Below are positions 1-64,000 of a stretch of DNA of 64,000 nucleotides, one piece after another. The position numbers were made by a program, and so were the translations under genes. The stretch is from Saccharopolyspora gloriosae. Lineage in GTDB: Bacteria; Actinomycetota; Actinomycetes; Mycobacteriales; Pseudonocardiaceae. Each line of letters begins with the position of its first letter. Within the stretch, counting starts at the first letter, position 1. A model generated the notes under the pieces. That model saw nothing but the letters and a program-made list of their open reading frames with translations. It was not told where the DNA came from and did not search any database. Location of the stretch: the NCBI RefSeq assembly GCF_022828475.1, contig NZ_CP059557.1, positions 1,364,001 to 1,428,000 of the forward strand, in the 5' to 3' direction.

Positions 1-349
1 CCTCGGTGCGGGCCGCGGCGGCGAGCCGGGCGGACTCGACCTCCAGCGCGCGGCGCACTTCCAGGATGCGGCGCAGCTCGGAGCCGCAGAGCCGCCGGAC
101 CGCGCCGGAGAGCTCATTGGTGGCGCGGACGAAGGTGCCGTCGCCTTGGCGGACCTCCAGCAATCCGGCGTGCGCGAGCGCTCGCACGGCCTCCCGAACC
201 GTGTTGCGGCCGACGCCGAGTGCGGTGACGAGCTCCGATTCGGTGGGGATGCGTTCCCCCAACGGCCACTCGCCGGAGCTGACCAGCGTGCGCATCTGCG
301 CGATTACCTGCTCGACCAGACCCGTGCGCTGGGTGGTGACCAAAGGCAC
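1..349 (-). CDS. GntR/FadR-family transcriptional regulator, C-terminus outside window
   Basis: Reading the minus strand from a GTG at 349 gives 116 codons running off the window edge. The first 70 or so residues form a GntR winged-helix domain: the stretch IPTESELVTALGVGRNTVRE is the typical recognition helix-turn-helix, followed by a wing with GLLEVRQGDGTFV. The residues after it (RRILEVRRALEVESARLAA) begin the all-helical FadR-type effector domain (FCD). The gene diverges from an MFS transporter with a perfect inverted repeat between them, so it most likely represses that transporter and itself. The ligand cannot be told because the effector domain is cut off. Start choice: the GTG is the first start before the conserved helix. 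Confidence in family is high, in target moderate. Confidence 0.85.
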   Translation of the reverse strand, partial: MPLVTTQRTGLVEQVIAQMRTLVSSGEWPLGERIPTESELVTALGVGRNTVREAVRALAHAGLLEVRQGDGTFVRATNELSGAVRRLCGSELRRILEVRRALEVESARLAAAARTE

Positions 350-366
350 TGAAGGGTCCTTTCATC

Positions 367-383
367 CAAACATCCTATGTTTG
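367..383. promoter_or_regulatory. Probable GntR operator (perfect inverted repeat)
   Basis: CAAACAT-CCT-ATGTTTG is a perfect 7-bp inverted repeat with a 3-bp spacer, centred between the divergent GntR regulator and the MFS gene and just upstream of a CATACT -10-like box at 385-390. Size and position suit a FadR-subfamily dimer. That the neighbouring GntR protein binds it is inferred. Confidence 0.65.
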
Positions 384-398
384 CCATACTAGGCGGCG

Positions 399-1745
399 AT
401 GTCTCCTGAGTCGCACACCCAGTCCCCGATCGATCGAGTTCCCACCGACCGTGTGACCGACCAGGATGCCAGGTCAGCGGCTTCGGCCGCGTCCGGCACC
501 CCGGCCGACGACACTTCCGCACCGGCCGACGCCGAAGCCCTCGTGAACGAGGGCGCCGCGGAGACGATGGCGCCGTCCCGGCCGCGTGCCGTCGCCGGTG
601 GCGGTCTGCTGCTGGCCGGCGTAGCGCTGGCCGCCGCGAACATGCGGCCCGCCGTCACCAGCCTCGCCTCGATCCTCGGTGAGGTGCGCGACTCGCTGGG
701 CGCCACCAGCACCTGGGCCAGCATCGTGACCTCGGTGCCGACGCTGTGCTTCGGCCTGGCCGGCATCGGCGCTCCGCTGCTGGCGCGCAGGTGGGGGATG
801 AACCGCGTCGTCGGCGCCTCGCTCGCGCTGCTCACCGCCGCGATGATCGCCCGCGTGCTCGGCGGCCCGTGGACCCTGCTGGGCGGAACGGTGCTGGTGT
901 GCGCGGCGATCGCCATGTGCAACGTGCTGATCCCGGTGGTCGTGAAGGAGTCCTTCCCCGGGCGAGTCGGCCTGGCGACCGGCCTCTACACGACCGCGAT
1001 GGCGGCCGGTGGCGCGTCCGGTTCCGCGCTCACCCCGTGGCTGAACTCGGCGACCGGAAACTGGCGGTGGTCGCTGGCGACGTGGATGGTCGTGGCCCTG
1101 GCCGCCCTGTGCGTGTGGGTGCCCGGTACCCGCAAGCGCCCCGTCTCGAAGGCCGTCAGTGCCGCGAAGGGTGAGCGGCGGTCGCTGATGCGCAACCCGC
1201 TGGCCTGGCTGATCACGCTCTACTTCGCGATGCAGTCAACCGTCGCCTACGTGGTGATGGGCTGGATACCGGAGGTCTTCAAGGGCGCGGGCATGGACGC
1301 TACCTCGGCCGGGGCGCTGCTCGGGGTGCTGCTGCTGATCGGTGTGCCGATCAACATGGTGTTGCCGCCGCTGGTGACGCGGACCCGTGGTCAGTCCGGC
1401 TGGGCGCTGCTGATGGGCGTGCTCATGTTCGCCGGGCTGCTGGGGCTGCTGCTCGCGCCGCTGGCCGCGCCGGTGCTGTGGGCGGTGCTGATCGGCATCG
1501 GCATGAGCGCATTCCCGCTGGCGCTGGTGATGATCTCGCTGCGCACTCGCAACGCCGCCGACACCGGGCAGCTCTCGGCGATGGCGCAGAGCATCGGCTA
1601 CCTGATCGCCGCGTCGGGGCCGTTCCTGTTCGGGATGCTGCACGACATGACGGCGGCCTGGACGATGTCGCTGATCGCGGTCCTGGTGATCGTGGTGGCG
1701 CAGACGATCGTCGGCATGCTCGCGGGGCGCCCTCGCGTGATCTGA
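399..1745 (+). CDS. MFS transporter, CynX/NimT type
   Basis: The 448-aa protein has a disordered, acidic, Ala/Pro-rich N-terminus of about 60 residues and then twelve hydrophobic segments. The first membrane region contains ANMRPAVTSLASILGEVRDSLG, characteristic of the CynX/NimT (cyanate/2-nitroimidazole) branch of the major facilitator superfamily, which exports or imports small organic anions. The substrate is unknown. A CATACT -10 box at 385-390 places the transcript start close to the ATG at 399, and no usable Shine-Dalgarno lies upstream, so the mRNA may be leaderless. An internal start near residue 57 would remove the disordered tail and cannot be excluded. It is divergent from a GntR regulator and followed by three palindromes. 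Confidence 0.85.
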   Translation: MSPESHTQSPIDRVPTDRVTDQDARSAASAASGTPADDTSAPADAEALVNEGAAETMAPSRPRAVAGGGLLLAGVALAAANMRPAVTSLASILGEVRDSLGATSTWASIVTSVPTLCFGLAGIGAPLLARRWGMNRVVGASLALLTAAMIARVLGGPWTLLGGTVLVCAAIAMCNVLIPVVVKESFPGRVGLATGLYTTAMAAGGASGSALTPWLNSATGNWRWSLATWMVVALAALCVWVPGTRKRPVSKAVSAAKGERRSLMRNPLAWLITLYFAMQSTVAYVVMGWIPEVFKGAGMDATSAGALLGVLLLIGVPINMVLPPLVTRTRGQSGWALLMGVLMFAGLLGLLLAPLAAPVLWAVLIGIGMSAFPLALVMISLRTRNAADTGQLSAMAQSIGYLIAASGPFLFGMLHDMTAAWTMSLIAVLVIVVAQTIVGMLAGRPRVI

Positions 1746-1760
1746 GCGGGGGTTCGTGGC

Positions 1761-1807
1761 GTGAATGCCTCTTTCGCCCGTTCCCATTGGGCAAAGGAGG
1801 CGCTCAC
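1761..1807. repeat. Variant of the 47-bp palindrome family
   Basis: Imperfect inverted repeat beginning GTGAATGCCTC and ending GGCGCTCAC, with arms of about 19 bp around GTTCCCATT. It is 16 bp past the MFS stop, in the gap between two convergent genes, and shares the layout but not the inner sequence of the two copies that follow. Probable terminator. Confidence 0.7.
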
Positions 1808-1843
1808 CGCAGCGGAAACCCGCACCGCCCGATGTGGGGCGGA

Positions 1844-1890
1844 GTGAACGGACCGTTCGTCCAATGGGGCTGGGCAAACGGTCCGTTCAC
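1844..1890. repeat. 47-bp palindrome, family copy
   Basis: Starts GTGAACGGACCGTTCGTCC and ends GGGCAAACGGTCCGTTCAC. Each arm contains its own 13-bp palindrome (GAACGGACCGTTC), so the element is a palindrome of palindromes. Second of three copies between the convergent MFS and TetR genes. Confidence 0.85.
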
Positions 1891-1930
1891 CCGCCACCAG
1901 GGCACGCCGCGCGCGGCTCCGCGGATTCGA

Positions 1931-1977
1931 GTGAACGGACCGTTCGTCCAAGCGGATTGGGCGAACGGTCCGTTCAC
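1931..1977. repeat. 47-bp palindrome, family copy
   Basis: Near-perfect copy: GTGAACGGACCGTTCGTCC, a short centre, then GGGCGAACGGTCCGTTCAC. Third element in the convergent gap, 74 bp from the TetR stop. Stem strength and position suggest a bidirectional terminator. Confidence 0.85.
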
Positions 1978-2050
1978 TCGGTTCGGATCGCGGTGCACCG
2001 GCGGCTCTGCCGCTGATGCGGTCGGCCGGGGTCGGGGGTGCCGTGATTGA

Positions 2051-2665
2051 TCAGGGCTTCTGATCCGCCGGTTCGAGGATGCGGCGGATAGCGCGGTGGG
2101 CGCGTTCGGTGGCCTGGGGGTCGTGATCCAGCTGGAGTGCTTGGTTCAGCGCGAGGCCGACCGCGATGATCTCGAAGATCGCCTGGTCGACGTCGAAGTG
2201 CGCGGGCAGTTCGCCGTTGTCCGCCGCTGCGGTCAGTTCCTCGCGCAGGCGGCCGCGCCACCAGGACCACCGCTCGGCGACCGCGTCGCGAACCGGGCCG
2301 GGGCGGCCGTCGAACTCCGTTGCCGCCGCGGTCATCAGGCAGCCGCCTGGCAGCTCGAGAGTCGCGAGGAACGTGATCGAGTTCTCGCAGAGGGTGAGCA
2401 GCCGCCGCATGCCTGGTCGAACGGGCAGGGCGGCCTCGACCACGCGCTGCCAGAAGTTCGCGAAAGCGCCGTCCAACGTGGCGAACTGGAGTGCTTCCTT
2501 GGTGCCGAAGTGGCCGAGCACTCCGGACTTGCTCATCTCCAGCTCGCCCGCCAGGCGCCCGATGGTGACGCCCTCGAGTCCTTCTTCGGAGGCGATCTCG
2601 GCCGCGCGGGTGAGGATCCTCGCGCGGGTCGCCTGCGCTTCCGCAGCTGATCGTCGAGGTGACAT
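2051..2665 (-). CDS. TetR-family transcriptional regulator
   Basis: The protein is about 204 aa. Residues 10-60 form a TetR helix-turn-helix (ARILTRAAEIASEEG, then GVTIGRLAGELEMSKSGVLG and HFGTKEAL); the rest is a helical ligand domain of the YcdC/TetR_C_33-like type, with no recognised ligand motif. The ATG at 2665 is preferred: a TAAAAT -10 box at 2672-2677 puts the transcript start almost at this codon and no Shine-Dalgarno is present, so the mRNA is probably leaderless; a GTG at 2671 is the alternative. It diverges from a metallo-hydrolase gene across a strong double operator that overlaps the promoters of both genes, so autoregulation and control of the hydrolase are likely. Confidence 0.88.
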   Translation of the reverse strand: MSPRRSAAEAQATRARILTRAAEIASEEGLEGVTIGRLAGELEMSKSGVLGHFGTKEALQFATLDGAFANFWQRVVEAALPVRPGMRRLLTLCENSITFLATLELPGGCLMTAAATEFDGRPGPVRDAVAERWSWWRGRLREELTAAADNGELPAHFDVDQAIFEIIAVGLALNQALQLDHDPQATERAHRAIRRILEPADQKP

Positions 2666-2673
2666 GCCCACAT

Positions 2674-2723
2674 TTTAGCGTCCGGCCGTTCGCTATTGAT
2701 TTAGAGAACGGTCGGACGCTAAA
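2674..2723. promoter_or_regulatory. Double TetR operator between divergent genes
   Basis: An 18-bp arm TTTAGCGTCCGGCCGTTC (2674-2691) is repeated in inverted orientation at 2706-2723 with one mismatch. Each half, extended, is itself roughly palindromic (TAGCG...CGCTA), as expected for two TetR dimer sites. The sites overlap a TAAAAT -10 for the regulator and a TAAATT (2720-2725) -10 for the hydrolase. Confidence 0.7.
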
Positions 2724-2761
2724 TTTGCGTGGGTCGATCGGAGAACAGAGGAGTGGGCGCG

Positions 2762-3544
2762 ATGCGCATCCGGCGTTTGGCCTGGGCGGGCTTGGAGATC
2801 GAAGCGGACGGCACGACCGTCGTGGTGGACCTGGTCCAGCATCCGAATGATCTGTTCGGGCTTCGCGATTCGCAGGCGGAGCTGCCCGCCCCCGCCGCCA
2901 AATCGGTCGCCGCGGCGCTGGTGACGCACCTGCACGTCGACCACACCGGCGTGCCGGCACTCGAACGCGCGCTGCGGCCCGGCGCTCCGGTGTTCCGGCC
3001 CGAGCCGTTCGAGGACGTGCTCACCGAACCGGTCGAGCGGGAACTGGCGGCGAGCGGCCTGGCCGCCGACGTGGTGGCCGAGTGGGAGCAACGCGAGATC
3101 GGCCCGTTCCGGATCACCGCAGTGCCCGCCGTCGACGGTCTGGGTTCCCCGCAGGTGAGCTGGGTCGTGGAGGCGGGAGGCGGGCGCGTCCTGCACGCCG
3201 GGGACACCTTGTTCCACGGCGCCTGGTGGTCCATCGCGCAGCGCTGCGGCCCGTTCGACGCGGTGTTCCTGCCGATCAACGGCGCGGTGGTCGACGCGCC
3301 CGCCCTGCAACCGCCGAGCCCGTTTCCCGCGGCGATGGGTCCGGAGCAGGCGGCGGTGGCGGCGCGCATCCTCGGCGCCCGCGCGGCGGTGCCGATCCAT
3401 CACGACGACGAGTACCTGGTGAAGCCGCCGGGCTACGTGGAAGTGGCGGGTCCGGTAACGGAATTCCGGCGCCATGTGGGAGAAATCGCGCATGTCATGG
3501 ACGTGGGGGACTGGCAGGACTTCGAGTCCGAACTCGCCTCGTGA
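2762..3544 (+). CDS. MBL-fold metallo-hydrolase
   Basis: A 260-aa protein of the metallo-beta-lactamase fold, UlaG-like subgroup. The metal motif THLHVDHTG is at residues 55-63 (H56, H58, D60, H61), followed by LHAGDTLFHG and, near the C-terminus, IHHDDEY, which supply the remaining ligands. Such enzymes hydrolyse lactones, phosphodiesters or other esters; the substrate is unknown. The ATG at 2762 is chosen because AGAGGAG lies 8 bases upstream; an in-frame GTG at 2729 has no such site. The gene faces a TetR regulator across a double operator and is probably induced by that regulator's ligand. It ends before a tandem pair of palindromes shared with the convergent small gene. Confidence 0.85.
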   Translation: MRIRRLAWAGLEIEADGTTVVVDLVQHPNDLFGLRDSQAELPAPAAKSVAAALVTHLHVDHTGVPALERALRPGAPVFRPEPFEDVLTEPVERELAASGLAADVVAEWEQREIGPFRITAVPAVDGLGSPQVSWVVEAGGGRVLHAGDTLFHGAWWSIAQRCGPFDAVFLPINGAVVDAPALQPPSPFPAAMGPEQAAVAARILGARAAVPIHHDDEYLVKPPGYVEVAGPVTEFRRHVGEIAHVMDVGDWQDFESELAS

Positions 3545-3637
3545 GCTTCCCCCGTTGGGCGAACGGTCCGTTGACTTGGTTCGGGTTGGGGTGAGCGGAC
3601 CGTTTGTCCAAGGGGTTTGGTCGAAGGGTCCGTTGAC
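3541..3637. repeat. Palindrome copy plus a partial copy
   Basis: A complete member spans 3591-3637 (GTGAGCGGACCGTTTGTCC...GGTCGAAGGGTCCGTTGAC). Upstream, 3541-3574 holds a degraded copy missing most of its left arm; it overlaps the hydrolase stop codon. About 62 bp including the spacer is tandemly repeated into the next copy. Confidence 0.75.
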
Positions 3638-3652
3638 TTGGTTCGGGTTGGG

Positions 3653-3699
3653 GTGAGCGGACCGTTTGCCCAACGGGATTGGGCGAACGGTCCGCTCAC
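3653..3699. repeat. 47-bp palindrome abutting a stop codon
   Basis: GTGAGCGGACCGTTTGCCC...GGGCGAACGGTCCGCTCAC. Its edge is adjacent to the stop codon (3700-3702) of the minus-strand 72-aa gene. The paralogous gene at 58 kb has a palindrome in exactly the same place. Confidence 0.85.
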
Positions 3700-3918
3700 T
3701 CAGTTCGGCGGGGTGGTGCCGAGGAGTTCGGCGTTGGCTCGGCCGACGGCGCTGGTGAGTTCGGCGAAAGCCTTTTCGGTGAAGTTCAGGGTCAGTCCGT
3801 CGCCGCTGCCTCGGAAGTCCAGTTGGACGGATCGGTCCGGCTCAGCTTCGAAAGTGATCCTGACCTGCTCGGACAGGCACACGTAGGTGTCGTTCTCCAC
3901 GGCTCGTTGCTCGCGCAT
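3700..3918 (-). CDS. Conserved 72-aa protein of unknown function, copy 1
   Basis: Small soluble protein beginning MREQRAVENDTYVCL, with alternating beta-type and acidic segments (VRITFEAEPDRSVQLDF) and a helical C-terminal half (KAFAELTSAVGRANAELLG). No catalytic motif, signal peptide or membrane segment. A GAAGGA ribosome site precedes the ATG. It differs from the protein at 57946-58164 at only 4 of 72 positions, and both genes are divergent from a WhiJ-like XRE regulator with a DUF397 partner and both end directly against a palindrome. In Streptomyces abaA/whiJ-type loci a small third protein often accompanies the pair, so it may be a co-regulator or the target of the pair. That role is inferred. 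Confidence 0.75.
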   Translation of the reverse strand: MREQRAVENDTYVCLSEQVRITFEAEPDRSVQLDFRGSGDGLTLNFTEKAFAELTSAVGRANAELLGTTPPN

Positions 3919-4000
3919 CCGGCTTCCTTCTGGTCTGCGGTGTCTCGGTACAGTTCACGAAAGATCTTCACTTAAGCCCCAGGGTTAGGCTTGCAAGATA

Positions 4001-4025
4001 AATAGACCACAGGTTGTGGTCTATT
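4001..4025. promoter_or_regulatory. Probable operator of the divergent XRE/72-aa gene pair
   Basis: AATAGACCACA-GGT-TGTGGTCTATT is a perfect 11-bp inverted repeat with a 3-bp spacer in the gap between the two divergent genes. A further palindrome, CCTGATCAGG, follows at 4034-4043. The first is a good candidate binding site for the neighbouring XRE dimer. Confidence 0.65.
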
Positions 4026-4072
4026 GTCGGTCCCCTGATCAGGTAGCCATTGGCTCAGCCGGAGGAGATTTC

Positions 4073-4936
4073 GTGCCCACAGGCCGCCAAACCGTCGAGC
4101 GCCGCCAGCTGGGGCTCACACTTCGCCGGCTCCGGCGTGAAGCAGGGCTGTCCCAGCAAGAGGCGGCTCGCGCGATCAACCGGCACTACACCCGCATCAG
4201 CCACCTCGAATCGGCGAAGGCCTCGCTGAGCATCGACGAGCTCGGGCTGCTGCTCGATCGCTACGGGGTGTCCGAGGCGGACCGGGAAACCGTGCTCGCG
4301 CTGGGTGTGGTGGCCCGGAAGCGGCAGCGCGGCCAGGGCTACACCGATCAGCTGCCCAAGTCGTTCGATCGGTTGGCGGACCTGCAAGCCGATGCCGCCG
4401 CGATCGGTTTCTACGACACCGGAATCGTTCCGGGGCTCGCGCAGTCGCAGGATTACGTCGTCGCGCTGATGCGCGCAGGGGACGGGATCTGGTGGGAGTC
4501 GTCCGAAGCGGAGATCGAGCGCAGGATCGAGTTCCGGCTTCAGCAGCAGCGGCGAGTGTTGGATGCCGAGGAGCCGAAGCAGATCGACTTCGTGCTGACC
4601 GAATCGGCTCTGGAGGAAACGGTCGGGAGTTCGGCGATCATGCGTGGCCAGCTCCTCCACCTGCTCCAGCTAGGTGAACGTCCGTCGGTGAGCGTTCGGG
4701 TTCTGAGTCGGGCGACTACCTCCAAATTCCTTCTCGGAGGCGGTCTCGTCACGTTGGACTTCGCCGGGAATGCGCCGCGCATCGCTTGCACCGGTTCCCA
4801 CGGCCCCTGTACTTACCACGATCAAGAGGTGGAAACTGCCGCCATGTTCCGGGCATGGGAGAGCGTTCGAGAGCTTGCCCTTGAGCCGGAGCCGGCTCGT
4901 GCCTTGCTCATCGAGAAGCTGAAGGATCTGAAGTGA
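4073..4936 (+). CDS. WhiJ-like XRE regulator (HTH_31 + DUF5753)
   Basis: The 287-aa protein starts with a lambda-repressor-type helix-turn-helix (about residues 10-65: LGLTLRRLRREAGLSQQEAA, then YTRISHLESAK) and continues with the DUF5753 domain, recognisable from IVPGLAQSQDY and RRIEFRLQQQR. DUF5753 proteins act with small DUF397 proteins in Streptomyces development and antibiotic control (WhiJ, AbaA loci). The GTG at 4073 is preferred over 4016 because GGAGGAG lies 5 bases upstream. The stop overlaps the start of the DUF397 gene (TGATG), so the two are translationally coupled. It diverges from the 72-aa gene over a perfect inverted repeat. Confidence 0.88.
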   Translation: MPTGRQTVERRQLGLTLRRLRREAGLSQQEAARAINRHYTRISHLESAKASLSIDELGLLLDRYGVSEADRETVLALGVVARKRQRGQGYTDQLPKSFDRLADLQADAAAIGFYDTGIVPGLAQSQDYVVALMRAGDGIWWESSEAEIERRIEFRLQQQRRVLDAEEPKQIDFVLTESALEETVGSSAIMRGQLLHLLQLGERPSVSVRVLSRATTSKFLLGGGLVTLDFAGNAPRIACTGSHGPCTYHDQEVETAAMFRAWESVRELALEPEPARALLIEKLKDLK

Positions 4937-5112
4937 TGCGCTACGACACCGGATGGTTCAAGAGCAGTCGCAGCTCCGCCTCGTCCAACGTCTGCGTCGA
5001 GGTGCGGCTGACAGAGCGGGCGGTCTCGGTGCGGGATTCAAAAGACCCGCAGGGCGGCGAGTTATCGGTGGGGCACAGCGCATGGGCCGCGTTCCTTGCG
5101 GCGTTGAGTTGA
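4936..5112 (+). CDS. DUF397-domain protein
   Basis: A 58-aa protein whose ATG overlaps the stop of the XRE gene by one base. It carries the family hallmarks: WFKSSRSSASSNVCVEV near the N-terminus and VRDSKDPQGGEL in the middle, followed by a helix ending WAAFLAALS. DUF397 proteins are encoded beside DUF5753 regulators throughout actinomycetes and are thought to bind or modulate them; BldB is a relative. The gene is very short but its coupling and motifs make it secure. Confidence 0.88.
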   Translation: MRYDTGWFKSSRSSASSNVCVEVRLTERAVSVRDSKDPQGGELSVGHSAWAAFLAALS

Positions 5113-5222
5113 TCTGGCTTCCGGCCCGACGTGCATGCAGCCGGGTCGGCGCGGGCGGAAACGCGGTGCCGATTCCTGGCGTGATCACGGGAATGCCGGG
5201 TCATGTAGGCAGCTGAAGCCAG

Positions 5223-5738
5223 TCAGTGGCTCCGTGGTGGCAGGCGGTGGAGTTCGACGTTCGTCAGCGTTCCGTCGGAGAGTTCCGCTGTTTGGTAGGT
5301 GCAGTGCGGTTGGCGTCTGCGATCGGTGGGGGAGCCGGGGTTGAGCAGGCGCAGCCCGTTCGGCGTGACCGTGTCCCACGGGATGTGGCTGTGGCCGAAG
5401 ACCAGGACGTCCGCGTCGGGGAAGTCCTTGTCGCAGCGGCGTTCGCGGCCTTGGGCGGCGCCCGTTTCGTGGATCATCGCGAAGCGGACGCCGTCGAGCT
5501 CGACCCGTGCGATCTCCGGCAACCGGCTGCGCAGCTCCTCGCCGTCGTTGTTGCCCCACACGCCGATGAGCCGCGCGCTGCGGGATTCGAGTTCGTCCAG
5601 CAGCGGCGGCTCCACCCAATCTCCGGCGTGAAACACGACATCCGCTTCCGCGACCTCTCGCCACACCTGCTCGGGCAGCGCCTTGGCGCGCTTGGGCAGG
5701 TGCGTGTCGGCGAGCAGCAGCAGGCGCATCGTCACCAC
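5223..5738 (-). CDS. Metallophosphoesterase, YfcE/MJ0936 family
   Basis: A 171-aa single-domain calcineurin-like phosphoesterase. All five metal motifs are present in order: ADTHLP near residue 11, HAGDW, GNND, IHE and GHSHIP. The family hydrolyses phosphodiesters such as bis-pNPP and, in some members, cyclic nucleotides; the physiological substrate is unknown. The start is a GTG at 5738, 8 bases after a GAGG; an ATG three codons later is possible. It lies 10 bp downstream of mycothione reductase on the same strand, so they are probably one transcript. Confidence 0.85.
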   Translation of the reverse strand: MVTMRLLLLADTHLPKRAKALPEQVWREVAEADVVFHAGDWVEPPLLDELESRSARLIGVWGNNDGEELRSRLPEIARVELDGVRFAMIHETGAAQGRERRCDKDFPDADVLVFGHSHIPWDTVTPNGLRLLNPGSPTDRRRQPHCTYQTAELSDGTLTNVELHRLPPRSH

Positions 5739-5748
5739 CGGTCGAGCC

Positions 5749-7152
5749 TCATTCCGGGTGCAGTTCCAGGCCGAGCAGGGCGTTCTCCAGCAGTTCCGGC
5801 ATGGCCGGGTGGATCCAGTACTGGCCGCGGGCCATCGTGCGCGCGTCCAGCCCGAACTGCATGGCCTGGATCAGCGGCTGCAGCAGCGTCGGCGCCTGCG
5901 GGCCGATGATGTGCGCGCCGAGGATGGTGCCGTCGGCGGGATCGGCGAGCAGCTTCAGGAAACCGGTGGTGTCCTCCATCGCCCAGCCGTAGGCGATGTC
6001 GCCGTAGTTCTGGATCTTCGTGACGTACTCGACGCCCTGGTCCTTCGCCTGCTGCTCGGTGAGGCCGACGGCGGCGACCTGCGGGGAGGAGAACACGGCG
6101 TGCGGCACGTAGGTGTGGTCGGAGTCGATGAGCTCGTCGGGGTGCAGCAGGTTGTGCTGCACGACGCGCTGCTCGTGGTTCGCGACGTGCTTGAGTTCGT
6201 GGTCGGAGCTGATGTCGCCCAGCGCCCACACCCCGTCGACGGAGGTGCGCTGCTCGGCGTCGACCTCGATCTTGCCGTCCTCGCGGAGCTTGAGGCCGCC
6301 CGCGACGGCGTCGATCAGGTCCGAGTTCGGTTCGCGGCCGACGGCGATGAGCAGTTGCTCCGCCTCAACGGTTTCGGCGCCGTCGGGGCCTTCCAGGTGC
6401 AGCCGGACCACGTCGCCGTCGCGCTCGACGCCGGTCTGCTTGCGGTTCAAGCGGATGTCCCAGCGGGCCTGGGCGAGCTCGGTGAACCGCTGCGACACGT
6501 CGGCGTCCTCGTTGCGCAGCAACGCACCGGAACGTGCGACGAGGGTGACCTCGACGCCCAGCGCGGAGAACACGTGCGCGAACTCGGCGCCGACGAACCC
6601 GCTGCCGAGGATGATCATGCGGTCGGGCAGCTCGTCCAGGCGCATCACGCTGTCGCTGGTGTGGAAGTCGACCGCGTTGATGCCGGGGATGTCAGGAGTG
6701 GTCGGGCGGCCGCCGGCGGCGACGACGAACTGGTCGGCGGTGATCGTCTCCGGGCCGGAGTCGGTGGCCACGGTCAGTTCCTTCACACCGGTGAAGCGGG
6801 CCTCGCCCTGGAACAGAGTGACGTTCTTGCTGCCTTCGGCGCGGTAGCGGCGGCCTCCGTCGGAGATGGCGTCGATGCGGGCGAAGATGCGGTCCCGGAT
6901 GTCGCGCCAGCGCACGTCGCGCAGTTCCAGGTCGACGCCGAGCTTGGTGCCGACGCCGGGGCTCGCGGCCGTGTCCGCGGTGTGCACGAACATCTTCGTC
7001 GGGATGCAGCCCACGTTCAGGCAGGTGCCGCCGTAGTTCCCGGTGCTGCCGACGCCCTTCTCCACGATGGCGACGTTCCAGCCGTCGAACCGCTCGTCGA
7101 GGATCGAGTTGCCGGAACCGCTGCCGATGATGACCAGGTCGAAGTGAGGCAT
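5749..7152 (-). CDS. mtr: Mycothione reductase
   Basis: A 467-aa flavoprotein disulfide reductase that uses NADPH to reduce mycothione disulfide, the actinobacterial thiol buffer. FAD-binding GSGSGNSILDE is at residues 10-20, the redox-active pair is in GGTCLNVGCIP (C44, C49), the NAD(P) Rossmann motif is GSGFVGAEFAHVF, and the C-terminal HPAMPE holds the active-site His. The GSGSGNS variant and the very short N-terminus separate mycothione reductase from lipoamide dehydrogenase. Length is near that of the M. tuberculosis enzyme (459 aa). Start: ATG 7152 just after AGGATGG, with 7158 as alternative. The metallophosphoesterase follows directly. Confidence 0.92.
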   Translation of the reverse strand: MPHFDLVIIGSGSGNSILDERFDGWNVAIVEKGVGSTGNYGGTCLNVGCIPTKMFVHTADTAASPGVGTKLGVDLELRDVRWRDIRDRIFARIDAISDGGRRYRAEGSKNVTLFQGEARFTGVKELTVATDSGPETITADQFVVAAGGRPTTPDIPGINAVDFHTSDSVMRLDELPDRMIILGSGFVGAEFAHVFSALGVEVTLVARSGALLRNEDADVSQRFTELAQARWDIRLNRKQTGVERDGDVVRLHLEGPDGAETVEAEQLLIAVGREPNSDLIDAVAGGLKLREDGKIEVDAEQRTSVDGVWALGDISSDHELKHVANHEQRVVQHNLLHPDELIDSDHTYVPHAVFSSPQVAAVGLTEQQAKDQGVEYVTKIQNYGDIAYGWAMEDTTGFLKLLADPADGTILGAHIIGPQAPTLLQPLIQAMQFGLDARTMARGQYWIHPAMPELLENALLGLELHPE

Positions 7153-7472
7153 GTCCATCCTGTGCTCGTCGTGGGTAGCGCGGCGCCGTGGGCGCACCTC
7201 GCGGTACAACCGCGCGGGCGGCCTGCTGATTCCCGGTGAGTCTCGCTGGTGGCCCGTCCGTGGTCATTGTGCCCGGGGAGTCACAGCTCAGGCGTTTCGG
7301 CGTGGATTCGGAACCGACGAGGACCGCTTACCTACTACCACGTAGGTTTACCCCGAATCTCCGACCCAGGGATGTCGACCCCAAACGACCAAGATCACTA
7401 ACTTGGGGCTCGCATCGCTGTGCGCAATGCCGGAACGGGTGCGGCCGCGCAGCGATCACGGGGAGGCACGGG

Positions 7473-7504
7473 CAGGGGTGACCTCCAGGGGGTGGTCACC
7501 CCTG
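7473..7504. terminator. Perfect 11-bp hairpin, possible terminator
   Basis: CAGGGGTGACC pairs with GGTCACCCCTG around a 10-base loop. Third in a row of hairpins downstream of the carboxylase gene on the minus strand; no T-run follows. Confidence 0.45.
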
Positions 7505-7557
7505 CTTCCCTGGACTTGTGACGTGGTCCGCGCAGGTGCCCGGGTAGCGGAACCTCG

Positions 7558-7628
7558 GCCACTTCCTCGCCGCGAGATCTCTGGTGCGTCACTGATCCGC
7601 TTCCAGGTGACTGTCGCGAGGAAGTGGC
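7558..7628. repeat. Perfect 13-bp inverted repeat with a 45-bp internal segment
   Basis: GCCACTTCCTCGC (7558-7570) and GCGAGGAAGTGGC (7616-7628) are exact complements. The inner segment contains a second small pairing, GTCAC/GTGAC. It could be a backup terminator or a processed RNA 3' structure. Confidence 0.5.
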
Positions 7629-7640
7629 GTTCGGCGCTCC

Positions 7641-7675
7641 GGTGAGCCCGCGACCGCGTGGGCCGCGGGCTCACC
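7641..7675 (-). terminator. Terminator hairpin of the acyl-CoA carboxylase gene
   Basis: GGTGAGCCCGCG and CGCGGGCTCACC form a perfect 12-bp stem with an 11-base loop, 4 bases beyond the stop codon. GC-rich with no T-run, as is common in actinomycetes. Confidence 0.7.
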
Positions 7676-7679
7676 GTGC

Positions 7680-13151
<5,472 letters not shown>

Positions 13152-13484
13152 CGGATGAGCCTCCTGATTTGCCACGCACAACAGGCGACGTCCGAGCCCG
13201 GAGCGTCGCCTGCACCTACCTACACCCTGCTCCGTAAAAGGGTGGTGCACCAATGTGCGGCTCGGCGCATGCCGAGGCCGAGTCTTTGTAGGAACCCACC
13301 AAAAAACTAGCGGAGATCACCACCAGAGCGACTCCGATCGCAGGTCTACCACATGAATTCGGGTGAATCCTCGAAGATCGAGCGAGTAGCGCACGACGCC
13401 GGTTCACCGCCGCCCGCAACGCGAAGCCGCCGGATGCCTGGATCACGTGGAGGAGGTTTCCGGTCCGCCGGTTACGTTTCCGGG
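13152..13484. other. Divergent promoter region, carboxylase / histidine kinase
   Basis: A 333-base gap with promoters for both directions. On the carboxylase side 13182-13190 and 13204-13212 form a perfect 9-bp hairpin (CAGGCGACG/CGTCGCCTG) in the 5' leader, 31 bases before the start codon. A GGAGGAGG at 13449-13456 is too far from the chosen kinase start to serve it, so the kinase start is uncertain. Confidence 0.5.
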
Positions 13485-14654
13485 GTGAACTCAGCGCGCT
13501 GGAGCACGTGGCCGACGAGGCACCCGTACCTTGCCGACGCGGTGCTGGCGGGCTTCGTCACCTACGTCGCGCTGCTGGGCATCGCGCCGTCCGACGTGCT
13601 CAACAGCGGCGACCCGGGGCCGGTCGCCTACACCGCGGCCGTGCTCGGTGCGGCGCCGCTGGTGCTGCGCAGGCGTTATCCGGTGCTGGTGCTGGTGGTC
13701 GTAGCGGTCTCGCTGGCCGTGTTCTACGGATCCGGCTGCAAGACCTCCCTCGGGCTGCTCGGGCCGTTGGCCGCGATCTACACCGTGGCGGTGCGCCACC
13801 CGCTGCAGCGGTCCGTGCCCATCTCCGCCGGCGTAATCCTGCTGATCAGCAGCGGAGTCGTCCACGGCGTCGCCGACTTCAGGTGGGCCGCGGCCTCGTT
13901 CGCCGGAATCCTGTTCGGCGTGACGCAAGCCGTCATCGCGGTCACCTTGGGCTACGCGATCCGGGTGCGCGGCGAACAGGCCGAACGGCTGCGCCACGAG
14001 CGGGATCTGGAGGCCGAGCGCGCCGTCACCGAGGAACGCATGCGCATCGCGCACGAACTGCACGACGTCGTCGCCCACCACCTGTCCGTCGTGTCCGTGC
14101 AGGCGAGCCTCGCGCGGTACGTGCTCGACTCCGACCTGGAAACGGCGCGCGAGGCGCTGAACACGATCTCCGCGACCACCACCGGTTCGCTCGACGAGCT
14201 CGGCAGGTTGCTGCGGGTGCTGCGGCCCAGCCTCGACGAGAAGCCGCACGCGGGCACCAGGTTCCTCCCGCAACCCGGGCTCGACGAGCTTCCGGTGCTG
14301 CTGGAACGGGTCCGCTCCTCCGGGGTGCCGGTGGAGCTGAGCGTCGAAGGCGAACCGCGCGCCCTGTCACCCGGCGCCGAATTGTGCGCCTACCGCGTCG
14401 TGCAGGAAGCCCTGACGAACGTGCTCAAGCACGCCCCCTCGGCCACCGCCGAAGTCGTGGTGCGCCACGACGCCGATGCGGTCACCGTGCTGGTCCGCAA
14501 CGAAGGAGCACCGGCCCCGAAAGCCGGGCGACCTTCCGGGCACGGTTTGATCGGCATGTGCGAACGGGCGAAGATGTACGGCGGAACCGTCGAGGCGGGG
14601 CGTCGTCCGGAAGGTGGTTTCCAGGTCGCGCTGCGCATTCCCCGCGGGGACTGA
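13485..14654 (+). CDS. Sensor histidine kinase, NarL/DesK-type (HisKA_3)
   Basis: About 389 aa. The N-terminal half has five or six hydrophobic segments with short loops, the common membrane sensor of actinobacterial orphan-type kinases. The dimerisation motif RIAHELHDVVAHHLSVVSVQ carries the phospho-accepting His; the ATPase domain shows EALTNVLKHAP (N box) and GHGLIGMCERAKMYGG (G box). The stimulus is unknown. The GTG at 13485 places the first membrane helix after a short cytoplasmic tail; upstream in-frame starts at 13434 and 13353 exist and the ribosome site is weak, so the start is tentative. The partner response regulator begins 19 bases downstream. Confidence 0.85.
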   Translation: MNSARWSTWPTRHPYLADAVLAGFVTYVALLGIAPSDVLNSGDPGPVAYTAAVLGAAPLVLRRRYPVLVLVVVAVSLAVFYGSGCKTSLGLLGPLAAIYTVAVRHPLQRSVPISAGVILLISSGVVHGVADFRWAAASFAGILFGVTQAVIAVTLGYAIRVRGEQAERLRHERDLEAERAVTEERMRIAHELHDVVAHHLSVVSVQASLARYVLDSDLETAREALNTISATTTGSLDELGRLLRVLRPSLDEKPHAGTRFLPQPGLDELPVLLERVRSSGVPVELSVEGEPRALSPGAELCAYRVVQEALTNVLKHAPSATAEVVVRHDADAVTVLVRNEGAPAPKAGRPSGHGLIGMCERAKMYGGTVEAGRRPEGGFQVALRIPRGD

Positions 14655-14673
14655 CCGGCTCGGGAGCGGCGGC

Positions 14674-15342
14674 ATGACCGGCGTCCTCATCGTCGACGAC
14701 CAGGACCTGCTGCGGGCAGGGTTCGCCGCCCTGCTGCGCGCCACCCCCGGAATCGAGGTCGTCGGCGAGGCCGCGAACGGCCGCGAAGCCGTGGCGCTGG
14801 CACGGGAACTGCGACCCCAAGTGGTCCTGATGGACCTGCGGCTGCCGGAGCTGGACGGGGTGGGGGCCACCGAACTGATCCTCGCCGAAGCCGAGCCGCC
14901 GCGGCCGGGAATCCTGGTGCTGACCGTGTTCGACCTGGACGACTACGTGTATTCGGCGCTGCGAGCGGGCGCTTCCGGGTTCCTGCTCAAGGACAGTCCG
15001 CCGGAGACGCTGATCACCGGAGTGCGCACCGTCGCCGACGGCGGGATGCTGTTCGGTCCCACCATCACCCGGCGATTGGTGGAGACCTACATGCGGGTGC
15101 CGCCGCCGAACTCGGGGATCCCGTCGCAGCTGTCCACGCTCACCCAGCGGGAACTGGACGTGCTGCGGCTGATCGCGACCGGCGCCACCAACGCGGAGAT
15201 CGCCGAACATCTCGTCCTCAGCGAAGGCACCGTGAAGACGCACGTGAACCGGTCGATGACGAAGCTCGGTGCGTCCAGCCGCGCGCAGGCCGTGGTGATC
15301 GCCTACGAATCCGGCCTGGTCGTTCCACGCGGCCGATCCTGA
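14674..15342 (+). CDS. LuxR/NarL-family response regulator
   Basis: A 222-aa two-domain regulator. The receiver domain (residues 1-120) has the acidic pocket VDDQ, phospho-acceptor Asp in VVLMDLRLP, Thr in LVLTVFD and Lys in FLLKDSPPE. The C-terminal LuxR helix-turn-helix includes LTQRELDVLRLIATGATNAE and LVLSEGTVKTHVNRSMTKLG. Start ATG 14674 follows GGGAGCGG. It is paired with the kinase just upstream. The downstream gap holds a family palindrome shared with the convergent regulator gene. Confidence 0.9.
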   Translation: MTGVLIVDDQDLLRAGFAALLRATPGIEVVGEAANGREAVALARELRPQVVLMDLRLPELDGVGATELILAEAEPPRPGILVLTVFDLDDYVYSALRAGASGFLLKDSPPETLITGVRTVADGGMLFGPTITRRLVETYMRVPPPNSGIPSQLSTLTQRELDVLRLIATGATNAEIAEHLVLSEGTVKTHVNRSMTKLGASSRAQAVVIAYESGLVVPRGRS

Positions 15343-15408
15343 GCGGGTGCATGCCCCAGCAGCCCACTCCTGCCGGTCGAAGCGCATCGGCTCGGTGGTG
15401 CCGGTGAG

Positions 15409-15451
15409 GTGAGCGGCCCGTTCGACCGGTCCGGGCGAAGGAGGCGTTCAC
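15409..15451. repeat. Variant palindrome between convergent response regulator genes
   Basis: GTGAGCGGCCCGTTCGACC...GGGCGAAGGAGGCGTTCAC, 43 bp, a mixed arm version of the family. It sits centrally in the 124-bp gap between two convergent stops. Confidence 0.75.
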
Positions 15452-15466
15452 CTCGATGGGAGCAGG

Positions 15467-16111
15467 TCAGGCGAGGCCCGCGTCGTGGGTGGCGATGGCG
15501 ACCTGGGTGCGGTTGGACGCGCCGAGCTTGCCCATGATCCGTCCGATGTGGACTTTCACGGTGGACGCGCTCATGTAGAGGTGGCCGGCGATCTCCGCGT
15601 TGCTGAGGCCCTGCGCCACGGCGATCGCCACCTCCCGCTCGCGCGCGGTGAGCTGGTCCAGCTTAAGGCGGGCGTCGGAGTTCCCCTTGCCCGCGGCGAA
15701 CGCGCCCAGCAGCCGCTTGGTGATCCGCGGCGAGAGCATCGCCTCCCCGGAGGCCACGGTGTGCACGGCCGCGGCGAGCTCGCGCGGCGGCGTGTCCTTG
15801 AGCAGAAAACCCGAAGCCCCGGCCTGCAACGCGGCGTGCACGTACTCGTCCACGTCGAACGTGGTCAGCACCAGCACCGCGGGCGGCTCGGGCAGCGCGG
15901 CGACCCGCTTGGTCACCTCCAGGCCGTCGACGCGGGGCATCTGGATGTCGGTGAGCACCACGTCCGGCCGATGCTTGGCCACCAGCTCGGTCACACTCGA
16001 GCCGTCCGGGGCCTCCGCTGCCACCTCGATGCCCGGATCGGCTTCGAGGATGAGCCGGATGCCGCCGCGCACCAGTTCCTCGTCCTCCAACAGGACCACC
16101 CTGATGCCCAC
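15467..16111 (-). CDS. LuxR/NarL-family response regulator
   Basis: A 214-aa regulator: receiver domain with LLEDEE, phospho-acceptor in VVLTDIQMP, Thr in LVLTTFDVD and Lys in FLLKDTPPR, then a LuxR helix-turn-helix (LTAREREVAIAVAQGLSNAE and LYMSASTVKVHIGRIMGKLG). The GTG start at 16111 follows GGGGAG. It is last in the operon ABC ATPase, permease, kinase, regulator; a 110-base gap with a strong hairpin separates it from the kinase, so its level may be set separately. The system probably senses something handled by the exporter, such as a cell-envelope-active peptide. Confidence 0.9.
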   Translation of the reverse strand: MGIRVVLLEDEELVRGGIRLILEADPGIEVAAEAPDGSSVTELVAKHRPDVVLTDIQMPRVDGLEVTKRVAALPEPPAVLVLTTFDVDEYVHAALQAGASGFLLKDTPPRELAAAVHTVASGEAMLSPRITKRLLGAFAAGKGNSDARLKLDQLTAREREVAIAVAQGLSNAEIAGHLYMSASTVKVHIGRIMGKLGASNRTQVAIATHDAGLA

Positions 16112-16153
16112 GTGACTCCCCGCGACCGACGATGTTGCCGCCCCACGGTATCC

Positions 16154-16195
16154 AGCCCGGTTCCGGCAGTTCCAGGGTGTCGGCGGAACCGGGCT
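16154..16195 (-). promoter_or_regulatory. Intercistronic hairpin between kinase and regulator genes
   Basis: AGCCCGGTTCCG and CGGAACCGGGCT form a perfect 12-bp stem with an 18-base loop in the 110-base gap. It could be a partial terminator or an mRNA-stabilising element. Confidence 0.55.
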
Positions 16196-16221
16196 CGCCG
16201 ATCACGGCCCAATGCGGACCT

Positions 16222-17436
16222 TCAGGAGGCGTTCGCGGTCTCCAGCACCGGAAACGCCGCCCGCACCCGGTACCCGTCGTCCTCGGTTCGGCCCACCTGC
16301 AACGTGCCGCCCGCGAGGGTGACCCGTTCCCGCATCCCGATGAGTCCGTAGCCGGAGCCCTCCACGTTCGTGGTGCCGGTACCGCGCTGGTTGGTCACCT
16401 CCACGACCAGGCCGTCGTCGGCGAGGACCGACGCGCGCACCGGCGAACCGGGGGCGTGCTTGCCCGCGTTCGTCAGCGCCTCCTGCATGACGCGGTAGGC
16501 GGCGCGGCCGACCGCCATCGGGGCCGCAGGCAGCTCCGCGGGCATGTCCAGCGTGATGTTCGCGCCCGCCGCGACCGAATCCGCGACCAGCTCCCGCACA
16601 CCGTCCAAGGCCGGAGCGGCGTGGTCGCCACCGGGGTTCTCGGCGTCGTCGCGCAGCGCCCGCAGCATCTCCCGCAGCTCGGTCAGCGCGGTCGAGCTGG
16701 ACTCCCGGATGATCTCGGCGACCTCCTCGGTGCGCTGATCGGTGGCCGTCATCGTCAACGCGCCCGCCTGCAACGAAATGACGCTGACCCGGTGGGCCAC
16801 CACGTCGTGCATCTCCCGGGCGATGCGCCGCCGCTCGGCGGTGACGGCGCGTTCGGCGAGCAGGTCCCGTTCCCGCTCGGCCTGCACGGCGCGTTCCCGC
16901 AGGCTCCGCAGCAAGTCCTTGCGCGAGTAGAGCCACAACCCGAGCAGCAGTGGCATCCCGGCCAGCAGCACGATCCCGAGACCCACGCCCGCCACCAAGG
17001 TCAGCAGACCGTTCGACCACAGCGAGTAGTTCTCCGGTAGCCCCACTCGCAGCACGTGAGCGGCGGAGATGATCCCGGCGGCTCCCCACGTGGCCAGCAC
17101 CGGCCCACGCCGGCTGGCCATCGTGTACATCGCGACCACCATTCCGGTGGCGGAGCCGTCGACGCCCGCCAGCAGCGAGTGGACCGAGGCGGCCACCACC
17201 GCGACCAGGGGGAACCGCCTGCGAAGCAACATCGCGCCGAACAGCACGATGTTCGTGGGGATCAGCGCCCACTGCTGCCAGATCGCCGGATCGTCCGGCA
17301 TCGCCACCGCCAACGACGCGATCAGCAGATCGAGCAGCAGCGACCGGAACTTGCCGTCCCACAAGGAGAGCCGAGCGGCCCACTTTCCATTTCCACGCAC
17401 CCGACCAAGGTAGGCGGTGGCGTCGGCGATCGACAT
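16222..17436 (-). CDS. Sensor histidine kinase, NarL/DesK-type
   Basis: A 404-aa kinase with four to six N-terminal membrane segments (residues about 25-170), a basic linker, the HisKA_3 motif RIAREMHDVVAHRVSVISLQ with the phospho-accepting His, and an ATPase domain with EALTNAGKHAPGSPVR and GYGLIGMRERVTLAGG. The ATG at 17436 overlaps the permease stop (TGATG), which fixes the start and shows translational coupling to the exporter. Coupling of kinase and exporter suggests that the exporter substrate, or flux through the exporter, is the signal. Confidence 0.9.
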   Translation of the reverse strand: MSIADATAYLGRVRGNGKWAARLSLWDGKFRSLLLDLLIASLAVAMPDDPAIWQQWALIPTNIVLFGAMLLRRRFPLVAVVAASVHSLLAGVDGSATGMVVAMYTMASRRGPVLATWGAAGIISAAHVLRVGLPENYSLWSNGLLTLVAGVGLGIVLLAGMPLLLGLWLYSRKDLLRSLRERAVQAERERDLLAERAVTAERRRIAREMHDVVAHRVSVISLQAGALTMTATDQRTEEVAEIIRESSSTALTELREMLRALRDDAENPGGDHAAPALDGVRELVADSVAAGANITLDMPAELPAAPMAVGRAAYRVMQEALTNAGKHAPGSPVRASVLADDGLVVEVTNQRGTGTTNVEGSGYGLIGMRERVTLAGGTLQVGRTEDDGYRVRAAFPVLETANAS

Positions 17437-18272
17437 CACGCGTCCCGCCGAGACAGCAGCACCGTCGCGGCCACCGACAACGCGGCCGTGATCGCCAGCA
17501 GCGGCAGCGGCGCCCACCAGCTCACCGTGTCCGGATTCTGGAACAGCGAAGCCGCCGACGCGAAGGGCGCCGCGGAGATGTCGACGTCCAGGAGCGAGAC
17601 GAGCAAGAGCTCCAGCAGCAGCGGCACCAGCAGCACCGCGCTCAGCGCGGCGGCCGCGCTCCGGGTCAGCCCGGCGAGCGCGAGCCCGAACAGCGCGGAC
17701 AGCACCACGTAGAGCACCACCCCGGCACCGATCGTGAACACCAGCGAGGACGGCGCGGGAAGCAGCACCAGGTAGGTCACCGCCACCGAGGCAACCGAGA
17801 TCACCGCGCCGACCGCCGCGGTCAACGCCATCTTCGCCAGCACGATGTGGTTGCGGGAACGCACCGCGAGCATCGTGGTGATGATCGTCCGGTTGCGGTA
17901 GTCGGTGGCGAACAGGTTCACGCCGATCGCCGCGACGAACAGCGCCGCCAGCTTCGGCGGCAAGCTGAACGACTGCTCGAACGCCTGCTCCGCGCCCATG
18001 TCCTTCGTCAGGGCGTTCACGGCGGCCAGCAGTTGCAGCAGCACGGCACCGCCCGCCAGCAACCACGGCGTGCGCAAGGTGCGCAGCCCCATCCACTCGT
18101 AGCGCAGCGCCGCGCCGAATCCGGCGCCCGCGCGGGACGGTTCCGCGGCGGGGGAGTGCGGCGGGTGCGCCGCCGGGGGAGCGGCCCCCGGCTGTCGGGG
18201 CGCCGGCTGGTGCCGGACGGTGGGGGCGTCCACGCCCCGCGGATCCATGTCGGAGTCGTAGCGCAGGTTCAT
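17436..18272 (-). CDS. ABC-2 type transporter permease
   Basis: A 278-aa membrane protein with a Pro/Ala-rich cytoplasmic N-terminus (about 50 residues) and six predicted hydrophobic helices, including LLAGGAVLLQLLAAVNALT and a C-terminal ITAALSVAATVLLSRRDA. FATDYRNRTIITTMLAVRSR is typical of ABC-2 permeases of bacitracin/lantibiotic-type exporters. Its ATG overlaps the ATPase stop by four bases and its stop overlaps the kinase start, so three genes are tightly coupled. The exported substrate is unknown. Confidence 0.88.
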   Translation of the reverse strand: MNLRYDSDMDPRGVDAPTVRHQPAPRQPGAAPPAAHPPHSPAAEPSRAGAGFGAALRYEWMGLRTLRTPWLLAGGAVLLQLLAAVNALTKDMGAEQAFEQSFSLPPKLAALFVAAIGVNLFATDYRNRTIITTMLAVRSRNHIVLAKMALTAAVGAVISVASVAVTYLVLLPAPSSLVFTIGAGVVLYVVLSALFGLALAGLTRSAAAALSAVLLVPLLLELLLVSLLDVDISAAPFASAASLFQNPDTVSWWAPLPLLAITAALSVAATVLLSRRDA

Positions 18273-19006
18273 GCCGCGTTCCTCTCGATTCCCCGGTACT
18301 GCACGGCGGCCGACGTCGCGGCCAAGTACGCGTCCTCCAACGTGCCCCGCGGCGCGTGCCGGGCGACGAACTCCGGCACCGGCTGCGCGGCGATCAACCT
18401 GCCGTTGCCGATCACGACCAGGTCATCGGCGAGCTGGGACATCTCCGAGAGCAGGTGCGAGGAGGCGAACACGGTGCGACCCTCGGCGGCCAGGCCGCGC
18501 AGGAACCGCCGCATCCAGTGCACGCCCTCCGGGTCGAGGCCGTTCGCCGGTTCGTCCAAGATCAGGTATTCCGGGTCGCCGAGCAGCGCCGTGGCGAGCC
18601 CGAGCCGCTGGCGCATGCCGAGGCTGAACTTCCCCGCGCGGCGCGACCGCGCCGACTCCAGCCCCACCGCCCCGAGCGCCCGATCGACCTGCGAGTCCGG
18701 GATTCCCGCGCTCGCGGCGACCATCCGCAGGTGGCCGCGAGCGGTCCGGGCCGGATGCGCGGCGCCCGCGTCGAGCAGCGCCCCGACGCCGCGCAGCGGA
18801 TCGGGCAGCTCCCGGTAGGTCCGCCCGCCGAACGTGGTGCGCCCCTGCCCGTGGTCGAGGCCGAGCATCAACCGCATGGTGGTGGACTTGCCGGCTCCGT
18901 TCGGGCCGAGGAATCCGGTGACGACTCCCGGTCGCACGGTAAACGAGAGGTCGTCGACGACCGTCGTGCTGCCGTGACTCTTGGTCAGGCCCTGTGCAGT
19001 GATCAT
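18269..19006 (-). CDS. ABC transporter ATP-binding protein, BcrA-like
   Basis: A 245-aa ATPase with Walker A GPNGAGKSTT near residue 36, signature motif FSLGMRQRLGLA, Walker B YLILDEPANGLDP and switch His in FASSHLLSE. The sequence is that of drug or bacteriocin exporters (BcrA/CcmA group). AAAGGAG seven bases before the ATG at 19006 supports the start, and this is the first gene of the four-gene operon. With the downstream permease it forms a probable antimicrobial-peptide efflux or self-protection pump. Confidence 0.92.
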   Translation of the reverse strand: MITAQGLTKSHGSTTVVDDLSFTVRPGVVTGFLGPNGAGKSTTMRLMLGLDHGQGRTTFGGRTYRELPDPLRGVGALLDAGAAHPARTARGHLRMVAASAGIPDSQVDRALGAVGLESARSRRAGKFSLGMRQRLGLATALLGDPEYLILDEPANGLDPEGVHWMRRFLRGLAAEGRTVFASSHLLSEMSQLADDLVVIGNGRLIAAQPVPEFVARHAPRGTLEDAYLAATSAAVQYRGIERNAA

Positions 19007-19218
19007 GGTGTAGCTCCTTTCCTGCCACCAGAGTCGTCCGGCGCGGGGCGAGATGCGTCCGGCTTCAGGACACGGCGGCGTACGACTTTCCGGTAAGTCG
19101 GCTCGGCCCGAAGTGCGGACGTGCGGGAACCTCGTTGCGGGGCAACATTGATCTCATCGGCGGCAACGGAAACCGCCACCTCCACTCAGAAGCTCGTCCC
19201 AGGAACGGAGCCATTCCC

Positions 19219-19485
19219 ATGAAGTCCTTGATCGCGCAGCACTCGGCGCTCGCCGCGAGCACCGGGGAACAGGCCGCCGCTTGGGTGTTCACCGGCGGTG
19301 CGCTGCTGGTGGTCGCCGCGTTCGCGGCCCTGTTCATCGCGGCGCTGATCAGCATCCTCGGCTCCGGGTTGTCCGGCGGGATGAAGCTGGTGTGGATCGT
19401 GCTCGCGTTCATGGCGCCGTTCCTCGGCAGCCTGCTGTGGTTCGTGTTCGGCCGCCCCGACGCCCGCAGGCGCTTCGCGGGCTGA
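19219..19485 (+). CDS. Small membrane protein, PLDc_N type, copy 1
   Basis: An 88-aa protein with two transmembrane helices (VFTGGALLVVAAFAALFIAA and LVWIVLAFMAPFLGSLLWFV) ending FGRPDARRR. That ending, with the second helix, is the signature of the short N-terminal domain of cardiolipin-synthase-like proteins, which also occurs alone in actinomycetes. No catalytic HKD motif, so no enzymatic role is claimed. A related gene follows 69 bases downstream. It is divergent from the ABC exporter operon. Confidence 0.75.
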   Translation: MKSLIAQHSALAASTGEQAAAWVFTGGALLVVAAFAALFIAALISILGSGLSGGMKLVWIVLAFMAPFLGSLLWFVFGRPDARRRFAG

Positions 19486-19554
19486 CTCCGGTTTTCGCAC
19501 CCGACTGATCCGCATTCCGACGGCGTGCGCCGTCGTAGGTGAAAGGACCACCCC

Positions 19555-19851
19555 ATGTTCAACTCGCAGCTCGTACTCGCTCAGGCCGCCGTCGACAACT
19601 CGACCCACACGGTCTGGAACGTGCTGATCCTGATCGGGTTCGGCCTGGTCGCGGTCGGCTTCCTCGCGCTGTTCATCGGCGCGCTCGTGAGCATCTTCCG
19701 ATCCGAGACCGACAGCGCGACGAAGGCCGTGTGGGCGCTGATCGCGCTGATGGCGCCGGTGCTCGGCTGCCTCCTGTGGTTCGTGTTCGGGCGCTCCAGC
19801 GCACGGCCGACCCCGCAGCAGCCGGTCGAGCAGGACACCGCCGCCGCGTGA
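19555..19851 (+). CDS. Small membrane protein, PLDc_N type, copy 2
   Basis: A 98-aa protein with two transmembrane helices and the same ending as its neighbour (LLWFVFGRSSAR), then a short polar tail. Start ATG 19555 has GAAAGGA upstream. A CGACGGC/GCCGTCG hairpin (19518-19535) lies between the two genes. The shared helix-loop-helix layout suggests a tandem duplication with strong divergence. Function unknown. Confidence 0.75.
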   Translation: MFNSQLVLAQAAVDNSTHTVWNVLILIGFGLVAVGFLALFIGALVSIFRSETDSATKAVWALIALMAPVLGCLLWFVFGRSSARPTPQQPVEQDTAAA

Positions 19852-19867
19852 CCGGACGGAGAAGAGA

Positions 19868-20989
19868 TCAGCGCGCCTGCGGTCGTTCCGCCGGCGCGCT
19901 GAGTGCTCGAGAGTCCACGATGTCGGTGCCCGCGAGCCTGCCGGTGAGGCCCCGGTGGTGGTGGCTGCGCGGCACCGACAGCGCGTGCACCGCGAACCAG
20001 GCCACCGCGAACCCGGTGCCCGCCGGCGGCCACACCACGTTGATCAGGCCTTCCACCAGGGCGAACCCGCCCAATCCCGCGAACCAGCGCAGCAGGACGT
20101 TCCGCATCCCGGGACGCGCCCCGTCCTGGACGCTGCGCAGCAGCACCGCGTGCTGGCCGAGCGTGCTGCCGCGGCCGGCGACGGTGCCGATCAGCAGCAG
20201 CACGGCGGGCGCGAACCACAGCGCGGCCGACTCGAGCCACACCTGCGCCGCCGGGTCGAGGCGCACCCCGCCGATCCGCAGCAGCAGGTCCGTGCCACGG
20301 GCCAGCGCCACGCCCAGCCACCACAGCAGCAGCACGTCGCAGCCCATCCCGAGCAGCCTGCGGTAGGTCCTGACCGGCCGCGGCGAACCCGCCTCGGTAC
20401 CGCTGTGCTGACCGGGAACGAGCCGCAGCACCCGCGCGAGCAGCGCACCGACGAGCGCCCCCGAGGTGTTCGCGATCAGGTCGTCCACGTCGAACAGCCG
20501 GTACGGGCACGGGTACAGGAACCAGATCCCGGTGATCTGGGTGAGCTCCACCGCCAGCGACACCATGAACCCGGCGAGCACGGTCCCGCCGAAGCCCTCG
20601 CGCAGCAGGTGCCGCACGAACATGCCCAACGGCACGAACAGCAGGATGTTGAACCCGAACTGCTGCACCGAGGAGTCCGCGAGCAGCCCGGTCGGTTCCG
20701 CCCAGTAGCCCGGTCGTCGCAGCCCGTCGAACCCGGCGAACGGCCGCCACTGCGGCCGCAGCTCCCCGAACACGTCGCAGAATCCGGGTCCCACCGGCGG
20801 CAGCGGCACCAGCACGTAGGCGACCAGGCCCAGGGCGTAGAGCACGGCGGCCAGGAACAGCAGCAGCGTGCCGGGGCGCAGCTCACCGCGCCTGCGGTGC
20901 TCCCTGGCCACGTAGGGCACGAACAGCAGCACCGCCAAGGCCACGGCCACCACCGCAGCCGCCACCGCGGGCAGTACCCGGATGTTCAC
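19868..20989 (-). CDS. VanZ-family membrane protein with RDD-like C-terminus
   Basis: A 373-aa protein. The N-terminal half is a VanZ domain: about five membrane helices with NILLFVPLGMFVRHLL and AVELTQITGIWFLYPCPYRL and the conserved FDVDDLIANTSGALVG. VanZ proteins confer low-level teicoplanin resistance in enterococci by an unknown mechanism. The C-terminal part (RTYRRLLGMGCDVLLLWWLG onward) has further helices resembling an RDD domain. The GTG start at 20989 follows AAAGGA. It converges with the PLDc_N-like gene. Confidence 0.82.
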   Translation of the reverse strand: MNIRVLPAVAAAVVAVALAVLLFVPYVAREHRRRGELRPGTLLLFLAAVLYALGLVAYVLVPLPPVGPGFCDVFGELRPQWRPFAGFDGLRRPGYWAEPTGLLADSSVQQFGFNILLFVPLGMFVRHLLREGFGGTVLAGFMVSLAVELTQITGIWFLYPCPYRLFDVDDLIANTSGALVGALLARVLRLVPGQHSGTEAGSPRPVRTYRRLLGMGCDVLLLWWLGVALARGTDLLLRIGGVRLDPAAQVWLESAALWFAPAVLLLIGTVAGRGSTLGQHAVLLRSVQDGARPGMRNVLLRWFAGLGGFALVEGLINVVWPPAGTGFAVAWFAVHALSVPRSHHHRGLTGRLAGTDIVDSRALSAPAERPQAR

Positions 20990-21029
20990 CAGGGGTCCTT
21001 TCCGGGTGGCCTGCGCAGTGGGTCGCTCA

Positions 21030-21119
21030 GCGGAACCTCAGCGGCTTGCTCGCTGCGGGATCAGTCGTCCGATCCACCGCGAAAGCGTTGTCCTCGCGAG
21101 GAAGCCGCTGAGAACCCGC
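21030..21119 (-). repeat. Structured dispersed element, copy B
   Basis: On the minus strand it reads GCGGGTTCTCAG, a variable 8-mer, TCGCGAGGACA, a variable centre, GATCCCGCAGCGAG, a variable 7-mer, CTGAGGTTCCGC. The four boxes are identical to copy A at 43545-43643; the variable segments pair with each other (CGGCTT/AAGCCG). A CGGCGAAGCCG mini-hairpin lies just 5' (about 21152-21162). Confidence 0.75.
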
Positions 21120-21203
21120 CGGTGGTCTTGTGCTCAAGCCGGTCACTGCTCATCGGCTTCGCCGCTGACAGGACAACGACCCGAAGAGCGTTGAGCCGGT
21201 CCG

Positions 21204-21749
21204 TCAGTGCTCGTAGGTGGTGGACAGGACCGCGCGGGCCAGGGTGTGGTTCAGTGCCGTGAAGTTGACGACGGCGGGAGTGACCTGGTCGTTCACCCCG
21301 AGCTTCGGCACGTCCAGCGCGAGTACCGCGAACAGGTAGCGGTGCGGGCGGTCGCCGGGCGGCGGTGCGGCGCCGGCGTAGGCGCGCTCGCCCAGGTCGT
21401 TCGGGACCTGGAACGCGCCCGCGGGCACTCCGGAACCGGTGGCGGACCCGGCGTCGGTGGGCAGTTCGGCGACGTCGGCGGGCACGTCGACGAGCGTCCA
21501 GTGCCAGAACCCGCCGGGGATCGGGGCGTCGGGATCGAAGCAGGTGACGACGAAGCTCTGCGTCTCGGCGGGGAAGCCTTCCCAGCTCAGCTGCGGGGAG
21601 CGGTTGTCGCCGCCCGCGCCCATGCCGCTGTAGACGTGGGTGAGCGCGAGCTGCTCGTCGGCGGGGGCGTCCTTCGAGGTGAGCGTGAACGAGGGGACCT
21701 CGGGCAGCAGCGAGTACGGGTCCGGGTCGGTCGGACGTTGCAGGCTCAT
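21204..21749 (-). CDS. YbhB/YbcL-type PEBP protein (Raf kinase inhibitor-like)
   Basis: A 181-aa phosphatidylethanolamine-binding-protein family member. Hallmarks in order: NRSPQLSWEGFPAETQSF, then CFDPDAPIPGGFWHWTLVDV (the DPDAP and GxFxHW motifs of the anion pocket), GYAG-like AYAGAAPPPGDRPHRYLFAV, and C-terminal GRV-like region. Bacterial members are cytoplasmic or periplasmic and of unknown role; no signal peptide is seen here. GAGGAGGAG precedes the ATG at 21749. Confidence 0.88.
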   Translation of the reverse strand: MSLQRPTDPDPYSLLPEVPSFTLTSKDAPADEQLALTHVYSGMGAGGDNRSPQLSWEGFPAETQSFVVTCFDPDAPIPGGFWHWTLVDVPADVAELPTDAGSATGSGVPAGAFQVPNDLGERAYAGAAPPPGDRPHRYLFAVLALDVPKLGVNDQVTPAVVNFTALNHTLARAVLSTTYEH

Positions 21750-22227
21750 TCGGTCTCCTCCTCGACGGGCGCGGGTGCTGGACGATCATCGGCACCGCCC
21801 GGTCGCAGCCTAATGGGAGCCGCGCGCGCTCCTGCGCGGGCGCCGGTCCACGACGAGTGGTGCCGCACGGTCACACCGCTGATGCAACCCGTGCAAGTAT
21901 TCACTTGATCGAGTTATTGTCGCTGCCCGTCCGGCTCGGGATCATGGTCCTTGTGCACACCGATCTTGGTGTCGGTGATCGTGTCACGGACGGGTTCGGA
22001 CAATTTCGCTCGGGTGGCCTCATTGCGGGGATCACCGGTTCTGCGAGCGGCACTGCAAACGGCTCGATCCCCGAATGCGAGAATCGGTCCGCCGGATTCG
22101 AAACGGTCGCAAAACGACCCCGGGCCGGCGGTGCACGTGCCCAAAGTTCTGCCGACATCGATACCGGCGAGGTCCGGATTCACCGATGTCGGTTCGGGGG
22201 ATGTCGATGCTGGGGGATAGCTCAGTC
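21750..22227. other. Intergenic region before a lone WhiJ-like regulator
   Basis: A 478-base region with lower GC than its surroundings in 21900-22200. Short open readings on both strands have no ribosome site or recognisable product. It must contain the divergent promoters of the PEBP and XRE genes. Confidence 0.4.
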
Positions 22228-23073
22228 ATGCCGGGAAATCGTCACACTTCGGTCCGTTCGCGTCAGGTGGCGGCCGAACTTCGACGTCATCGGGAACGCG
22301 CCGGGCTCAGCTGCACCGCGGCGGGTGCGCGGCTCGGCGTCTCGGGCAGCAAGATCAGCCGAATCGAGACCGGTGTCAGCGGAGTGCAGCTCGACGACGT
22401 CACAGCCTTGCTGCGGCTCTACGAAGTGGGCGAACGGGAACGTGCCGCCCTCGCGGAGCTGGCGCGCAACGCCGGCCGATCCGCCTGGTGGCAGCGACCG
22501 GCCGCCGCTCCGGCGCGCTGGCGGGACTTCCTCGACTACGAGGGCAAAGCGGTCCGGATGCACAGTTTCGAACCGTTGCTGATCCCCGGTCTGCTGCAGA
22601 CCGCCGAATACGCGCGGGCCATCATCTCGGGCATGGAACCGGGGCGTTCCGAAGAGGAACTGGACGATCTGATCGCGACCCGGATGGCGCGGCAGATCAT
22701 TCTGAGCCGATCTCGCGCGCCGCTGTTTCACGCGGTGCTGGAGGAATCGGCGCTGCGCCGCCCGATCGGCGGCCCGGGAGTGATGAAGCGCCAGCTGTTG
22801 CATCTGCTGGTGATGATGGAGTCCGATCACGTCTGCCTGCGGGTGGTGCCGCGTTCGGTCGGCGCCTATCCCGGATTGCAGGGGGCATTTCTGCTTTTGG
22901 AATATGACGGAGAGCCGGACATCGTCTACGTCGAGAACCACCACGCTTCCACTTTTCTGGATTCCGACCGGACGGTGAGTTCGTATCGGGGCGTGCTGCG
23001 CGACATCGTGCACGCCGCCCTCGCCCCCGACGCCGCCGCCGACCTCATCCGCGAAGTCCTCAGCGAGTACTGA
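22228..23073 (+). CDS. WhiJ-like XRE regulator (HTH_31 + DUF5753), no DUF397 partner
   Basis: About 281 aa. Helix-turn-helix in residues 10-65 (AAELRRHRERAGLSCTAAGA, VSGSKISRIETGVSGV), then DUF5753 with the marks LLIPGLLQTAEYARAII, MKRQLLHLLVMME and VVPRSVGAYPGLQGAFLLLEY. Start ATG 22228 has GGGGGAT nine bases upstream; ATG 22207 is an alternative. Unlike the three other loci in this window there is no DUF397 gene next to it; the next gene, 152 bases on, is the KAP NTPase-receiver fusion, which it may control. Confidence 0.87.
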   Translation: MPGNRHTSVRSRQVAAELRRHRERAGLSCTAAGARLGVSGSKISRIETGVSGVQLDDVTALLRLYEVGERERAALAELARNAGRSAWWQRPAAAPARWRDFLDYEGKAVRMHSFEPLLIPGLLQTAEYARAIISGMEPGRSEEELDDLIATRMARQIILSRSRAPLFHAVLEESALRRPIGGPGVMKRQLLHLLVMMESDHVCLRVVPRSVGAYPGLQGAFLLLEYDGEPDIVYVENHHASTFLDSDRTVSSYRGVLRDIVHAALAPDAAADLIREVLSEY

Positions 23074-23225
23074 GCGGCACCGGCCGGAAACCCGCTGAGA
23101 CCGGCTGGTGCTTTCAGGTGGACGTGGTGCGATCCCGGCCGGTCGATGCGCGGCGGCTGCCAGGGTTCCAAGGTCAACTCGGCGGGCCACCGCCGGCGCG
23201 GACCGGAAGAACACCGGGTGATCAG

Positions 23226-25034
23226 ATGCAACGACCGGCGAACGAGTTCGTGGTGCTCAGCGACGAACCGGTCGAGATCGACGCCCAGGACCTGCTCGGC
23301 GTCTCCGAGGTCGCGGCCTCCCTCGTCTCGCTGATCACCGGTTCGCGCGCCTCCGCCCCGTTCACCGTGGCCATCGACGCGGGCTGGGGCATGGGCAAGA
23401 GCAGCCTGATGCGACTGATGCAGGCCCGGCTGACCGCCGAGGACGTCCCCGCGGTCTGGTTCAACGCCTGGACTTCCGGGCCGGACGCGCTCGAAGTGCT
23501 CATCAAATCGGTGCTGCTGCGCTTCGACCGCAACGTCGTGCGCCGCGCCCACCACCGGCTGTTGCGGCGGCGCCGCGTCGTGCTCTTCGGCCGCCTGCTG
23601 CTGGCGGTGAGCCTGAGCCTGTTCGGGTTGCGGCGGCTGGTGGACGAGATCTGGGCGCACCTGTCGGCGGACGCCAAGGGCCGCGACGAGATCCGCGACG
23701 TCGTGCGGGAGATGGCGCAGGAGTGGGTGTCGCGGGGAGGCACCGGTGGTCGGCAGCTCGTGGTGTTCATCGACGACCTGGACCGGTGCTCCGCAGAGGT
23801 CGTGCTGACCGTGTGCGAAGCGATCAAGCTCTACCTGGACGTGCCCGGACTGGTGTTCGTGATCGGCTGCGATCAGGCCGCGCTGGGCCGGAACCTGCGC
23901 GACGGCGACGGCACCAGCGCTCGCGCCGTCGAGTACCTGGAGAAGATCGTGCAGGTCAACTACCAGGTCGCGGTGCCCAGCGGGGACCGCTCGCGGCGGC
24001 TCGTCGAGGGATACCTGCGCAGCACGGGCGCCTCGGAGCTGCTCGGCGAGCAGCTCACGAACCTGTTGGTGTTGCGCGCCAAACGCAATCCGCGGCGGAT
24101 CAAGCGCCTGCTCAACAGCTTCGTGCTGCAGTACCACCTGGATGCGAGGTGGCAGGAGTTCGGCGCCAACGTGCTGTTGCGGATCGTCCTGCTCCAGCAC
24201 TTCTACCCGGAGTTCCACCACCTGCTCGCGTGGCCGGACGGGCGAGATCCGGTGCCGGAGTTCCAGGGTTACGTGGAGATCCGCGAACAAGTGCGCCGCG
24301 GCGAAGTGCTCGCCGGGCACGAGTTGTTCATCTCGCTCGGGGTGAACCCGCCCGCGCCGGAGGAGGAAGGTCCGGCGGTGGTGGAACGGCTGGAGCAGGA
24401 GCTGCCGGTGTGGTACCCGCCGCTCGCCGCCGATCACGAGTTCGTGTCGCTGATCCGGGATCTCGGCGACGACGAGGGGTACGTCAAGTGGCGCAGTCGC
24501 GCGGAGTGGGAATCCGGCATCCTCCCGGGGGCTCCCGCCGACCGGAACATCAATTTCGGTTCGCCGGATACGACGATCCAGGTAGGCGTGATCAAAGGGG
24601 GCATCTTCCTTGATGGGGAGACGCCCTCCAGCGAGTCCCTCGACGGGCTGCGAGTGCTGTGGGTGGACGACGAGGTCGCGGAACCCGTTGCCGAAACCGC
24701 ATTGCACGCCGAGCGGCTCGCGTCCCGTGGTGCCGTCGTGGAGGTCGCCGCCGATCTGCCCGCGGTCCGGGCGGCGCTGCGGAAGTTCCAACCGGACGTG
24801 ATCATCTCGGACATCGCCCGCGCGGAGGCGGAATACGCGGGAATCGACGACGTGCAGGCGTTGCGGCACTCGGGCGACTACTACGGTCCGGTGATCTTCT
24901 ACGCCGCGCGGGTGACTCCGAACCGGCTGCGGCGGGCGAAGGAACTCGGAGCGGAAGGAGTCACCAACGATTCGAGCGAACTCTTCGAGTGGGTCGAGGC
25001 CGTCGCCCGCAGGCAGCGAAAAGATCATCGATGA
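23226..25034 (+). CDS. KAP-family P-loop NTPase fused to a C-terminal receiver-like domain
   Basis: A 602-aa protein. Residues 25-420 form a KAP NTPase: Walker A GWGMGKSS near 53-60, an inserted hydrophobic hairpin at about 115-140 (VVLFGRLLLAVSLSLFGLRR), Walker B VVFIDDLDRC near 178 and the KAP sensor region FVIGCDQAAL. A linker at 440-462 has a beta-rich FGSPDTTIQVGVIKGGIFL segment, like the QAG-x-GGVH linkers of actinobacterial conflict and signalling proteins. Residues 473-600 fold-match a receiver domain: LWVDDE, then VIISD at about 529, but the usual Lys is missing (GAEGVTND). KAP proteins are membrane-linked signalling or phage-defence ATPases. ATG 23226 is the first start before the conserved region; longer readings start at 23118. 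A lone WhiJ-like gene precedes it. Confidence 0.82.
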   Translation: MQRPANEFVVLSDEPVEIDAQDLLGVSEVAASLVSLITGSRASAPFTVAIDAGWGMGKSSLMRLMQARLTAEDVPAVWFNAWTSGPDALEVLIKSVLLRFDRNVVRRAHHRLLRRRRVVLFGRLLLAVSLSLFGLRRLVDEIWAHLSADAKGRDEIRDVVREMAQEWVSRGGTGGRQLVVFIDDLDRCSAEVVLTVCEAIKLYLDVPGLVFVIGCDQAALGRNLRDGDGTSARAVEYLEKIVQVNYQVAVPSGDRSRRLVEGYLRSTGASELLGEQLTNLLVLRAKRNPRRIKRLLNSFVLQYHLDARWQEFGANVLLRIVLLQHFYPEFHHLLAWPDGRDPVPEFQGYVEIREQVRRGEVLAGHELFISLGVNPPAPEEEGPAVVERLEQELPVWYPPLAADHEFVSLIRDLGDDEGYVKWRSRAEWESGILPGAPADRNINFGSPDTTIQVGVIKGGIFLDGETPSSESLDGLRVLWVDDEVAEPVAETALHAERLASRGAVVEVAADLPAVRAALRKFQPDVIISDIARAEAEYAGIDDVQALRHSGDYYGPVIFYAARVTPNRLRRAKELGAEGVTNDSSELFEWVEAVARRQRKDHR

Positions 25035-25102
25035 GCATGTCCGAACTGTCCGAAGTGGACTGACCGGGCTGCTCTGCGCGAGGGGTTTTCTCCCGATATA
25101 TC

Positions 25103-25114
25103 ACCTGATCAGGT
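25103..25114. promoter_or_regulatory. Perfect 12-bp palindrome upstream of a trypsin gene
   Basis: ACCTGATCAGGT in an AT-richer stretch, 126 bases before the protease start. The core CCTGATCAGGTA also occurs at 4034-4045 upstream of a WhiJ-like gene. A second repeat, CGATCAC/GTGATCG, follows at 25137-25156. Possible operators. Confidence 0.4.
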
Positions 25115-25240
25115 AACAACGATCGGCCGTTGTGGACGATCACCGCGCTGTGATCGGCTCTCTCCGCGACACTGTCACGAGCCGGAGGCGGGCCGGTCGT
25201 CCCGACCGCGCCGCAGGGGCTCCGGGGGATGGAGAGCGGG

Positions 25241-26062
25241 ATGACACACACTCTGCGCAGGCGAACCCGGTGGTGGTCGGTGTCGGGAGCGTTCGCTGCG
25301 GCGGCACTGGCCTCCGTCGCGATCACCGCCCCGGCCGTGGCGGGCGCCGCCGCGCCCGAACCGACGTCCGGCGCCCCGACCACCAAGATCGTCGGCGGGG
25401 AGGCCGCGAGCACTGCCGAATACCCGTGGGTCGTCTACCTCACCGACCCCGGAGGCAACCAGTTCTGCGGCGGCACGATCGCCGCGGCCGACAAGGTCGT
25501 CACCGCGGCGCACTGCGTCGCCGGCGCAGCGCCGCAGCTCACCGTCGTCGCCGGTCGCGACGACAAGAGCAGCACCGACGGCACCGAAGCCGAGGTTCGC
25601 GACGTGTGGGTGCACCCGCAATTCCAGAACGCCAGCACCGGCTCCGACATCGCGGTGCTCACGTTGGACCGGGAGCTGACGCAGACCCCGCTGCCACTGG
25701 CGAGCCGGCAGGACGCCGGGCTCTACGAACCGGGCGCGGCGACCACGGTGCTCGGCTGGGGAACCACCACCGAAGGCGGCTCCCCGTCGCGCACCCTCCG
25801 CCAAGCGCACCCGCCGATCAGCAGCGACCAGGACTGCTCCAACGCCTACGGCGGGCAGTTCGACCCGGCCGCCATGGTGTGCGCGGGGTTGCCGGAAGGC
25901 GGTGAGGACAGCTGCCAGGGCGACTCCGGCGGACCGCTCGTCGCCGACGGGCGCCTGATCGGCATCGTCTCCTGGGGCAACGGCTGCGCCCGGCCGGGGA
26001 CACCGGGCGTGTACACCCGCGTGAGCACGTATCACGACGAAGTGCAGGCCCAGCTGGGCTGA
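25241..26062 (+). CDS. Secreted trypsin-like serine protease (S1A)
   Basis: A 273-aa preproprotein. A Sec-type signal (RRRTRWW, then a hydrophobic run to about residue 36, cut near AGAAA) is followed by a short propeptide and the activation junction KIVGGE. The catalytic triad is visible: H91 in TAAHC, D136 in GSDIAVL, S229 in GDSGGP, with Asp six residues before the Ser (DSCQGDS), giving trypsin-type preference for Arg/Lys. Six cysteines fit three disulfides. Start ATG 25241 follows GGAGAG by four bases. Likely an extracellular nutrient or developmental protease. A strong bidirectional terminator follows. Confidence 0.92.
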   Translation: MTHTLRRRTRWWSVSGAFAAAALASVAITAPAVAGAAAPEPTSGAPTTKIVGGEAASTAEYPWVVYLTDPGGNQFCGGTIAAADKVVTAAHCVAGAAPQLTVVAGRDDKSSTDGTEAEVRDVWVHPQFQNASTGSDIAVLTLDRELTQTPLPLASRQDAGLYEPGAATTVLGWGTTTEGGSPSRTLRQAHPPISSDQDCSNAYGGQFDPAAMVCAGLPEGGEDSCQGDSGGPLVADGRLIGIVSWGNGCARPGTPGVYTRVSTYHDEVQAQLG

Positions 26063-26081
26063 ACGCGGGTCGATCGGGGAG

Positions 26082-26118
26082 GTGAGGCCGGGGCGCACGC
26101 CGGGTGCCCCGGCCTCAC
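26082..26118. terminator. Bidirectional terminator between protease and LysE genes
   Basis: GTGAGGCCGGGGC (26082-26094) and GCCCCGGCCTCAC (26106-26118) form a perfect 13-bp stem with an 11-base loop between convergent genes. Confidence 0.8.
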
Positions 26119-26163
26119 TGCGTCCGGCCTCGGAGTCGTCGCGCCGGATCGTTCGGGCGGCGG

Positions 26164-26790
26164 TCAGCCGGCCACGAGGCCCACGGAAATGGTGAGGAAG
26201 GCCGCGGCGCTGACCATGTCCAGGGAACGGGCGATCTTCGGTCGCCGGAGGCGGTCGGCGATCCGGGCCGCGGCGAGGACGATGGTGACCTCCCAGATCG
26301 CGGCCAGTACCAGGAACACCGTGCCCAGCAAGATCAGTTGCAGGGTGGGGGCCGCCGCGGAACCCACGAACTGGGGCAGGAAGGCCAGGCTGAACAGCAG
26401 CATCTTCGGGTTCGTGAGGTTGCTCAGCAGGCCCTGCAAGTACGGGCGGTCGGTGGTGCTGCCGGATTCCAGGCCGTCGCCGGTTTCCTTGCGGGTCAGC
26501 CACAGGCCTCGCACGATCATGACCGCCAGGTAGATCAGGTACGCGGCTCCGGCCCACTTCAAGGTGGCCAGCACCGCGGGATTGTTCGTGATCAGCGTGC
26601 CGAGGCCGCAGATCACCAGTGTCACCTGCAGGATGCTCGCCGTGTGGATGCCCGCGAGGGCGCGCAGGCCGGCGCCGATGCCCTGCCGCAGAGAAGTCCG
26701 CAGCAGCAGGAACGCGTCCACTCCGGGCGTCAGCACCACCACTGCACTGGCCAGCATGAACGCAGGCAGGGTCGTGAAGTCCAGCAGCAT
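26164..26790 (-). CDS. LysE/RhtB-family amino-acid exporter
   Basis: A 208-aa membrane protein with six hydrophobic segments. The family pattern VVLTPGVDAFLLLRTSLRQG in the first loop and GLLSNLTNPKMLLFSLAFLP in the middle identifies the LysE/RhtB translocator superfamily, which exports amino acids such as Lys, Thr or homoserine lactone. The substrate is unknown. ATG 26790 has AAGGAG upstream; an in-frame start at 26880 would add an unrelated basic tail. It lies between two trypsin genes and could export free amino acids made by proteolysis, an inference from position only. Confidence 0.88.
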   Translation of the reverse strand: MLLDFTTLPAFMLASAVVVLTPGVDAFLLLRTSLRQGIGAGLRALAGIHTASILQVTLVICGLGTLITNNPAVLATLKWAGAAYLIYLAVMIVRGLWLTRKETGDGLESGSTTDRPYLQGLLSNLTNPKMLLFSLAFLPQFVGSAAAPTLQLILLGTVFLVLAAIWEVTIVLAAARIADRLRRPKIARSLDMVSAAAFLTISVGLVAG

Positions 26791-27119
26791 GACGTGTTCG
26801 CTCCTTGATCGAGTCGTCGCGCAGGTCGTGCGCGCACGAAGGCGGCCGGTGGGCTGGTGGACCCACCGGTCGAGGTTCACCGGATCGGGGGTGATCTCGG
26901 GTCCGCGGCGTCGCGGACTCCGGTGATCATGGGCGGGGATACGGGACGAACGGCGATCGGCCGCGCTAGTGCGCCGTAGTTTTTCCCGCCAACAACAATC
27001 TTAACGAAAAATTCTCGATGTCCCATGTGAGCTCGCCCTCGTGATCTCCCGGTGACCGGGCGGCTACCGTGTGCCGCCGAGTGCGCTGATCACCAGCGGA
27101 ACGAGTCTTGGAGGTCGTC
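26791..27119. other. Divergent promoter region, LysE exporter / second protease
   Basis: No gene seen in 329 bases. An AT-rich patch at 26975-27025 (runs of T and A) stands out in this GC-rich DNA and probably contains the protease promoter. Confidence 0.45.
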
Positions 27120-27908
27120 GTGTCCGACTGCTCCCGCTCCAGGCGGCGTTCGCTCGCCCGGCTCGCCGCAGGCGGATCGGCGATGGCCGCGGCGATGGCC
27201 GCGCTGGGCGCCCCGGCGGGTGCGGATCCCGCGCAGGAACGGGTGCTCGGCGGCGCGGAGGAGAACGCCGCTCCCTGGGCCGTGGCGCTGACCGACGAGT
27301 CCGGGAACCAGTTCTGCGGCGGCGCCCTCGTCACTCCGATCAAGGTCGTCACCGCCGCGCACTGCGTCGACCGGCGCGACCCGGGACGGCTGCGCGCGAT
27401 CATCGGCCACGCCGACCTGCGCGAGTCCGGCGGAACCGCCGGCTCGGTCGGGGACGTGTGGGTGCATCCGGAGTTCCGAGAGGTCACCGCGGGCCACGAC
27501 GTGGCGGTGCTGACCTTGACCGCTCCCGCGTCGCAGCAACCGCTGCCGATGGCGGAACCCGGCGACACCGCGCTCTACCGGCCGGGAACTCCCGCTCGGG
27601 TCTACGGCTGGGGACGCACCACCGAAACCGGATCGTCCTCGGACGTGCTCCGCTCCGCCGAGGTGCCGATCAGTTCGGACGCGGACTGCCGGGCCGCTTA
27701 TCCGGAGTACGAACCGGGAACGCGGGTGTGCGCGGGAGTGCCGGAAGGCGGCCGGGACGCGTGCGCCGGGGATTCCGGCGGGCCGCTCGTCGCCGCCGGC
27801 AGGCTCATCGGCGTGGTGTCCTACGGCACCGGCTGCGGACGTCCCGGCACGCCAGGCGTTTACACCCGGATCGCGACGGTCGCGGAGGACGTCGCGGCCC
27901 GGTTCTGA
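27120..27908 (+). CDS. Secreted trypsin-like serine protease (S1A), probable Tat export
   Basis: A 262-aa protein close in sequence to the protease at 25241. The signal has consecutive arginines (SRRRSLARLAAGG), fitting a twin-arginine signal, and ends near GAPAGA; the mature start follows ERVLGGAE. TAAHC, HDVAVL and GDSGGP give the triad, with Asp before DACAGDS. The GTG at 27120 has GGAGG five bases upstream. The different signal type suggests the two related enzymes leave the cell by different routes. No propeptide of note. Confidence 0.9.
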   Translation: MSDCSRSRRRSLARLAAGGSAMAAAMAALGAPAGADPAQERVLGGAEENAAPWAVALTDESGNQFCGGALVTPIKVVTAAHCVDRRDPGRLRAIIGHADLRESGGTAGSVGDVWVHPEFREVTAGHDVAVLTLTAPASQQPLPMAEPGDTALYRPGTPARVYGWGRTTETGSSSDVLRSAEVPISSDADCRAAYPEYEPGTRVCAGVPEGGRDACAGDSGGPLVAAGRLIGVVSYGTGCGRPGTPGVYTRIATVAEDVAARF

Positions 27909-28151
27909 GAGCGACCGCGCGGTCTTCTCGGTGAGTGGGACGCCCGGCGGACGGAGGAGCGCGCGCAGGCCGGAGCTGGTTGATCTGGAATGTCCGTTTC
28001 AGCTCCGGTGCGGCGCGTTCGTGAGCAGCACTTCCCGGTTTCGGCGGCCGTTCGGACCAGGCGGCGCCATGTACGCCACCGACGTGGTGTTCGCTACTCC
28101 CATTGCAGGTGACCGCAGGTGTCGTAGCCGGAATGTGATATCCCGTGAGGT

Positions 28152-28619
28152 GTGACCCTGCAACCGCTCGCCACCGCAGTCCACCGCGCCTACACGGCCG
28201 ACCTCGACGCCGAGGACTTCTACCGCATGCTCCGCCTGCGCGTGGACGTGTTCGTGGTCGAGCAGAGCTGCCCGTACCCGGAGCTCGACGGCCGGGACCT
28301 GGAGAACAGCACCAGGCACTTCTGGATCGACTCCGCCGACGGATATGTGCTCGGCTACCTGCGGCTGCTCGAAGACCCCGACGGCACCTTCCGCATCGGC
28401 CGCGTCGCCACCGCCAAAGAGGCCAGGGGGCTCGGCCTCGGGCGCAAGCTGATGCGCGCCGCGCTCGCCGAGATCCAGCGCGCCCCGGCGGCGCTGTCGG
28501 CGCAGACCTACGCGCTGGAGTTCTACCGCGGTTTCGGGTTCGAACCCTCGGGTGAGGAGTATCTCGAAGACGGCATCCCGCACGTCGACATGCACCGATA
28601 CCCCGGTTCGCTGCGCTGA
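28152..28619 (+). CDS. GNAT-family acetyltransferase, ElaA-like
   Basis: A 155-aa acetyltransferase. YRMLRLRVDVFVVEQSCPYPELDG near the N-terminus is the ElaA signature; the acetyl-CoA loop is in GLGLGRKLMRAAL, preceded by RIGRVATAKEARG. Substrate unknown. Start is a GTG at 28152 with GTGAGGTG just upstream. A 9-bp hairpin (27970-27978/28000-28008) lies in the gap before it. The B12 riboswitch begins about 40 bases after its stop and belongs to the next gene. Confidence 0.86.
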   Translation: MTLQPLATAVHRAYTADLDAEDFYRMLRLRVDVFVVEQSCPYPELDGRDLENSTRHFWIDSADGYVLGYLRLLEDPDGTFRIGRVATAKEARGLGLGRKLMRAALAEIQRAPAALSAQTYALEFYRGFGFEPSGEEYLEDGIPHVDMHRYPGSLR

Positions 28620-28659
28620 GCCGACCGGGACGGTTCCTCGGCCGTCCGTGATCTGCGAC

Positions 28660-28835
28660 GATGCTCGCTGGTCCCAGCCAAGGCAGGTCAGGAAGCCGGT
28701 GTGAGTCCGGCACGGTCGGCGCCACTGTGACCGGGGAGCGAATCTCCCTCGCGAGCCACCGGGCGCGTCAGCGAACGCTGCTGCCTGGGAAGGCCGGGGT
28801 TCCGCGTTGATCCGGGAGTCAGGACACTGCCTCGC
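28660..28835 (+). ncRNA. Cobalamin (B12) riboswitch
   Basis: Contains the conserved core in order: GGAAGCCGGTGTGAGTCCGG (28691-28710), GCCACTG (28721-28727), a variable stem, TGGGAAGGCC and GGGAGTCAGGACAC (28814-28827). This is the classic AdoCbl riboswitch pattern. It precedes the chelatase gene by about 50 bases, so expression should fall when cobalamin is plentiful. Exact ends are approximate. Confidence 0.9.
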
Positions 28836-28887
28836 CTTGGCGCAGCCGACATCGGGGCGTCCGACACCCGAGGAAGGAACACCTGGC

Positions 28888-31017
28888 ATGACTGCTCCCG
28901 CGAGCCCGCGTTTCCCGTTCACCGCTGTGGTCGGGCACGACGATCTGCGGCTGGCGCTGCTGCTGAACGCGGTGCACCCGCGCATCGGCGGGGTGCTGGT
29001 GCGCGGCGAGAAGGGCACCGCGAAGTCGACGGTGGTGCGCGCCTTGGCGTCGCTGCTGCCCGCGCTGGACGTCGTGCCCGGCTGCCGCTTCGGCTGCGCC
29101 CCGCAGCGCCCCGACCCGCAGTGCCCGGACGGCCCGCACGCCGAGGTCTCCGGTGTGCAGCGGCCCGCGGAACTGGTGGAGCTGCCGGTGGGCGCCACCG
29201 AGGACCGGCTGGTCGGCTCCCTCGACCTGGAACGAGCGCTGACCGAAGGCGTCAGCGCCTACCAGCCCGGTCTGCTGGCGGCGGCGCACCGCGGCGTGCT
29301 CTACGTCGACGAGGTCAACCTGCTGCACGATCACCTGGTGGACCTGCTGCTGGACGCGGCGGCGATGGGCCGCGCGCACGTGGAGCGCGAAGGCGTGTCG
29401 GTGACGCACGCGGCTTCGTTCCTGCTGGTGGGCACCATGAATCCGGAGGAGGGCGAGCTGCGTCCGCAGCTGCTCGACCGGTTCGGGCTGACCGTGCAGG
29501 TCGCGGCGTCCCGAGACGTGACCACGCGCACCGAGGTGGTGCGCAGGCGGCTCGCGTTCGAAGCGGACCCGGCGGGCTTCGCCGCGCAGTGGGCCGACGA
29601 GGACGCCGACCTGGCGCGGCGGATCACCGAGGCGCGGTCCCGGGTGGAGTCGGTGCGGCTGCCCGACGCGGAGCTGCGGCGGATCTCCGCGCTGTGCGCG
29701 TCGTTCGACGTGGACGGCATGCGCGCCGACCTGGTGCTGGCGCGCGCCGCCGTGGCGCACGCCGCATGGCGCGGTGCCGACGCCGTGGCGGAGTCCGATG
29801 TGGAGGCCGCGGCCCGGCTGGCGCTGCCGCACCGGCGGCGCCGCGACCCGTTCGACGAGCCCGGTGTCGAAGAGGACCAGCTGCAGCAGGCGCTCAACGA
29901 CGCCGCCCAGCACGCCGAGGAGCAGCCGGGCGACGACTCCCCGGACTCCCAGCAGGACGATGGCGGGGAGGAACCGCCGGAAGGCCCCGACGACGGACCG
30001 GGCGGTCCGGGTGGTGGCGCTCCCGACGGCGGACCGGATGACGGTCCGGACGGCCCGGGCGGCGGGGAGGCGCAGACTCCGCCGGAAACGCCCGCGCCGA
30101 ACGGGAACGGCGGCTCCCGGCAGGACGACGGCAACGGTCAGGCGCCCGCGAACAAGCCGCCTGCCGCGCCCGCCCCGGCGTTCCGGGCGCGGCTGCTGGA
30201 AGTCCCCGGCGTCGGCGAAGGCGCCCCCGGGCGGCGATCCCGAGCCCGCTCCCGCAGCGGCCAGGCCGTTCGTTCCTCCACAGTGGACGGACATGGCGTG
30301 CACCTGCCGTCCACGCTGATCGCCGCGGCCCCGCACCAGCGGGCACGCGGGCGCAGCGGACCCGGCCTCGTCCTGCATCGCGGGGACGTGCGGAAGTCGG
30401 TGCGCGAGGGCCGCGAAGGCAACCTCGTGCTGTTCGCCGTCGACGCCTCCGGTTCGATGGCCGCCCGCGAGCGCATGTCCGCCGTCAGCGGCGCCGTGCT
30501 CTCCCTGCTGCGCGACGCCTACCAGCGCCGCGACAAGGTCGGCGTGGTGACCTTCCGCGGCGAGGACGCCGAGCTGGCGCTGCCGCCCACGTCGTCGGTG
30601 GAGATCGCCGCCACCCGGATGCGGGACCTGCGCACCGGCGGCCGCACGCCACTGGCGACCGGGCTGCTCAAGGTCCGGCAGGTCGTCACCACCGAACGCA
30701 CCCGCGACCCGCGCAGGCGGCCGCTGCTGGTCCTGCTCACCGACGGCAAGGCCACGGTTCCCGCCGGTGACGCCGGAACCGGGCGGGCCAGGGCGCAACA
30801 GGCGGTGCGGGATTCGATGCGAGCGGCGGGGCTGCTCGCCGGGCTCGGTGTGGCGTCCGTGGTCGTCGACTGCGAGCAGGGCATGGTGCGCCTCGGCCTC
30901 GCCGCCCAGGTCGCCACCGCACTCGGCGGAGCCTGCCTGCGGTTGGAGGAGCTCTCCGCCGACGCCGTCGCCGGAGTGGTCCGCGCGGCCCGCGACACCG
31001 CCGCCCGCGCCGCTTGA
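28888..31017 (+). CDS. Magnesium-chelatase-like fusion (ChlI-ChlD), putative cobaltochelatase ATPase
   Basis: A 709-aa protein. Residues 1-330 form a ChlI-type AAA+ ATPase (Walker [15 protein letters not shown] near 40, Walker [24 protein letters not shown]). A long acidic Gly/Pro/Asp linker (about 345-430) leads to a C-terminal von Willebrand A domain with the MIDAS start [13 protein letters not shown] and later LVLLTDGKA. This arrangement is annotated as putative cobaltochelatase and would energise CobN, replacing the CobS/CobT pair. ATG 28888 has GAGGAAGGAA upstream and lies directly after a B12 riboswitch, which independently supports the cobalt role. Confidence 0.88.
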
Positions 31018-31085
31018 TTCCGATTCGGTTACGACTCCGGCCAGGCGGAGTAGGAATATCCCGACGTACTTGGTAAGGTGTGCAA

Positions 31086-31172
31086 CGTCCACCTGACCCC
31101 CAGGGGTGGACCACGAAGTGCCCTCGCGCTCCCGATGACCCCCAGGTCGGTCGAGCGCGGGGGCACTTTTTT
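31086..31172 (+). ncRNA. Probable 6C small RNA
   Basis: Two hairpins in tandem, each with a C-rich loop (TGACCCCCAG at 31094-31103 and 31136-31145). The first stem is GTCCACC/GGTGGAC; the second is a 16-bp stem AAGTGCCC...GGGCACTT followed by a run of six Ts, a textbook terminator. A TAAGGT box at 31074-31079 would start transcription near 31086. Two C-loop stem-loops, the second a terminator, is the description of the actinobacterial 6C RNA. The loops here have five C rather than six. Confidence 0.6.
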
Positions 31173-31880
31173 GTGTCCGGCACCGGTGCTTCGCGACCGC
31201 CTCCATCGCGGTGCACCGATCGGTGATCCGGTCCGGTCCGTCTCGAGACGATCGCCGGTAGGAGATCCCGGTTCGTCCGGCCGGGACCGGCTCGGCGCCA
31301 CCCGGCCGGAAAACGTTCTCACCGCCTGGCCGATCAATGCGTGAAATCGTCTCCCGGAATGGTGCTGCTCTGTTCGTGTCGGGCGGACGACTCGACCGAG
31401 TGGAGGTCGCGCTCCTCGCTGATTTTCCGTTCACAGCAAGGAATCGCGCTGTTACCGTCCGAAGCGCGCGGAGCACGGCAGGCCCACATTCGCCCGCGCG
31501 GTCACCTTCGCATCGTCGACGTCGTTGTCGGCTCGCATTCGCGCATCCGCACCCGAGAGGGGGGTCAGTGTCCCGACGTGCTGTGGCGGACGTCGCCGAG
31601 GTCGGCAGGCTCCGATTCGAGAGTATGGCGAGGAGCGCGGGCGGTCACTCGGCTGCCCGGGGCATCGCGGTGACACTTTGGCGTCGGAGCGGAACGGCAT
31701 TTTTTCGGAAGGCATTCAGAAGTTTCGTTCGCGGAGTCGTTCCGCGCTTCCGGCCGACCGCTGTCGAATTCGCGCCGCGCCTCGCCAGGATCGGCGAACC
31801 GGCCCGGCGAGCCCTTCCGGGCGGGATGAGCTCCGATACAGGTGCTTCGAGCGGCGTTGCGGGTGACCTAGGGTCGGGTC
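31173..31880. other. Long gene-poor stretch before cobO
   Basis: About 700 bases with somewhat lower GC (for example 31700-31730 with TTTTTT). Open readings are present but none has a ribosome site or family resemblance. A TAGGGT box at 31869-31874 lies seven bases before the cobO ATG, suggesting a leaderless cobO transcript. Confidence 0.45.
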
Positions 31881-32495
31881 ATGCCTCAGGGAAAGCCGAA
31901 CTCCGTTCCGCAAGACGGGTTGACCACGCGGCAGCGGCGCAACCGTCCGTTGCTGATCGTGCACACCGGAGAGATGAAGGGGAAGTCCACCAGCGCGTTC
32001 GGGCTCGCCCTGCGCGGCTGGAACCAGGGCTGGTCCATCGGCGTGTTCCAGTTCGTGAAGTCGGCGAAGTGGAAGGTCGGCGAGGAGTCCGCGTTCCGCG
32101 CCCTCGGCAGGCTGCACGACGAGACCGGTGAAGGCGGCGCCGTCGAGTGGCACAAGATGGGCGAAGGCTGGTCCTGGGCGCGCAAGCAGGGCTCCGAGGA
32201 GGACCACGCGGCCGCCGCGCTGGAGGGTTGGCGGGAGATCGCCCGCCGGATCGCCGACGAGCGGCACGGCATGTACGTGCTCGACGAATTCACCTACCCG
32301 CTGCACTGGGGCTGGATCGACGTCGCCGAAGTCGTCGAGACGCTGCGCGACCGCCCCGGCCACCAGCACGTGGTGATCACCGGGCGGAACGCGCCGCAGG
32401 AGCTGCTCGACGCCGCCGACCTGGTGCTGGAGACCACGAAGGTGAAGCACCCGATGGACGCCGGCCAGAAGGGCCAGAAGGGCATCGAGTGGTGA
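31881..32495 (+). CDS. cobO: Cob(I)yrinic acid a,c-diamide adenosyltransferase
   Basis: A 204-aa enzyme that transfers the adenosyl group of ATP to cob(I)yrinic acid diamide or cobalamin. The P-loop GEMKGKSTSA is at residues 30-39; DEFTYPLHWGW and VVITGRNAPQELLDAADLV are typical of CobO/BtuR. A KHPMDAGQKGQKGIEW tail is family-typical. The ATG lies directly after a TAGGGT box with no Shine-Dalgarno, so the mRNA may be leaderless. Its last codons overlap the GTG of cobB by four bases, so cobO-cobB is one operon. Confidence 0.94.
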   Translation: MPQGKPNSVPQDGLTTRQRRNRPLLIVHTGEMKGKSTSAFGLALRGWNQGWSIGVFQFVKSAKWKVGEESAFRALGRLHDETGEGGAVEWHKMGEGWSWARKQGSEEDHAAAALEGWREIARRIADERHGMYVLDEFTYPLHWGWIDVAEVVETLRDRPGHQHVVITGRNAPQELLDAADLVLETTKVKHPMDAGQKGQKGIEW

Positions 32496-33883
32496 GCCCG
32501 CGCGTCGTCATCGCCGCGCCCGGTTCCGGGCAGGGCAAGACGACGGTGGCGACCGGGCTGCTGGGCGCGCTGCGCCGCCGGTCGCTGCGGGTGGCGCCGT
32601 TCAAGGTCGGCCCGGACTACATCGACCCCGGCTACCACCACGTCGCCTCCGGGCTGCCCGGGCGGAACCTGGACCCGGTGCTGGTGGGGGAGGAGCGGAT
32701 CGCGCCGCTGTTCCGGCACGGCAGCGCGGGCGCCGATCTGTCCGTCGCCGAAGGCGTGATGGGTCTGTTCGACGGCAAGATCGACGGCACGGGGCCGGGC
32801 GACGAACCCGCGTTCGGCTCCACCGCGCACGTCGCGGGCCTGCTGCACGCCCCGGTGGTGCTGGTCGTCGACGCGCAAGGGCAGTCGCAGAGCATCGCCG
32901 CGCTGCTGCACGGTTTCCGCAGCTTCCAGCCGGGGGTGCGGCTGGCCGGGGTGATCCTCAACCGGGTCGGGTCGGTCCGCCACGAGCAGGTGCTGCGGGA
33001 CGCGTCGGACTCGGTGGGGCTGCCGGTGCTCGGTGCGCTGGGCCGCACCGGCGGGCTGAGCGTGCCCTCCCGGCACCTCGGGCTGGTCACCGCGACCGAG
33101 CACGGCGGTGCCGCCACCGACGCGGTCGAGGCGATGTCGGACGCCGTCGAGACCGGTGTGGACCTGGACGCGGTGGTGGCGCTGGCGCGCAGCGCTCCGG
33201 CGCTCGACGGCCCGGCCTGGGACGCGGCGGCCGAGGTGACGCCGGTTCCGGATCGCCCGGTGATCGCCGTGGCCGGTGGCCCCGCGTTCACCTTCGCCTA
33301 CACCGAACACGTGGAGCTGCTGAGGGCCGCCGGTGCGGAGGTGGCCGTGCTCGATCCGCTGCGCGACGAGGCGCTGCCGGCCGGCACGCGCGGGCTCGTG
33401 CTGCCCGGCGGGTTCCCGGAACAGCACGCCGCCGCGCTGTCGGAGAACACGGCGCTGCGCGCGGAGATCACCCGGTTCGCCGCGACGGGCGCCCCGATCC
33501 ACGCCGAGTGCGGCGGGCTGCTGTACCTCGCGGAGGAACTCGACGGGCACCCGCTGTGCGGGGTGATCCCGGCGCGGGCCGAGATGTCGCCGCGGCTGAC
33601 GCTGGGCTACCGCGATGCGGTCGCCGCGACCGACTCGGTGCTGGGCGTGCGCGGTTCCCGGTTCACCGGGCACGAATTCCACCGCACCCGGCTCGATCCG
33701 GGGCACGGCGCGGATCCCGCGTGGTTCTGGCGCGCGGAGTCGGCGGTCGCGGAAGGTTTCGTGCGCGGCGGCCTGCACGCCTCCTACCTGCACACCCATC
33801 CTGCCGGGGCGCCGGAGGGGGTGTCGCGCTTCGTGACCGCCTGCTCGCGCGCGGTGACCGGCGGTGCGGGTACGGCCGTGTGA
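32492..33883 (+). CDS. cobB: Cobyrinate a,c-diamide synthase
   Basis: A 463-aa ATP- and glutamine-dependent amidase acting on the a and c carboxylates of (hydrogeno)byrinic acid. N-terminal P-loop APGSGQGKTTVATG at residues 8-21, KVGPDYIDPGYH just after, and a C-terminal class I glutaminase domain with the catalytic Cys at about 340 in HAECGGLLYL and His in HEFHRT and LHTHP. The GTG at 32492 overlaps the cobO stop (GTGA). The same ORF reads upstream for 115 codons but that part lies inside cobO. Confidence 0.94.
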   Translation: MSPRVVIAAPGSGQGKTTVATGLLGALRRRSLRVAPFKVGPDYIDPGYHHVASGLPGRNLDPVLVGEERIAPLFRHGSAGADLSVAEGVMGLFDGKIDGTGPGDEPAFGSTAHVAGLLHAPVVLVVDAQGQSQSIAALLHGFRSFQPGVRLAGVILNRVGSVRHEQVLRDASDSVGLPVLGALGRTGGLSVPSRHLGLVTATEHGGAATDAVEAMSDAVETGVDLDAVVALARSAPALDGPAWDAAAEVTPVPDRPVIAVAGGPAFTFAYTEHVELLRAAGAEVAVLDPLRDEALPAGTRGLVLPGGFPEQHAAALSENTALRAEITRFAATGAPIHAECGGLLYLAEELDGHPLCGVIPARAEMSPRLTLGYRDAVAATDSVLGVRGSRFTGHEFHRTRLDPGHGADPAWFWRAESAVAEGFVRGGLHASYLHTHPAGAPEGVSRFVTACSRAVTGGAGTAV

Positions 33884-34073
33884 GCGCGCCGCGATCAACA
33901 GGTACGGTCGTCACCTACGCGGCCACGGTGGGCGACGTGCTGCCCGGTGCCACCGGTCCGGCCACGCCTCGCCTCCCTGGCCATCGGGCCGGTGTCCCTC
34001 CTCTCGGCGGTGTCCGATGTGGACGGTTCGGCGTGGACGGCCGTAGCGTTGATGCGGAACAGGAGAGCGAACA

Positions 34074-35660
34074 GTGAGTGGGCGGATCTCGTTCATCGGC
34101 GCCGGACCCGGCGCCGCGGACCTCATCACGGTCCGCGCCGCACGACGCATCGCCGAAGCCGACGTCGTGGTGTGGTCCGCCAGCGTCCTGGCGCCCGAGT
34201 GCGTTCGGGAGCACGCGAACGCGGACGCGGAACTGCTCGACTCCTCCCAGCTCACCCACGAGCAGGCGGTGGAGGTGTACCGCCGCGCCGAACGCGACAA
34301 GTTGCGAGTCGTGCGGTTGCACGCCGGTGACCCGGCGCTGTGGGGTTCGGTGCAGGAGCAGCACGACGCCTGCACGAAGATGGAACTGGACGTGGAGATC
34401 GTGCCCGGCGTCAACGGCTTCTCCGCCGCCGCGGCCGCCGTGGGCCGGGAGCTGACGGTGCCGGAGGAGGCGCAGTCGGTGCTGCTGACCCGGCTCGGCG
34501 GTGGCTCCGGGGCGAATCCCGACGCCGATCAGGTGCGGGACCTCGCCCGGCACGGCACGACGATGGCGGTGACGCTGCCCGCCTCCCGCGCCGCGCAACT
34601 CGTCGAGGAACTGCGCGCCGGTGGTTGCGCCGACGACGTGCCGGTGCTGGTCGCGTACAAGGTGAGCTGGCCGGACGAGGTGCTGTTGAGCACCACCATC
34701 GGCGAGCTGGAACACGCGGTGAAGCAGCGCAAGCTGTGGCGGTCCGCGCTGTTCCTCGTCGGCAAGGCGCTGGGCAGTAGCGGCAGAGGCCGGGGCGCGG
34801 GCGGGAGAACTCGGGGCGGACACGGTGAATCCGGTTATCGCCGGACGGATTCACCGGCGCGGCGCCGTGGCTACCGCTCCACGCGGCGCGACGGCGACGC
34901 GGCTCCGTCGCGCTCCGATCAGGAGGAAGTTCCGGGCGGCAGCGCGGTCTTCCAGGTCGGCACCGCCTCCAACGCGAGCACCGCACCCAGCGCGGGCGCC
35001 GGTGCGGCGTCGTGGCGCCGGGCGGAGCCGGTCGCGGCGGCGGAGCCGGCCGGAACCGACGCCGCGACCGGCGCGGACGGCAACGGCTCGGCCGTGCCGA
35101 ACATCGCCTGGTGGGCGGTGCGGGAATGGCAGGAGGCGGCACGTGGTGCGGCTCGGGTGCAGGCGCGGCAACGCCGCACCGAGGACCCGGCGCAACCGGA
35201 GCTGTTCGGCGCGGCGGGCAAACCGGACGCGGCGGAGAACGAGCCTGCCGACACCCGGGACGCCTCGCAGCCCGCGACGGTCGAGGAAACCGTTGTGCCG
35301 CAAGCGGAACCGGCTCCGGAGCTGCCCGCCGACGCCGAGTTCGACGCCGACCCGCGACCCGAGCGCCCCGCTCGGGCGGCCTTATCGGTGGTGCGCGATG
35401 AGCCCGCCGACGACGGCTCCGGGGCCGAGCCGACGCAGGACGCTCCCGCCGCCGCGGCCGAGGAAACCCCCGCGGAGACCGCGAACTCGCGCACCTCCGC
35501 GGCGAGCACCACCGGCGGTACCCGGGCCACGGCCAAGACCCGCTCCCGGGCGAAGTCGCAAGGCAAAGCCCAGACGAAGGCCCAGACCAAGGCGTCGACC
35601 GCCAAATCCCGCACCACAGGGTCGAAATCGACGAAGAACAAGGGCGACGCGTCGAGCTGA
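34074..35660 (+). CDS. cobM: Precorrin-4 C11-methyltransferase with long basic C-terminal extension
   Basis: Residues 1-236 are a standard tetrapyrrole methylase: GAGPGAADLITVRA at the SAM-binding start, LHAGDPALWGS and VPGVNGFSAAAAA. Normal CobM ends here (about 250 aa), yet this frame continues to residue 528. The extra 290 residues are disordered, first Arg/Gly-rich (GRGRGAGGRTRGGHG), then Ala/Glu-rich with one more ordered piece (PNIAWWAVREWQEAARG), ending in a Lys/Ala/Thr-rich, histone-H1-like tail (KAQTKAQTKASTAKSRT). The GTG start at 34074 has AGGAGAG upstream. C11 methylation of precorrin-4 is secure; the tail role is unknown, perhaps nucleic-acid or acidic-partner binding. Confidence 0.85.
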   Translation: MSGRISFIGAGPGAADLITVRAARRIAEADVVVWSASVLAPECVREHANADAELLDSSQLTHEQAVEVYRRAERDKLRVVRLHAGDPALWGSVQEQHDACTKMELDVEIVPGVNGFSAAAAAVGRELTVPEEAQSVLLTRLGGGSGANPDADQVRDLARHGTTMAVTLPASRAAQLVEELRAGGCADDVPVLVAYKVSWPDEVLLSTTIGELEHAVKQRKLWRSALFLVGKALGSSGRGRGAGGRTRGGHGESGYRRTDSPARRRGYRSTRRDGDAAPSRSDQEEVPGGSAVFQVGTASNASTAPSAGAGAASWRRAEPVAAAEPAGTDAATGADGNGSAVPNIAWWAVREWQEAARGAARVQARQRRTEDPAQPELFGAAGKPDAAENEPADTRDASQPATVEETVVPQAEPAPELPADAEFDADPRPERPARAALSVVRDEPADDGSGAEPTQDAPAAAAEETPAETANSRTSAASTTGGTRATAKTRSRAKSQGKAQTKAQTKASTAKSRTTGSKSTKNKGDASS

Positions 35661-35763
35661 ACTCGCCGTGATCGGGTTCGCGGCGGCGTGATCGCCCGGC
35701 ATGGCAAGGTGAGCTGGGCTCGCGATCCGCGAGCCGGCCGGTGAAGCGGCCTGGCAGGACGAG

Positions 35764-36978
35764 GTGGAAGACGTGACGGTCACGGTGATCGGGGTCGAGG
35801 GGGCGGAGTTGCCTGCGGGCGCCGCCGAAGTGTTGCGGTCGGCGCGGCTCGTGGTGGGTTCGCGCAGACAGCTGGACGCGCACGCCCCGCAGCAGGCCCG
35901 GTCGCTGGATCTGGCGCAGTGGGGCCAGGCGCTCGGCGCGCTGACCTCGCTGGCCGGTGAGGAGACCGGCGTCGTCCTCGTCGACGGCGACCCCGGATTC
36001 TTCGGTGTGCTGCGGGAATTGCGGGAGCGCGGCGTGCGCTGCGCCGTGACGCCCGCCGCTCCGAACGTGGCGCGGCTGATGGCTCGGCTGGGCAGGCCGT
36101 GGGACGAGGTTCCGGTCGCGGCGGCCAGCGAAGCGGCCCTGCCGCGGGTGCTGAACCTGTGCCGGGCGCGTCCGGCGGTGCTGGTGCTCGGCGGGGCGAA
36201 CGCCGGTCCGGCGCAGCTCGCGTCCGGGCTAGCGGGCTGGCGGCGCACGCTGGTCGTCGGCGAGGACCTCGGCGGGGAAGCGGAGCAGATCAGCACGGTC
36301 ACTCCCGAGGAGGCCGCACGGCGCACGTGGCGCGCGGACGCGGTGGTGCTGTGCGCGGAGGAACCGAAGGAGATCGGCGCCGGCGGCTGGCTCGCCGGTG
36401 GCGAGGTGCTGCCGCCCGCATCGGGCTGGGCGCTGTCCGAGGACGGGTTCTCCCACCGCGACGGCGACATCACTCCCGCCGAGGTGCGCGCGGTCGCGCT
36501 GGCGGAACTCGCCGCCCGGCCCGGGACGCTCGTCTGGGACGTGGGATCCGGTTCCGGTTCGGTCGCGGTGGAATGCGCGCGGCTGGGCGCCGCGACGATC
36601 GCGGTCGAGTCGGACCAGGCGCAGGTCGTGCGGCTGATCACCAATGCCGCCGGGCACGGCGTGGACGTGCGCGTGGAGGAGGGGGCCGCGCCGGAGTCGT
36701 TGCGGGCGCTGCCGAAACCGGACGCGGTGTTCGTCGGCGGAGGCGGCGGGGACGTCGTCGCCGCGTGCGCGCACGCGGGCGCGGCGCGGATCGTGGTGGA
36801 GCTGACGGAGCTGGAGCGGGTCGGCCCCACCCGGGAGGCGTTGCGCACCGCGGGCTACGAGGTGCGCGGAGTGCAGCTGGCGGCGAGCAGGCTCGTGGAG
36901 CTCGCCGATGGCGGTTCGAAACTGGAGCCCACGGCGCCGGTGGTGCTGGTGTCCGGGCGACGCGAGGCCGACTCGTGA
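35764..36978 (+). CDS. cobL: Precorrin-6Y C5,15-methyltransferase (decarboxylating)
   Basis: A 404-aa bifunctional enzyme: residues 1-200 are a CbiE-type methylase (VTVIGVEG, LVDGDPGFFG, VPVAAASEA), and residues 210-400 a CbiT-type domain with LVWDVGSGSGSVAVE for SAM binding and FSHRDGDITPAEVRAVAL. It methylates C5 and C15 and removes the acetate carboxyl on ring C. Start GTG 35764, with a GTG three codons later as alternative. Its stop overlaps the start of the CbiG-like gene by four bases. Confidence 0.92.
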   Translation: MEDVTVTVIGVEGAELPAGAAEVLRSARLVVGSRRQLDAHAPQQARSLDLAQWGQALGALTSLAGEETGVVLVDGDPGFFGVLRELRERGVRCAVTPAAPNVARLMARLGRPWDEVPVAAASEAALPRVLNLCRARPAVLVLGGANAGPAQLASGLAGWRRTLVVGEDLGGEAEQISTVTPEEAARRTWRADAVVLCAEEPKEIGAGGWLAGGEVLPPASGWALSEDGFSHRDGDITPAEVRAVALAELAARPGTLVWDVGSGSGSVAVECARLGAATIAVESDQAQVVRLITNAAGHGVDVRVEEGAAPESLRALPKPDAVFVGGGGGDVVAACAHAGAARIVVELTELERVGPTREALRTAGYEVRGVQLAASRLVELADGGSKLEPTAPVVLVSGRREADS

Positions 36979-38390
36979 TCGGGCTGTTCCCGCGCTCCCC
37001 GCAGGAGCAGCGCACGGCGACCGAGCTCGCCGCCCGGTGGGGGCCGGACGCGATGCTCGTCGACGGCGGCCCGGGGCCTGCGCTGCGTCGGCTGTGGTCC
37101 TCGCTGGACGTGGTGGTGCTGTTCCTGCCGGTCGGCGCGGCGGTGCGGCTGATCGCGCCGCTGCTGCGCGACGAGCGCACCGATCCGGAGGTCGTGTGCG
37201 TCGACGAGCGGTTCGCCGTCACCGTCTCCGGTGGGGCGCAAGCCGTGGCGCCGCAGATCGCGGAGGTGCTGGGCCGAGTCCCGGTGCTCACCACGGGTGC
37301 GGCGGTGAGCCCGCTGGACGAGCTCGTCGATCACCTTTCGGCCACTGTGGACGGTGATCTCGCCGGGTGCGCGCAGTCGGTGGCCGACGAGGAGCACGTG
37401 CGGCTGGTCAACCCGCACGGGTTCCCGTTGCCCGCGATGCCGGAGAACGTCTCGGCGCACTGCGACGAGCCGGAGTGGACCGTCGTGGTGGACGACCGGC
37501 GGCCGGTGGGGGAGCTCGGCGAGCGCACGGTGCGGCTGATCCCGCCGACGCTGGTGGTGGGCGTGGGTTCGGTACGCGGCGTGTCCCGCACCGCGGTGAC
37601 GGGGCTGATGTCCCGGCTCGACCGGGAGCACGGGCTCGATCCGCGGGCGATCCGCGCGTTCGCCACGGCGGAGGCGAAGGCCGACGAGCGCGGCATCCTG
37701 GACGCCGTGCAGGACCTGGGGTTCTGGCATTCCGCCGACGGGGAGGAATTGCCGCTGCGGCTGTACCCGGCGGCGGAGCTCGCCGAGGTCGCGGTGCCGA
37801 ACCCGAGCGCGGAGGTGCTGCGGGAGACGGGCACGGCCAGCGTCGCCGAGGCCGCCGCGTTGCGTGCCGCAGGGGAGCTGGCCGTCGGCGAGTCGGGTGC
37901 AGCACCGGACTCCGGTGGCTCCGCGACGAGCGACCAGGACTCCTCCGAGGCGTGGAAACCGTTGGGGCACAACGACATCGTGGACGAACTCGCCGTCGAG
38001 CTGGTGGTGCCGAAGCTCGTCGCCGACGGAGTCACCGTCGCCGCCGCCCGCGTCCGCCCGCGTGGTCGGGTGACCGTCGTCGGCCTCGGACCCGGCCCCG
38101 CCGACCTGCGCGCGCCGCGCGCCGAGGCCGAACTCCGCCGCGCCGCCGCCGTCATCGGCAGCGCGCACGACCTCGGTCAGGTGCGGGACCTGCTGCATCC
38201 GGGCGCGCGGACGGAGGCCGTCGACTCCGCCGAAGCCGGCGCGCGGGCCGCCGCCGAACATGCTCGCGACGGGCATGTGGTGGCGCTCATCGGGACGGGC
38301 GACGCCGCACCCCAGCACGCGGCCGTGCGCGCCGAACCCGGTTGCCGTGGCCTGAACATCGTCGTCATCCCCGGGATCCCCGCTCCCTGA
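36975..38390 (+). CDS. cbiG: CbiG-like cobalamin protein fused to a truncated CobJ/CbiH domain
   Basis: A 471-aa protein. Residues 1-310 are CbiG (cobalt-precorrin-5A hydrolase type): ALRRLWSSLDVVVLFLPVGAAVRLIAPLL, VCVDERFAVTVSGG, and the C-terminal VVGVGSVRGVSRTAV segment. From about residue 355 a tetrapyrrole-methylase start follows (RVTVVGLGPGPADLRAPRAEAELRRA), matching precorrin-3B C17-methyltransferase, but the protein stops at VVIPGIPAP, only about 115 residues in; a full CobJ domain is about 240. The usual GDPG loop is GTGDAAP here. The added domain is therefore probably inactive. GTG 36975 overlaps the cobL stop. Confidence 0.82.
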   Translation: MIGLFPRSPQEQRTATELAARWGPDAMLVDGGPGPALRRLWSSLDVVVLFLPVGAAVRLIAPLLRDERTDPEVVCVDERFAVTVSGGAQAVAPQIAEVLGRVPVLTTGAAVSPLDELVDHLSATVDGDLAGCAQSVADEEHVRLVNPHGFPLPAMPENVSAHCDEPEWTVVVDDRRPVGELGERTVRLIPPTLVVGVGSVRGVSRTAVTGLMSRLDREHGLDPRAIRAFATAEAKADERGILDAVQDLGFWHSADGEELPLRLYPAAELAEVAVPNPSAEVLRETGTASVAEAAALRAAGELAVGESGAAPDSGGSATSDQDSSEAWKPLGHNDIVDELAVELVVPKLVADGVTVAAARVRPRGRVTVVGLGPGPADLRAPRAEAELRRAAAVIGSAHDLGQVRDLLHPGARTEAVDSAEAGARAAAEHARDGHVVALIGTGDAAPQHAAVRAEPGCRGLNIVVIPGIPAP

Positions 38391-38476
38391 CAGCGGGCCG
38401 GTGAATCGAGGGTGGGGCCAACTCCACCCCGGTTCGGTGGCCAGGACGACTGTGCGGGCGCATCGGATTCAGAACA

Positions 38477-40327
38477 ATGACGTCCATGCGGGGCTGGAGG
38501 AGGCGCGGTGCGACCGCGCGACGAGGACTGGTGCTGTTCGGGCTCGCGTGGGCGGGGCCGGTGCTGTTCGCGGGGTGCGTCGTGGCGATCGTGCTGATCA
38601 GCGCCGGATTGTGCGCTCCGGGCGAACGGCTCCTGGACCGGTGTCGTGCGGCGCCGAACTCGGCACGCCGCCTCGCGGAGGAACAGGGGGTCGAGGCGGA
38701 CATCGAGTACCTGCCGGTGCCTCCGGTCCCGCAACCCGACGCGGAAGGCTGGTACCGGTGGGACGACCACCTGTACCGGCGGCCGCTGCTGCCGCACTAC
38801 CTCCAGCGCACGCTTCGGGTGTCCGCTGATCCGGCGACCACGCGGGACATGAACTGGATGCTGCTGAGCCCGTTCGTCGGAGCTCCGCTCGGGCTGCTGG
38901 CCGTGCTCATCGGCCGGCCCGCGCTGCGGCTGCACGCCCGGTGGACGGCGAGCCTGCTCGGCCCGCCGCGACCGCAGCGCGCCTGGTCGCGCACGATCCA
39001 GCAGGCGCTGCTCGACAGCTGGCGGCTGCTGGTGCTCGGACTCCTGTCCGTGCTGAACCTGCTCGGCGCGGCCGGCCTGGCCGGGACGTTCCTGCTGCTG
39101 CACGCCGTCGGGGCGCACCGGCTCTGGGAGCGGATCGCCGCCGGCGGCTCCGCGCTCGCTCGGCTCAACCGGACCGTGGCGGCGCGGTGGAGCGGCGTCG
39201 AAATACCCGAGCCGTACCGCCCGCAGCCGCCTCCGCCGGAGCCGACATCGGACGGCCTGTACCGCTGCGGCGGGCGGCTGACCGAGTCACCGGCTCCGGC
39301 GATCCGGCACGCCCGCTACGTGAACGTGCTGCGCGATCCGGCGACGTGGCGAGATCTGGCCTGGCTGGGCGCCGATCCGATCGTGACCGCGGTGCTGCTG
39401 GTGCCGCTGGTCGTGCTGACCCTCTGGGGCACGCAGAGCGTGTGGGCGCCGTTCTGGGTGTGGGTCCTCGAAACGCTCACCGAGGTGGACGTGCCGGATT
39501 CGCCGTGGCAGGACTGGTTCGCCGCGCACCGGATCACCACGGCGGCGCTCGGCGTGGCGGCCATCGCGGCGGTCCTGGCGCTGGCGCCGCCGGCGATGCG
39601 GTTGCACGGGTGGTGGGCGCGGTCGCTGCTGGCGCCGACGCGGCGGGCCGAGCTGGCGCGGCGGGTGCGGCGGCTCACCGAGACCCGGGCCGACGCCGTC
39701 GACGCCGAAGCGCGGGAGCTGGACCGCATCGAACGCGACCTGCACGACGGGCCGCAGGCTCGGCTGGTGGCGCTCGGCTTGAAGCTCGGCGCGATCCGCG
39801 TGCTGCTCGACCGGGAACCGGGGCGGGCGCGGGACATGCTCGACGAGACCGGGGACGACTCCCGCCGGGTGCTCGACGAACTCCGCGCCCTGGTGCGCGG
39901 AATCCGGCCGCCGGTGCTGGTGGAACGCGGCCTCGCCGACGCGGTCCGGTCGCTGGCGCTCGACGTCGAGCTGCCGGTGGAGATCACCGGGACGGTGCCG
40001 GGAAGATGCCCCATGGCGGTGGAATCGGCCGCGTACTTCGCCGTCAGCGAGCTGCTGGGCAACGTGCTCAAGCACGCCGAGGCGCGGGCCGTGCGCATCG
40101 AACTGGGGCATTCGGCGGGGGTGCTGCGGATTTCGGTCACCGACGACGGGTGCGGCGGCGCCGATGACGGCGGCGGCACCGGGCTGCGCGGAATTCGCCG
40201 CAGGCTCGGCACTTTTGATGGCACCCTCGAGCTCAGCAGCCCAGCGGGCGGCCCGACCCGCGCCACGATGGAGATCCCATGCGCGTTGTCCTCGCCGAAG
40301 ACCTCTTCCTCCTCCGAGACGGCCTGA
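38477..40327 (+). CDS. Sensor histidine kinase with duplicated membrane sensor module
   Basis: A 616-aa kinase. The first 410 residues contain two copies of one module: a membrane helix pair, a Pro-rich extracellular stretch with WYRWDDHLYRRP (copy 1) or GLYRCGGRLTES (copy 2), an ATxRD(M/L)xW motif, more helices and a basic RLHARWTASLLGP / RLHGWWARSLLAP end. The C-terminal third has HisKA_3 (RIERDLHDGPQARLVALGLK, phospho-His) and an ATPase domain (ELLGNVLKHAEA, GGGTGLRGIRRRL). Two ATG starts (38477, 38486) are possible and the ribosome site is weak. Its end overlaps the response regulator gene by 49 bases. Confidence 0.86.
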   Translation: MTSMRGWRRRGATARRGLVLFGLAWAGPVLFAGCVVAIVLISAGLCAPGERLLDRCRAAPNSARRLAEEQGVEADIEYLPVPPVPQPDAEGWYRWDDHLYRRPLLPHYLQRTLRVSADPATTRDMNWMLLSPFVGAPLGLLAVLIGRPALRLHARWTASLLGPPRPQRAWSRTIQQALLDSWRLLVLGLLSVLNLLGAAGLAGTFLLLHAVGAHRLWERIAAGGSALARLNRTVAARWSGVEIPEPYRPQPPPPEPTSDGLYRCGGRLTESPAPAIRHARYVNVLRDPATWRDLAWLGADPIVTAVLLVPLVVLTLWGTQSVWAPFWVWVLETLTEVDVPDSPWQDWFAAHRITTAALGVAAIAAVLALAPPAMRLHGWWARSLLAPTRRAELARRVRRLTETRADAVDAEARELDRIERDLHDGPQARLVALGLKLGAIRVLLDREPGRARDMLDETGDDSRRVLDELRALVRGIRPPVLVERGLADAVRSLALDVELPVEITGTVPGRCPMAVESAAYFAVSELLGNVLKHAEARAVRIELGHSAGVLRISVTDDGCGGADDGGGTGLRGIRRRLGTFDGTLELSSPAGGPTRATMEIPCALSSPKTSSSSETA

Positions 40328-40929
40328 CGACCCTGCTGACCGCGCACGGATTCGAGGTCGTCGCCGCCGTCTCCAGCGGACCGGAGTTGTCGCACGCGCT
40401 CGCGGCGCACCGGCCGGATGTGGCGGTGGTCGACGTGCGGCTGCCGCCGACCTGCACCGATGAGGGCCTGCAGGCGGCGTTGCGCGCACGCGCGGAGCGG
40501 CCCGGGCTGCCGGTGCTCGTGCTGTCGCAGCACGTGGAGCAGCTCTACGCGCGGGAACTGCTCAGCGACGGGGCCGGTGCCGTCGGCTACCTGCTGAAGG
40601 ATCGGGTGTTCGACGCCGAGCAGTTCGTCGACGCGGTGCGCAACGTCGCCGCCGGGGGCACCGCGATGGACCCCGAGGTGATCTCGAAATTGCTGGCTCG
40701 CCGCGCCGAGGACGCACCGGTGCGGCGGCTCAGCGCGCGAGAACACGACGTGCTGGAGCTGATGGCGCAGGGCCGCTCCAACTCGGCCATCGCGAGTCAG
40801 CTGCACATCGGCGAAAGCTCGGTCGGCAAGCACACCGCGAACATCTTCACGAAGCTCGACCTCGGCCCGTCCGAAGACGATCACCGACGGGTCCGCGCCG
40901 TCCTCGCCTACCTCGACTCCGTGAGCTGA
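40279..40929 (+). CDS. LuxR/NarL-family response regulator
   Basis: A 216-aa regulator: receiver pocket LAEDLFLL, phospho-acceptor in VAVVDVRLP, Lys in YLLKDRVFD, then a LuxR helix-turn-helix (LSAREHDVLELMAQGRSNSA and LHIGESSVGKHTANIFTKLD). The gene begins inside the kinase reading frame, so the two are translationally coupled as a two-component system. No target is evident nearby. Confidence 0.9.
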   Translation: MRVVLAEDLFLLRDGLTTLLTAHGFEVVAAVSSGPELSHALAAHRPDVAVVDVRLPPTCTDEGLQAALRARAERPGLPVLVLSQHVEQLYARELLSDGAGAVGYLLKDRVFDAEQFVDAVRNVAAGGTAMDPEVISKLLARRAEDAPVRRLSAREHDVLELMAQGRSNSAIASQLHIGESSVGKHTANIFTKLDLGPSEDDHRRVRAVLAYLDSVS

Positions 40930-41172
40930 TGTGTCGCCCGGACCGACTTCGACCACGCGCAGGTACCGACGCGAGGGCTAGCTACGTCACCTCGCACTAA
41001 TGACCCCGCCAGGCACCGGGACATCCATTCGATCAGCTCTGACCCCACCCCTGGCGAGATCCGCGACTGGCCGCAGCCGCCCCTCAGAGGTCACGGAGTG
41101 TGCAACTTCGCGAAAACCTGCGGGCAGGGCACGAAGTCGTCCACAGGTGCTGCGTCGGACGTCCGGGAGGAG

Positions 41173-41442
41173 TCACGCCATGAGGTGCACTCGGCGGTGC
41201 TGGCGTTCGCCGATGTCGCCCGCCGCGGTGTCGAGCAGTTTGTGGCCCAGTTCGAACAGCGCTCTGGCGAGCGCGATCTCATCCCCGATCTGCGGGACGT
41301 CCGGGTCGTCCGGGTGCCGCCGCGCGGTGCCGTGCCCGTGCAGCGCCCGCCCGTCGCCGGTCACCATCCCGACGTCCGCGGTGGTCTTCGCCCCCGCCTC
41401 GATGACCTGCATGTCCAATGTGAGCGTCCGGTTCGCGTGCAT
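41173..41442 (-). CDS. DUF1876-family protein
   Basis: An 89-aa protein, MHANRTLTLDMQVIE onward, with the family pattern GHGTARRHPDDPDVPQIGDE and ARALFELGHKLLDTAA. DUF1876 proteins are small actinobacterial proteins with a double-stranded RNA-binding-like fold and no known function. Start ATG 41442 has GGGAGG six bases upstream; longer readings to 41592 lack support. Confidence 0.8.
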   Translation of the reverse strand: MHANRTLTLDMQVIEAGAKTTADVGMVTGDGRALHGHGTARRHPDDPDVPQIGDEIALARALFELGHKLLDTAAGDIGERQHRRVHLMA

Positions 41443-41887
41443 GGCCGCCTCCCTGGTTCGCCTGCCCCCAGGATGCGCCGCCGTCCATCGTGCGGCAAAG
41501 CGGATCCGGCCGGTGACCGGACCGCTGCCCAGGGCGATTTCGCAGGTGAGAGAGGTCACCGGAGGTTTGACCTTCGTTCGCGGGCGGGTCACGATACTGC
41601 GGCTGACGTGTCCCGCGCCCGCACTCGGTCGCCGTTGGGCCGGTCGGCTCCCGGGACGGTCGCCAGAGATGTCCGCCGCACGCGTGGGAGATCACTTCCA
41701 GGCCTGACCTCGGCGGCATTCATGGCAGGATGGGCCGGCGCTGCGCTCCGATGGCGGCGCGCCGTCCGCGCCGGCGGATCGGATCCCGCGGGACCCTCTT
41801 CGGGTGGCGGCCCAGGCACGCGGTGAGCGTGCACCCAGGCCACGGCAACGACGCCGCGGCGACACCTCGATACGAACGACGGACGGC
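41443..41887. other. Intergenic region before the siroheme/precorrin-2 gene
   Basis: About 445 bases with no supported gene. It holds divergent promoters for the DUF1876 gene and the downstream fusion gene. No B12 riboswitch core is seen here. Confidence 0.4.
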
Positions 41888-43132
41888 ATGACCACGCACT
41901 CTTCTCCGCAGAACTCGCCCGGTGAACACCACTACTTCGCCGGACTCGACCTCACCGGGAAGCGGGTGGTCGTCGTCGGTGCGGGCAGCGTCGCGCAGCG
42001 GCGAGTGCCCCGGCTGATCAACGCCGGAGCGCACGTGGAGGTCGTGTCGCCCGAAGCCACTCCGGCGGTCGAGGCGATGGCGGAGGCCGGGGAGCTCACC
42101 TGGCACCGCCGCCCGTACGCCGAGGGCGACCTCGACGGCGCCTGGTACGCGGTGGCGTGCGCGACGGGCAGTGCGGTCAACGCGGCCGTCGCAGCGGAGG
42201 CGGAGCGCTCGAGGGTGTTCTGCGTGCGCGCCGACGACGCCTCGCAGGGCAGCGCCGTCACGCCCGCCGTCGCCGAGCACGGCGGGCTGCTGCTGGGCGT
42301 GCTGGCAGGTGGCGCCCACCGCCGTTCCGCCGCCGTGCGGGACGCGCTGGTGGCGGCGCTGCGCACCGGTGCGGTGGACGAGAGCGCGGAGCGGCCCGCG
42401 CCCGGTGTGGCGCTCGTCGGTGGCGGGCCGGGCGCCCCGGACCTGATCACGGTGCGCGGCAGGCAACTGCTGGGGCAGGCGGACGTCGTGATCACCGATC
42501 GGCTGGCGCCGCGGGAGCTGCTGGAGGAGCTCGGGCCGCACGTGGAGGTCGTGGACGCCTCGAAGATCCCGTACGGCCGCGCCGCCAACCAGGACGTGAT
42601 CAACGAGCTGCTGATCGAGCACGTGCGGGCGGGCAGGTTCGTGGTGCGCCTCAAGGGCGGCGATCCGTACGTCTTCGGCCGCGGCTACGAGGAGCTGCTG
42701 GCCTGCGTGGAGGCCGGGGTTGCGGTGACCACGGTCCCGGGAATCACCAGCGCGTTCTCCGTCCCGTCGGCTGCGGACGTACCGGTGACGCATCGCGGGG
42801 TGGCGCACGAGGTCGTGGTCGTGTCCGGGCATGTCGGCCCGCACGACGAGACGTCGCTGGTGGACTGGCCTGCGCTGGCGCGGCTCAAGGGCACGCTGGT
42901 GCTGATGATGGCCGTGAAGCGCATCGGCGAGTTCGCGGCGGTGCTGATCGAGCACGGCCGCGACCCGAAGTCCCCGGTCGCGATCGTGCAGGAAGGCACC
43001 ATGCGCACCCAGCACGCCGTCCGCAGCACCCTGGAGGAGGCGGCGGAGTCGATCCGCGACCACGACGTCAAACCCCCCGCCGTGATCATCATCGGCCCGG
43101 TAGCCGACCTCACCCCCGCTTCCCGCCGCTGA
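41888..43132 (+). CDS. cysG: Precorrin-2 dehydrogenase / uroporphyrinogen-III C-methyltransferase fusion
   Basis: A 414-aa two-part enzyme. Residues 10-160 form the Rossmann dehydrogenase domain (GKRVVVVGAGSVAQRRV) of the CysG/Met8 type; residues 175-410 form the methylase: VALVGGGPGAPDLITVRG, VRLKGGDPYVFGRG and TTVPGITSAFSVP. It makes precorrin-2 from uroporphyrinogen III and can oxidise it to sirohydrochlorin, so it supplies both siroheme and corrin synthesis. Start ATG 41888 matches the known N-terminus; upstream in-frame readings to 41804 are unsupported. Two palindromes follow. Confidence 0.9.
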   Translation: MTTHSSPQNSPGEHHYFAGLDLTGKRVVVVGAGSVAQRRVPRLINAGAHVEVVSPEATPAVEAMAEAGELTWHRRPYAEGDLDGAWYAVACATGSAVNAAVAAEAERSRVFCVRADDASQGSAVTPAVAEHGGLLLGVLAGGAHRRSAAVRDALVAALRTGAVDESAERPAPGVALVGGGPGAPDLITVRGRQLLGQADVVITDRLAPRELLEELGPHVEVVDASKIPYGRAANQDVINELLIEHVRAGRFVVRLKGGDPYVFGRGYEELLACVEAGVAVTTVPGITSAFSVPSAADVPVTHRGVAHEVVVVSGHVGPHDETSLVDWPALARLKGTLVLMMAVKRIGEFAAVLIEHGRDPKSPVAIVQEGTMRTQHAVRSTLEEAAESIRDHDVKPPAVIIIGPVADLTPASRR

Positions 43133-43137
43133 CAGGC

Positions 43138-43182
43138 CAATGACCCCTTCGCCCGGTGACACCGGTCAAAGGGAACATTCAC
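43138..43182. repeat. Variant palindrome, first after cysG
   Basis: AATGACCCCTTCGCC...GTCAAAGGGAACATTCAC, imperfect arms around a smaller perfect palindrome CCGGTGACACCGG. Immediately past the cysG stop, in a convergent gap. Confidence 0.65.
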
Positions 43183-43202
43183 TCGAGGAACCGGGTGGAC
43201 TC

Positions 43203-43246
43203 AATGTCCCCTTCGCCCGATAGCACTGCGCAAAGGGGACGTTCAC
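43203..43246. repeat. Variant palindrome, second after cysG
   Basis: AATGTCCCCTTCGC pairs with GCAAAGGGGACGTT (one mismatch per arm). Same design as the main family but a different inner sequence. Confidence 0.65.
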
Positions 43247-43303
43247 GTGAAAGCCCGCGCCGCCACGAGCTCGTGATCACGATCCCCACGCACCGGCGAA
43301 GCC

Positions 43304-43517
43304 GCTAAAGGGCGGGCGAAGCCACGCTTGCCTCGCGGCCGAAGGCCGTGCCGTGCGGCGAAGCCGTGCCTTTGGGCGGGCGAAGCCTCGTCTGTCTCGC
43401 GGCCGAAGGCCGTGCCGTGCGGCGAAGCCGTGCCTTTGGGCGGGCGAAGCCTCGTCTGTCTCGCGGCCGAAGGCCGTGCCGTGCGGCCGAAGGCCGTGCT
43501 TGTATGCGCGAAGCGCA
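43304..43517. repeat. Cluster of eleven GAA-loop mini-hairpins with 64-bp tandem repeat
   Basis: Units starting CTCGCGGCCGAAGGCC recur at 43332, 43396 and 43460, a 64-bp period, the third partial. The stretch consists of short hairpins closed on GAA: GGCGAAGCC, CGGCCGAAGGCCG, CGGCGAAGCCG, ending with TATGCGC-GAA-GCGCATA (43503-43519). It is not CRISPR: the units are contiguous with no unique spacers. Confidence 0.75.
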
Positions 43518-43544
43518 TAGCCCACGTCGAAAAGCCGCTCACCC

Positions 43545-43643
43545 GCGGGTTCTCAGTTGGTCTCTCGCGAGGACAGCTTTTTCCCTCGTGGCGGAGCCAC
43601 TCGGGAAAAAGATCCCGCAGCGAGAGACCAACTGAGGTTCCGC
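43545..43643 (+). repeat. Structured dispersed element, copy A
   Basis: GCGGGTTCTCAG, TTGGTCTC, TCGCGAGGACA, an inner hairpin (CTTTTTCCC...GGGAAAAAG), GATCCCGCAGCGAG, AGACCAA, CTGAGGTTCCGC. A perfect 17-bp outer stem runs 43552-43568 with 43620-43636. The four boxes also occur, in inverse orientation, at 21030-21119. Confidence 0.78.
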
Positions 43644-43672
43644 CACCCGACCCCCCAAGCGAAAAGACCGGC

Positions 43673-45391
43673 TCAACCAGCATCCACTGACCCGCCGAAG
43701 CGGGTGCGGTAGGACTCCAGGTCATCTTCGGTGATCTTGGCGAACAGCACCGGCGGGATGGTGAAGCCGGTGCCCGCCTCGATCAGCGCGAAAGACTTCG
43801 CCTCGTCCACCGACACCCAGCGCCGCGCCGGGTCGTCGGAGGCGAACGCCGCCCGCATGGCCTGCGCGGCGGCCGGGATCAGCGGTTCCGAGAGCACCGC
43901 GTACAGGTAGATCAGGTTCATCGCGGTGCGCAGGGTCAACGCGGCGGCGTCCTGATCCGTGCGGATCTGGATCCACGGCGCCTTCTCCTCCAGGTAGGAG
44001 TTGCCCGCGCTCCACAGCGACCGCAGCGCCTGCGCGGCCTTGCGGAAGTGCTTGGCCTCCAGGTGCGTCTGGTAGTCCTCGATGAGCCCGCCGATCTCGG
44101 CGGCGAGCCGCTGCTCCGGCTCACCGGCGGCCGCCCCGGCGGGCACCTCGTCGCCGAATCGCTTGCGGCTGAACGACAGCACGCGGTTGACGAAGTTGCC
44201 CAGGGTGTCCGCGAGGTCCTTGTTCACCACCGAGGCGAACAGTTCCCACGAGAACGAGGCGTCGTCGGATTCCGGCGCGTTCGCGATGAGGAAATAGCGC
44301 CAGTAGTCGGCGGGCAGCAGTTCCAGCGCTTGGTTCGTGAAGATCCCGCGCTGGTCGCTGGTGGAGAACTTCCCGCCGTAGTAGGTGAGCCAGTTGAACG
44401 ACTGGACGAAGTCGACCATCTTCCACGGCTCGCGGGTGCCCAGTTCGGTGGCCGGGAACATCACGGTGTGGAAGGGGACGTTGTCCTTGGCCATGAACTC
44501 CGTGTAGGTCACGTCGTCGGCCTCGTACCACCAGGACTTCCAGTCCCGGTCCTGCGGAGCCTGGTCGGCCCATTCCTTGGTGGCGCCGATGTACTCGATG
44601 GGCGCGTCGAACCAGACGTAGAAGACCTTGTTCTCGGCGGCCAGCTCCGGCCAGGTGTCGGCGGGCACCGGGATGCCCCAGTCGAGGTCGCGGGTGATGG
44701 AACGGTCCCGCAGCCCCTCGGTGAGCCATTTGCGGGCGATGGAGGAGGACAGGTTCGGCCATTCCTCGCTGGCCGCGTCCAGCCAGCGCTCCACCTCGTC
44801 GGTGAGCTTGGACTGGGTGAGGAACAGGTGCTTGGTCTCGCGGACTTCCAGTTCGGTGCTGCCGCTGATCGCCGAGCGCGGCTCGATCAGATCGGTCGGG
44901 TCCAGCACTCGCGTGCAGTTCTCGCACTGGTCGCCGCGCGCCTTCTCGTAGCCGCAGTGCGGGCAGGTGCCGATGATGTAGCGGTCCGGCAGGAACCGGC
45001 CGTCGGCGGCCGAATAGACCTGGCGGATCGACTTCTGCTCGATGAAGCCGTGCTCGTGCAGCTTCCGGGCGAAGTGCTGGGTGATCTCCCGGTTCTGCTC
45101 CGAGGAACTACGGCCGAAGTGGTCGAAGGAGAGCTCGAAACCGCGGTAGATCTCGGCTTGCACCTGGTGCTGCTGCTCGCAGAACTCCGCCACCGGAAGG
45201 CCCGCGTCGGCGGCGGCCAGCTCGGCGGGCGTGCCGTGCTCGTCGGTGGCGCAGATGAACAGCACCTCGTGCCCGCGCTGGCGCAGGTACCGCGAGTAGA
45301 CGTCGGCGGGGAGCATGGAGCCGACCATGTTGCCCAGGTGCTTGATGCCGTTGATGTACGGAAGCGCACTGGTGACAAGGTGGCGGGTCAT
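43673..45391 (-). CDS. metG: Methionyl-tRNA synthetase, KFSTS variant
   Basis: A 572-aa class I synthetase charging tRNA-Met. HIGH-like region near the N-terminus ([14 protein letters not shown]), a four-cysteine zinc knuckle [17 protein letters not shown], the Met pocket region WGIPVP and [11 protein letters not shown], and the second signature KFSTSDQRG where most enzymes have KMSKS. It lacks the C-terminal tRNA-binding EMAP-like domain. This form may be a second, divergent synthetase beside a housekeeping copy elsewhere, but that cannot be seen from this window. Start ATG 45391 corresponds to the conserved [12 protein letters not shown]; the frame continues upstream without support. Confidence 0.9.
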
Positions 45392-45630
45392 TCTGGGATG
45401 CTCCAATACCGGTTCCTGAGCGGACCTTCGCGGCTGGTGACGCCGGGCGCCGCGCGGTGCTGCGGATGCTCGGGCGCGAAAGTGGCGGCCGACATCGTTG
45501 ACCAGGCATATGTTACCGGCGATGGATCGCCCGCCGGGTCCGGCCCTGCCGCCGTCCCAGGGCCGTCGAGTGCGACCGGTCACAGGCGCCGTGGTCAGCA
45601 CGGGTGCGGGCGGTGGCTCGGTGCGCGGGC

Positions 45631-45658
45631 CGGAACTTCAGCGGCGCCTGAAGTTCCG
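45631..45658 (-). terminator. Terminator downstream of the oxidoreductase gene
   Basis: CGGAACTTCAG and CTGAAGTTCCG form a perfect 11-bp stem with a six-base loop (CGGCGC), 20 bases past the minus-strand stop at 45678; flanking GGTGC/GCACC can extend it. Confidence 0.75.
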
Positions 45659-45677
45659 CCACCCGGGCACCGAAGCC

Positions 45678-46898
45678 TCAGTCCGCGAGCTCGTCGAGTG
45701 CGCTCAGAGCCTGTTCCCACGGTTGTGGGGTGGCCACCGCGGCCCGCAGCGAACGAGCTTGCTTCGGCGGAATCCCGATCGAGAGCGCGCCGAACGCCGA
45801 GTCGCCGCGCCGGTACAGCGCGGCCGCCTTCGGGGCGCCCGGATCGGTCTTGTCCAGCACCCGGAGCTGAACCTGATCGGCGGCGGCGAGATCGCCGTAG
45901 GCCTGGATCTTGAACCGGTACTGGTCGGACCAGAAGTAGGACACCGGCGTGAACTCCTGGCGGCTGCCGAAGCGTTCCTGATCCAGTTCGGCCAGCAGGT
46001 TCCGCGCGGCCGCCATGCCCTGCTCGGTGGCGTTCATCCGGTGCTCGATCCGCACCGGGCGCCCGAGCACGGGGTGGTGCCAGCGGGCCACGTCGCCGGC
46101 GGCGTAGATCCCCGGCGCCGCGGCGCAGTACGAGTCGCAGCCGATTCCGTCGGCGAGGTCCAGCGGCCCGTCGCGCAGCCACTCCACGGCGGGTGTGCAC
46201 CCGATCGCGATGAGCACCGCGTCGCCGGTGATCTCCGAGCCGTCGGTGAGCCGCACGCCGCGAACCTGCCCCTCGTCGTCGAGCAGGCCGTCCACGAACT
46301 CGCCGAGCCGCAGCTGGACGCCGTGCGCCCGGTGCGCTTCGGCCAGCAGGTCACCGGCCTCGGTGCCCACCGCCCGTTCCATCGGCGCCGCCTCGGGCGC
46401 GACGACCACGACTTCGTGGCCGAGTTCACGGGCCACGGCCGCGACCTCCACGCCCAGCACGCCCGCTCCGACGATCACCAAGCGCCGTCCCGGGTTCGCG
46501 AGCTCGGCGCGCAGCGCCAGCGCGTCGTCGAGCCCGCGCAGCACGTGCGCGCCGCGCGCTTCGCCGGGCAGCGTGCGAGCCGCGACCCCGGTCGCGATGA
46601 TCACGCCGTCGCAGTCCAGCGCCTCGTCGCCGAGCAGCACCCGGCGGTTCGCCACGTCCAGCCCGGTGGCCGTCGTGCCCAGCCGGAGGTCGAGGGCGTC
46701 CGCGGCCCGCAGCCCCGTCCGCTCCGGCTCCCACTTGCCCGCGAGCACCTGCTTGGACAGCGGTGGCCGGTCGTAGGGCTCGTGCGGTTCGTCCCCGATG
46801 AGGCTGATCCGGCCGTCCCAGCCTCCGCGGCGCAACGTCTCGGCCGCGGTGAGGCCGGCGGCGGAGGCGCCGACGATGGCGATGCGGCCGGTGGTCAT
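45678..46898 (-). CDS. FAD-dependent ferredoxin reductase
   Basis: A 406-aa protein of the ferredoxin/rubredoxin/putidaredoxin reductase family. FAD motif IVGASAAGLTAAETLRRGG at the N-terminus, EPYDRPPLSK, the NAD(P) motif VVGAGVLGVEVAAVARELG near 150, and YAAGDVARW near 280; the C-terminal reductase domain follows. It passes electrons from NAD(P)H to a small iron-sulfur protein. ATG 46898 overlaps the ferredoxin stop by four bases. The usual terminal partner, a cytochrome P450 or dioxygenase, is not in this window. Confidence 0.9.
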   Translation of the reverse strand: MTTGRIAIVGASAAGLTAAETLRRGGWDGRISLIGDEPHEPYDRPPLSKQVLAGKWEPERTGLRAADALDLRLGTTATGLDVANRRVLLGDEALDCDGVIIATGVAARTLPGEARGAHVLRGLDDALALRAELANPGRRLVIVGAGVLGVEVAAVARELGHEVVVVAPEAAPMERAVGTEAGDLLAEAHRAHGVQLRLGEFVDGLLDDEGQVRGVRLTDGSEITGDAVLIAIGCTPAVEWLRDGPLDLADGIGCDSYCAAAPGIYAAGDVARWHHPVLGRPVRIEHRMNATEQGMAAARNLLAELDQERFGSRQEFTPVSYFWSDQYRFKIQAYGDLAAADQVQLRVLDKTDPGAPKAAALYRRGDSAFGALSIGIPPKQARSLRAAVATPQPWEQALSALDELAD

Positions 46899-47089
46899 TC
46901 GGTGATCTCGATCGCCGCGGTCGGGCACAGCTGCTCGGCCGCCCGGCTCGCCTCGTGCAGTTCGGCGGGTGGGGCGGCGTCGAGCACCACGACCACGCCG
47001 TCCTCGGCTCGCTGATCGAACACGTCGGGGGCCTCCAGCACGCACTGTCCCGCGCCGCAGCACCTGTCCTCGTCGATGGTGATCTTCAT
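46895..47089 (-). CDS. Ferredoxin, 3Fe-4S P450-partner type
   Basis: A 64-aa ferredoxin with cysteines in CCGAGQCVLEAP and a later CP (EQLCPTAAIEI), the pattern of actinobacterial single-cluster ferredoxins that serve cytochrome P450s. It is first in a two-gene unit with the reductase. AGAGGAACC lies upstream of the ATG at 47089. Confidence 0.9.
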   Translation of the reverse strand: MKITIDEDRCCGAGQCVLEAPDVFDQRAEDGVVVVLDAAPPAELHEASRAAEQLCPTAAIEITE

Positions 47090-47271
47090 GGGTTCCTCTC
47101 TACTCCACGCGCGGGCCGGAAGCGAGAGCCGATTCAGCGGGCGCGGGAGGTTCGGGCCGGCCGGCGCGGCTCATGGCCGAGTGCGAACCGGATCTGGTCG
47201 CGGGGAGACGGCACGACTCCGTTGGCAGGCGCCGTCGGCGTCGCCCGGTGCTTTCGCGGACGACCGTCGTG

Positions 47272-47979
47272 TCATTGCGCCTGCGGAATGCGGCGGTGCA
47301 TATCGGTGACCAGGTTTCGCATGGATTCCCGGAACAACTCCGCCTGCACCGGGGCGATGAAAGAGGTGTGGCCGAACGCTTCGAGCACCACGAGACCGTG
47401 CATATGTCCCCACGAGCTGATGAACACGGCGACGGCCGGGGGCGGTAGCGCGGCCATTGATTCCGGTGGGAGCTCGTCGAAGCGGGTGCGCATTTCGGTG
47501 CTCAGCGTCGGAAAGTCGGCGCGGGCCAGCTGATCGTCGGTGCAGCCGGCGAACAGCTCTCGGATGAGGACGCTCCCGAGGCGGCGGGCGCCGTCGGTGG
47601 TGCGGCCGTCGGCGGGGGCTCGGTAGTGCGGCAGCGGAGTCCCGTAGAGGAGCTGGAACCGGGACACGTTCTCGACCGCCCACGTGCGGTACCCCTCCGC
47701 GGCGACGACGAACCGATGTCGTTCCGGGGCCGCCGTGGCGTCGAGCGCCGCCTGCACGGCGTCCGCCAGATCGTGGTACGCCTCCGTGATCAAGGCTGTG
47801 ACCAGCTCATCACGGCTCGGGAAGTAGTGGTAGAGGGCCTGGACCGTCATTCCGAGGCTGCGCGCGACCGCGCGCAAGGACAGCCCGGCCGGGCCGTGCG
47901 AAGCGATGTGGTCGCCCGCCGCGTCGAGGATCTCGCGGGTCGCGGCGGCGCGGCGGCGCTGACGAAGCGGCGTGGTCAT
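47272..47979 (-). CDS. TetR-family regulator with WHG domain
   Basis: A 235-aa regulator. Residues 10-60 form the TetR helix-turn-helix (ATREILDAAGDHIASHG, LSLRAVARSLGMTVQALYHY). The C-terminal part has GYRTWAVENVSRFQLLYGTP and the ssWGHMHGLVVLE segment that names the WHG domain (TetR_C_33). It diverges from a reductase gene; the TAAC-GGT-GTTA site at 48001 lies just upstream of its own start. ATG 47979 agrees with the first conserved residues; the frame runs on upstream without support. Confidence 0.88.
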   Translation of the reverse strand: MTTPLRQRRRAAATREILDAAGDHIASHGPAGLSLRAVARSLGMTVQALYHYFPSRDELVTALITEAYHDLADAVQAALDATAAPERHRFVVAAEGYRTWAVENVSRFQLLYGTPLPHYRAPADGRTTDGARRLGSVLIRELFAGCTDDQLARADFPTLSTEMRTRFDELPPESMAALPPPAVAVFISSWGHMHGLVVLEAFGHTSFIAPVQAELFRESMRNLVTDMHRRIPQAQ

Positions 47980-48333
47980 GCTGACAGCGTACGTGACGGT
48001 TAACGGTGTTAGGTAAAACTGACACTGCCAAAGGAGCATGCGGGTCACTAGCGTCGTGTTCGTGGCTGCTTCTTCCTGAAGAACGGAGAGGGTCGAACGA
48101 GGTCGGTTCAGTTGAAAGTCGTCGCCTGAACGGGCTGAGCCATTCGTCCGACACGGCGGAATCGGAATTCGATCGACTGCCGTGTCGGTGCGACTTCGAT
48201 CGCTGTCGCGCAGCGCCATCGCCGCGTTGATGCACGCGTTTCCGCGGACCCCGCACATTCTTCAGGGCCGAGCGCGGGCCGCCACCTGTCCAAGAAAGCG
48301 AATGACCGGATGCTCACCACGGAGAACATGATC
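47980..48333. other. Divergent promoter region, TetR / reductase
   Basis: 354 bases with an operator near the TetR gene and no supported gene. The larger part is the long leader or promoter region of the reductase gene. Confidence 0.45.
48001..48011. promoter_or_regulatory. Probable TetR operator
   Basis: TAAC-GGT-GTTA, perfect 4-bp arms with a 3-bp centre, 22 bases upstream of the TetR start and within its likely promoter. Resembles short operators of WHG-type TetR proteins. Confidence 0.5.
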
Positions 48334-49296
48334 ATGCCGAACAGTTCGAATTCCCCACTGCACGTGGTTCTCGGAGCGGGACCTGCGGGAGTGACGCTCG
48401 TCGAGGAGCTCGTTTCACGTGGGCTGCGCGTGCGCCAGGTCAGCCGAAGCCCGATCACCGGGGCGCCCGACGGAGTGGAGACCCGGGTGGCCGACCTCTC
48501 GGTGGCCGAGCAGGCGATCGCCGCCACCGAGGGGGCGACCGCGATCTACCACGCGGTGAACGTGGCCTACCACCTCGCGGTCGCGGCGATGCCGGGCATC
48601 GCGAGCGCGATCCTCGCCGCGGCGGAGCGGTCCGGCGCCCGGCTGGTGGTGCTGGACACGATCTATCCCTACGGCGAGGCCGATGGTGAGGCGATCACCG
48701 AGCGCACGCCGTGGGCCGCGACGAGCCGGAAGGGGCGCATGCGGGCCGAGCTGGACGCCGCGTACCTCGAAGCGCACGAGGCCGGTCGAGTCCGGGTCGC
48801 GCTGGGGCGCGCGGCCGACTTCTACGGCCCGCGGGTGCTCAACTCGACGTTGGGGCAGGCGTTCTTCCCGGCCGTGCTCACCGGTGAGACGGCGTTCGGG
48901 TTCGGTGACATCTCACTGCCGCACAGCTACTCGTTCCTGCCCGACGTGGCCGCCGGGCTCGTTGATCTCGGGACCACCGGCGACGCGTCCGCGCTCGGCC
49001 GGGCCTGGCACCTGCCCGCAGTGCCCGCCGTGAGCACCGCTGAGGTGCACGAGCTTGCCGGTGAGATCGTCGGGCATCCGGTCGCCGTCGAGGTGCTGTC
49101 GCGGCCCGAACCGGCGGGGCCTTTCGACGAGACCTTCATGCGCGAGTACGCCGAGATGTTCTACCAGCACACGATTCCGCAGAACATGGTGTCCGCGGCG
49201 TTCGAGAAGGAGTTCGGCCGGCGGCCGACACCGCTCGCGGAAGGCCTGCGGCAGACCCTCGACTGGTACCGCGACCGGCTGGCCTCCCGGTCCTGA
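48334..49296 (+). CDS. NAD(P)-dependent epimerase/reductase-like protein
   Basis: About 320 aa, short-chain dehydrogenase of the extended/atypical group. VVLGAGPAGVTLVEELVSRG is the nucleotide-binding loop (a GxGPAG variant of GxxGxxG), then DTIYPYGEADGEAI replaces the usual catalytic YxxxK surroundings, and FSFLPDVAAGLV is typical of epimerase-like proteins. Substrate unknown. Three in-frame ATGs are close together (48310, 48328, 48334); GGAG at 48320 fits the third best. The divergent TetR gene is its likely regulator. A 12-bp terminator follows. Confidence 0.82.
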   Translation: MPNSSNSPLHVVLGAGPAGVTLVEELVSRGLRVRQVSRSPITGAPDGVETRVADLSVAEQAIAATEGATAIYHAVNVAYHLAVAAMPGIASAILAAAERSGARLVVLDTIYPYGEADGEAITERTPWAATSRKGRMRAELDAAYLEAHEAGRVRVALGRAADFYGPRVLNSTLGQAFFPAVLTGETAFGFGDISLPHSYSFLPDVAAGLVDLGTTGDASALGRAWHLPAVPAVSTAEVHELAGEIVGHPVAVEVLSRPEPAGPFDETFMREYAEMFYQHTIPQNMVSAAFEKEFGRRPTPLAEGLRQTLDWYRDRLASRS

Positions 49297-49335
49297 GCGC
49301 GCCCGCTTTGCGAGGGCGGGGCGGAGCGTCCGCGT

Positions 49336-49368
49336 CTCCCTTGCCGAACCCGCGCCTCGGCAAGGGAG
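49336..49368 (+). terminator. Terminator of the epimerase-like gene
   Basis: CTCCCTTGCCGA and TCGGCAAGGGAG form a perfect 12-bp stem with a nine-base loop, 39 bases past the stop. Confidence 0.78.
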
Positions 49369-49374
49369 TCGTGG

Positions 49375-49421
49375 GTGAACGGACCGTTCGACTCGAAGAA
49401 CCGGTCGAACCGCCCGTTCAC
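49375..49421. repeat. 47-bp palindrome providing a stop codon
   Basis: GTGAACGGACCGTTCGACT...TCGAACCGCCCGTTCAC. Its right end includes the stop codon (49418-49420) of the convergent metallo-hydrolase, so gene and element overlap. Confidence 0.8.
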
Positions 49422-50371
49422 CCAGCGGGTGGTGCGTCGTTCACGCTGGTCTCCATCGGGCCGCCGCGCCACGCGACGGAGTCCCGCAGCGCGGCCATGA
49501 CGTCGGCCTCGCCGCCGTCCGCGTCCGCGTACGCGCGGTGCAGGTTGGCGACCAGGCGTTCGCTGTCGGCCCAGTCGGCGAACTCGCCCAGGTCGGCCTG
49601 CGTTGCCGCTTCCAGCGGGGACAGTCCGTCGCGGCGGCCGGTGCCGGCGATGGCCAGGACGTGCCGGTAGTAGCGCTCGTGCGCGGCCAGCACGTCGTCG
49701 AGGTCAGCGCGGTCGATCAGCGGGCCGTGGCCGGGGACCACCCGTTCCGGGGCGAATTCGGCGACCCAGTCCAAGGCGCGCAGCGCGCCGGTGAGCGAGC
49801 CCATGAACACCAGCGGAGTCAGGCCGTGGAAGAGCAGGTCGCCGGTGAACAAGATGCGCTCCCGAGGCAGCCACGCCACCACGTCGCCTCGGGTGTGCGC
49901 CGTGTGGCCGGGATGGTGCAGTTCCACCGCGCGGCCACCGGTGTGCACCGTGACCGCCGAGGAGAACGTCACCGACGGCACCCGCCGGCGGATCGCTCCC
50001 CAGTCCGGAACGGGAGACCAGAACGGCGGGCACCCGTCGATGATCGGATCCGCCGCCAATCCCGCCCGCATGTGCTCGTGTCCGAACAGGACGGTCTCGG
50101 CGGGCAGCAGGCTGTTGCCGTAGGAGTGGTCGCCGTGCTCGTGCGTGTTCACCGCCCACCGGATCGGCCGATCCGGTGCCACGCGGGCGATTTCGGCCAG
50201 GAAGCGCAGAGTTCGCTGCTCGGTGGCGCACGTGTCGACGACCAGCAGCCCGTCCTCGCCGCCGATCACCCCGGCGTTGTTCACCCACCAGGTGCCGTCC
50301 GGTTGCACCCACGCCCACACCTCGTCGGCGAGCGGTTCGAGGCGGGACGGGGCGGATTCGTTCGTGTGCAT
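49418..50371 (-). CDS. MBL-fold metallo-hydrolase
   Basis: A 317-aa enzyme with the metal motif NTHEHGDHSYGN near residue 81, HPGHTAHTRGDVVAWLP, FTGDLLFHG and PGHGPLI, a class B-like hydrolase pattern. Substrate unknown. The ATG at 50371 starts a leading MHTNESAPSRLEPL segment before the first beta strand. The stop lies within a palindrome. The next genes upstream on this strand are a DUF397/WhiJ-like pair, not obviously linked. Confidence 0.87.
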   Translation of the reverse strand: MHTNESAPSRLEPLADEVWAWVQPDGTWWVNNAGVIGGEDGLLVVDTCATEQRTLRFLAEIARVAPDRPIRWAVNTHEHGDHSYGNSLLPAETVLFGHEHMRAGLAADPIIDGCPPFWSPVPDWGAIRRRVPSVTFSSAVTVHTGGRAVELHHPGHTAHTRGDVVAWLPRERILFTGDLLFHGLTPLVFMGSLTGALRALDWVAEFAPERVVPGHGPLIDRADLDDVLAAHERYYRHVLAIAGTGRRDGLSPLEAATQADLGEFADWADSERLVANLHRAYADADGGEADVMAALRDSVAWRGGPMETSVNDAPPAG

Positions 50372-50429
50372 GGTGATCAGGCTCGCACAGTTCCCGGCGC
50401 CGGATTCCCGCGTCAGGACATCAAGCGGA

Positions 50430-50618
50430 TCACCGGTCGTAGCGGCCGGAGGTCACCTTCCGCACGAAGGACGACCACTGCGCCGCGCCGATGGTCAGGT
50501 GGCCCGCGGCGCGGTTCTTCGTGTCGCGCACGGCGGCGTGCGCCCCCAGCCGCCCCACCTCCACGCAGTTCCCGTTGGGGTGGGTGTAGGTCGAAGTGCG
50601 CCAGTTCGTCGGAATCAT
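50430..50618 (-). CDS. DUF397-domain protein
   Basis: A 62-aa protein with WRTSTYTHPNGNCVEVG and AVRDTKNRAAGHLTI, the DUF397 pattern. Its ATG overlaps the stop of the WhiJ-like gene by four bases (ATGA), so the two are coupled. Confidence 0.88.
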   Translation of the reverse strand: MIPTNWRTSTYTHPNGNCVEVGRLGAHAAVRDTKNRAAGHLTIGAAQWSSFVRKVTSGRYDR

Positions 50619-51472
50619 CCTGATTTCTCCAGTTCGCTCGCTGATTTCTCGATGAGGTCGACCGTAACGGCGGGACTCATCGCCAGTTCGAGAATTCTGG
50701 TCACGGCCTGCCGGTACGCCAGGACATCGTCGTCGTCCGGGACGAAAGCGCCGGAACTGTAGTGTTCGAAGTGGACCACGGCCGGTGAATCGGGAAAGTC
50801 GTAGAGCACGAACGGGCCTGCCAATCCCGGATGCCAGCCGACGTCGGGCGGAACGACCTGGATCGTGACGTTGTCGCGTGCCGCCAGTTCCAGCAGGAAA
50901 CGCAACTGATCGCGCATCACCTCAGGGGTTCCGATCTTGTCGGAAAGGCTGTGCCTGCCGATCAGTGCGGTGAATCGCACTGGATCGCGCCTCGTGATGA
51001 TCTCGCGCCGCCCCGCTCGGACGGTGGCGCGTCGTTCGGTCTCGTGCGTGGTGAGACCGCCCGCCGCTGACACGGCGCGCGAGTAGTCCGAGGTCTGCAG
51101 CAGGCCGGGCACGGCCATCGGTGCCCATTCGACGATCGCCGAAGCGGACCGCTCGCACTCCACGGCGCCCGCGAGCTGCTGTGGAATTCCGGGCATTCCC
51201 ACGGTGAGCCAATTCGGTTCGCTCGCATTCCGGGCGAGGTCGAGCAGTCGTTGCCGTTCCTGCCCGGTGACGCCCGCGACGGCGAGGAAGGACGCGACGT
51301 CCTCGGGCGTGGGAATGCGGCGACCGGTTTCCCAGTGCGACACGGTTCCGTGGCTCAGACCGAGGCGTTTGCTCAATTCTCGGCCGCTGATTCCGGAGTT
51401 CTCCCTGGCGGATCGAATGGCGGCGGCGAGAGCGCGCGCTCGTGGCGTGACTCGGATGGTGTCTGCGGGCAC
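50615..51472 (-). CDS. WhiJ-like XRE regulator (HTH_31 + DUF5753)
   Basis: A 285-aa regulator: helix-turn-helix in the first 70 residues (ARENSGISGRELSKRLGLSH, GTVSHWETGRRIPT), then DUF5753 with VPGLLQTSDYSRAV, RAGRREIITRR and MRDQLRFLLELAA, VPPDVGWHPGLAGPFVLYDF. The GTG start at 51472 has no strong ribosome site. No 72-aa gene accompanies this copy; a small Cys-containing protein diverges instead. A GATG-TCGAT-CATC repeat at about 51543-51555 lies in the 112-base gap. Confidence 0.88.
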   Translation of the reverse strand: MPADTIRVTPRARALAAAIRSARENSGISGRELSKRLGLSHGTVSHWETGRRIPTPEDVASFLAVAGVTGQERQRLLDLARNASEPNWLTVGMPGIPQQLAGAVECERSASAIVEWAPMAVPGLLQTSDYSRAVSAAGGLTTHETERRATVRAGRREIITRRDPVRFTALIGRHSLSDKIGTPEVMRDQLRFLLELAARDNVTIQVVPPDVGWHPGLAGPFVLYDFPDSPAVVHFEHYSSGAFVPDDDDVLAYRQAVTRILELAMSPAVTVDLIEKSASELEKSG

Positions 51473-51584
51473 GGAGCAGATCGTAGCCAGCGCGGAACAC
51501 GGACTTCGTGACCCGAACGAGTTATCAATCGGCGTTTATTTGATGTCGATCATCATTTGAGGGTGCGGGGACAGGGAGGTAGGC

Positions 51585-51800
51585 ATGGCACGAGTGTTCA
51601 TGGCTTCGGAGCAGGAGTCGTTGTGGCACGCGGTGGAGTTGCGCACCGGCGGTCCGCTGCCGATGGCCCGCTGCGGGCACGTGATCCGCGGCCGGGTGCA
51701 CCGCCGCCTCGGCAGTCCCGAGAAGCCGCGCGTGGTGTGCGGCGCGTGCTCCTCGGGACTGCGGCCGGAATCCGCCGAGCTGCTCGCGCTCCCGAGCTGA
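51585..51800 (+). CDS. Small Cys/His protein of unknown function
   Basis: A 71-aa protein with possible zinc ligands: ARCGHVIRGRVHRR, then VCGACSSGL (CxxH ... CxxC). ATG 51585 follows GGGAGGTAGGC. It is divergent from a WhiJ-like gene and converges with an MFS gene only 4 bases away. Such small zinc-ribbon-like proteins are common in Pseudonocardiaceae; no function is claimed. Confidence 0.7.
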   Translation: MARVFMASEQESLWHAVELRTGGPLPMARCGHVIRGRVHRRLGSPEKPRVVCGACSSGLRPESAELLALPS

Positions 51801-51803
51801 GCT

Positions 51804-53015
51804 TCAGCGGGCCGCGGGCTGGGCGAGGGCGACCAGCGCGGCGCAAGCCAGGATGCCGACGGACATGAGCAGCCCGGTGCCGATGCCGCCGCCGTCGGAG
51901 AGCACTCCCGCCAGCAACGGCCCCGCGCACTGGCCCGCGGCGAACACCGTGGTGAGCGCGCCGATCGCGGCTGCCCACTGGTGCGGCGGCAGCGCGTTGC
52001 GGGCGGTGGTGGTCACGGCGGTGACCACGGACAGGAACGAGCAGCCGAACAGCAGCGCCGAGGCGAACTCGGCGACGATCCCGGTGGACAGCAGCGGCAG
52101 CGCCGCGCCGAACGTCAGGACCACCAGCAGCACCGCCAGCGCCCGGCCACCGCGCAGCCGCCCCAGCATCGGTCCCCACGCGAATCCGCCGACGATCGCG
52201 GCCGCGCCGAGCGTCGACCAGAACACGGAGACCTCGGTGGGGCTCGCACCGCCCACCTCCAGGTAGGCGCCGATGAAGGTCATGTAGGCGATGTACCCGA
52301 CGCCGAACAGTCCGTAGGAGATGAGCGTCGCGGTGAGCACCTTCGGCGAGAAGCGCTCCCCGTCCGGCGCGGGCGGCGGTACCGAGGTCCGTGCGGCCGC
52401 CGGGAGCACGAGCACGACGGACACGGCGGCCATGGTGCCGAGCACCACCCAGCCCCAGCGCCACGCGTCCTCCGGCGGCGCCGCCTGCAGCACCGGCGGC
52501 AACCCCAGCCCGGACAGCAGCACGCCCAGGCCGCCGCCGCTGAAGTAGATGCCGAGCAGCACCGCGGGCCGCCCGCCCGGCCTGCCCTGGCTGAACCGGG
52601 TGGCGAGCACGCCGCCGAGGACGAAGGCCACCGCACCGGAGACACCGGTCGCCAGCCGCAGCACGAACAGCACCACGATGTTCCCGGTGCTCGCGGAGGC
52701 GAGCATGAGCAGGGCGGTGGCGATCAGCCCGGTGAGGAACAGCCGCCGCGGGTTCCAGCGGCGAGCGGCGGGGGCGGCGACGAGCGCGCCGAGCAGGTAG
52801 CCGAGGGCGTTCGCGGTGTTCATCAGCCCGGCCGTGGCGAACGACCAGTGCAGCGCGCCGCTCATCGACGGCAGCAGCAGCCCGTAGGCGAACCGGCCCA
52901 ACCCTTGCGCGGAGGATGAGCCGAGCGCGAGCCCGAACGCCACCAGTACGTCGACCGCGAACGGTCGTGGGGCGGCGGTGAGCGAGGGCGGGGACAACTC
53001 GCGTTCGTGCGACAT
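51804..53015 (-). CDS. MFS transporter, YbfB/YjiJ type
   Basis: A 403-aa protein with twelve hydrophobic segments. GLGRFAYGLLLPSMSGALHWSFATAGLMNTANALGYLLGA in the first two helices is the hallmark of the YbfB/YjiJ group. Substrate unknown. ATG 53015 (MSHERELSPP) is preferred over 53108, whose added residues are unrelated. It is divergent from helR; rifamycin-related export is possible but only by position. Confidence 0.85.
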   Translation of the reverse strand: MSHERELSPPSLTAAPRPFAVDVLVAFGLALGSSSAQGLGRFAYGLLLPSMSGALHWSFATAGLMNTANALGYLLGALVAAPAARRWNPRRLFLTGLIATALLMLASASTGNIVVLFVLRLATGVSGAVAFVLGGVLATRFSQGRPGGRPAVLLGIYFSGGGLGVLLSGLGLPPVLQAAPPEDAWRWGWVVLGTMAAVSVVLVLPAAARTSVPPPAPDGERFSPKVLTATLISYGLFGVGYIAYMTFIGAYLEVGGASPTEVSVFWSTLGAAAIVGGFAWGPMLGRLRGGRALAVLLVVLTFGAALPLLSTGIVAEFASALLFGCSFLSVVTAVTTTARNALPPHQWAAAIGALTTVFAAGQCAGPLLAGVLSDGGGIGTGLLMSVGILACAALVALAQPAAR

Positions 53016-53296
53016 GAACGACTCCGTTCCGTACGTCGCGCTCAGCTGACCAGGAGATCGCCCTCCGGGCCAAGTGACGTGCGGACCGACACGTCCCGGG
53101 TCGGACATGGCGGGACGAGTCGCCCAGCGGGAGGTGCGGGCGTCTGGGAGCGGAGGCGGAACAGGAGGAAGCGCTCGCGGCCTTTGCCGAGGAACTCCAT
53201 GCCACGGCCGGAAAGCCGACTTCGACGGCCGGGCGCCGTTCTTCGCGACGCGGGAATGGGGGAGACTCTGCTCTTCCCACCTTCACCATATATCGG
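53016..53296. other. Divergent region between MFS and helR
   Basis: No gene supported. Holds the MFS promoter; a minus-strand open reading here (53042-53398) crosses the helR control site and is rejected. Confidence 0.45.
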
Positions 53297-53324
53297 ACCG
53301 GGGGACTTGCGGCAAGGCCCCGGT
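53297..53324 (+). promoter_or_regulatory. Rifamycin-associated element (RAE)
   Basis: A near-perfect 28-bp palindrome whose core GGGGACTTGCGGCAAGGCCC (53301-53320) agrees, as I recall it, with the published RAE upstream of rifamycin-inactivating and helR genes. It lies about 215 bases before helR, so the leader is long. The downstream GTGTCGCAGAATCGC is also familiar from such promoters. Confidence 0.8.
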
Positions 53325-53486
53325 GGTGTCGCAGAATCGCTGACCGAAGCCAAGCGCTGGGGGAATGGGAGTCGCGAAGCGTGTGTGCCGTTGGCCACGC
53401 GCGTGTCGCGGTGCGGCTGCGGGACTCCGGGGGAACCGGCGTCCCGCGGAAGATCGTCGAACCGGGGCGTCGCACCCGGAATCTCA

Positions 53487-53513
53487 CCGGTGGGCCGAAT
53501 GGCGGCCCACCGG
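53487..53513 (+). promoter_or_regulatory. Strong hairpin in the helR leader
   Basis: CCGGTGGGCCG and CGGCCCACCGG, a perfect 11-bp stem with a five-base loop, ending 26 bases before the helR start and just upstream of its GAGGAG. A possible attenuator or translation control structure. Confidence 0.65.
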
Positions 53514-53539
53514 AGCCGGTCGGTAGCTATGAGGAGAAC

Positions 53540-55729
53540 GTGTCAACTCAGGGGTACGAAGAAGAACTGCGGTCCGAGCGTGACTACGTGGCCGATCTTT
53601 ACGCGCGGCTCGACGCCGAGCGGGCGCGGGTGAAGGGCGAGTTCGACGCGGCGCTGCTGGGCAACGGCGGAACGGCCGTGGAACGCGACGTGGAGGTGCG
53701 GACGCGGGCGAAGGAGATGAAGCGGCTGGACGTGGCGGACAACGGGCTGTGCTTCGGCCGGTTGGACTCCCTGTCCGAGGAACGCTCGTACATCGGCCGG
53801 ATCGGCATCTTCGACGAGGACGACGAGTACGAGCCGTTGCTGCTCGATTGGCGGGCGCCCGCGTCGCGCCCGTTCTACGTGGCGACCGGCGCCACTCCGG
53901 AGAACATGCGGCGCAGGCGCCAGTTCCACACCCGGGGCAGGCAGCTGGTCGAGTTCACCGACGAGGTGCTGGGGCGCCCGTCCGGTGCGGAGCGGGGCGA
54001 CGCGGCGCTGCTCGCGGCCGTCAACGCACCGCGCGGCGCCGGGATGCGCGACATCGTCGCGACGATCCAAGGCGAGCAGGACGAGATCATCCGCCTCGAC
54101 CATTCGGGGGTGCTGGTGATCGAGGGCGGTCCGGGCACCGGGAAGACCGTCGTGGCGCTGCACCGCGTCGCTTACCTGCTCTACACGCAGCGGGAACGGA
54201 TGGAGCGCCACGGGGTGCTCGTGGTCGGGCCGAACCCGGAGTTCCTGACCTACATCGGCCGCGTGCTGCCGTCGCTGGGCGAATCCGACGTGGTGTTCAT
54301 GACCGCCGGTGACCTCCTGCCCGGCCTGCGCGTCACCGCCGAAGACGTCCCGGAGGTCGCGCGGCTGAAGGGTTCGCCGGCGATGCTGGACGTGCTCGCC
54401 GCGGCGATCGCCGAGCACCGGCGCGTGCCGGACGAGCCGCTGCCGGTGCAGCTGGGTGGAACTTCGCAGCGGATCACCGCGGACGTCGCCGAGTGGGCGC
54501 GGCAGGAGGCCCGGGACTCCGGGCTCCCGCACAACGAGGCCCGCGCGGTGTTCGCGGAGATCATCACTTACGTGCTGACCGAACGGGCGGTCTCCCGGAT
54601 CGCCCGCGGCTGGCCGGGCGGGGACGACCGGCCCACGCGGGAGCGGTTGAAGGCGGAGCTGCTGGCGGAGCTGGCCGACGACGAGAAGTTCACCGCCGCG
54701 CTCGACGAGCTGTGGCCGGTGCTGACCCCGGAAGGCGTGCTCGCCGAGCTGTACTCCAGCCCGGAGCGGCTGCGCGCGGCGGGCGCCGACCCCTCGCTGC
54801 TGCGCACCGACGGTGCCGCGTGGACGGTGTCGGACGTGCCGCTGCTCGACGAACTCGTCGACCTGCTCGGCAGGGACAAGGCCGCCGAGGAGCGCGCCGC
54901 TCGCGCCGCCGACCGGGAGCGGGCGGCCGAGGCCGAGTACGCGTCGGACGTGATGGACCAGCTCGCCGGCCGCCAGGACTCGATGGACGACGAGGACCAC
55001 CTCTACGCCACCGACCTGCTGCAGGCCGATGAGCTGGCGGACCGCTTCGTCGAGCACGACACCCGCGAACTCGCCGAACGCGCCGCCGCCGACCGGGAAT
55101 GGACCTACCGGCATGTCGTCGTCGACGAAGCACAGGAACTGTCCGCAATGGACTGGCGAGTGCTGATGCGGCGTTGCCCGAGCCGGTCCTTCACGGTCGT
55201 CGGCGACCTGGCGCAGCGCCGCTCGGAGGCCGGGGCGACGTCGTGGGGCGCGATGCTGGAGCCCTACGTGCCCGGCCGTTGGGAGTACCGGTCGCTGACG
55301 GTGAACTACCGAACCCCGGCGGAGATCATGAACGTCGCCGCCGCGCTGCTCGCCGAGTTCGCCCCCGACGGCAAGCCACCGGAGTCGGTCCGTTCCTGCG
55401 GCGTGCAGCCGTGGTCGCGGCAGGTCACCGAGGACGAACTGCCGGGCGCCATCGAGGAATTCGTGCGCGCCGAGGCCGAGCACGAGGGCACCAGCGTCGT
55501 GATCGGCCCGCCGGACGTGCCGGGCGCGGTGACCGCGGCGGACACGAAGGGCCTGGAGTACGACGCGGTCCTCGTCGTGGAACCGGAACGCATCCTCGCC
55601 GACGGCCCGCGCGGCGCGGCCGAGCTCTACGTCGCCCTCACCCGAGCCACCCAGCGCCTCGGCGTCCTGCACACGGGCGCGTTGCCGTCGGCGTTGACCG
55701 GGCTCGCCGAGCGGGGCGGCGCTACATAG
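53540..55729 (+). CDS. helR: HelD/HelR-type RNA polymerase-associated ATPase (rifamycin protection)
   Basis: A 729-aa superfamily 1 helicase-like protein. N-terminal coiled coil (residues about 1-90) that enters the RNA polymerase secondary channel, Walker A GGPGTGKTVV near 195, motif II VVDEAQELSAMDW near 528, later motifs SLTVNYRTPAEIM and AADTKGLEYDAVLVV. An acidic stretch at about 470-500 (DDEDHLYATDLLQADELADR) may be the primary-channel loop said to displace rifamycin. HelR dislodges stalled or drug-bound polymerase. GTG 53540 follows GAGGAG by 3 bases. An upstream RAE and leader hairpin indicate rifamycin-responsive expression. A palindrome follows. Confidence 0.9.
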   Translation: MSTQGYEEELRSERDYVADLYARLDAERARVKGEFDAALLGNGGTAVERDVEVRTRAKEMKRLDVADNGLCFGRLDSLSEERSYIGRIGIFDEDDEYEPLLLDWRAPASRPFYVATGATPENMRRRRQFHTRGRQLVEFTDEVLGRPSGAERGDAALLAAVNAPRGAGMRDIVATIQGEQDEIIRLDHSGVLVIEGGPGTGKTVVALHRVAYLLYTQRERMERHGVLVVGPNPEFLTYIGRVLPSLGESDVVFMTAGDLLPGLRVTAEDVPEVARLKGSPAMLDVLAAAIAEHRRVPDEPLPVQLGGTSQRITADVAEWARQEARDSGLPHNEARAVFAEIITYVLTERAVSRIARGWPGGDDRPTRERLKAELLAELADDEKFTAALDELWPVLTPEGVLAELYSSPERLRAAGADPSLLRTDGAAWTVSDVPLLDELVDLLGRDKAAEERAARAADRERAAEAEYASDVMDQLAGRQDSMDDEDHLYATDLLQADELADRFVEHDTRELAERAAADREWTYRHVVVDEAQELSAMDWRVLMRRCPSRSFTVVGDLAQRRSEAGATSWGAMLEPYVPGRWEYRSLTVNYRTPAEIMNVAAALLAEFAPDGKPPESVRSCGVQPWSRQVTEDELPGAIEEFVRAEAEHEGTSVVIGPPDVPGAVTAADTKGLEYDAVLVVEPERILADGPRGAAELYVALTRATQRLGVLHTGALPSALTGLAERGGAT

Positions 55730-55748
55730 GGAACCCGATGCTGGCGGA

Positions 55749-55800
55749 GTGAACGGACCGTTCGTCCAAACCGGTTGGACGAACGGTCCGTTCTTCTCAC
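55749..55800. repeat. 47-bp palindrome after helR, extended end
   Basis: GTGAACGGACCGTTCGTCC, a short centre, then GGACGAACGGTCCGTTC and a few extra bases (TTCTCAC). In the gap between the convergent helR and small minus-strand gene. Confidence 0.8.
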
Positions 55801-56081
55801 CGGGGTTCGCTGACGTGTGGCAGTGTCCGTGTAGGTGCTCTGAGCAGTGTGAACGTTTCGCAATAGTGCCGACTGACGTCTAAGGGGGGCGGGTCGCCTC
55901 ACGGCCTGCGGACGGCCTGGACTAATTCCTGGAGCGCCTCCCGTGTACACTGACTTCTGTCAGAGATGGTCTTGTTTGGCGGTCGGCACGAAGTTGACAA
56001 AGAACGAAGTCTCGTTCGATCGACAAGGGTTGACTAGGGACGCGACTCGCGTCCCGACACAAACGCTGGCGAGAAGACGAA

Positions 56082-56112
56082 ACGGCCCGCCGCTGTTTGC
56101 GACGGGCCGCCG
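56082..56112 (-). terminator. Terminator of the small minus-strand gene
   Basis: CGGCCCG pairs with CGGGCCG around a 13-base loop, followed on the minus strand by TTTCGTCTTC. Two bases past the stop at 56115. Confidence 0.65.
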
Positions 56113-56114
56113 TA

Positions 56115-56252
56115 TTACCGGTTCAGAACATCCCACAGAAGCTTGGCGGCGCTGAGGACGAATGAACCGATCGGGAGGGCTCGCTTGGCCCAGGCGCGCA
56201 GCTTGGCGTGCTTAGGTTCGGGCGAGCCTTCTTCGTTGTTTGGCGGGGACAT
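56115..56252 (-). CDS. Putative 45-aa protein with a hydrophobic C-terminus
   Basis: ATG 56252 follows GGAGACCAG. The product has an acidic N-terminus (PPNNEEGSPEPKH), a basic middle and an amphipathic or membrane-like end (LPIGSFVLSAAKLLWDVLNR). A terminator starts directly after the stop, which supports a real transcription unit. No family recognised. Upstream ATG 56357 would give 80 aa but lacks a good ribosome site. GTCGTCTG-TGT-CAGACGAC, a possible operator, lies at 56380-56398. Confidence 0.45.
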   Translation of the reverse strand: MSPPNNEEGSPEPKHAKLRAWAKRALPIGSFVLSAAKLLWDVLNR

Positions 56253-56783
56253 CTGGTCTCCGTTGTTGTGCCGACCGATTGGGCCTGACCCTTTCGGATC
56301 AGGGGTGCCAGGGTGGTCTGCGATCCCCCGGTAATCCGCGGAACTACCGGGAGACACAAGCGGCGACTACGTCCTGCCTGTCGTCTGTGTCAGACGACCG
56401 AGTGATCGTACCGGATGCTGCCGATTGGCAACGTGCCGCCTGCCTCACTCCGGGTTTACTTGTGCGTGCAATAGATTTCAAACGGCTGCGGACCGGCGAT
56501 GAAATGTACGATCGAGGCAAGAGGCCGAATTCTTTCGGCCTGGACGGCATGAATGGTCGGGAGTTGCAGCGCGAGAACCCCGAGCCAGCGGACGAAGTTC
56601 CCGCTCGCGCAGGAGTAGCTTGCGGAGCCGGGAAACCCTTCGGCGGCATCGGACCGGCTATGGCCACCGGGCGCCGGTATGCGGAGCGGCTGGAGCCCGG
56701 AACACCTCGAAGAAGTGAACGGACCGTTCGTCCTCCATCTCGTTGGGCGAACGGTCCGTTCACTTGGCCCGGTGATCGGCTCC
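56253..56783. other. Intergenic region with palindromes
   Basis: 531 bases, partly of lower GC. Contains GTCGTCTG-TGT-CAGACGAC (56380-56398, perfect 8-bp arms) and a family palindrome at 56715-56763. No convincing gene. Confidence 0.45.
56715..56763 (-). repeat. 47-bp family palindrome after a DUF397 gene
   Basis: GTGAACGGACCGTTCGTCC...TGGGCGAACGGTCCGTTCAC. About 20 bases past the DUF397 stop, between co-directional genes; the only family copy not in a convergent gap. Confidence 0.8.
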
Positions 56784-56981
56784 TCAGTCGTCGAAGCCGC
56801 CGCTCTTCGTCGACCGGATGAAGTCGGCGAACCTCGCCGCGTCCATGACGAGCGCATCGCCCTGCGGATCCTTGCTGTCCCGGATGGCGGAGAACCCCGG
56901 CAAGTTCGTCGCGACCTCAACGCACTGGCCATGTGCCGAGCTGTGGCTGGACTTGCGCCACTGAGCCTGCCTGAGATCCAT
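56784..56981 (-). CDS. DUF397-domain protein
   Basis: A 65-aa protein with WRKSSHSSAHGQCVEVA and AIRDSKDPQGDALVM, clear DUF397 signatures, and a helical end FADFIRSTKSGGFDD. It follows the WhiJ-like gene by 17 bases. GGGAGCGG lies upstream of the ATG. Confidence 0.88.
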   Translation of the reverse strand: MDLRQAQWRKSSHSSAHGQCVEVATNLPGFSAIRDSKDPQGDALVMDAARFADFIRSTKSGGFDD

Positions 56982-56998
56982 CTCCGCTCCCTTTCAGA

Positions 56999-57826
56999 TC
57001 ACGGTCTGCGCTGCGAGATCAAGCGTGCGCTCTCCCGCTCTGAGAGCGCTCGCGCGCTGAGTTCCTCGAAAATCGTAGCGAGCGAGCGCACTGCTTCGTG
57101 ATCATCTACGAGATGGCCGCCGACGTTGTACTCCTTGTAGCCGGTTTCAGGCCACGTATCCGGCGGAAAGTCCAGGAGCACGAATCCGCCTGCCATGCCT
57201 TGGTGAATGCCCGAGTCCATCGGCACGATCCGGATCGACACGTTCGGTCGCTTCCCGACGTCGAGCAGGTGCCCGAGCTGCTCCTCGGCGAGGTCACGTT
57301 CCGCCGCGCACCGCATGATCGCGGCTTCGGACATGAGCGCCACGAACTCCAGCGGATCTTCCTCCGCCGTCAGCCGATCCTGCCTGCGCCTGCGTGCGCC
57401 GACTCGCTTCTCCAGTTCGCTTTCGGACACGGTCGGATCGCCGACGGAGACGACCCGCCGGGCGTACGCCTCGGTTTGCAGCAGACCTGGGATCAACTCA
57501 CCTTCCCAGTTGCGCGCCCGCGTCGCGTCCGCCTCCAGGGTGACGTACCCGGCGAGCCACTTCGGCAGCCGGTAGGTCTGCCACCAACCCGCTTTCCGCG
57601 CTCCCGCACGCGTTTCGAGCAGTGCCTCGCGGTCCTGTTCGGATACCCCGTACAGCGAGCACATCACGATCAGGTCCGGGCGGGACGGCAGGTTCCGGCC
57701 GCTCTCCAGGTGACGCACCCGGTCGGCCGTGCAGCCGAGTTCGGCGGCGACATCCGCCCGCGTCACGCCCGCATCTTCTCGCCACTGTTCGAGGCTTCTG
57801 CCCAACATCAACCGTCGCAGAGTCAC
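56999..57826 (-). CDS. WhiJ-like XRE regulator (HTH + DUF5753)
   Basis: A 275-aa regulator: helix-turn-helix in the first 60 residues (EQWREDAGVTRADVAAELGC, ADRVRHLESGRNLPS), then DUF5753 with GELIPGLLQTEAYARRVV, KRVGARRRRQDRL and VPMDSGIHQGMAGGFVLLDF. It is only distantly similar to the regulator at 4073, although the 72-aa proteins they diverge from are nearly identical. GTG start at 57826. Two operator-like repeats lie upstream. Confidence 0.88.
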   Translation of the reverse strand: MTLRRLMLGRSLEQWREDAGVTRADVAAELGCTADRVRHLESGRNLPSRPDLIVMCSLYGVSEQDREALLETRAGARKAGWWQTYRLPKWLAGYVTLEADATRARNWEGELIPGLLQTEAYARRVVSVGDPTVSESELEKRVGARRRRQDRLTAEEDPLEFVALMSEAAIMRCAAERDLAEEQLGHLLDVGKRPNVSIRIVPMDSGIHQGMAGGFVLLDFPPDTWPETGYKEYNVGGHLVDDHEAVRSLATIFEELSARALSERESARLISQRRP

Positions 57827-57875
57827 GAGATCAACTCTAGGACCGGTTTCTGCTCAAAAGGATCACTCGATCGTT

Positions 57876-57917
57876 TAGTACCCGTACCAATCGCGCTCTG
57901 AAATAGTACGTGTACTG
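57876..57917. promoter_or_regulatory. Two operator-like repeats upstream of XRE and 72-aa genes
   Basis: TAGTACCCGTACCA (57876-57889) and TAGTACGTGTACTG (57904-57917) share TAGTACNNGTACYR, 28 bases apart. The second ends 29 bases before the 72-aa start. They differ from the operator at 4001-4025. Confidence 0.6.
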
Positions 57918-57945
57918 GATCAGCATCGATCAAGAGGAGGCCAGT

Positions 57946-58164
57946 ATGCGCGAGCAGCGAGCGGTCGAGAACGACACCTACGTGTGCCTGTCCGAGCAGG
58001 TCAGGATCACGCACGAGGCCGAATCGGACCGATCCGTCCAGCTGGACTTCCGGGGCAGCGGCGACGGACTGACCCTGAACTTCACCGAAAAGGCTTTCGC
58101 CGAACTCACCAGCGCCGTCGGCCGCGCCAACGCCGAACTCCTCGGCACCACCACTCCGAAATGA
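57946..58164 (+). CDS. Conserved 72-aa protein of unknown function, copy 2
   Basis: Differs at 4 of 72 positions from the product of 3700-3918 (F23H, P27S, P70T, N72K). ATG 57946 has AGAGGAGG six bases upstream, far better than the upstream ATG at 57910. Located divergent to a WhiJ-like/DUF397 pair and abutted by a palindrome starting at the base after its stop codon, as in copy 1. No known domain. Confidence 0.8.
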   Translation: MREQRAVENDTYVCLSEQVRITHEAESDRSVQLDFRGSGDGLTLNFTEKAFAELTSAVGRANAELLGTTTPK

Positions 58165-58211
58165 GTGAACGGACCGTTCGTCCAACGAGATTGGGCGAAC
58201 GGTCCGTTCAC
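58165..58211. repeat. 47-bp palindrome between copy-2 gene and cobN
   Basis: GTGAACGGACCGTTCGTCC...GGGCGAACGGTCCGTTCAC, beginning right after the stop of the 72-aa gene and 10 bases before the convergent cobN stop. Confidence 0.87.
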
Positions 58212-58221
58212 TTCGATCAGG

Positions 58222-61200
58222 TCAGCCCTTCGCCGGGCCGTCCTCCAGGTCGCCTTCGGCTTGGAGGTAGACCTCGTGCAGGGCCGCGAGGGTGTCCGGG
58301 TTCGGGGATTCCCACATCTCGCGGTTCGCCGCCTCCAAGAGGCGTTCGGTGATGCCGTGCAGCGCCCACGGGTTGGACTCGGTGAGGAACTTCTGGTTCT
58401 CCTCATCGAGCACGTAGGTCTCGGCGAGCTTCTCGTACATCCAGTCGCCCACCACGCCCGTCGTGGCGTCGTAGCCGAACAGGTAGTCCACCGTGGCCGC
58501 CAGCTCGAACGCGCCCTTGTAGCCGTGCTTGCGCATCGCCTCCAGCCAGCGCGGATTCACCACGCGAGCGCGGAACACCCGCGAGGTCTCCTCGGTCAGC
58601 GACCGCGTCCGGATGGAATCCGGGCGGCTGCTGTCGCCGATGTAGGCCGCCGGTGCCTTGCCGGTCAGCGCGCGGACCGTGGCGATCATGCCGCCGTGGT
58701 ACTGGAAGTAGTCGTCGGAGTCGGCGATGTCGTGCTCGCGGGTGTCGACGTTCTTCGCCGCCACCGAGATCCGCTTGTACGCGGACTCCATGTCGCCGCG
58801 CGCCTCGGTGCCCTCCAGGCCGCGGCCGTAGGCGAAACCGCCCCACACCGCGTACACCTCGGCGAGGTCGGTGTCGTCGCGCCAGTTCTTGCTGTCCATC
58901 AGCGGCAGCAGACCGGCACCGTAAGCACCGGGCTTCGAACCGAAGATGCGCGTGGTGGCGCGGCGCTCGTCGCCGTGCTCGGCGAGGTCCGCCTGCGCGT
59001 GGGCGCGCACGAAGTTCTGCTCGTCCGGCTCGTCGAGCGCGGCGACCTTGCGGACCGCGTCGTCGAGCAGCGTCACCACGTGCGGGAACGCGTCGCGGAA
59101 GAACCCGCTGATGCGCACCGTCACGTCCACGCGCGGCCGTCCGAGCTCGTCGAGCGGGATCACTTCGAGCCCGTTGACGCGCCGCGACGCCTCGTCCCAC
59201 GTGGGACGAATACCCATCAGCGCCAGCACTTCCGCGATGTCGTCGCCGGAGGTGCGCATCGCCGAAGTGCCCCACACCGACAGGCCCACCGAACGCGGGT
59301 ACTCGCCGGTGTCGGCGAGGTAGCGCTCGATCAGCGAGTCCGCGATGGCGTGCCCCGTTTCCCAGGCCAGCCTGCTCGGCACGGCCTTCGGGTCCACCGA
59401 GTAGAAGTTGCGGCCCGTCGGCAGCACGTTGATCAGGCCGCGCAGCGGGGAACCGCTCGGCCCGGCGGGGACGTAGCCGCCTTCGAGGGCGTGCAGCGTC
59501 GCGCCCATCTCGTCGGTCGTGGCGTCCAGCCGCGGCACCACCTCGGTGACCGCGAACTCCAGCACCCGCACCACGTCGTCCGGGGAGTCGCCCAGCACCG
59601 AGCGGCACACCTCGACGACGGCGCCGAGCTCCCAGTCGCGCTCCTCCATGCCGGAGACGAGGGCGTGCGCGGACGCCTCCACGTCGTCCACGGTGCCGCG
59701 CGCGACGCTGCCGTCCTCCAGCATGCCCAGCGCCTCGCGCAGACCGGGCAGCGCACCGCTCTGACCGCCCCACACCTGCCGGGCGCGCAGCATCGCCAGC
59801 ACCAGGTTCACCCGCGCCTCGCCCTTCGGGGCGGCGCCGAGCACGTGCAGGCCGTCGCGGATCTGCGCGTCCTTGATCTCGCAGAGCCAGCCGTCGACGT
59901 GCAGCAGCATGTCGTCGAACTCGGCCTCGTGCGGACGTTCGTCCAAGCCGAGGTCGTGGTCGAGCTTCGCGGCCTGCATCAGCGTCCAGATCTGGCTGCG
60001 GATCGCGGGCAGCTTCGCCGGGTCCATCGCCGAGATCTGGGCGTGCTCGTCGAGCAGCTGCTCCAGCTTCGCGATGTCGCCGTAGCTCTCCGCGCGCGCC
60101 ATCGGCGGCACCAGGTGATCCACCAGCGTGGCGTGCACGCGGCGCTTCGCCTGGGTGCCCTCGCCGGGGTCGTTGACCAGGAACGGGTAGATCAGCGGCA
60201 GATCCGCCAGGGCCGCGTCCGGCGCGCAGGACGCCGACATGCCCGCCGTCTTGCCGGGCAGCCACTCCAGGTTGCCGTGCTTGCCCAAGTGCACCATCGC
60301 GTGCGCGCCGAACTCGTCGGTCAGCCAGCGGTAGGCGGCCAGGTAGTGGTGGCTCGGCGGCAGGTCCGGGTCGTGGTAGATCGCGATCGGGTTCTCACCG
60401 AAGCCGCGCGGCGGCTGCACCATGATCACCACGTTGCCCGCGCGCAGCGCGGCCAGCACGATCTCGCCGTCCGGGTCGTGCGAACGGTCCACGAACTGCT
60501 CGCCGGGCGGCGGTCCCCAGTGGCCCTCGATGCTCTCCCGCAGATCCTCGGGCAGCGTCGCGAACCAGTCGGAGTAGCGCTTCGCGGGGATGCGCACCGG
60601 ATTGCCGGACAGCTGCTCCTCGGTGAGCCAATCCGGGTCCTGACCACCGGCGGCGATCAGCGCGTGCACCAGCGCGTCACCGTCCTGCGCGGCCACACCG
60701 GGCAGTGCGTCGGGGCCGTCCTCCGGGCCGATGTCGTAACCCGCCTCGCGCAGGCGCTGCAACAGGCCCACCGCGCTCGCCGGGGTGTCCAGGCCGACCG
60801 CGTTGCCGATGCGGGAGTGCTTCGTCGGGTAAGCCGACAGCATCAGCACCAGCCGCTTGTCCTTCGGCTCCACGTACCGCAGCCGGGCGTGCTTGACGGC
60901 GATGCCCGCGACGCGCGCCGCGCGCTCCGGGTCCGCCACGTACACCGGCAGGCCCTCGGCGTCGTTCTCCTTGAACGAGAACGGCACCGTGATCAGGCGC
61001 CCGTCGAACTCGGGCACCGCGACCTGGGTGGCCATGTCCAGCGGGGACAGGCCCTCGTCGTTGTCCTGCCAGGCTTCGCGGCTGGAAGTGAGGGTGAGGC
61101 CCTGCAGGATCGGCACGTCCAGGTCGGCGAGCGCGCCCACGTCCCACGCCTCGTCGTCGCCACCGGCCGAGGCCGTCGCGGGCTTCGTGCCGCCCGCGGC

Positions 61201-61836
61201 GAGCACCGTCACGATCAGCGCGTCCGCCTGGCGCAACGTGTCCAGCAGGCCCGGTTCCGGGGCGCGCAGCGAGGCACAGAACACCGGCAGCGCCCGGCCG
61301 CCCGCGTCCTCGATGGCGTCGGAGAGGGCGTGCGCGAACGCGGTGTTGCCCGCCATGTGGTGCGCACGGTAGTAGAGCACCGCGACCTTCGGACCCTCGG
61401 TGTTGCGGGGTTCGCGGTCCAGCAGGCCCCACTTCGGCGTCTCCACCGGCGGCTCGAAGCCGTGGCCGGTGAGCAGCACCGTGTCGGACAGGAAGTTGAA
61501 CAACTGCGTCAGGTTCTCCGGCCCGCCCTGCGCGAGGTAGGCGTGGGCTTGGGCGCACACGCCGCCGGGCACGGTGGAGCACTCCATCAGCTCCGCGTCC
61601 GGGGCCTGCTCGCCGCCGAGCACCACCACCGGGCGCGGCCCCGCGAGCAGCGCGTCAAGGCCCTCTTCCCAGGCGCGGCGGCCGCCGAGCAGCCGCACGA
61701 TCACCAGGTCGGCGTCCTCCAGCAGCGGCGGCAGGTCGTCCACGCCGAGGCGGGCCGGGTTGCCGAGGCGGAAGTCCGCACCGCTGGCACGTGCGCTGAG
61801 CAGATCGGTGTCCGATGTGGACAGCAGCAGGATCAT
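58222..61836 (-). CDS. cobN: Cobaltochelatase subunit CobN
   Basis: A 1204-aa large subunit that inserts cobalt into hydrogenobyrinic acid a,c-diamide with an AAA+/VWA partner. Family segments in order: MILLLSTSDTDLL at the start, YYRAHHMAGNTAFAHALS near 225, MLSAYPTKHSRIGNAVGLDT near 340, MVHLGKHGNLEWLPGKTAG near 515 and VWGTSAMRTSGDDIAEVLAL near 860. The ChlI-ChlD fusion at 28888 is the likely ATPase partner. ATG 61836 overlaps the stop of a 17-codon leader ORF; a GGGAG lies eight bases upstream. Expression is under a B12 riboswitch. The long plus-strand reading across it is a codon-bias shadow. Confidence 0.95.
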   Translation of the reverse strand: MILLLSTSDTDLLSARASGADFRLGNPARLGVDDLPPLLEDADLVIVRLLGGRRAWEEGLDALLAGPRPVVVLGGEQAPDAELMECSTVPGGVCAQAHAYLAQGGPENLTQLFNFLSDTVLLTGHGFEPPVETPKWGLLDREPRNTEGPKVAVLYYRAHHMAGNTAFAHALSDAIEDAGGRALPVFCASLRAPEPGLLDTLRQADALIVTVLAAGGTKPATASAGGDDEAWDVGALADLDVPILQGLTLTSSREAWQDNDEGLSPLDMATQVAVPEFDGRLITVPFSFKENDAEGLPVYVADPERAARVAGIAVKHARLRYVEPKDKRLVLMLSAYPTKHSRIGNAVGLDTPASAVGLLQRLREAGYDIGPEDGPDALPGVAAQDGDALVHALIAAGGQDPDWLTEEQLSGNPVRIPAKRYSDWFATLPEDLRESIEGHWGPPPGEQFVDRSHDPDGEIVLAALRAGNVVIMVQPPRGFGENPIAIYHDPDLPPSHHYLAAYRWLTDEFGAHAMVHLGKHGNLEWLPGKTAGMSASCAPDAALADLPLIYPFLVNDPGEGTQAKRRVHATLVDHLVPPMARAESYGDIAKLEQLLDEHAQISAMDPAKLPAIRSQIWTLMQAAKLDHDLGLDERPHEAEFDDMLLHVDGWLCEIKDAQIRDGLHVLGAAPKGEARVNLVLAMLRARQVWGGQSGALPGLREALGMLEDGSVARGTVDDVEASAHALVSGMEERDWELGAVVEVCRSVLGDSPDDVVRVLEFAVTEVVPRLDATTDEMGATLHALEGGYVPAGPSGSPLRGLINVLPTGRNFYSVDPKAVPSRLAWETGHAIADSLIERYLADTGEYPRSVGLSVWGTSAMRTSGDDIAEVLALMGIRPTWDEASRRVNGLEVIPLDELGRPRVDVTVRISGFFRDAFPHVVTLLDDAVRKVAALDEPDEQNFVRAHAQADLAEHGDERRATTRIFGSKPGAYGAGLLPLMDSKNWRDDTDLAEVYAVWGGFAYGRGLEGTEARGDMESAYKRISVAAKNVDTREHDIADSDDYFQYHGGMIATVRALTGKAPAAYIGDSSRPDSIRTRSLTEETSRVFRARVVNPRWLEAMRKHGYKGAFELAATVDYLFGYDATTGVVGDWMYEKLAETYVLDEENQKFLTESNPWALHGITERLLEAANREMWESPNPDTLAALHEVYLQAEGDLEDGPAKG

Positions 61837-61886
61837 GCGGCACGCTCCCGGCTGAGCAGGGACGCGGGCATGCGGACAGGACGCAT
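61833..61886 (-). CDS. 17-codon leader peptide coupled to cobN
   Basis: ATG 61886, preceded by GAGGAAGG, encodes MRPVRMPASLLSRERAA and ends with a TGA overlapping the cobN ATG (ATGA). Four Arg codons in 17. It sits after the riboswitch, so the switch may act on its ribosome site and pass control to cobN by coupling. Confidence 0.6.
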   Translation of the reverse strand: MRPVRMPASLLSRERAA

Positions 61887-61944
61887 GGTCAACCTTCCTC
61901 GGGGTCCTCGCCCCGGAGTCGTCGGCGCCCGGTGTCGGACCGGG

Positions 61945-62125
61945 CGGTGGCGGCGCGGAGTGTCCTGGCTCCCGGATCGGTGCTCGCTCCGGTCTTCCCG
62001 GCCGCGCCCGTGCGCGGACAGTGACCTTCTGATTGCGGAGTCCGCTCCCCGGTGACAGTGGCGGGACCGCGCCGGATTCGCACCGGCTTCCTCCACTCGT
62101 CGCCGCCGACAACTCTCCGCAACGG
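61945..62125 (-). ncRNA. Cobalamin (B12) riboswitch of cobN
   Basis: On the minus strand: GGAAGCCGGTGCGAATCCGG (62072-62091), GCCACTG (62056-62062) and GGAGCCAGGACAC (61960-61972) in the right order and spacing. A CGGGG-TCCTCG-CCCCG hairpin at about 61901-61916 lies downstream, next to the leader-ORF ribosome site, and could be the expression platform. Confidence 0.9.
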
Positions 62126-62604
62126 GGCGATCGTTCGTCAAGTGGCCCGCTGCGCTGGTGCGCGAGAGATCACGCACTCGCCCTGCCCGCCGCGCCCGCC
62201 CCCGAACGACCTGCTGCCCCTGCCCGCGCGCTGACACCGCCATCGCCCGCCGCACGGTCACGGTGCGGATGATTTCCGCGATCTCGCAAGAAAACGAACC
62301 ACCCGAACACGGCGAACTCCCCGAATCGGTGCGATGAGATCCCGCTGATCAGCCGGAACAGCCGTCCGCAGTGGGTGTCGGCCACACCGGGCACGTTCAA
62401 CTCCGCGCGAAATCGCGCCCAGGGCGGTGGGAGCTTCCGGGGGCGGTGCTGTGCGGTGAGGCGTATCGCGTTTTGCGTGCGCAACGAGGGCGGGCCGTAG
62501 TATCGACGACCGCCGGTGCGCGGCGAGATCCGCGCACCACCGGAGACCGGCGCCGTGCGCTGCGGATTCCGAACGACCACGATCAGCGAGAGCGGGGGAG
62601 AGCC
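62126..62604. other. Divergent promoter region, cobN / cobG
   Basis: About 480 bases. The cobG side has TTGCGT (62473-62478) and TAGTAT (62498-62503) as -35/-10 candidates with a 19-base gap, and a perfect 9-bp leader hairpin GGTGCGCGG/CCGCGCACC at 62515-62538. No B12 core is seen on the plus strand here, so cobG may not be riboswitch-controlled. Confidence 0.5.
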
Positions 62605-63978
62605 GTGCCGCGACGAGCCGAACCGGACGCGTGCCCCGGCGCGCTGCGGGTGCACGAAGCCGCCGACGGCGGCCTGGCCCGCGTGCGGGTGCCCGGTGGG
62701 CGGCTGGACGCGCGGCAGGTGCGGGCACTGGCCGCGGCGGCGCGGCTCGGCGACGGCGGCTGGGAGCTGACGTCGCGGGCGAACCTCCAGGTCCGGGGGA
62801 TCGCGCCGCGTGACGTGGCCGAGTTCGCCGACCGGCTGGCCGAGGCGGGCCTGCTGCCCTCGCCGACGCACGAGCGGGTGCGCAACATCATCGCCTCGCC
62901 GTACACCGGCTGCGATGACGTCGGCTCGCTGGACGTGCACGCGGTCGCGGCCGAACTCGATCAGCGGTTGTGCGCGGCGCCCGCACTCGCGGAGCTGCCG
63001 GGGCGCTTCCTGTTCACCGTGGACGACGGCCGGGGCGATGTCTCCGGACTCGCCGCCGACATCGGGCTGGCTCCCGCCGGCGGCTCGGTGGCGGTGCTGT
63101 TAGGCGGTGCGGACAAGGGAATTCGGGTCGCCGTCGCGGACGCGGCACGTGCGGCGGTGCTCGCCGCGGAGGCGTTCCTGGCCGAGCGGGCGCGGCAGGA
63201 GTCGGCGAGCTGGCGGCTCGCGGAACTCACCGACGGCGCCCGGCTGATCGCCGATCGTGTCCTCGCCGAACTCGGCTCGGCGGAGGCCGGTGGATCGGAA
63301 ACCGGCGCGGCGGCGTCCCCCGACGACGCCGGGGCCGCTCACGGAGCGGACGGGGCCGCCTCCGGTGCGGCCGACGGTTCCGCTGGACGCATTGCGCCCG
63401 CCTCCGGTGCGGCCGACGGCCCCGCTGAACGCACCGGATCCGCTTCCGGCACAACGAACGACTCCGGCCCGCACGTTCCCACCGAACCCGTCTCCACCCA
63501 CGCTGAGCTGGGCGTCCTGCACCGCCGCGACGGCCACGTGAGCCTCGCGCTGGGAGCCCCGCTGGGCAGGTTGAACGCCGAGCAGGTGGCCGCCCTGGCC
63601 GCACTGGAGCGTCCGCTGCGCCTCACCCCGTGGCGCACGCTGCTGCTGCCCGGAATCCCCGAGAGCGAAGCGGAAACCAGGCTGTCCGAATCGGACGAAG
63701 CCGGTTTTGTGGTGGACGCCGCCGCGCCGCTGGCCGGGGTCACCGCGTGCACCGGGCGTCCCGGCTGCGCCAAGTCCCTCGCCGACGTGCGATCCGACGC
63801 CGTGCGCGCCGCCAGGCCCGGCTCGCTGCCGGTGCACTGGGCGGGCTGCTCGCGCCGCTGCGGCCGACCGGCCGGGAACCGAGTGGAAGTGCTGGCCACC
63901 GAGGCCGGCTACGAGGTCGGCGGCGAACCCGCCGGCGAGTTATCCGCCGCGCTCGAAGCGGCACGGAGGGCAGTGTGA
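62605..63978 (+). CDS. cobG: Precorrin-3B synthase-like protein (CobG, nitrite/sulfite reductase fold)
   Basis: A 457-aa protein with the two half-domains of sulfite/nitrite reductases. The iron-sulfur/siroheme ligands are in TACTGRPGCAKS and HWAGCSRRCGRP near the C-terminus; the N-terminal half has ELTSRANLQVRGIAP. CobG makes precorrin-3B by oxygen-dependent hydroxylation and lactone formation. A 70-residue Ala/Gly-rich insertion (about 215-285, repeating ASGAADG) is unlike typical CobG. GTG 62605 follows GGGGGAGAG; the longer frame to 62371 is unsupported. Its stop overlaps the next gene by four bases. Confidence 0.88.
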   Translation: MPRRAEPDACPGALRVHEAADGGLARVRVPGGRLDARQVRALAAAARLGDGGWELTSRANLQVRGIAPRDVAEFADRLAEAGLLPSPTHERVRNIIASPYTGCDDVGSLDVHAVAAELDQRLCAAPALAELPGRFLFTVDDGRGDVSGLAADIGLAPAGGSVAVLLGGADKGIRVAVADAARAAVLAAEAFLAERARQESASWRLAELTDGARLIADRVLAELGSAEAGGSETGAAASPDDAGAAHGADGAASGAADGSAGRIAPASGAADGPAERTGSASGTTNDSGPHVPTEPVSTHAELGVLHRRDGHVSLALGAPLGRLNAEQVAALAALERPLRLTPWRTLLLPGIPESEAETRLSESDEAGFVVDAAAPLAGVTACTGRPGCAKSLADVRSDAVRAARPGSLPVHWAGCSRRCGRPAGNRVEVLATEAGYEVGGEPAGELSAALEAARRAV

Positions 63979-64000
63979 GTACCGGACCCAACCCAGCCGG
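63975..64000 (+). CDS. cobH: Start of the next gene, probably precorrin-8X methylmutase
   Basis: GTG at 63975 overlaps the cobG stop (GTGA) and opens MSTGPNPA before the window ends. Only eight residues are visible; cobH is a guess from the usual cobG-cobH order. Confidence 0.4.

Follow-up and report, generated by a model that had tools for sequence, protein, structure and literature searches.

A high-copy hairpin repeat with a covarying fold, probably a non-autonomous mobile element, in one family of actinomycetes

The window analysed here, a stretch of 64,000 nucleotides from a genome of the Pseudonocardiaceae, carries two copies of a repeat of ~200 bp that is probably a high-copy, non-autonomous mobile element of a single actinomycete family. 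Read in the orientation chosen by the initial annotation of this DNA, the element begins with a left end, followed by a small hairpin whose loop is GNA or GNNA, then a linker and the long core hairpin with its fixed boxes and covarying stems, and closes with a right end; in most copies of the host genome the small hairpin is multiplied into an array. We observed the element at high copy number, with a covarying fold, absent from orthologous sites in relatives, with its right end near stop codons and, outside the host genus, with CTAG enriched at its ends and weak inverted repeats there.

The initial annotation described two copies that share four identical boxes separated by differing but complementary spacers, each with a GAA-triloop hairpin just 5' of it. 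Both copies read as described: the four boxes (12, 11, 14 and 12, together 49 bases) are identical, the arms of copy 2 form six of seven pairs with C opposite C at the seventh, and the GAA-triloop hairpin precedes both cores, with one stem mismatch at copy 2 (Table 1). Three of the boxes, each taken alone, occur in the 64-kb window at a frequency near chance. Compared with dinucleotide shuffles, RNA folding gave -68.5 kcal/mol (z -8.0) for copy 1 and -57.0 kcal/mol (z -5.1) for copy 2, while DNA folding compared with shuffles gave z -8.3 and z -4.3, respectively. Two copies alone are weak evidence for a selected structure, the arms within the host genome falling into amplified subfamilies. The copy number, the mobility, the hairpin array upstream of copy 1 and the covariation of the inner hairpin go beyond the initial annotation. 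Another family of palindromic repeats, with the sequence GAACGGACCGTTCGTCCA or its complement, has 15 half-sites in the window.

Table 1. Features of the two element copies and of a second repeat family, in window coordinates.
Feature	Position	Strand	Basis
Core hairpin, copy 1 (TTGGTCT/AGACCAA)	43545..43643	+	sequence, folding
Small GAA-loop hairpin, 5' of copy 1	43503..43519	+	sequence
Hairpin array with GAA loops, forming the upstream part of copy 1 (array-type element)	43309..43502, limits approximate	+	
Flank to the right of copy 1, reaching the opposing metG stop codon (43673-43675); candidate element end	43644..43672	+	
Core hairpin, copy 2 (CGGCTTC/CAAGCCG, short inner loop)	21030..21119	-	
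Small hairpin with GAA loop, 5' of copy 2 (single-hairpin type)	21151..21167	-	sequence
Whole insert at the copy 2 site, set by the gap against relative G003	21011..21202, limits approximate	-	
Second palindromic repeat family	1846-1979, 3551-3699, 49377, 55751-55793, 56713-56765, 58164-58212		

Exploring the host genome, we found the spaced pair GGTTCTCAG-N4..14-TCGCGAGGACA 148 times (68 forward, 80 reverse), with no occurrence of the reversed control. The covariance model search proposed in the initial annotation yielded many more copies with fixed boxes and covarying stems: a first model, built from 32 copies (alignment A1), had at least 150 matches in the host genome, and a mismatch-tolerant search of the 973 kb around the matches brought the number to at least 163 copies (77 forward, 86 reverse). 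The boxes are free of any mismatch in 122 of these 163 copies and the 7-nt arms fully complementary in 132, the 5' arm occurring in twenty alleles of which TTGGTCT (47), CTGTCTT (29) and TGAGCCT (22) are the commonest. In some of the 31 copies whose arms are not fully complementary, the arms derive from two subfamilies; such chimeras speak for recombination among copies. The leader is of the array type in 133 of the 163 copies and a single hairpin in 29, and in 458 kb all 12 hairpin arrays adjoin a core on the same strand. No strand bias between replichores was detected in the host genome (33 plus and 46 minus copies in the right half, 44 plus and 40 minus in the left, p 0.21, with the origin assumed at coordinate 0).

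The element was found only within one family. Of 41 relatives, the host genome counted, 10 had matches: 6/6 of the genus, 4/19 of the rest of the family and 0/16 from other families. A broader covariance model (alignment A3) matched 80 of 297 sampled genomes of the host family, in 15 of 46 genera, and in an order-wide sample all 33 matching genomes out of 397 belonged to this family, with copies per genome ranging from one to dozens. Matches were counted up to a ceiling of 150 in the host genome with the first model, 92 per genome among the 41 relatives, 11 in the family sample and 8 in the order-wide sample. In the named collection, the genera among the 80 matches listed were Saccharopolyspora, Amycolatopsis, Halopolyspora and Sciscionella; NCBI taxonomy places Saccharopolyspora and Sciscionella in the Pseudonocardiaceae and leaves Halopolyspora unplaced. 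One exact pattern searched against viral contigs returned 0 stretches. The initial annotation knew of no described family of this kind, and our literature searches likewise found none with this pattern. Membership in an Rfam family was rejected, as neither the element in the window, searched at gathering score, nor ten loci of other genomes had a match. The only Rfam matches in the window were two cobalamin riboswitches (RF00174) at other places, 28689-28829 (+) and 61958-62093 (-). PMC12542641 reports predicted MITEs, as yet uncharacterised, from contigs of Pseudonocardia, and the present repeat might be among them.

The fold of the core is conserved and covaries. Copies inside one genome are kin and their cell counts are not independent events; in an alignment of one copy from each of 35 genomes (A4), 97.0% of 1251 cells pair (98.5% in the apical helix) and 21 of 36 pairs carry two-sided changes, the inner hairpin covarying too. 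The rows of A4 are 38 candidates, those with more than nine box mismatches having been left out, minus L270, L274 and L287. Its covariation score was 0.423 versus 0.119 (sd 0.009) for shuffles and at most 0.095 when slid, and none of 500 shuffles reached it; the number of pair types, the weaker one of five measures, was reached by 7 of 500. Box positions covary as well, C-G changing to G-C at columns 2/102, 10/94 and 23/82 of A4. Alignment A3, with 34 sequences from five genera, has two-sided changes in 18 of its 37 pairs, a count that used a drawn structure with the apical helix misplaced (40.9% paired). The 97% pairing, the two-sided changes in 21 of 36 pairs and the failure of every shuffle to reach the score together indicate that the fold is selected or kept by an equivalent process, which supports the selected structure proposed from two copies; rather than the lack of further copies or the loss of complementarity that would have spoken against it, we found copies in abundance and stems that pair. 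In a separate observation, cores in three genomes (L274, L282 and L287) contain inserts of ~50 nt that share a stretch resembling GGGGCGGTGG-CGGGC-GGCGGGTGGG, perhaps another small repeat.

Covariation of a palindrome could also arise as a mutational by-product, self-templating or gene conversion altering both arms at once with no selection on the fold. The host genome has features that agree with this: variable arm pairs are mostly Watson-Crick, G.T and A.C mispairs are equal in number (27 and 27), chimeric arms exist, and the right foot of the copy at 1546001 reads GAGAACCCGC in place of GAGGTTCCGC and is perfectly palindromic with the left foot, as after self-templated repair. Self-templating should, however, erase the foot mismatches G.T, T.T and T.G, which are kept in 168, 171 and 169, respectively, of 175 cores outside the host genus (15 cores having been dropped for register in the mispair counts). 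Mispairs in the long helix outside the host genus likewise argue against such an origin, 157 being G.T versus 29 A.C (101 versus 14 on distinct arm combinations, 49 versus 11 in distinct local contexts); the asymmetry is absent from the host genome and from the inner stem (26 versus 24), and it is reversed in the small samples of two genomes, G275 with one G.T versus two A.C and G150 with none versus three. On this evidence we regard a purely mutational origin of the covariation as improbable.

The loop of the small 5' hairpin is also restricted: among the 193 copies outside the genus, 115 have the exact stem, and their loop is G-N-A in 90 and G-N-N-A in 22. GNA and GNNA loops are unusually stable in DNA mini-hairpins. 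The wobble asymmetry and these loops are a hint of selection on one single strand. Given that G.T but rarely A.C is tolerated outside the host genus and that the small hairpin has G-N-A and G-N-N-A loops, we considered a single-strand hairpin transposition system of actinobacteria in which the element is moved, or made harmless, through a folded strand of one polarity, one defined end is set at stop codons, and no Y1 enzyme or reverse transcriptase is needed; we consider such a system a possibility, though an unlikely one.

Comparison of orthologous sites revealed copies that are absent from the corresponding positions in relatives. The site of copy 2 is empty in G003, G004 and G005 and filled, with other arms, in G001 and G002, while that of copy 1 is empty in G001, G003, G004 and G005 and holds a core-less remnant in G002. 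For 29 host-genome copies (458 kb) compared with the congener G003, the flanks of 27 were syntenic and none of the 27 gaps contained a model match; a few of these gaps are long and rearranged, and 14 short ones were aligned. Against G001, six of the same 29 had no flank, eight were spanned by an alignment, seven showed a match inside or close to the gap and another eight showed no match, one of the eight spanning alignments (1357711) being short and probably pairing with another copy. Absence in a relative can also mean loss.

We next describe the position of the element relative to genes, which were called with a codon-usage script. Convergent genes flank 79 of the 163 copies in the host genome, compared with 78 of 388 background gaps; 49 copies lie between co-directional genes that oppose the element, 27 between co-directional genes that run along it and 6 between divergent genes, with 1 intragenic and 1 at an edge. 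Of the 193 copies outside the genus, 56 lie between convergent genes, 84 between co-directional genes opposing the element, 36 between co-directional genes running along it and 11 between divergent genes, while 4 are at an edge and 2 inside a gene; co-directional pairs favour the opposing orientation, 84 versus 36 (p 1.4e-5). The right end of the core is usually ~37 nt (medians of 34-40 nt) from the stop codon of the opposing downstream gene, and outside the genus this stop codon lies within 25-50 nt of the core in 114 of 140 copies. Several empty sites hold a different small hairpin, one of which, in G003, resembles the GAACGGACCGTTCGTCCA family.

The excess of convergent placements, the fixed distance to stop codons, the biased orientation and the other small hairpin at several empty sites speak for a host-beneficial structured element at gene ends, be it a terminator, an insulator or an mRNA-stability hairpin, for which mobility is minor. 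Congeners do not share sites, however, the element is present in just 15 of 46 sampled genera, and copies lie between genes of apparent operons, some of them apparently essential, where a strong terminator should harm; examples of such neighbours, judged from their protein sequences, are recA-recX, murC-ftsQ, metK-priA, rpsQ-rplN and benB-benC. The operon positions weaken a simple terminator function, and a host-beneficial role with mobility minor appears to us rather unlikely.

Analysis of the element's ends drew on 193 distinct copies from genomes beyond the host genus, comprising the best model matches and the matches listed in the named scan, mostly from Saccharopolyspora and an uneven sample. 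CTAG occurred in the left end window of 32/193 copies versus 1/188 controls and in the right end window of 33/193 versus 0/190, and 13/193 had it on both sides. Inverted repeats at the ends are weak: in these 13 copies 9.5 of 20 positions are alike versus 7.5 (sd 0.37) in random flanks. CTAG is best preserved in G275, at the left end of 7/10 copies and at the right end of 7/10, and at two core-less loci of this genome the flanking CTAG or CTAA forms the end of the gene on each side. Stop codons within CTAG were found in 15/63 cases at the right end and 13/24 at the left end versus 9/166 in the background. In the host genome, CTAG was present in the right window of 9/163 copies and the left of 0/163, and TTGA stops were enriched (34/112 versus 74/806). 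Judged from these sequence patterns, insertion outside the host genus may have taken place at a stop-codon CTAG and have duplicated this target; the ends in the host genus appear to follow a different rule.

For a non-autonomous mobile element, which we consider the probable explanation, a transposase encoded elsewhere would move the element, and CTAG would be the preferred target, being rare inside genes and present at C-TAG stop codons, where its duplication would leave the gene intact. Source copies might need the fold, either as the single-stranded substrate of their movement or to keep insertions harmless to transcription, and the hairpins would be maintained for that reason. A palindromic target gives no account of why the right end, and not the left, faces the stop codon.

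A mobiliser was sought among known enzyme families, the candidates being a system of the REP/REPIN type moved by a Y1 (RAYT) transposase, or one of the retron or group II type moved by a reverse transcriptase. The high-copy extragenic palindromes with conserved stem mismatches resemble REPs of E. coli as described in PMC8266576, and Y1_Tnp matched 5 of 24 genomes, 4/10 with the element versus 1/14 without. The domain had no match, though, in the five genomes richest in the element (the host genome and G001-G003 and G018, at least 88 matches each), nor in G019 (7 matches), and the aligned copies, inspected together with their short flanks, showed no conserved GTAG tag next to the core palindrome. 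RVT_1 matched 14 of 30 genomes, 5/16 with the element versus 9/14 without, and was thus without a match in 11 of 16 element-bearing genomes, the host genome included. We regard movement by either enzyme as very improbable.

A longer autonomous relative was not found in the fetched loci; of 45 left ends, two lacked a core, one being a core-less copy and the other an unrelated sequence. A search of two genomes with the end pattern, its spacer one base too long, gave 36 and 23 matches versus 77 and 41 for the reversed control, the two best matches being core-less copies. The right foot of three host-genome copies (1233254, 5132407 and 5231210; L110, L209 and L205) is interrupted at one and the same position by an IS481-family insertion sequence, with GCTACC repeated, and L075 of G004 has a similar junction; having landed inside the element, this insertion sequence is a passenger and was rejected as the mobiliser. 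Our default guess for the mobiliser is a DDE transposase acting in trans.

Several known systems resemble the element in part. ERIC and BOX are imperfect intergenic palindromes of roughly 100-200 bp, and BOX has repeated middle modules that recall the hairpin array described here; both belong to other hosts, while the present element, compared with them by sequence through Rfam alone, has no Rfam match. HEARO and the IS200/IS605-associated RNAs are structured, mobile and multi-copy; in the genome studied here, by contrast, no Y1 transposase was found, and the element has no Rfam match. Bacterial MITEs, as characterised in PMC10969869, are short, high in copy, mostly intergenic and stem-loop forming, with inverted repeats and target duplications. 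Our element shares with MITEs of this description its shortness, leaving no room for a transposase gene, its high copy number, its mostly intergenic position, its stem-loop, its presence or absence at orthologous sites and, outside the host genus, weak terminal inverted repeats; unlike them, its interior retains fixed boxes and a covarying fold from one genus to the next, one of its ends faces stop codons, no source transposon was found for it, and no target duplication was seen in the host genus. With the REP/REPIN-RAYT system, as described in PMC8266576, it has in common high-copy extragenic palindromes, conserved stem mismatches and strand-specific features, but it is ~200 bp long and built of several modules, carries no GTAG tag and lacks Y1 in the richest genomes. 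The element belongs to a family of probably mobile hairpin elements, kin in kind to MITE, ERIC, BOX and REP and different from each in these respects.

The Pseudonocardiaceae include antibiotic producers such as Saccharopolyspora and Amycolatopsis. In part of this family the hairpin repeat occupies many gene ends. It is a probably mobile sequence whose covarying fold persists from genus to genus, and it offers a concrete example for asking what purpose such a fold serves. If the strand-specific signal holds, it would point to an unrecognised mobiliser. Insertion at stop codons suggests a route by which such a repeat may enter operons of needed genes without breaking them.
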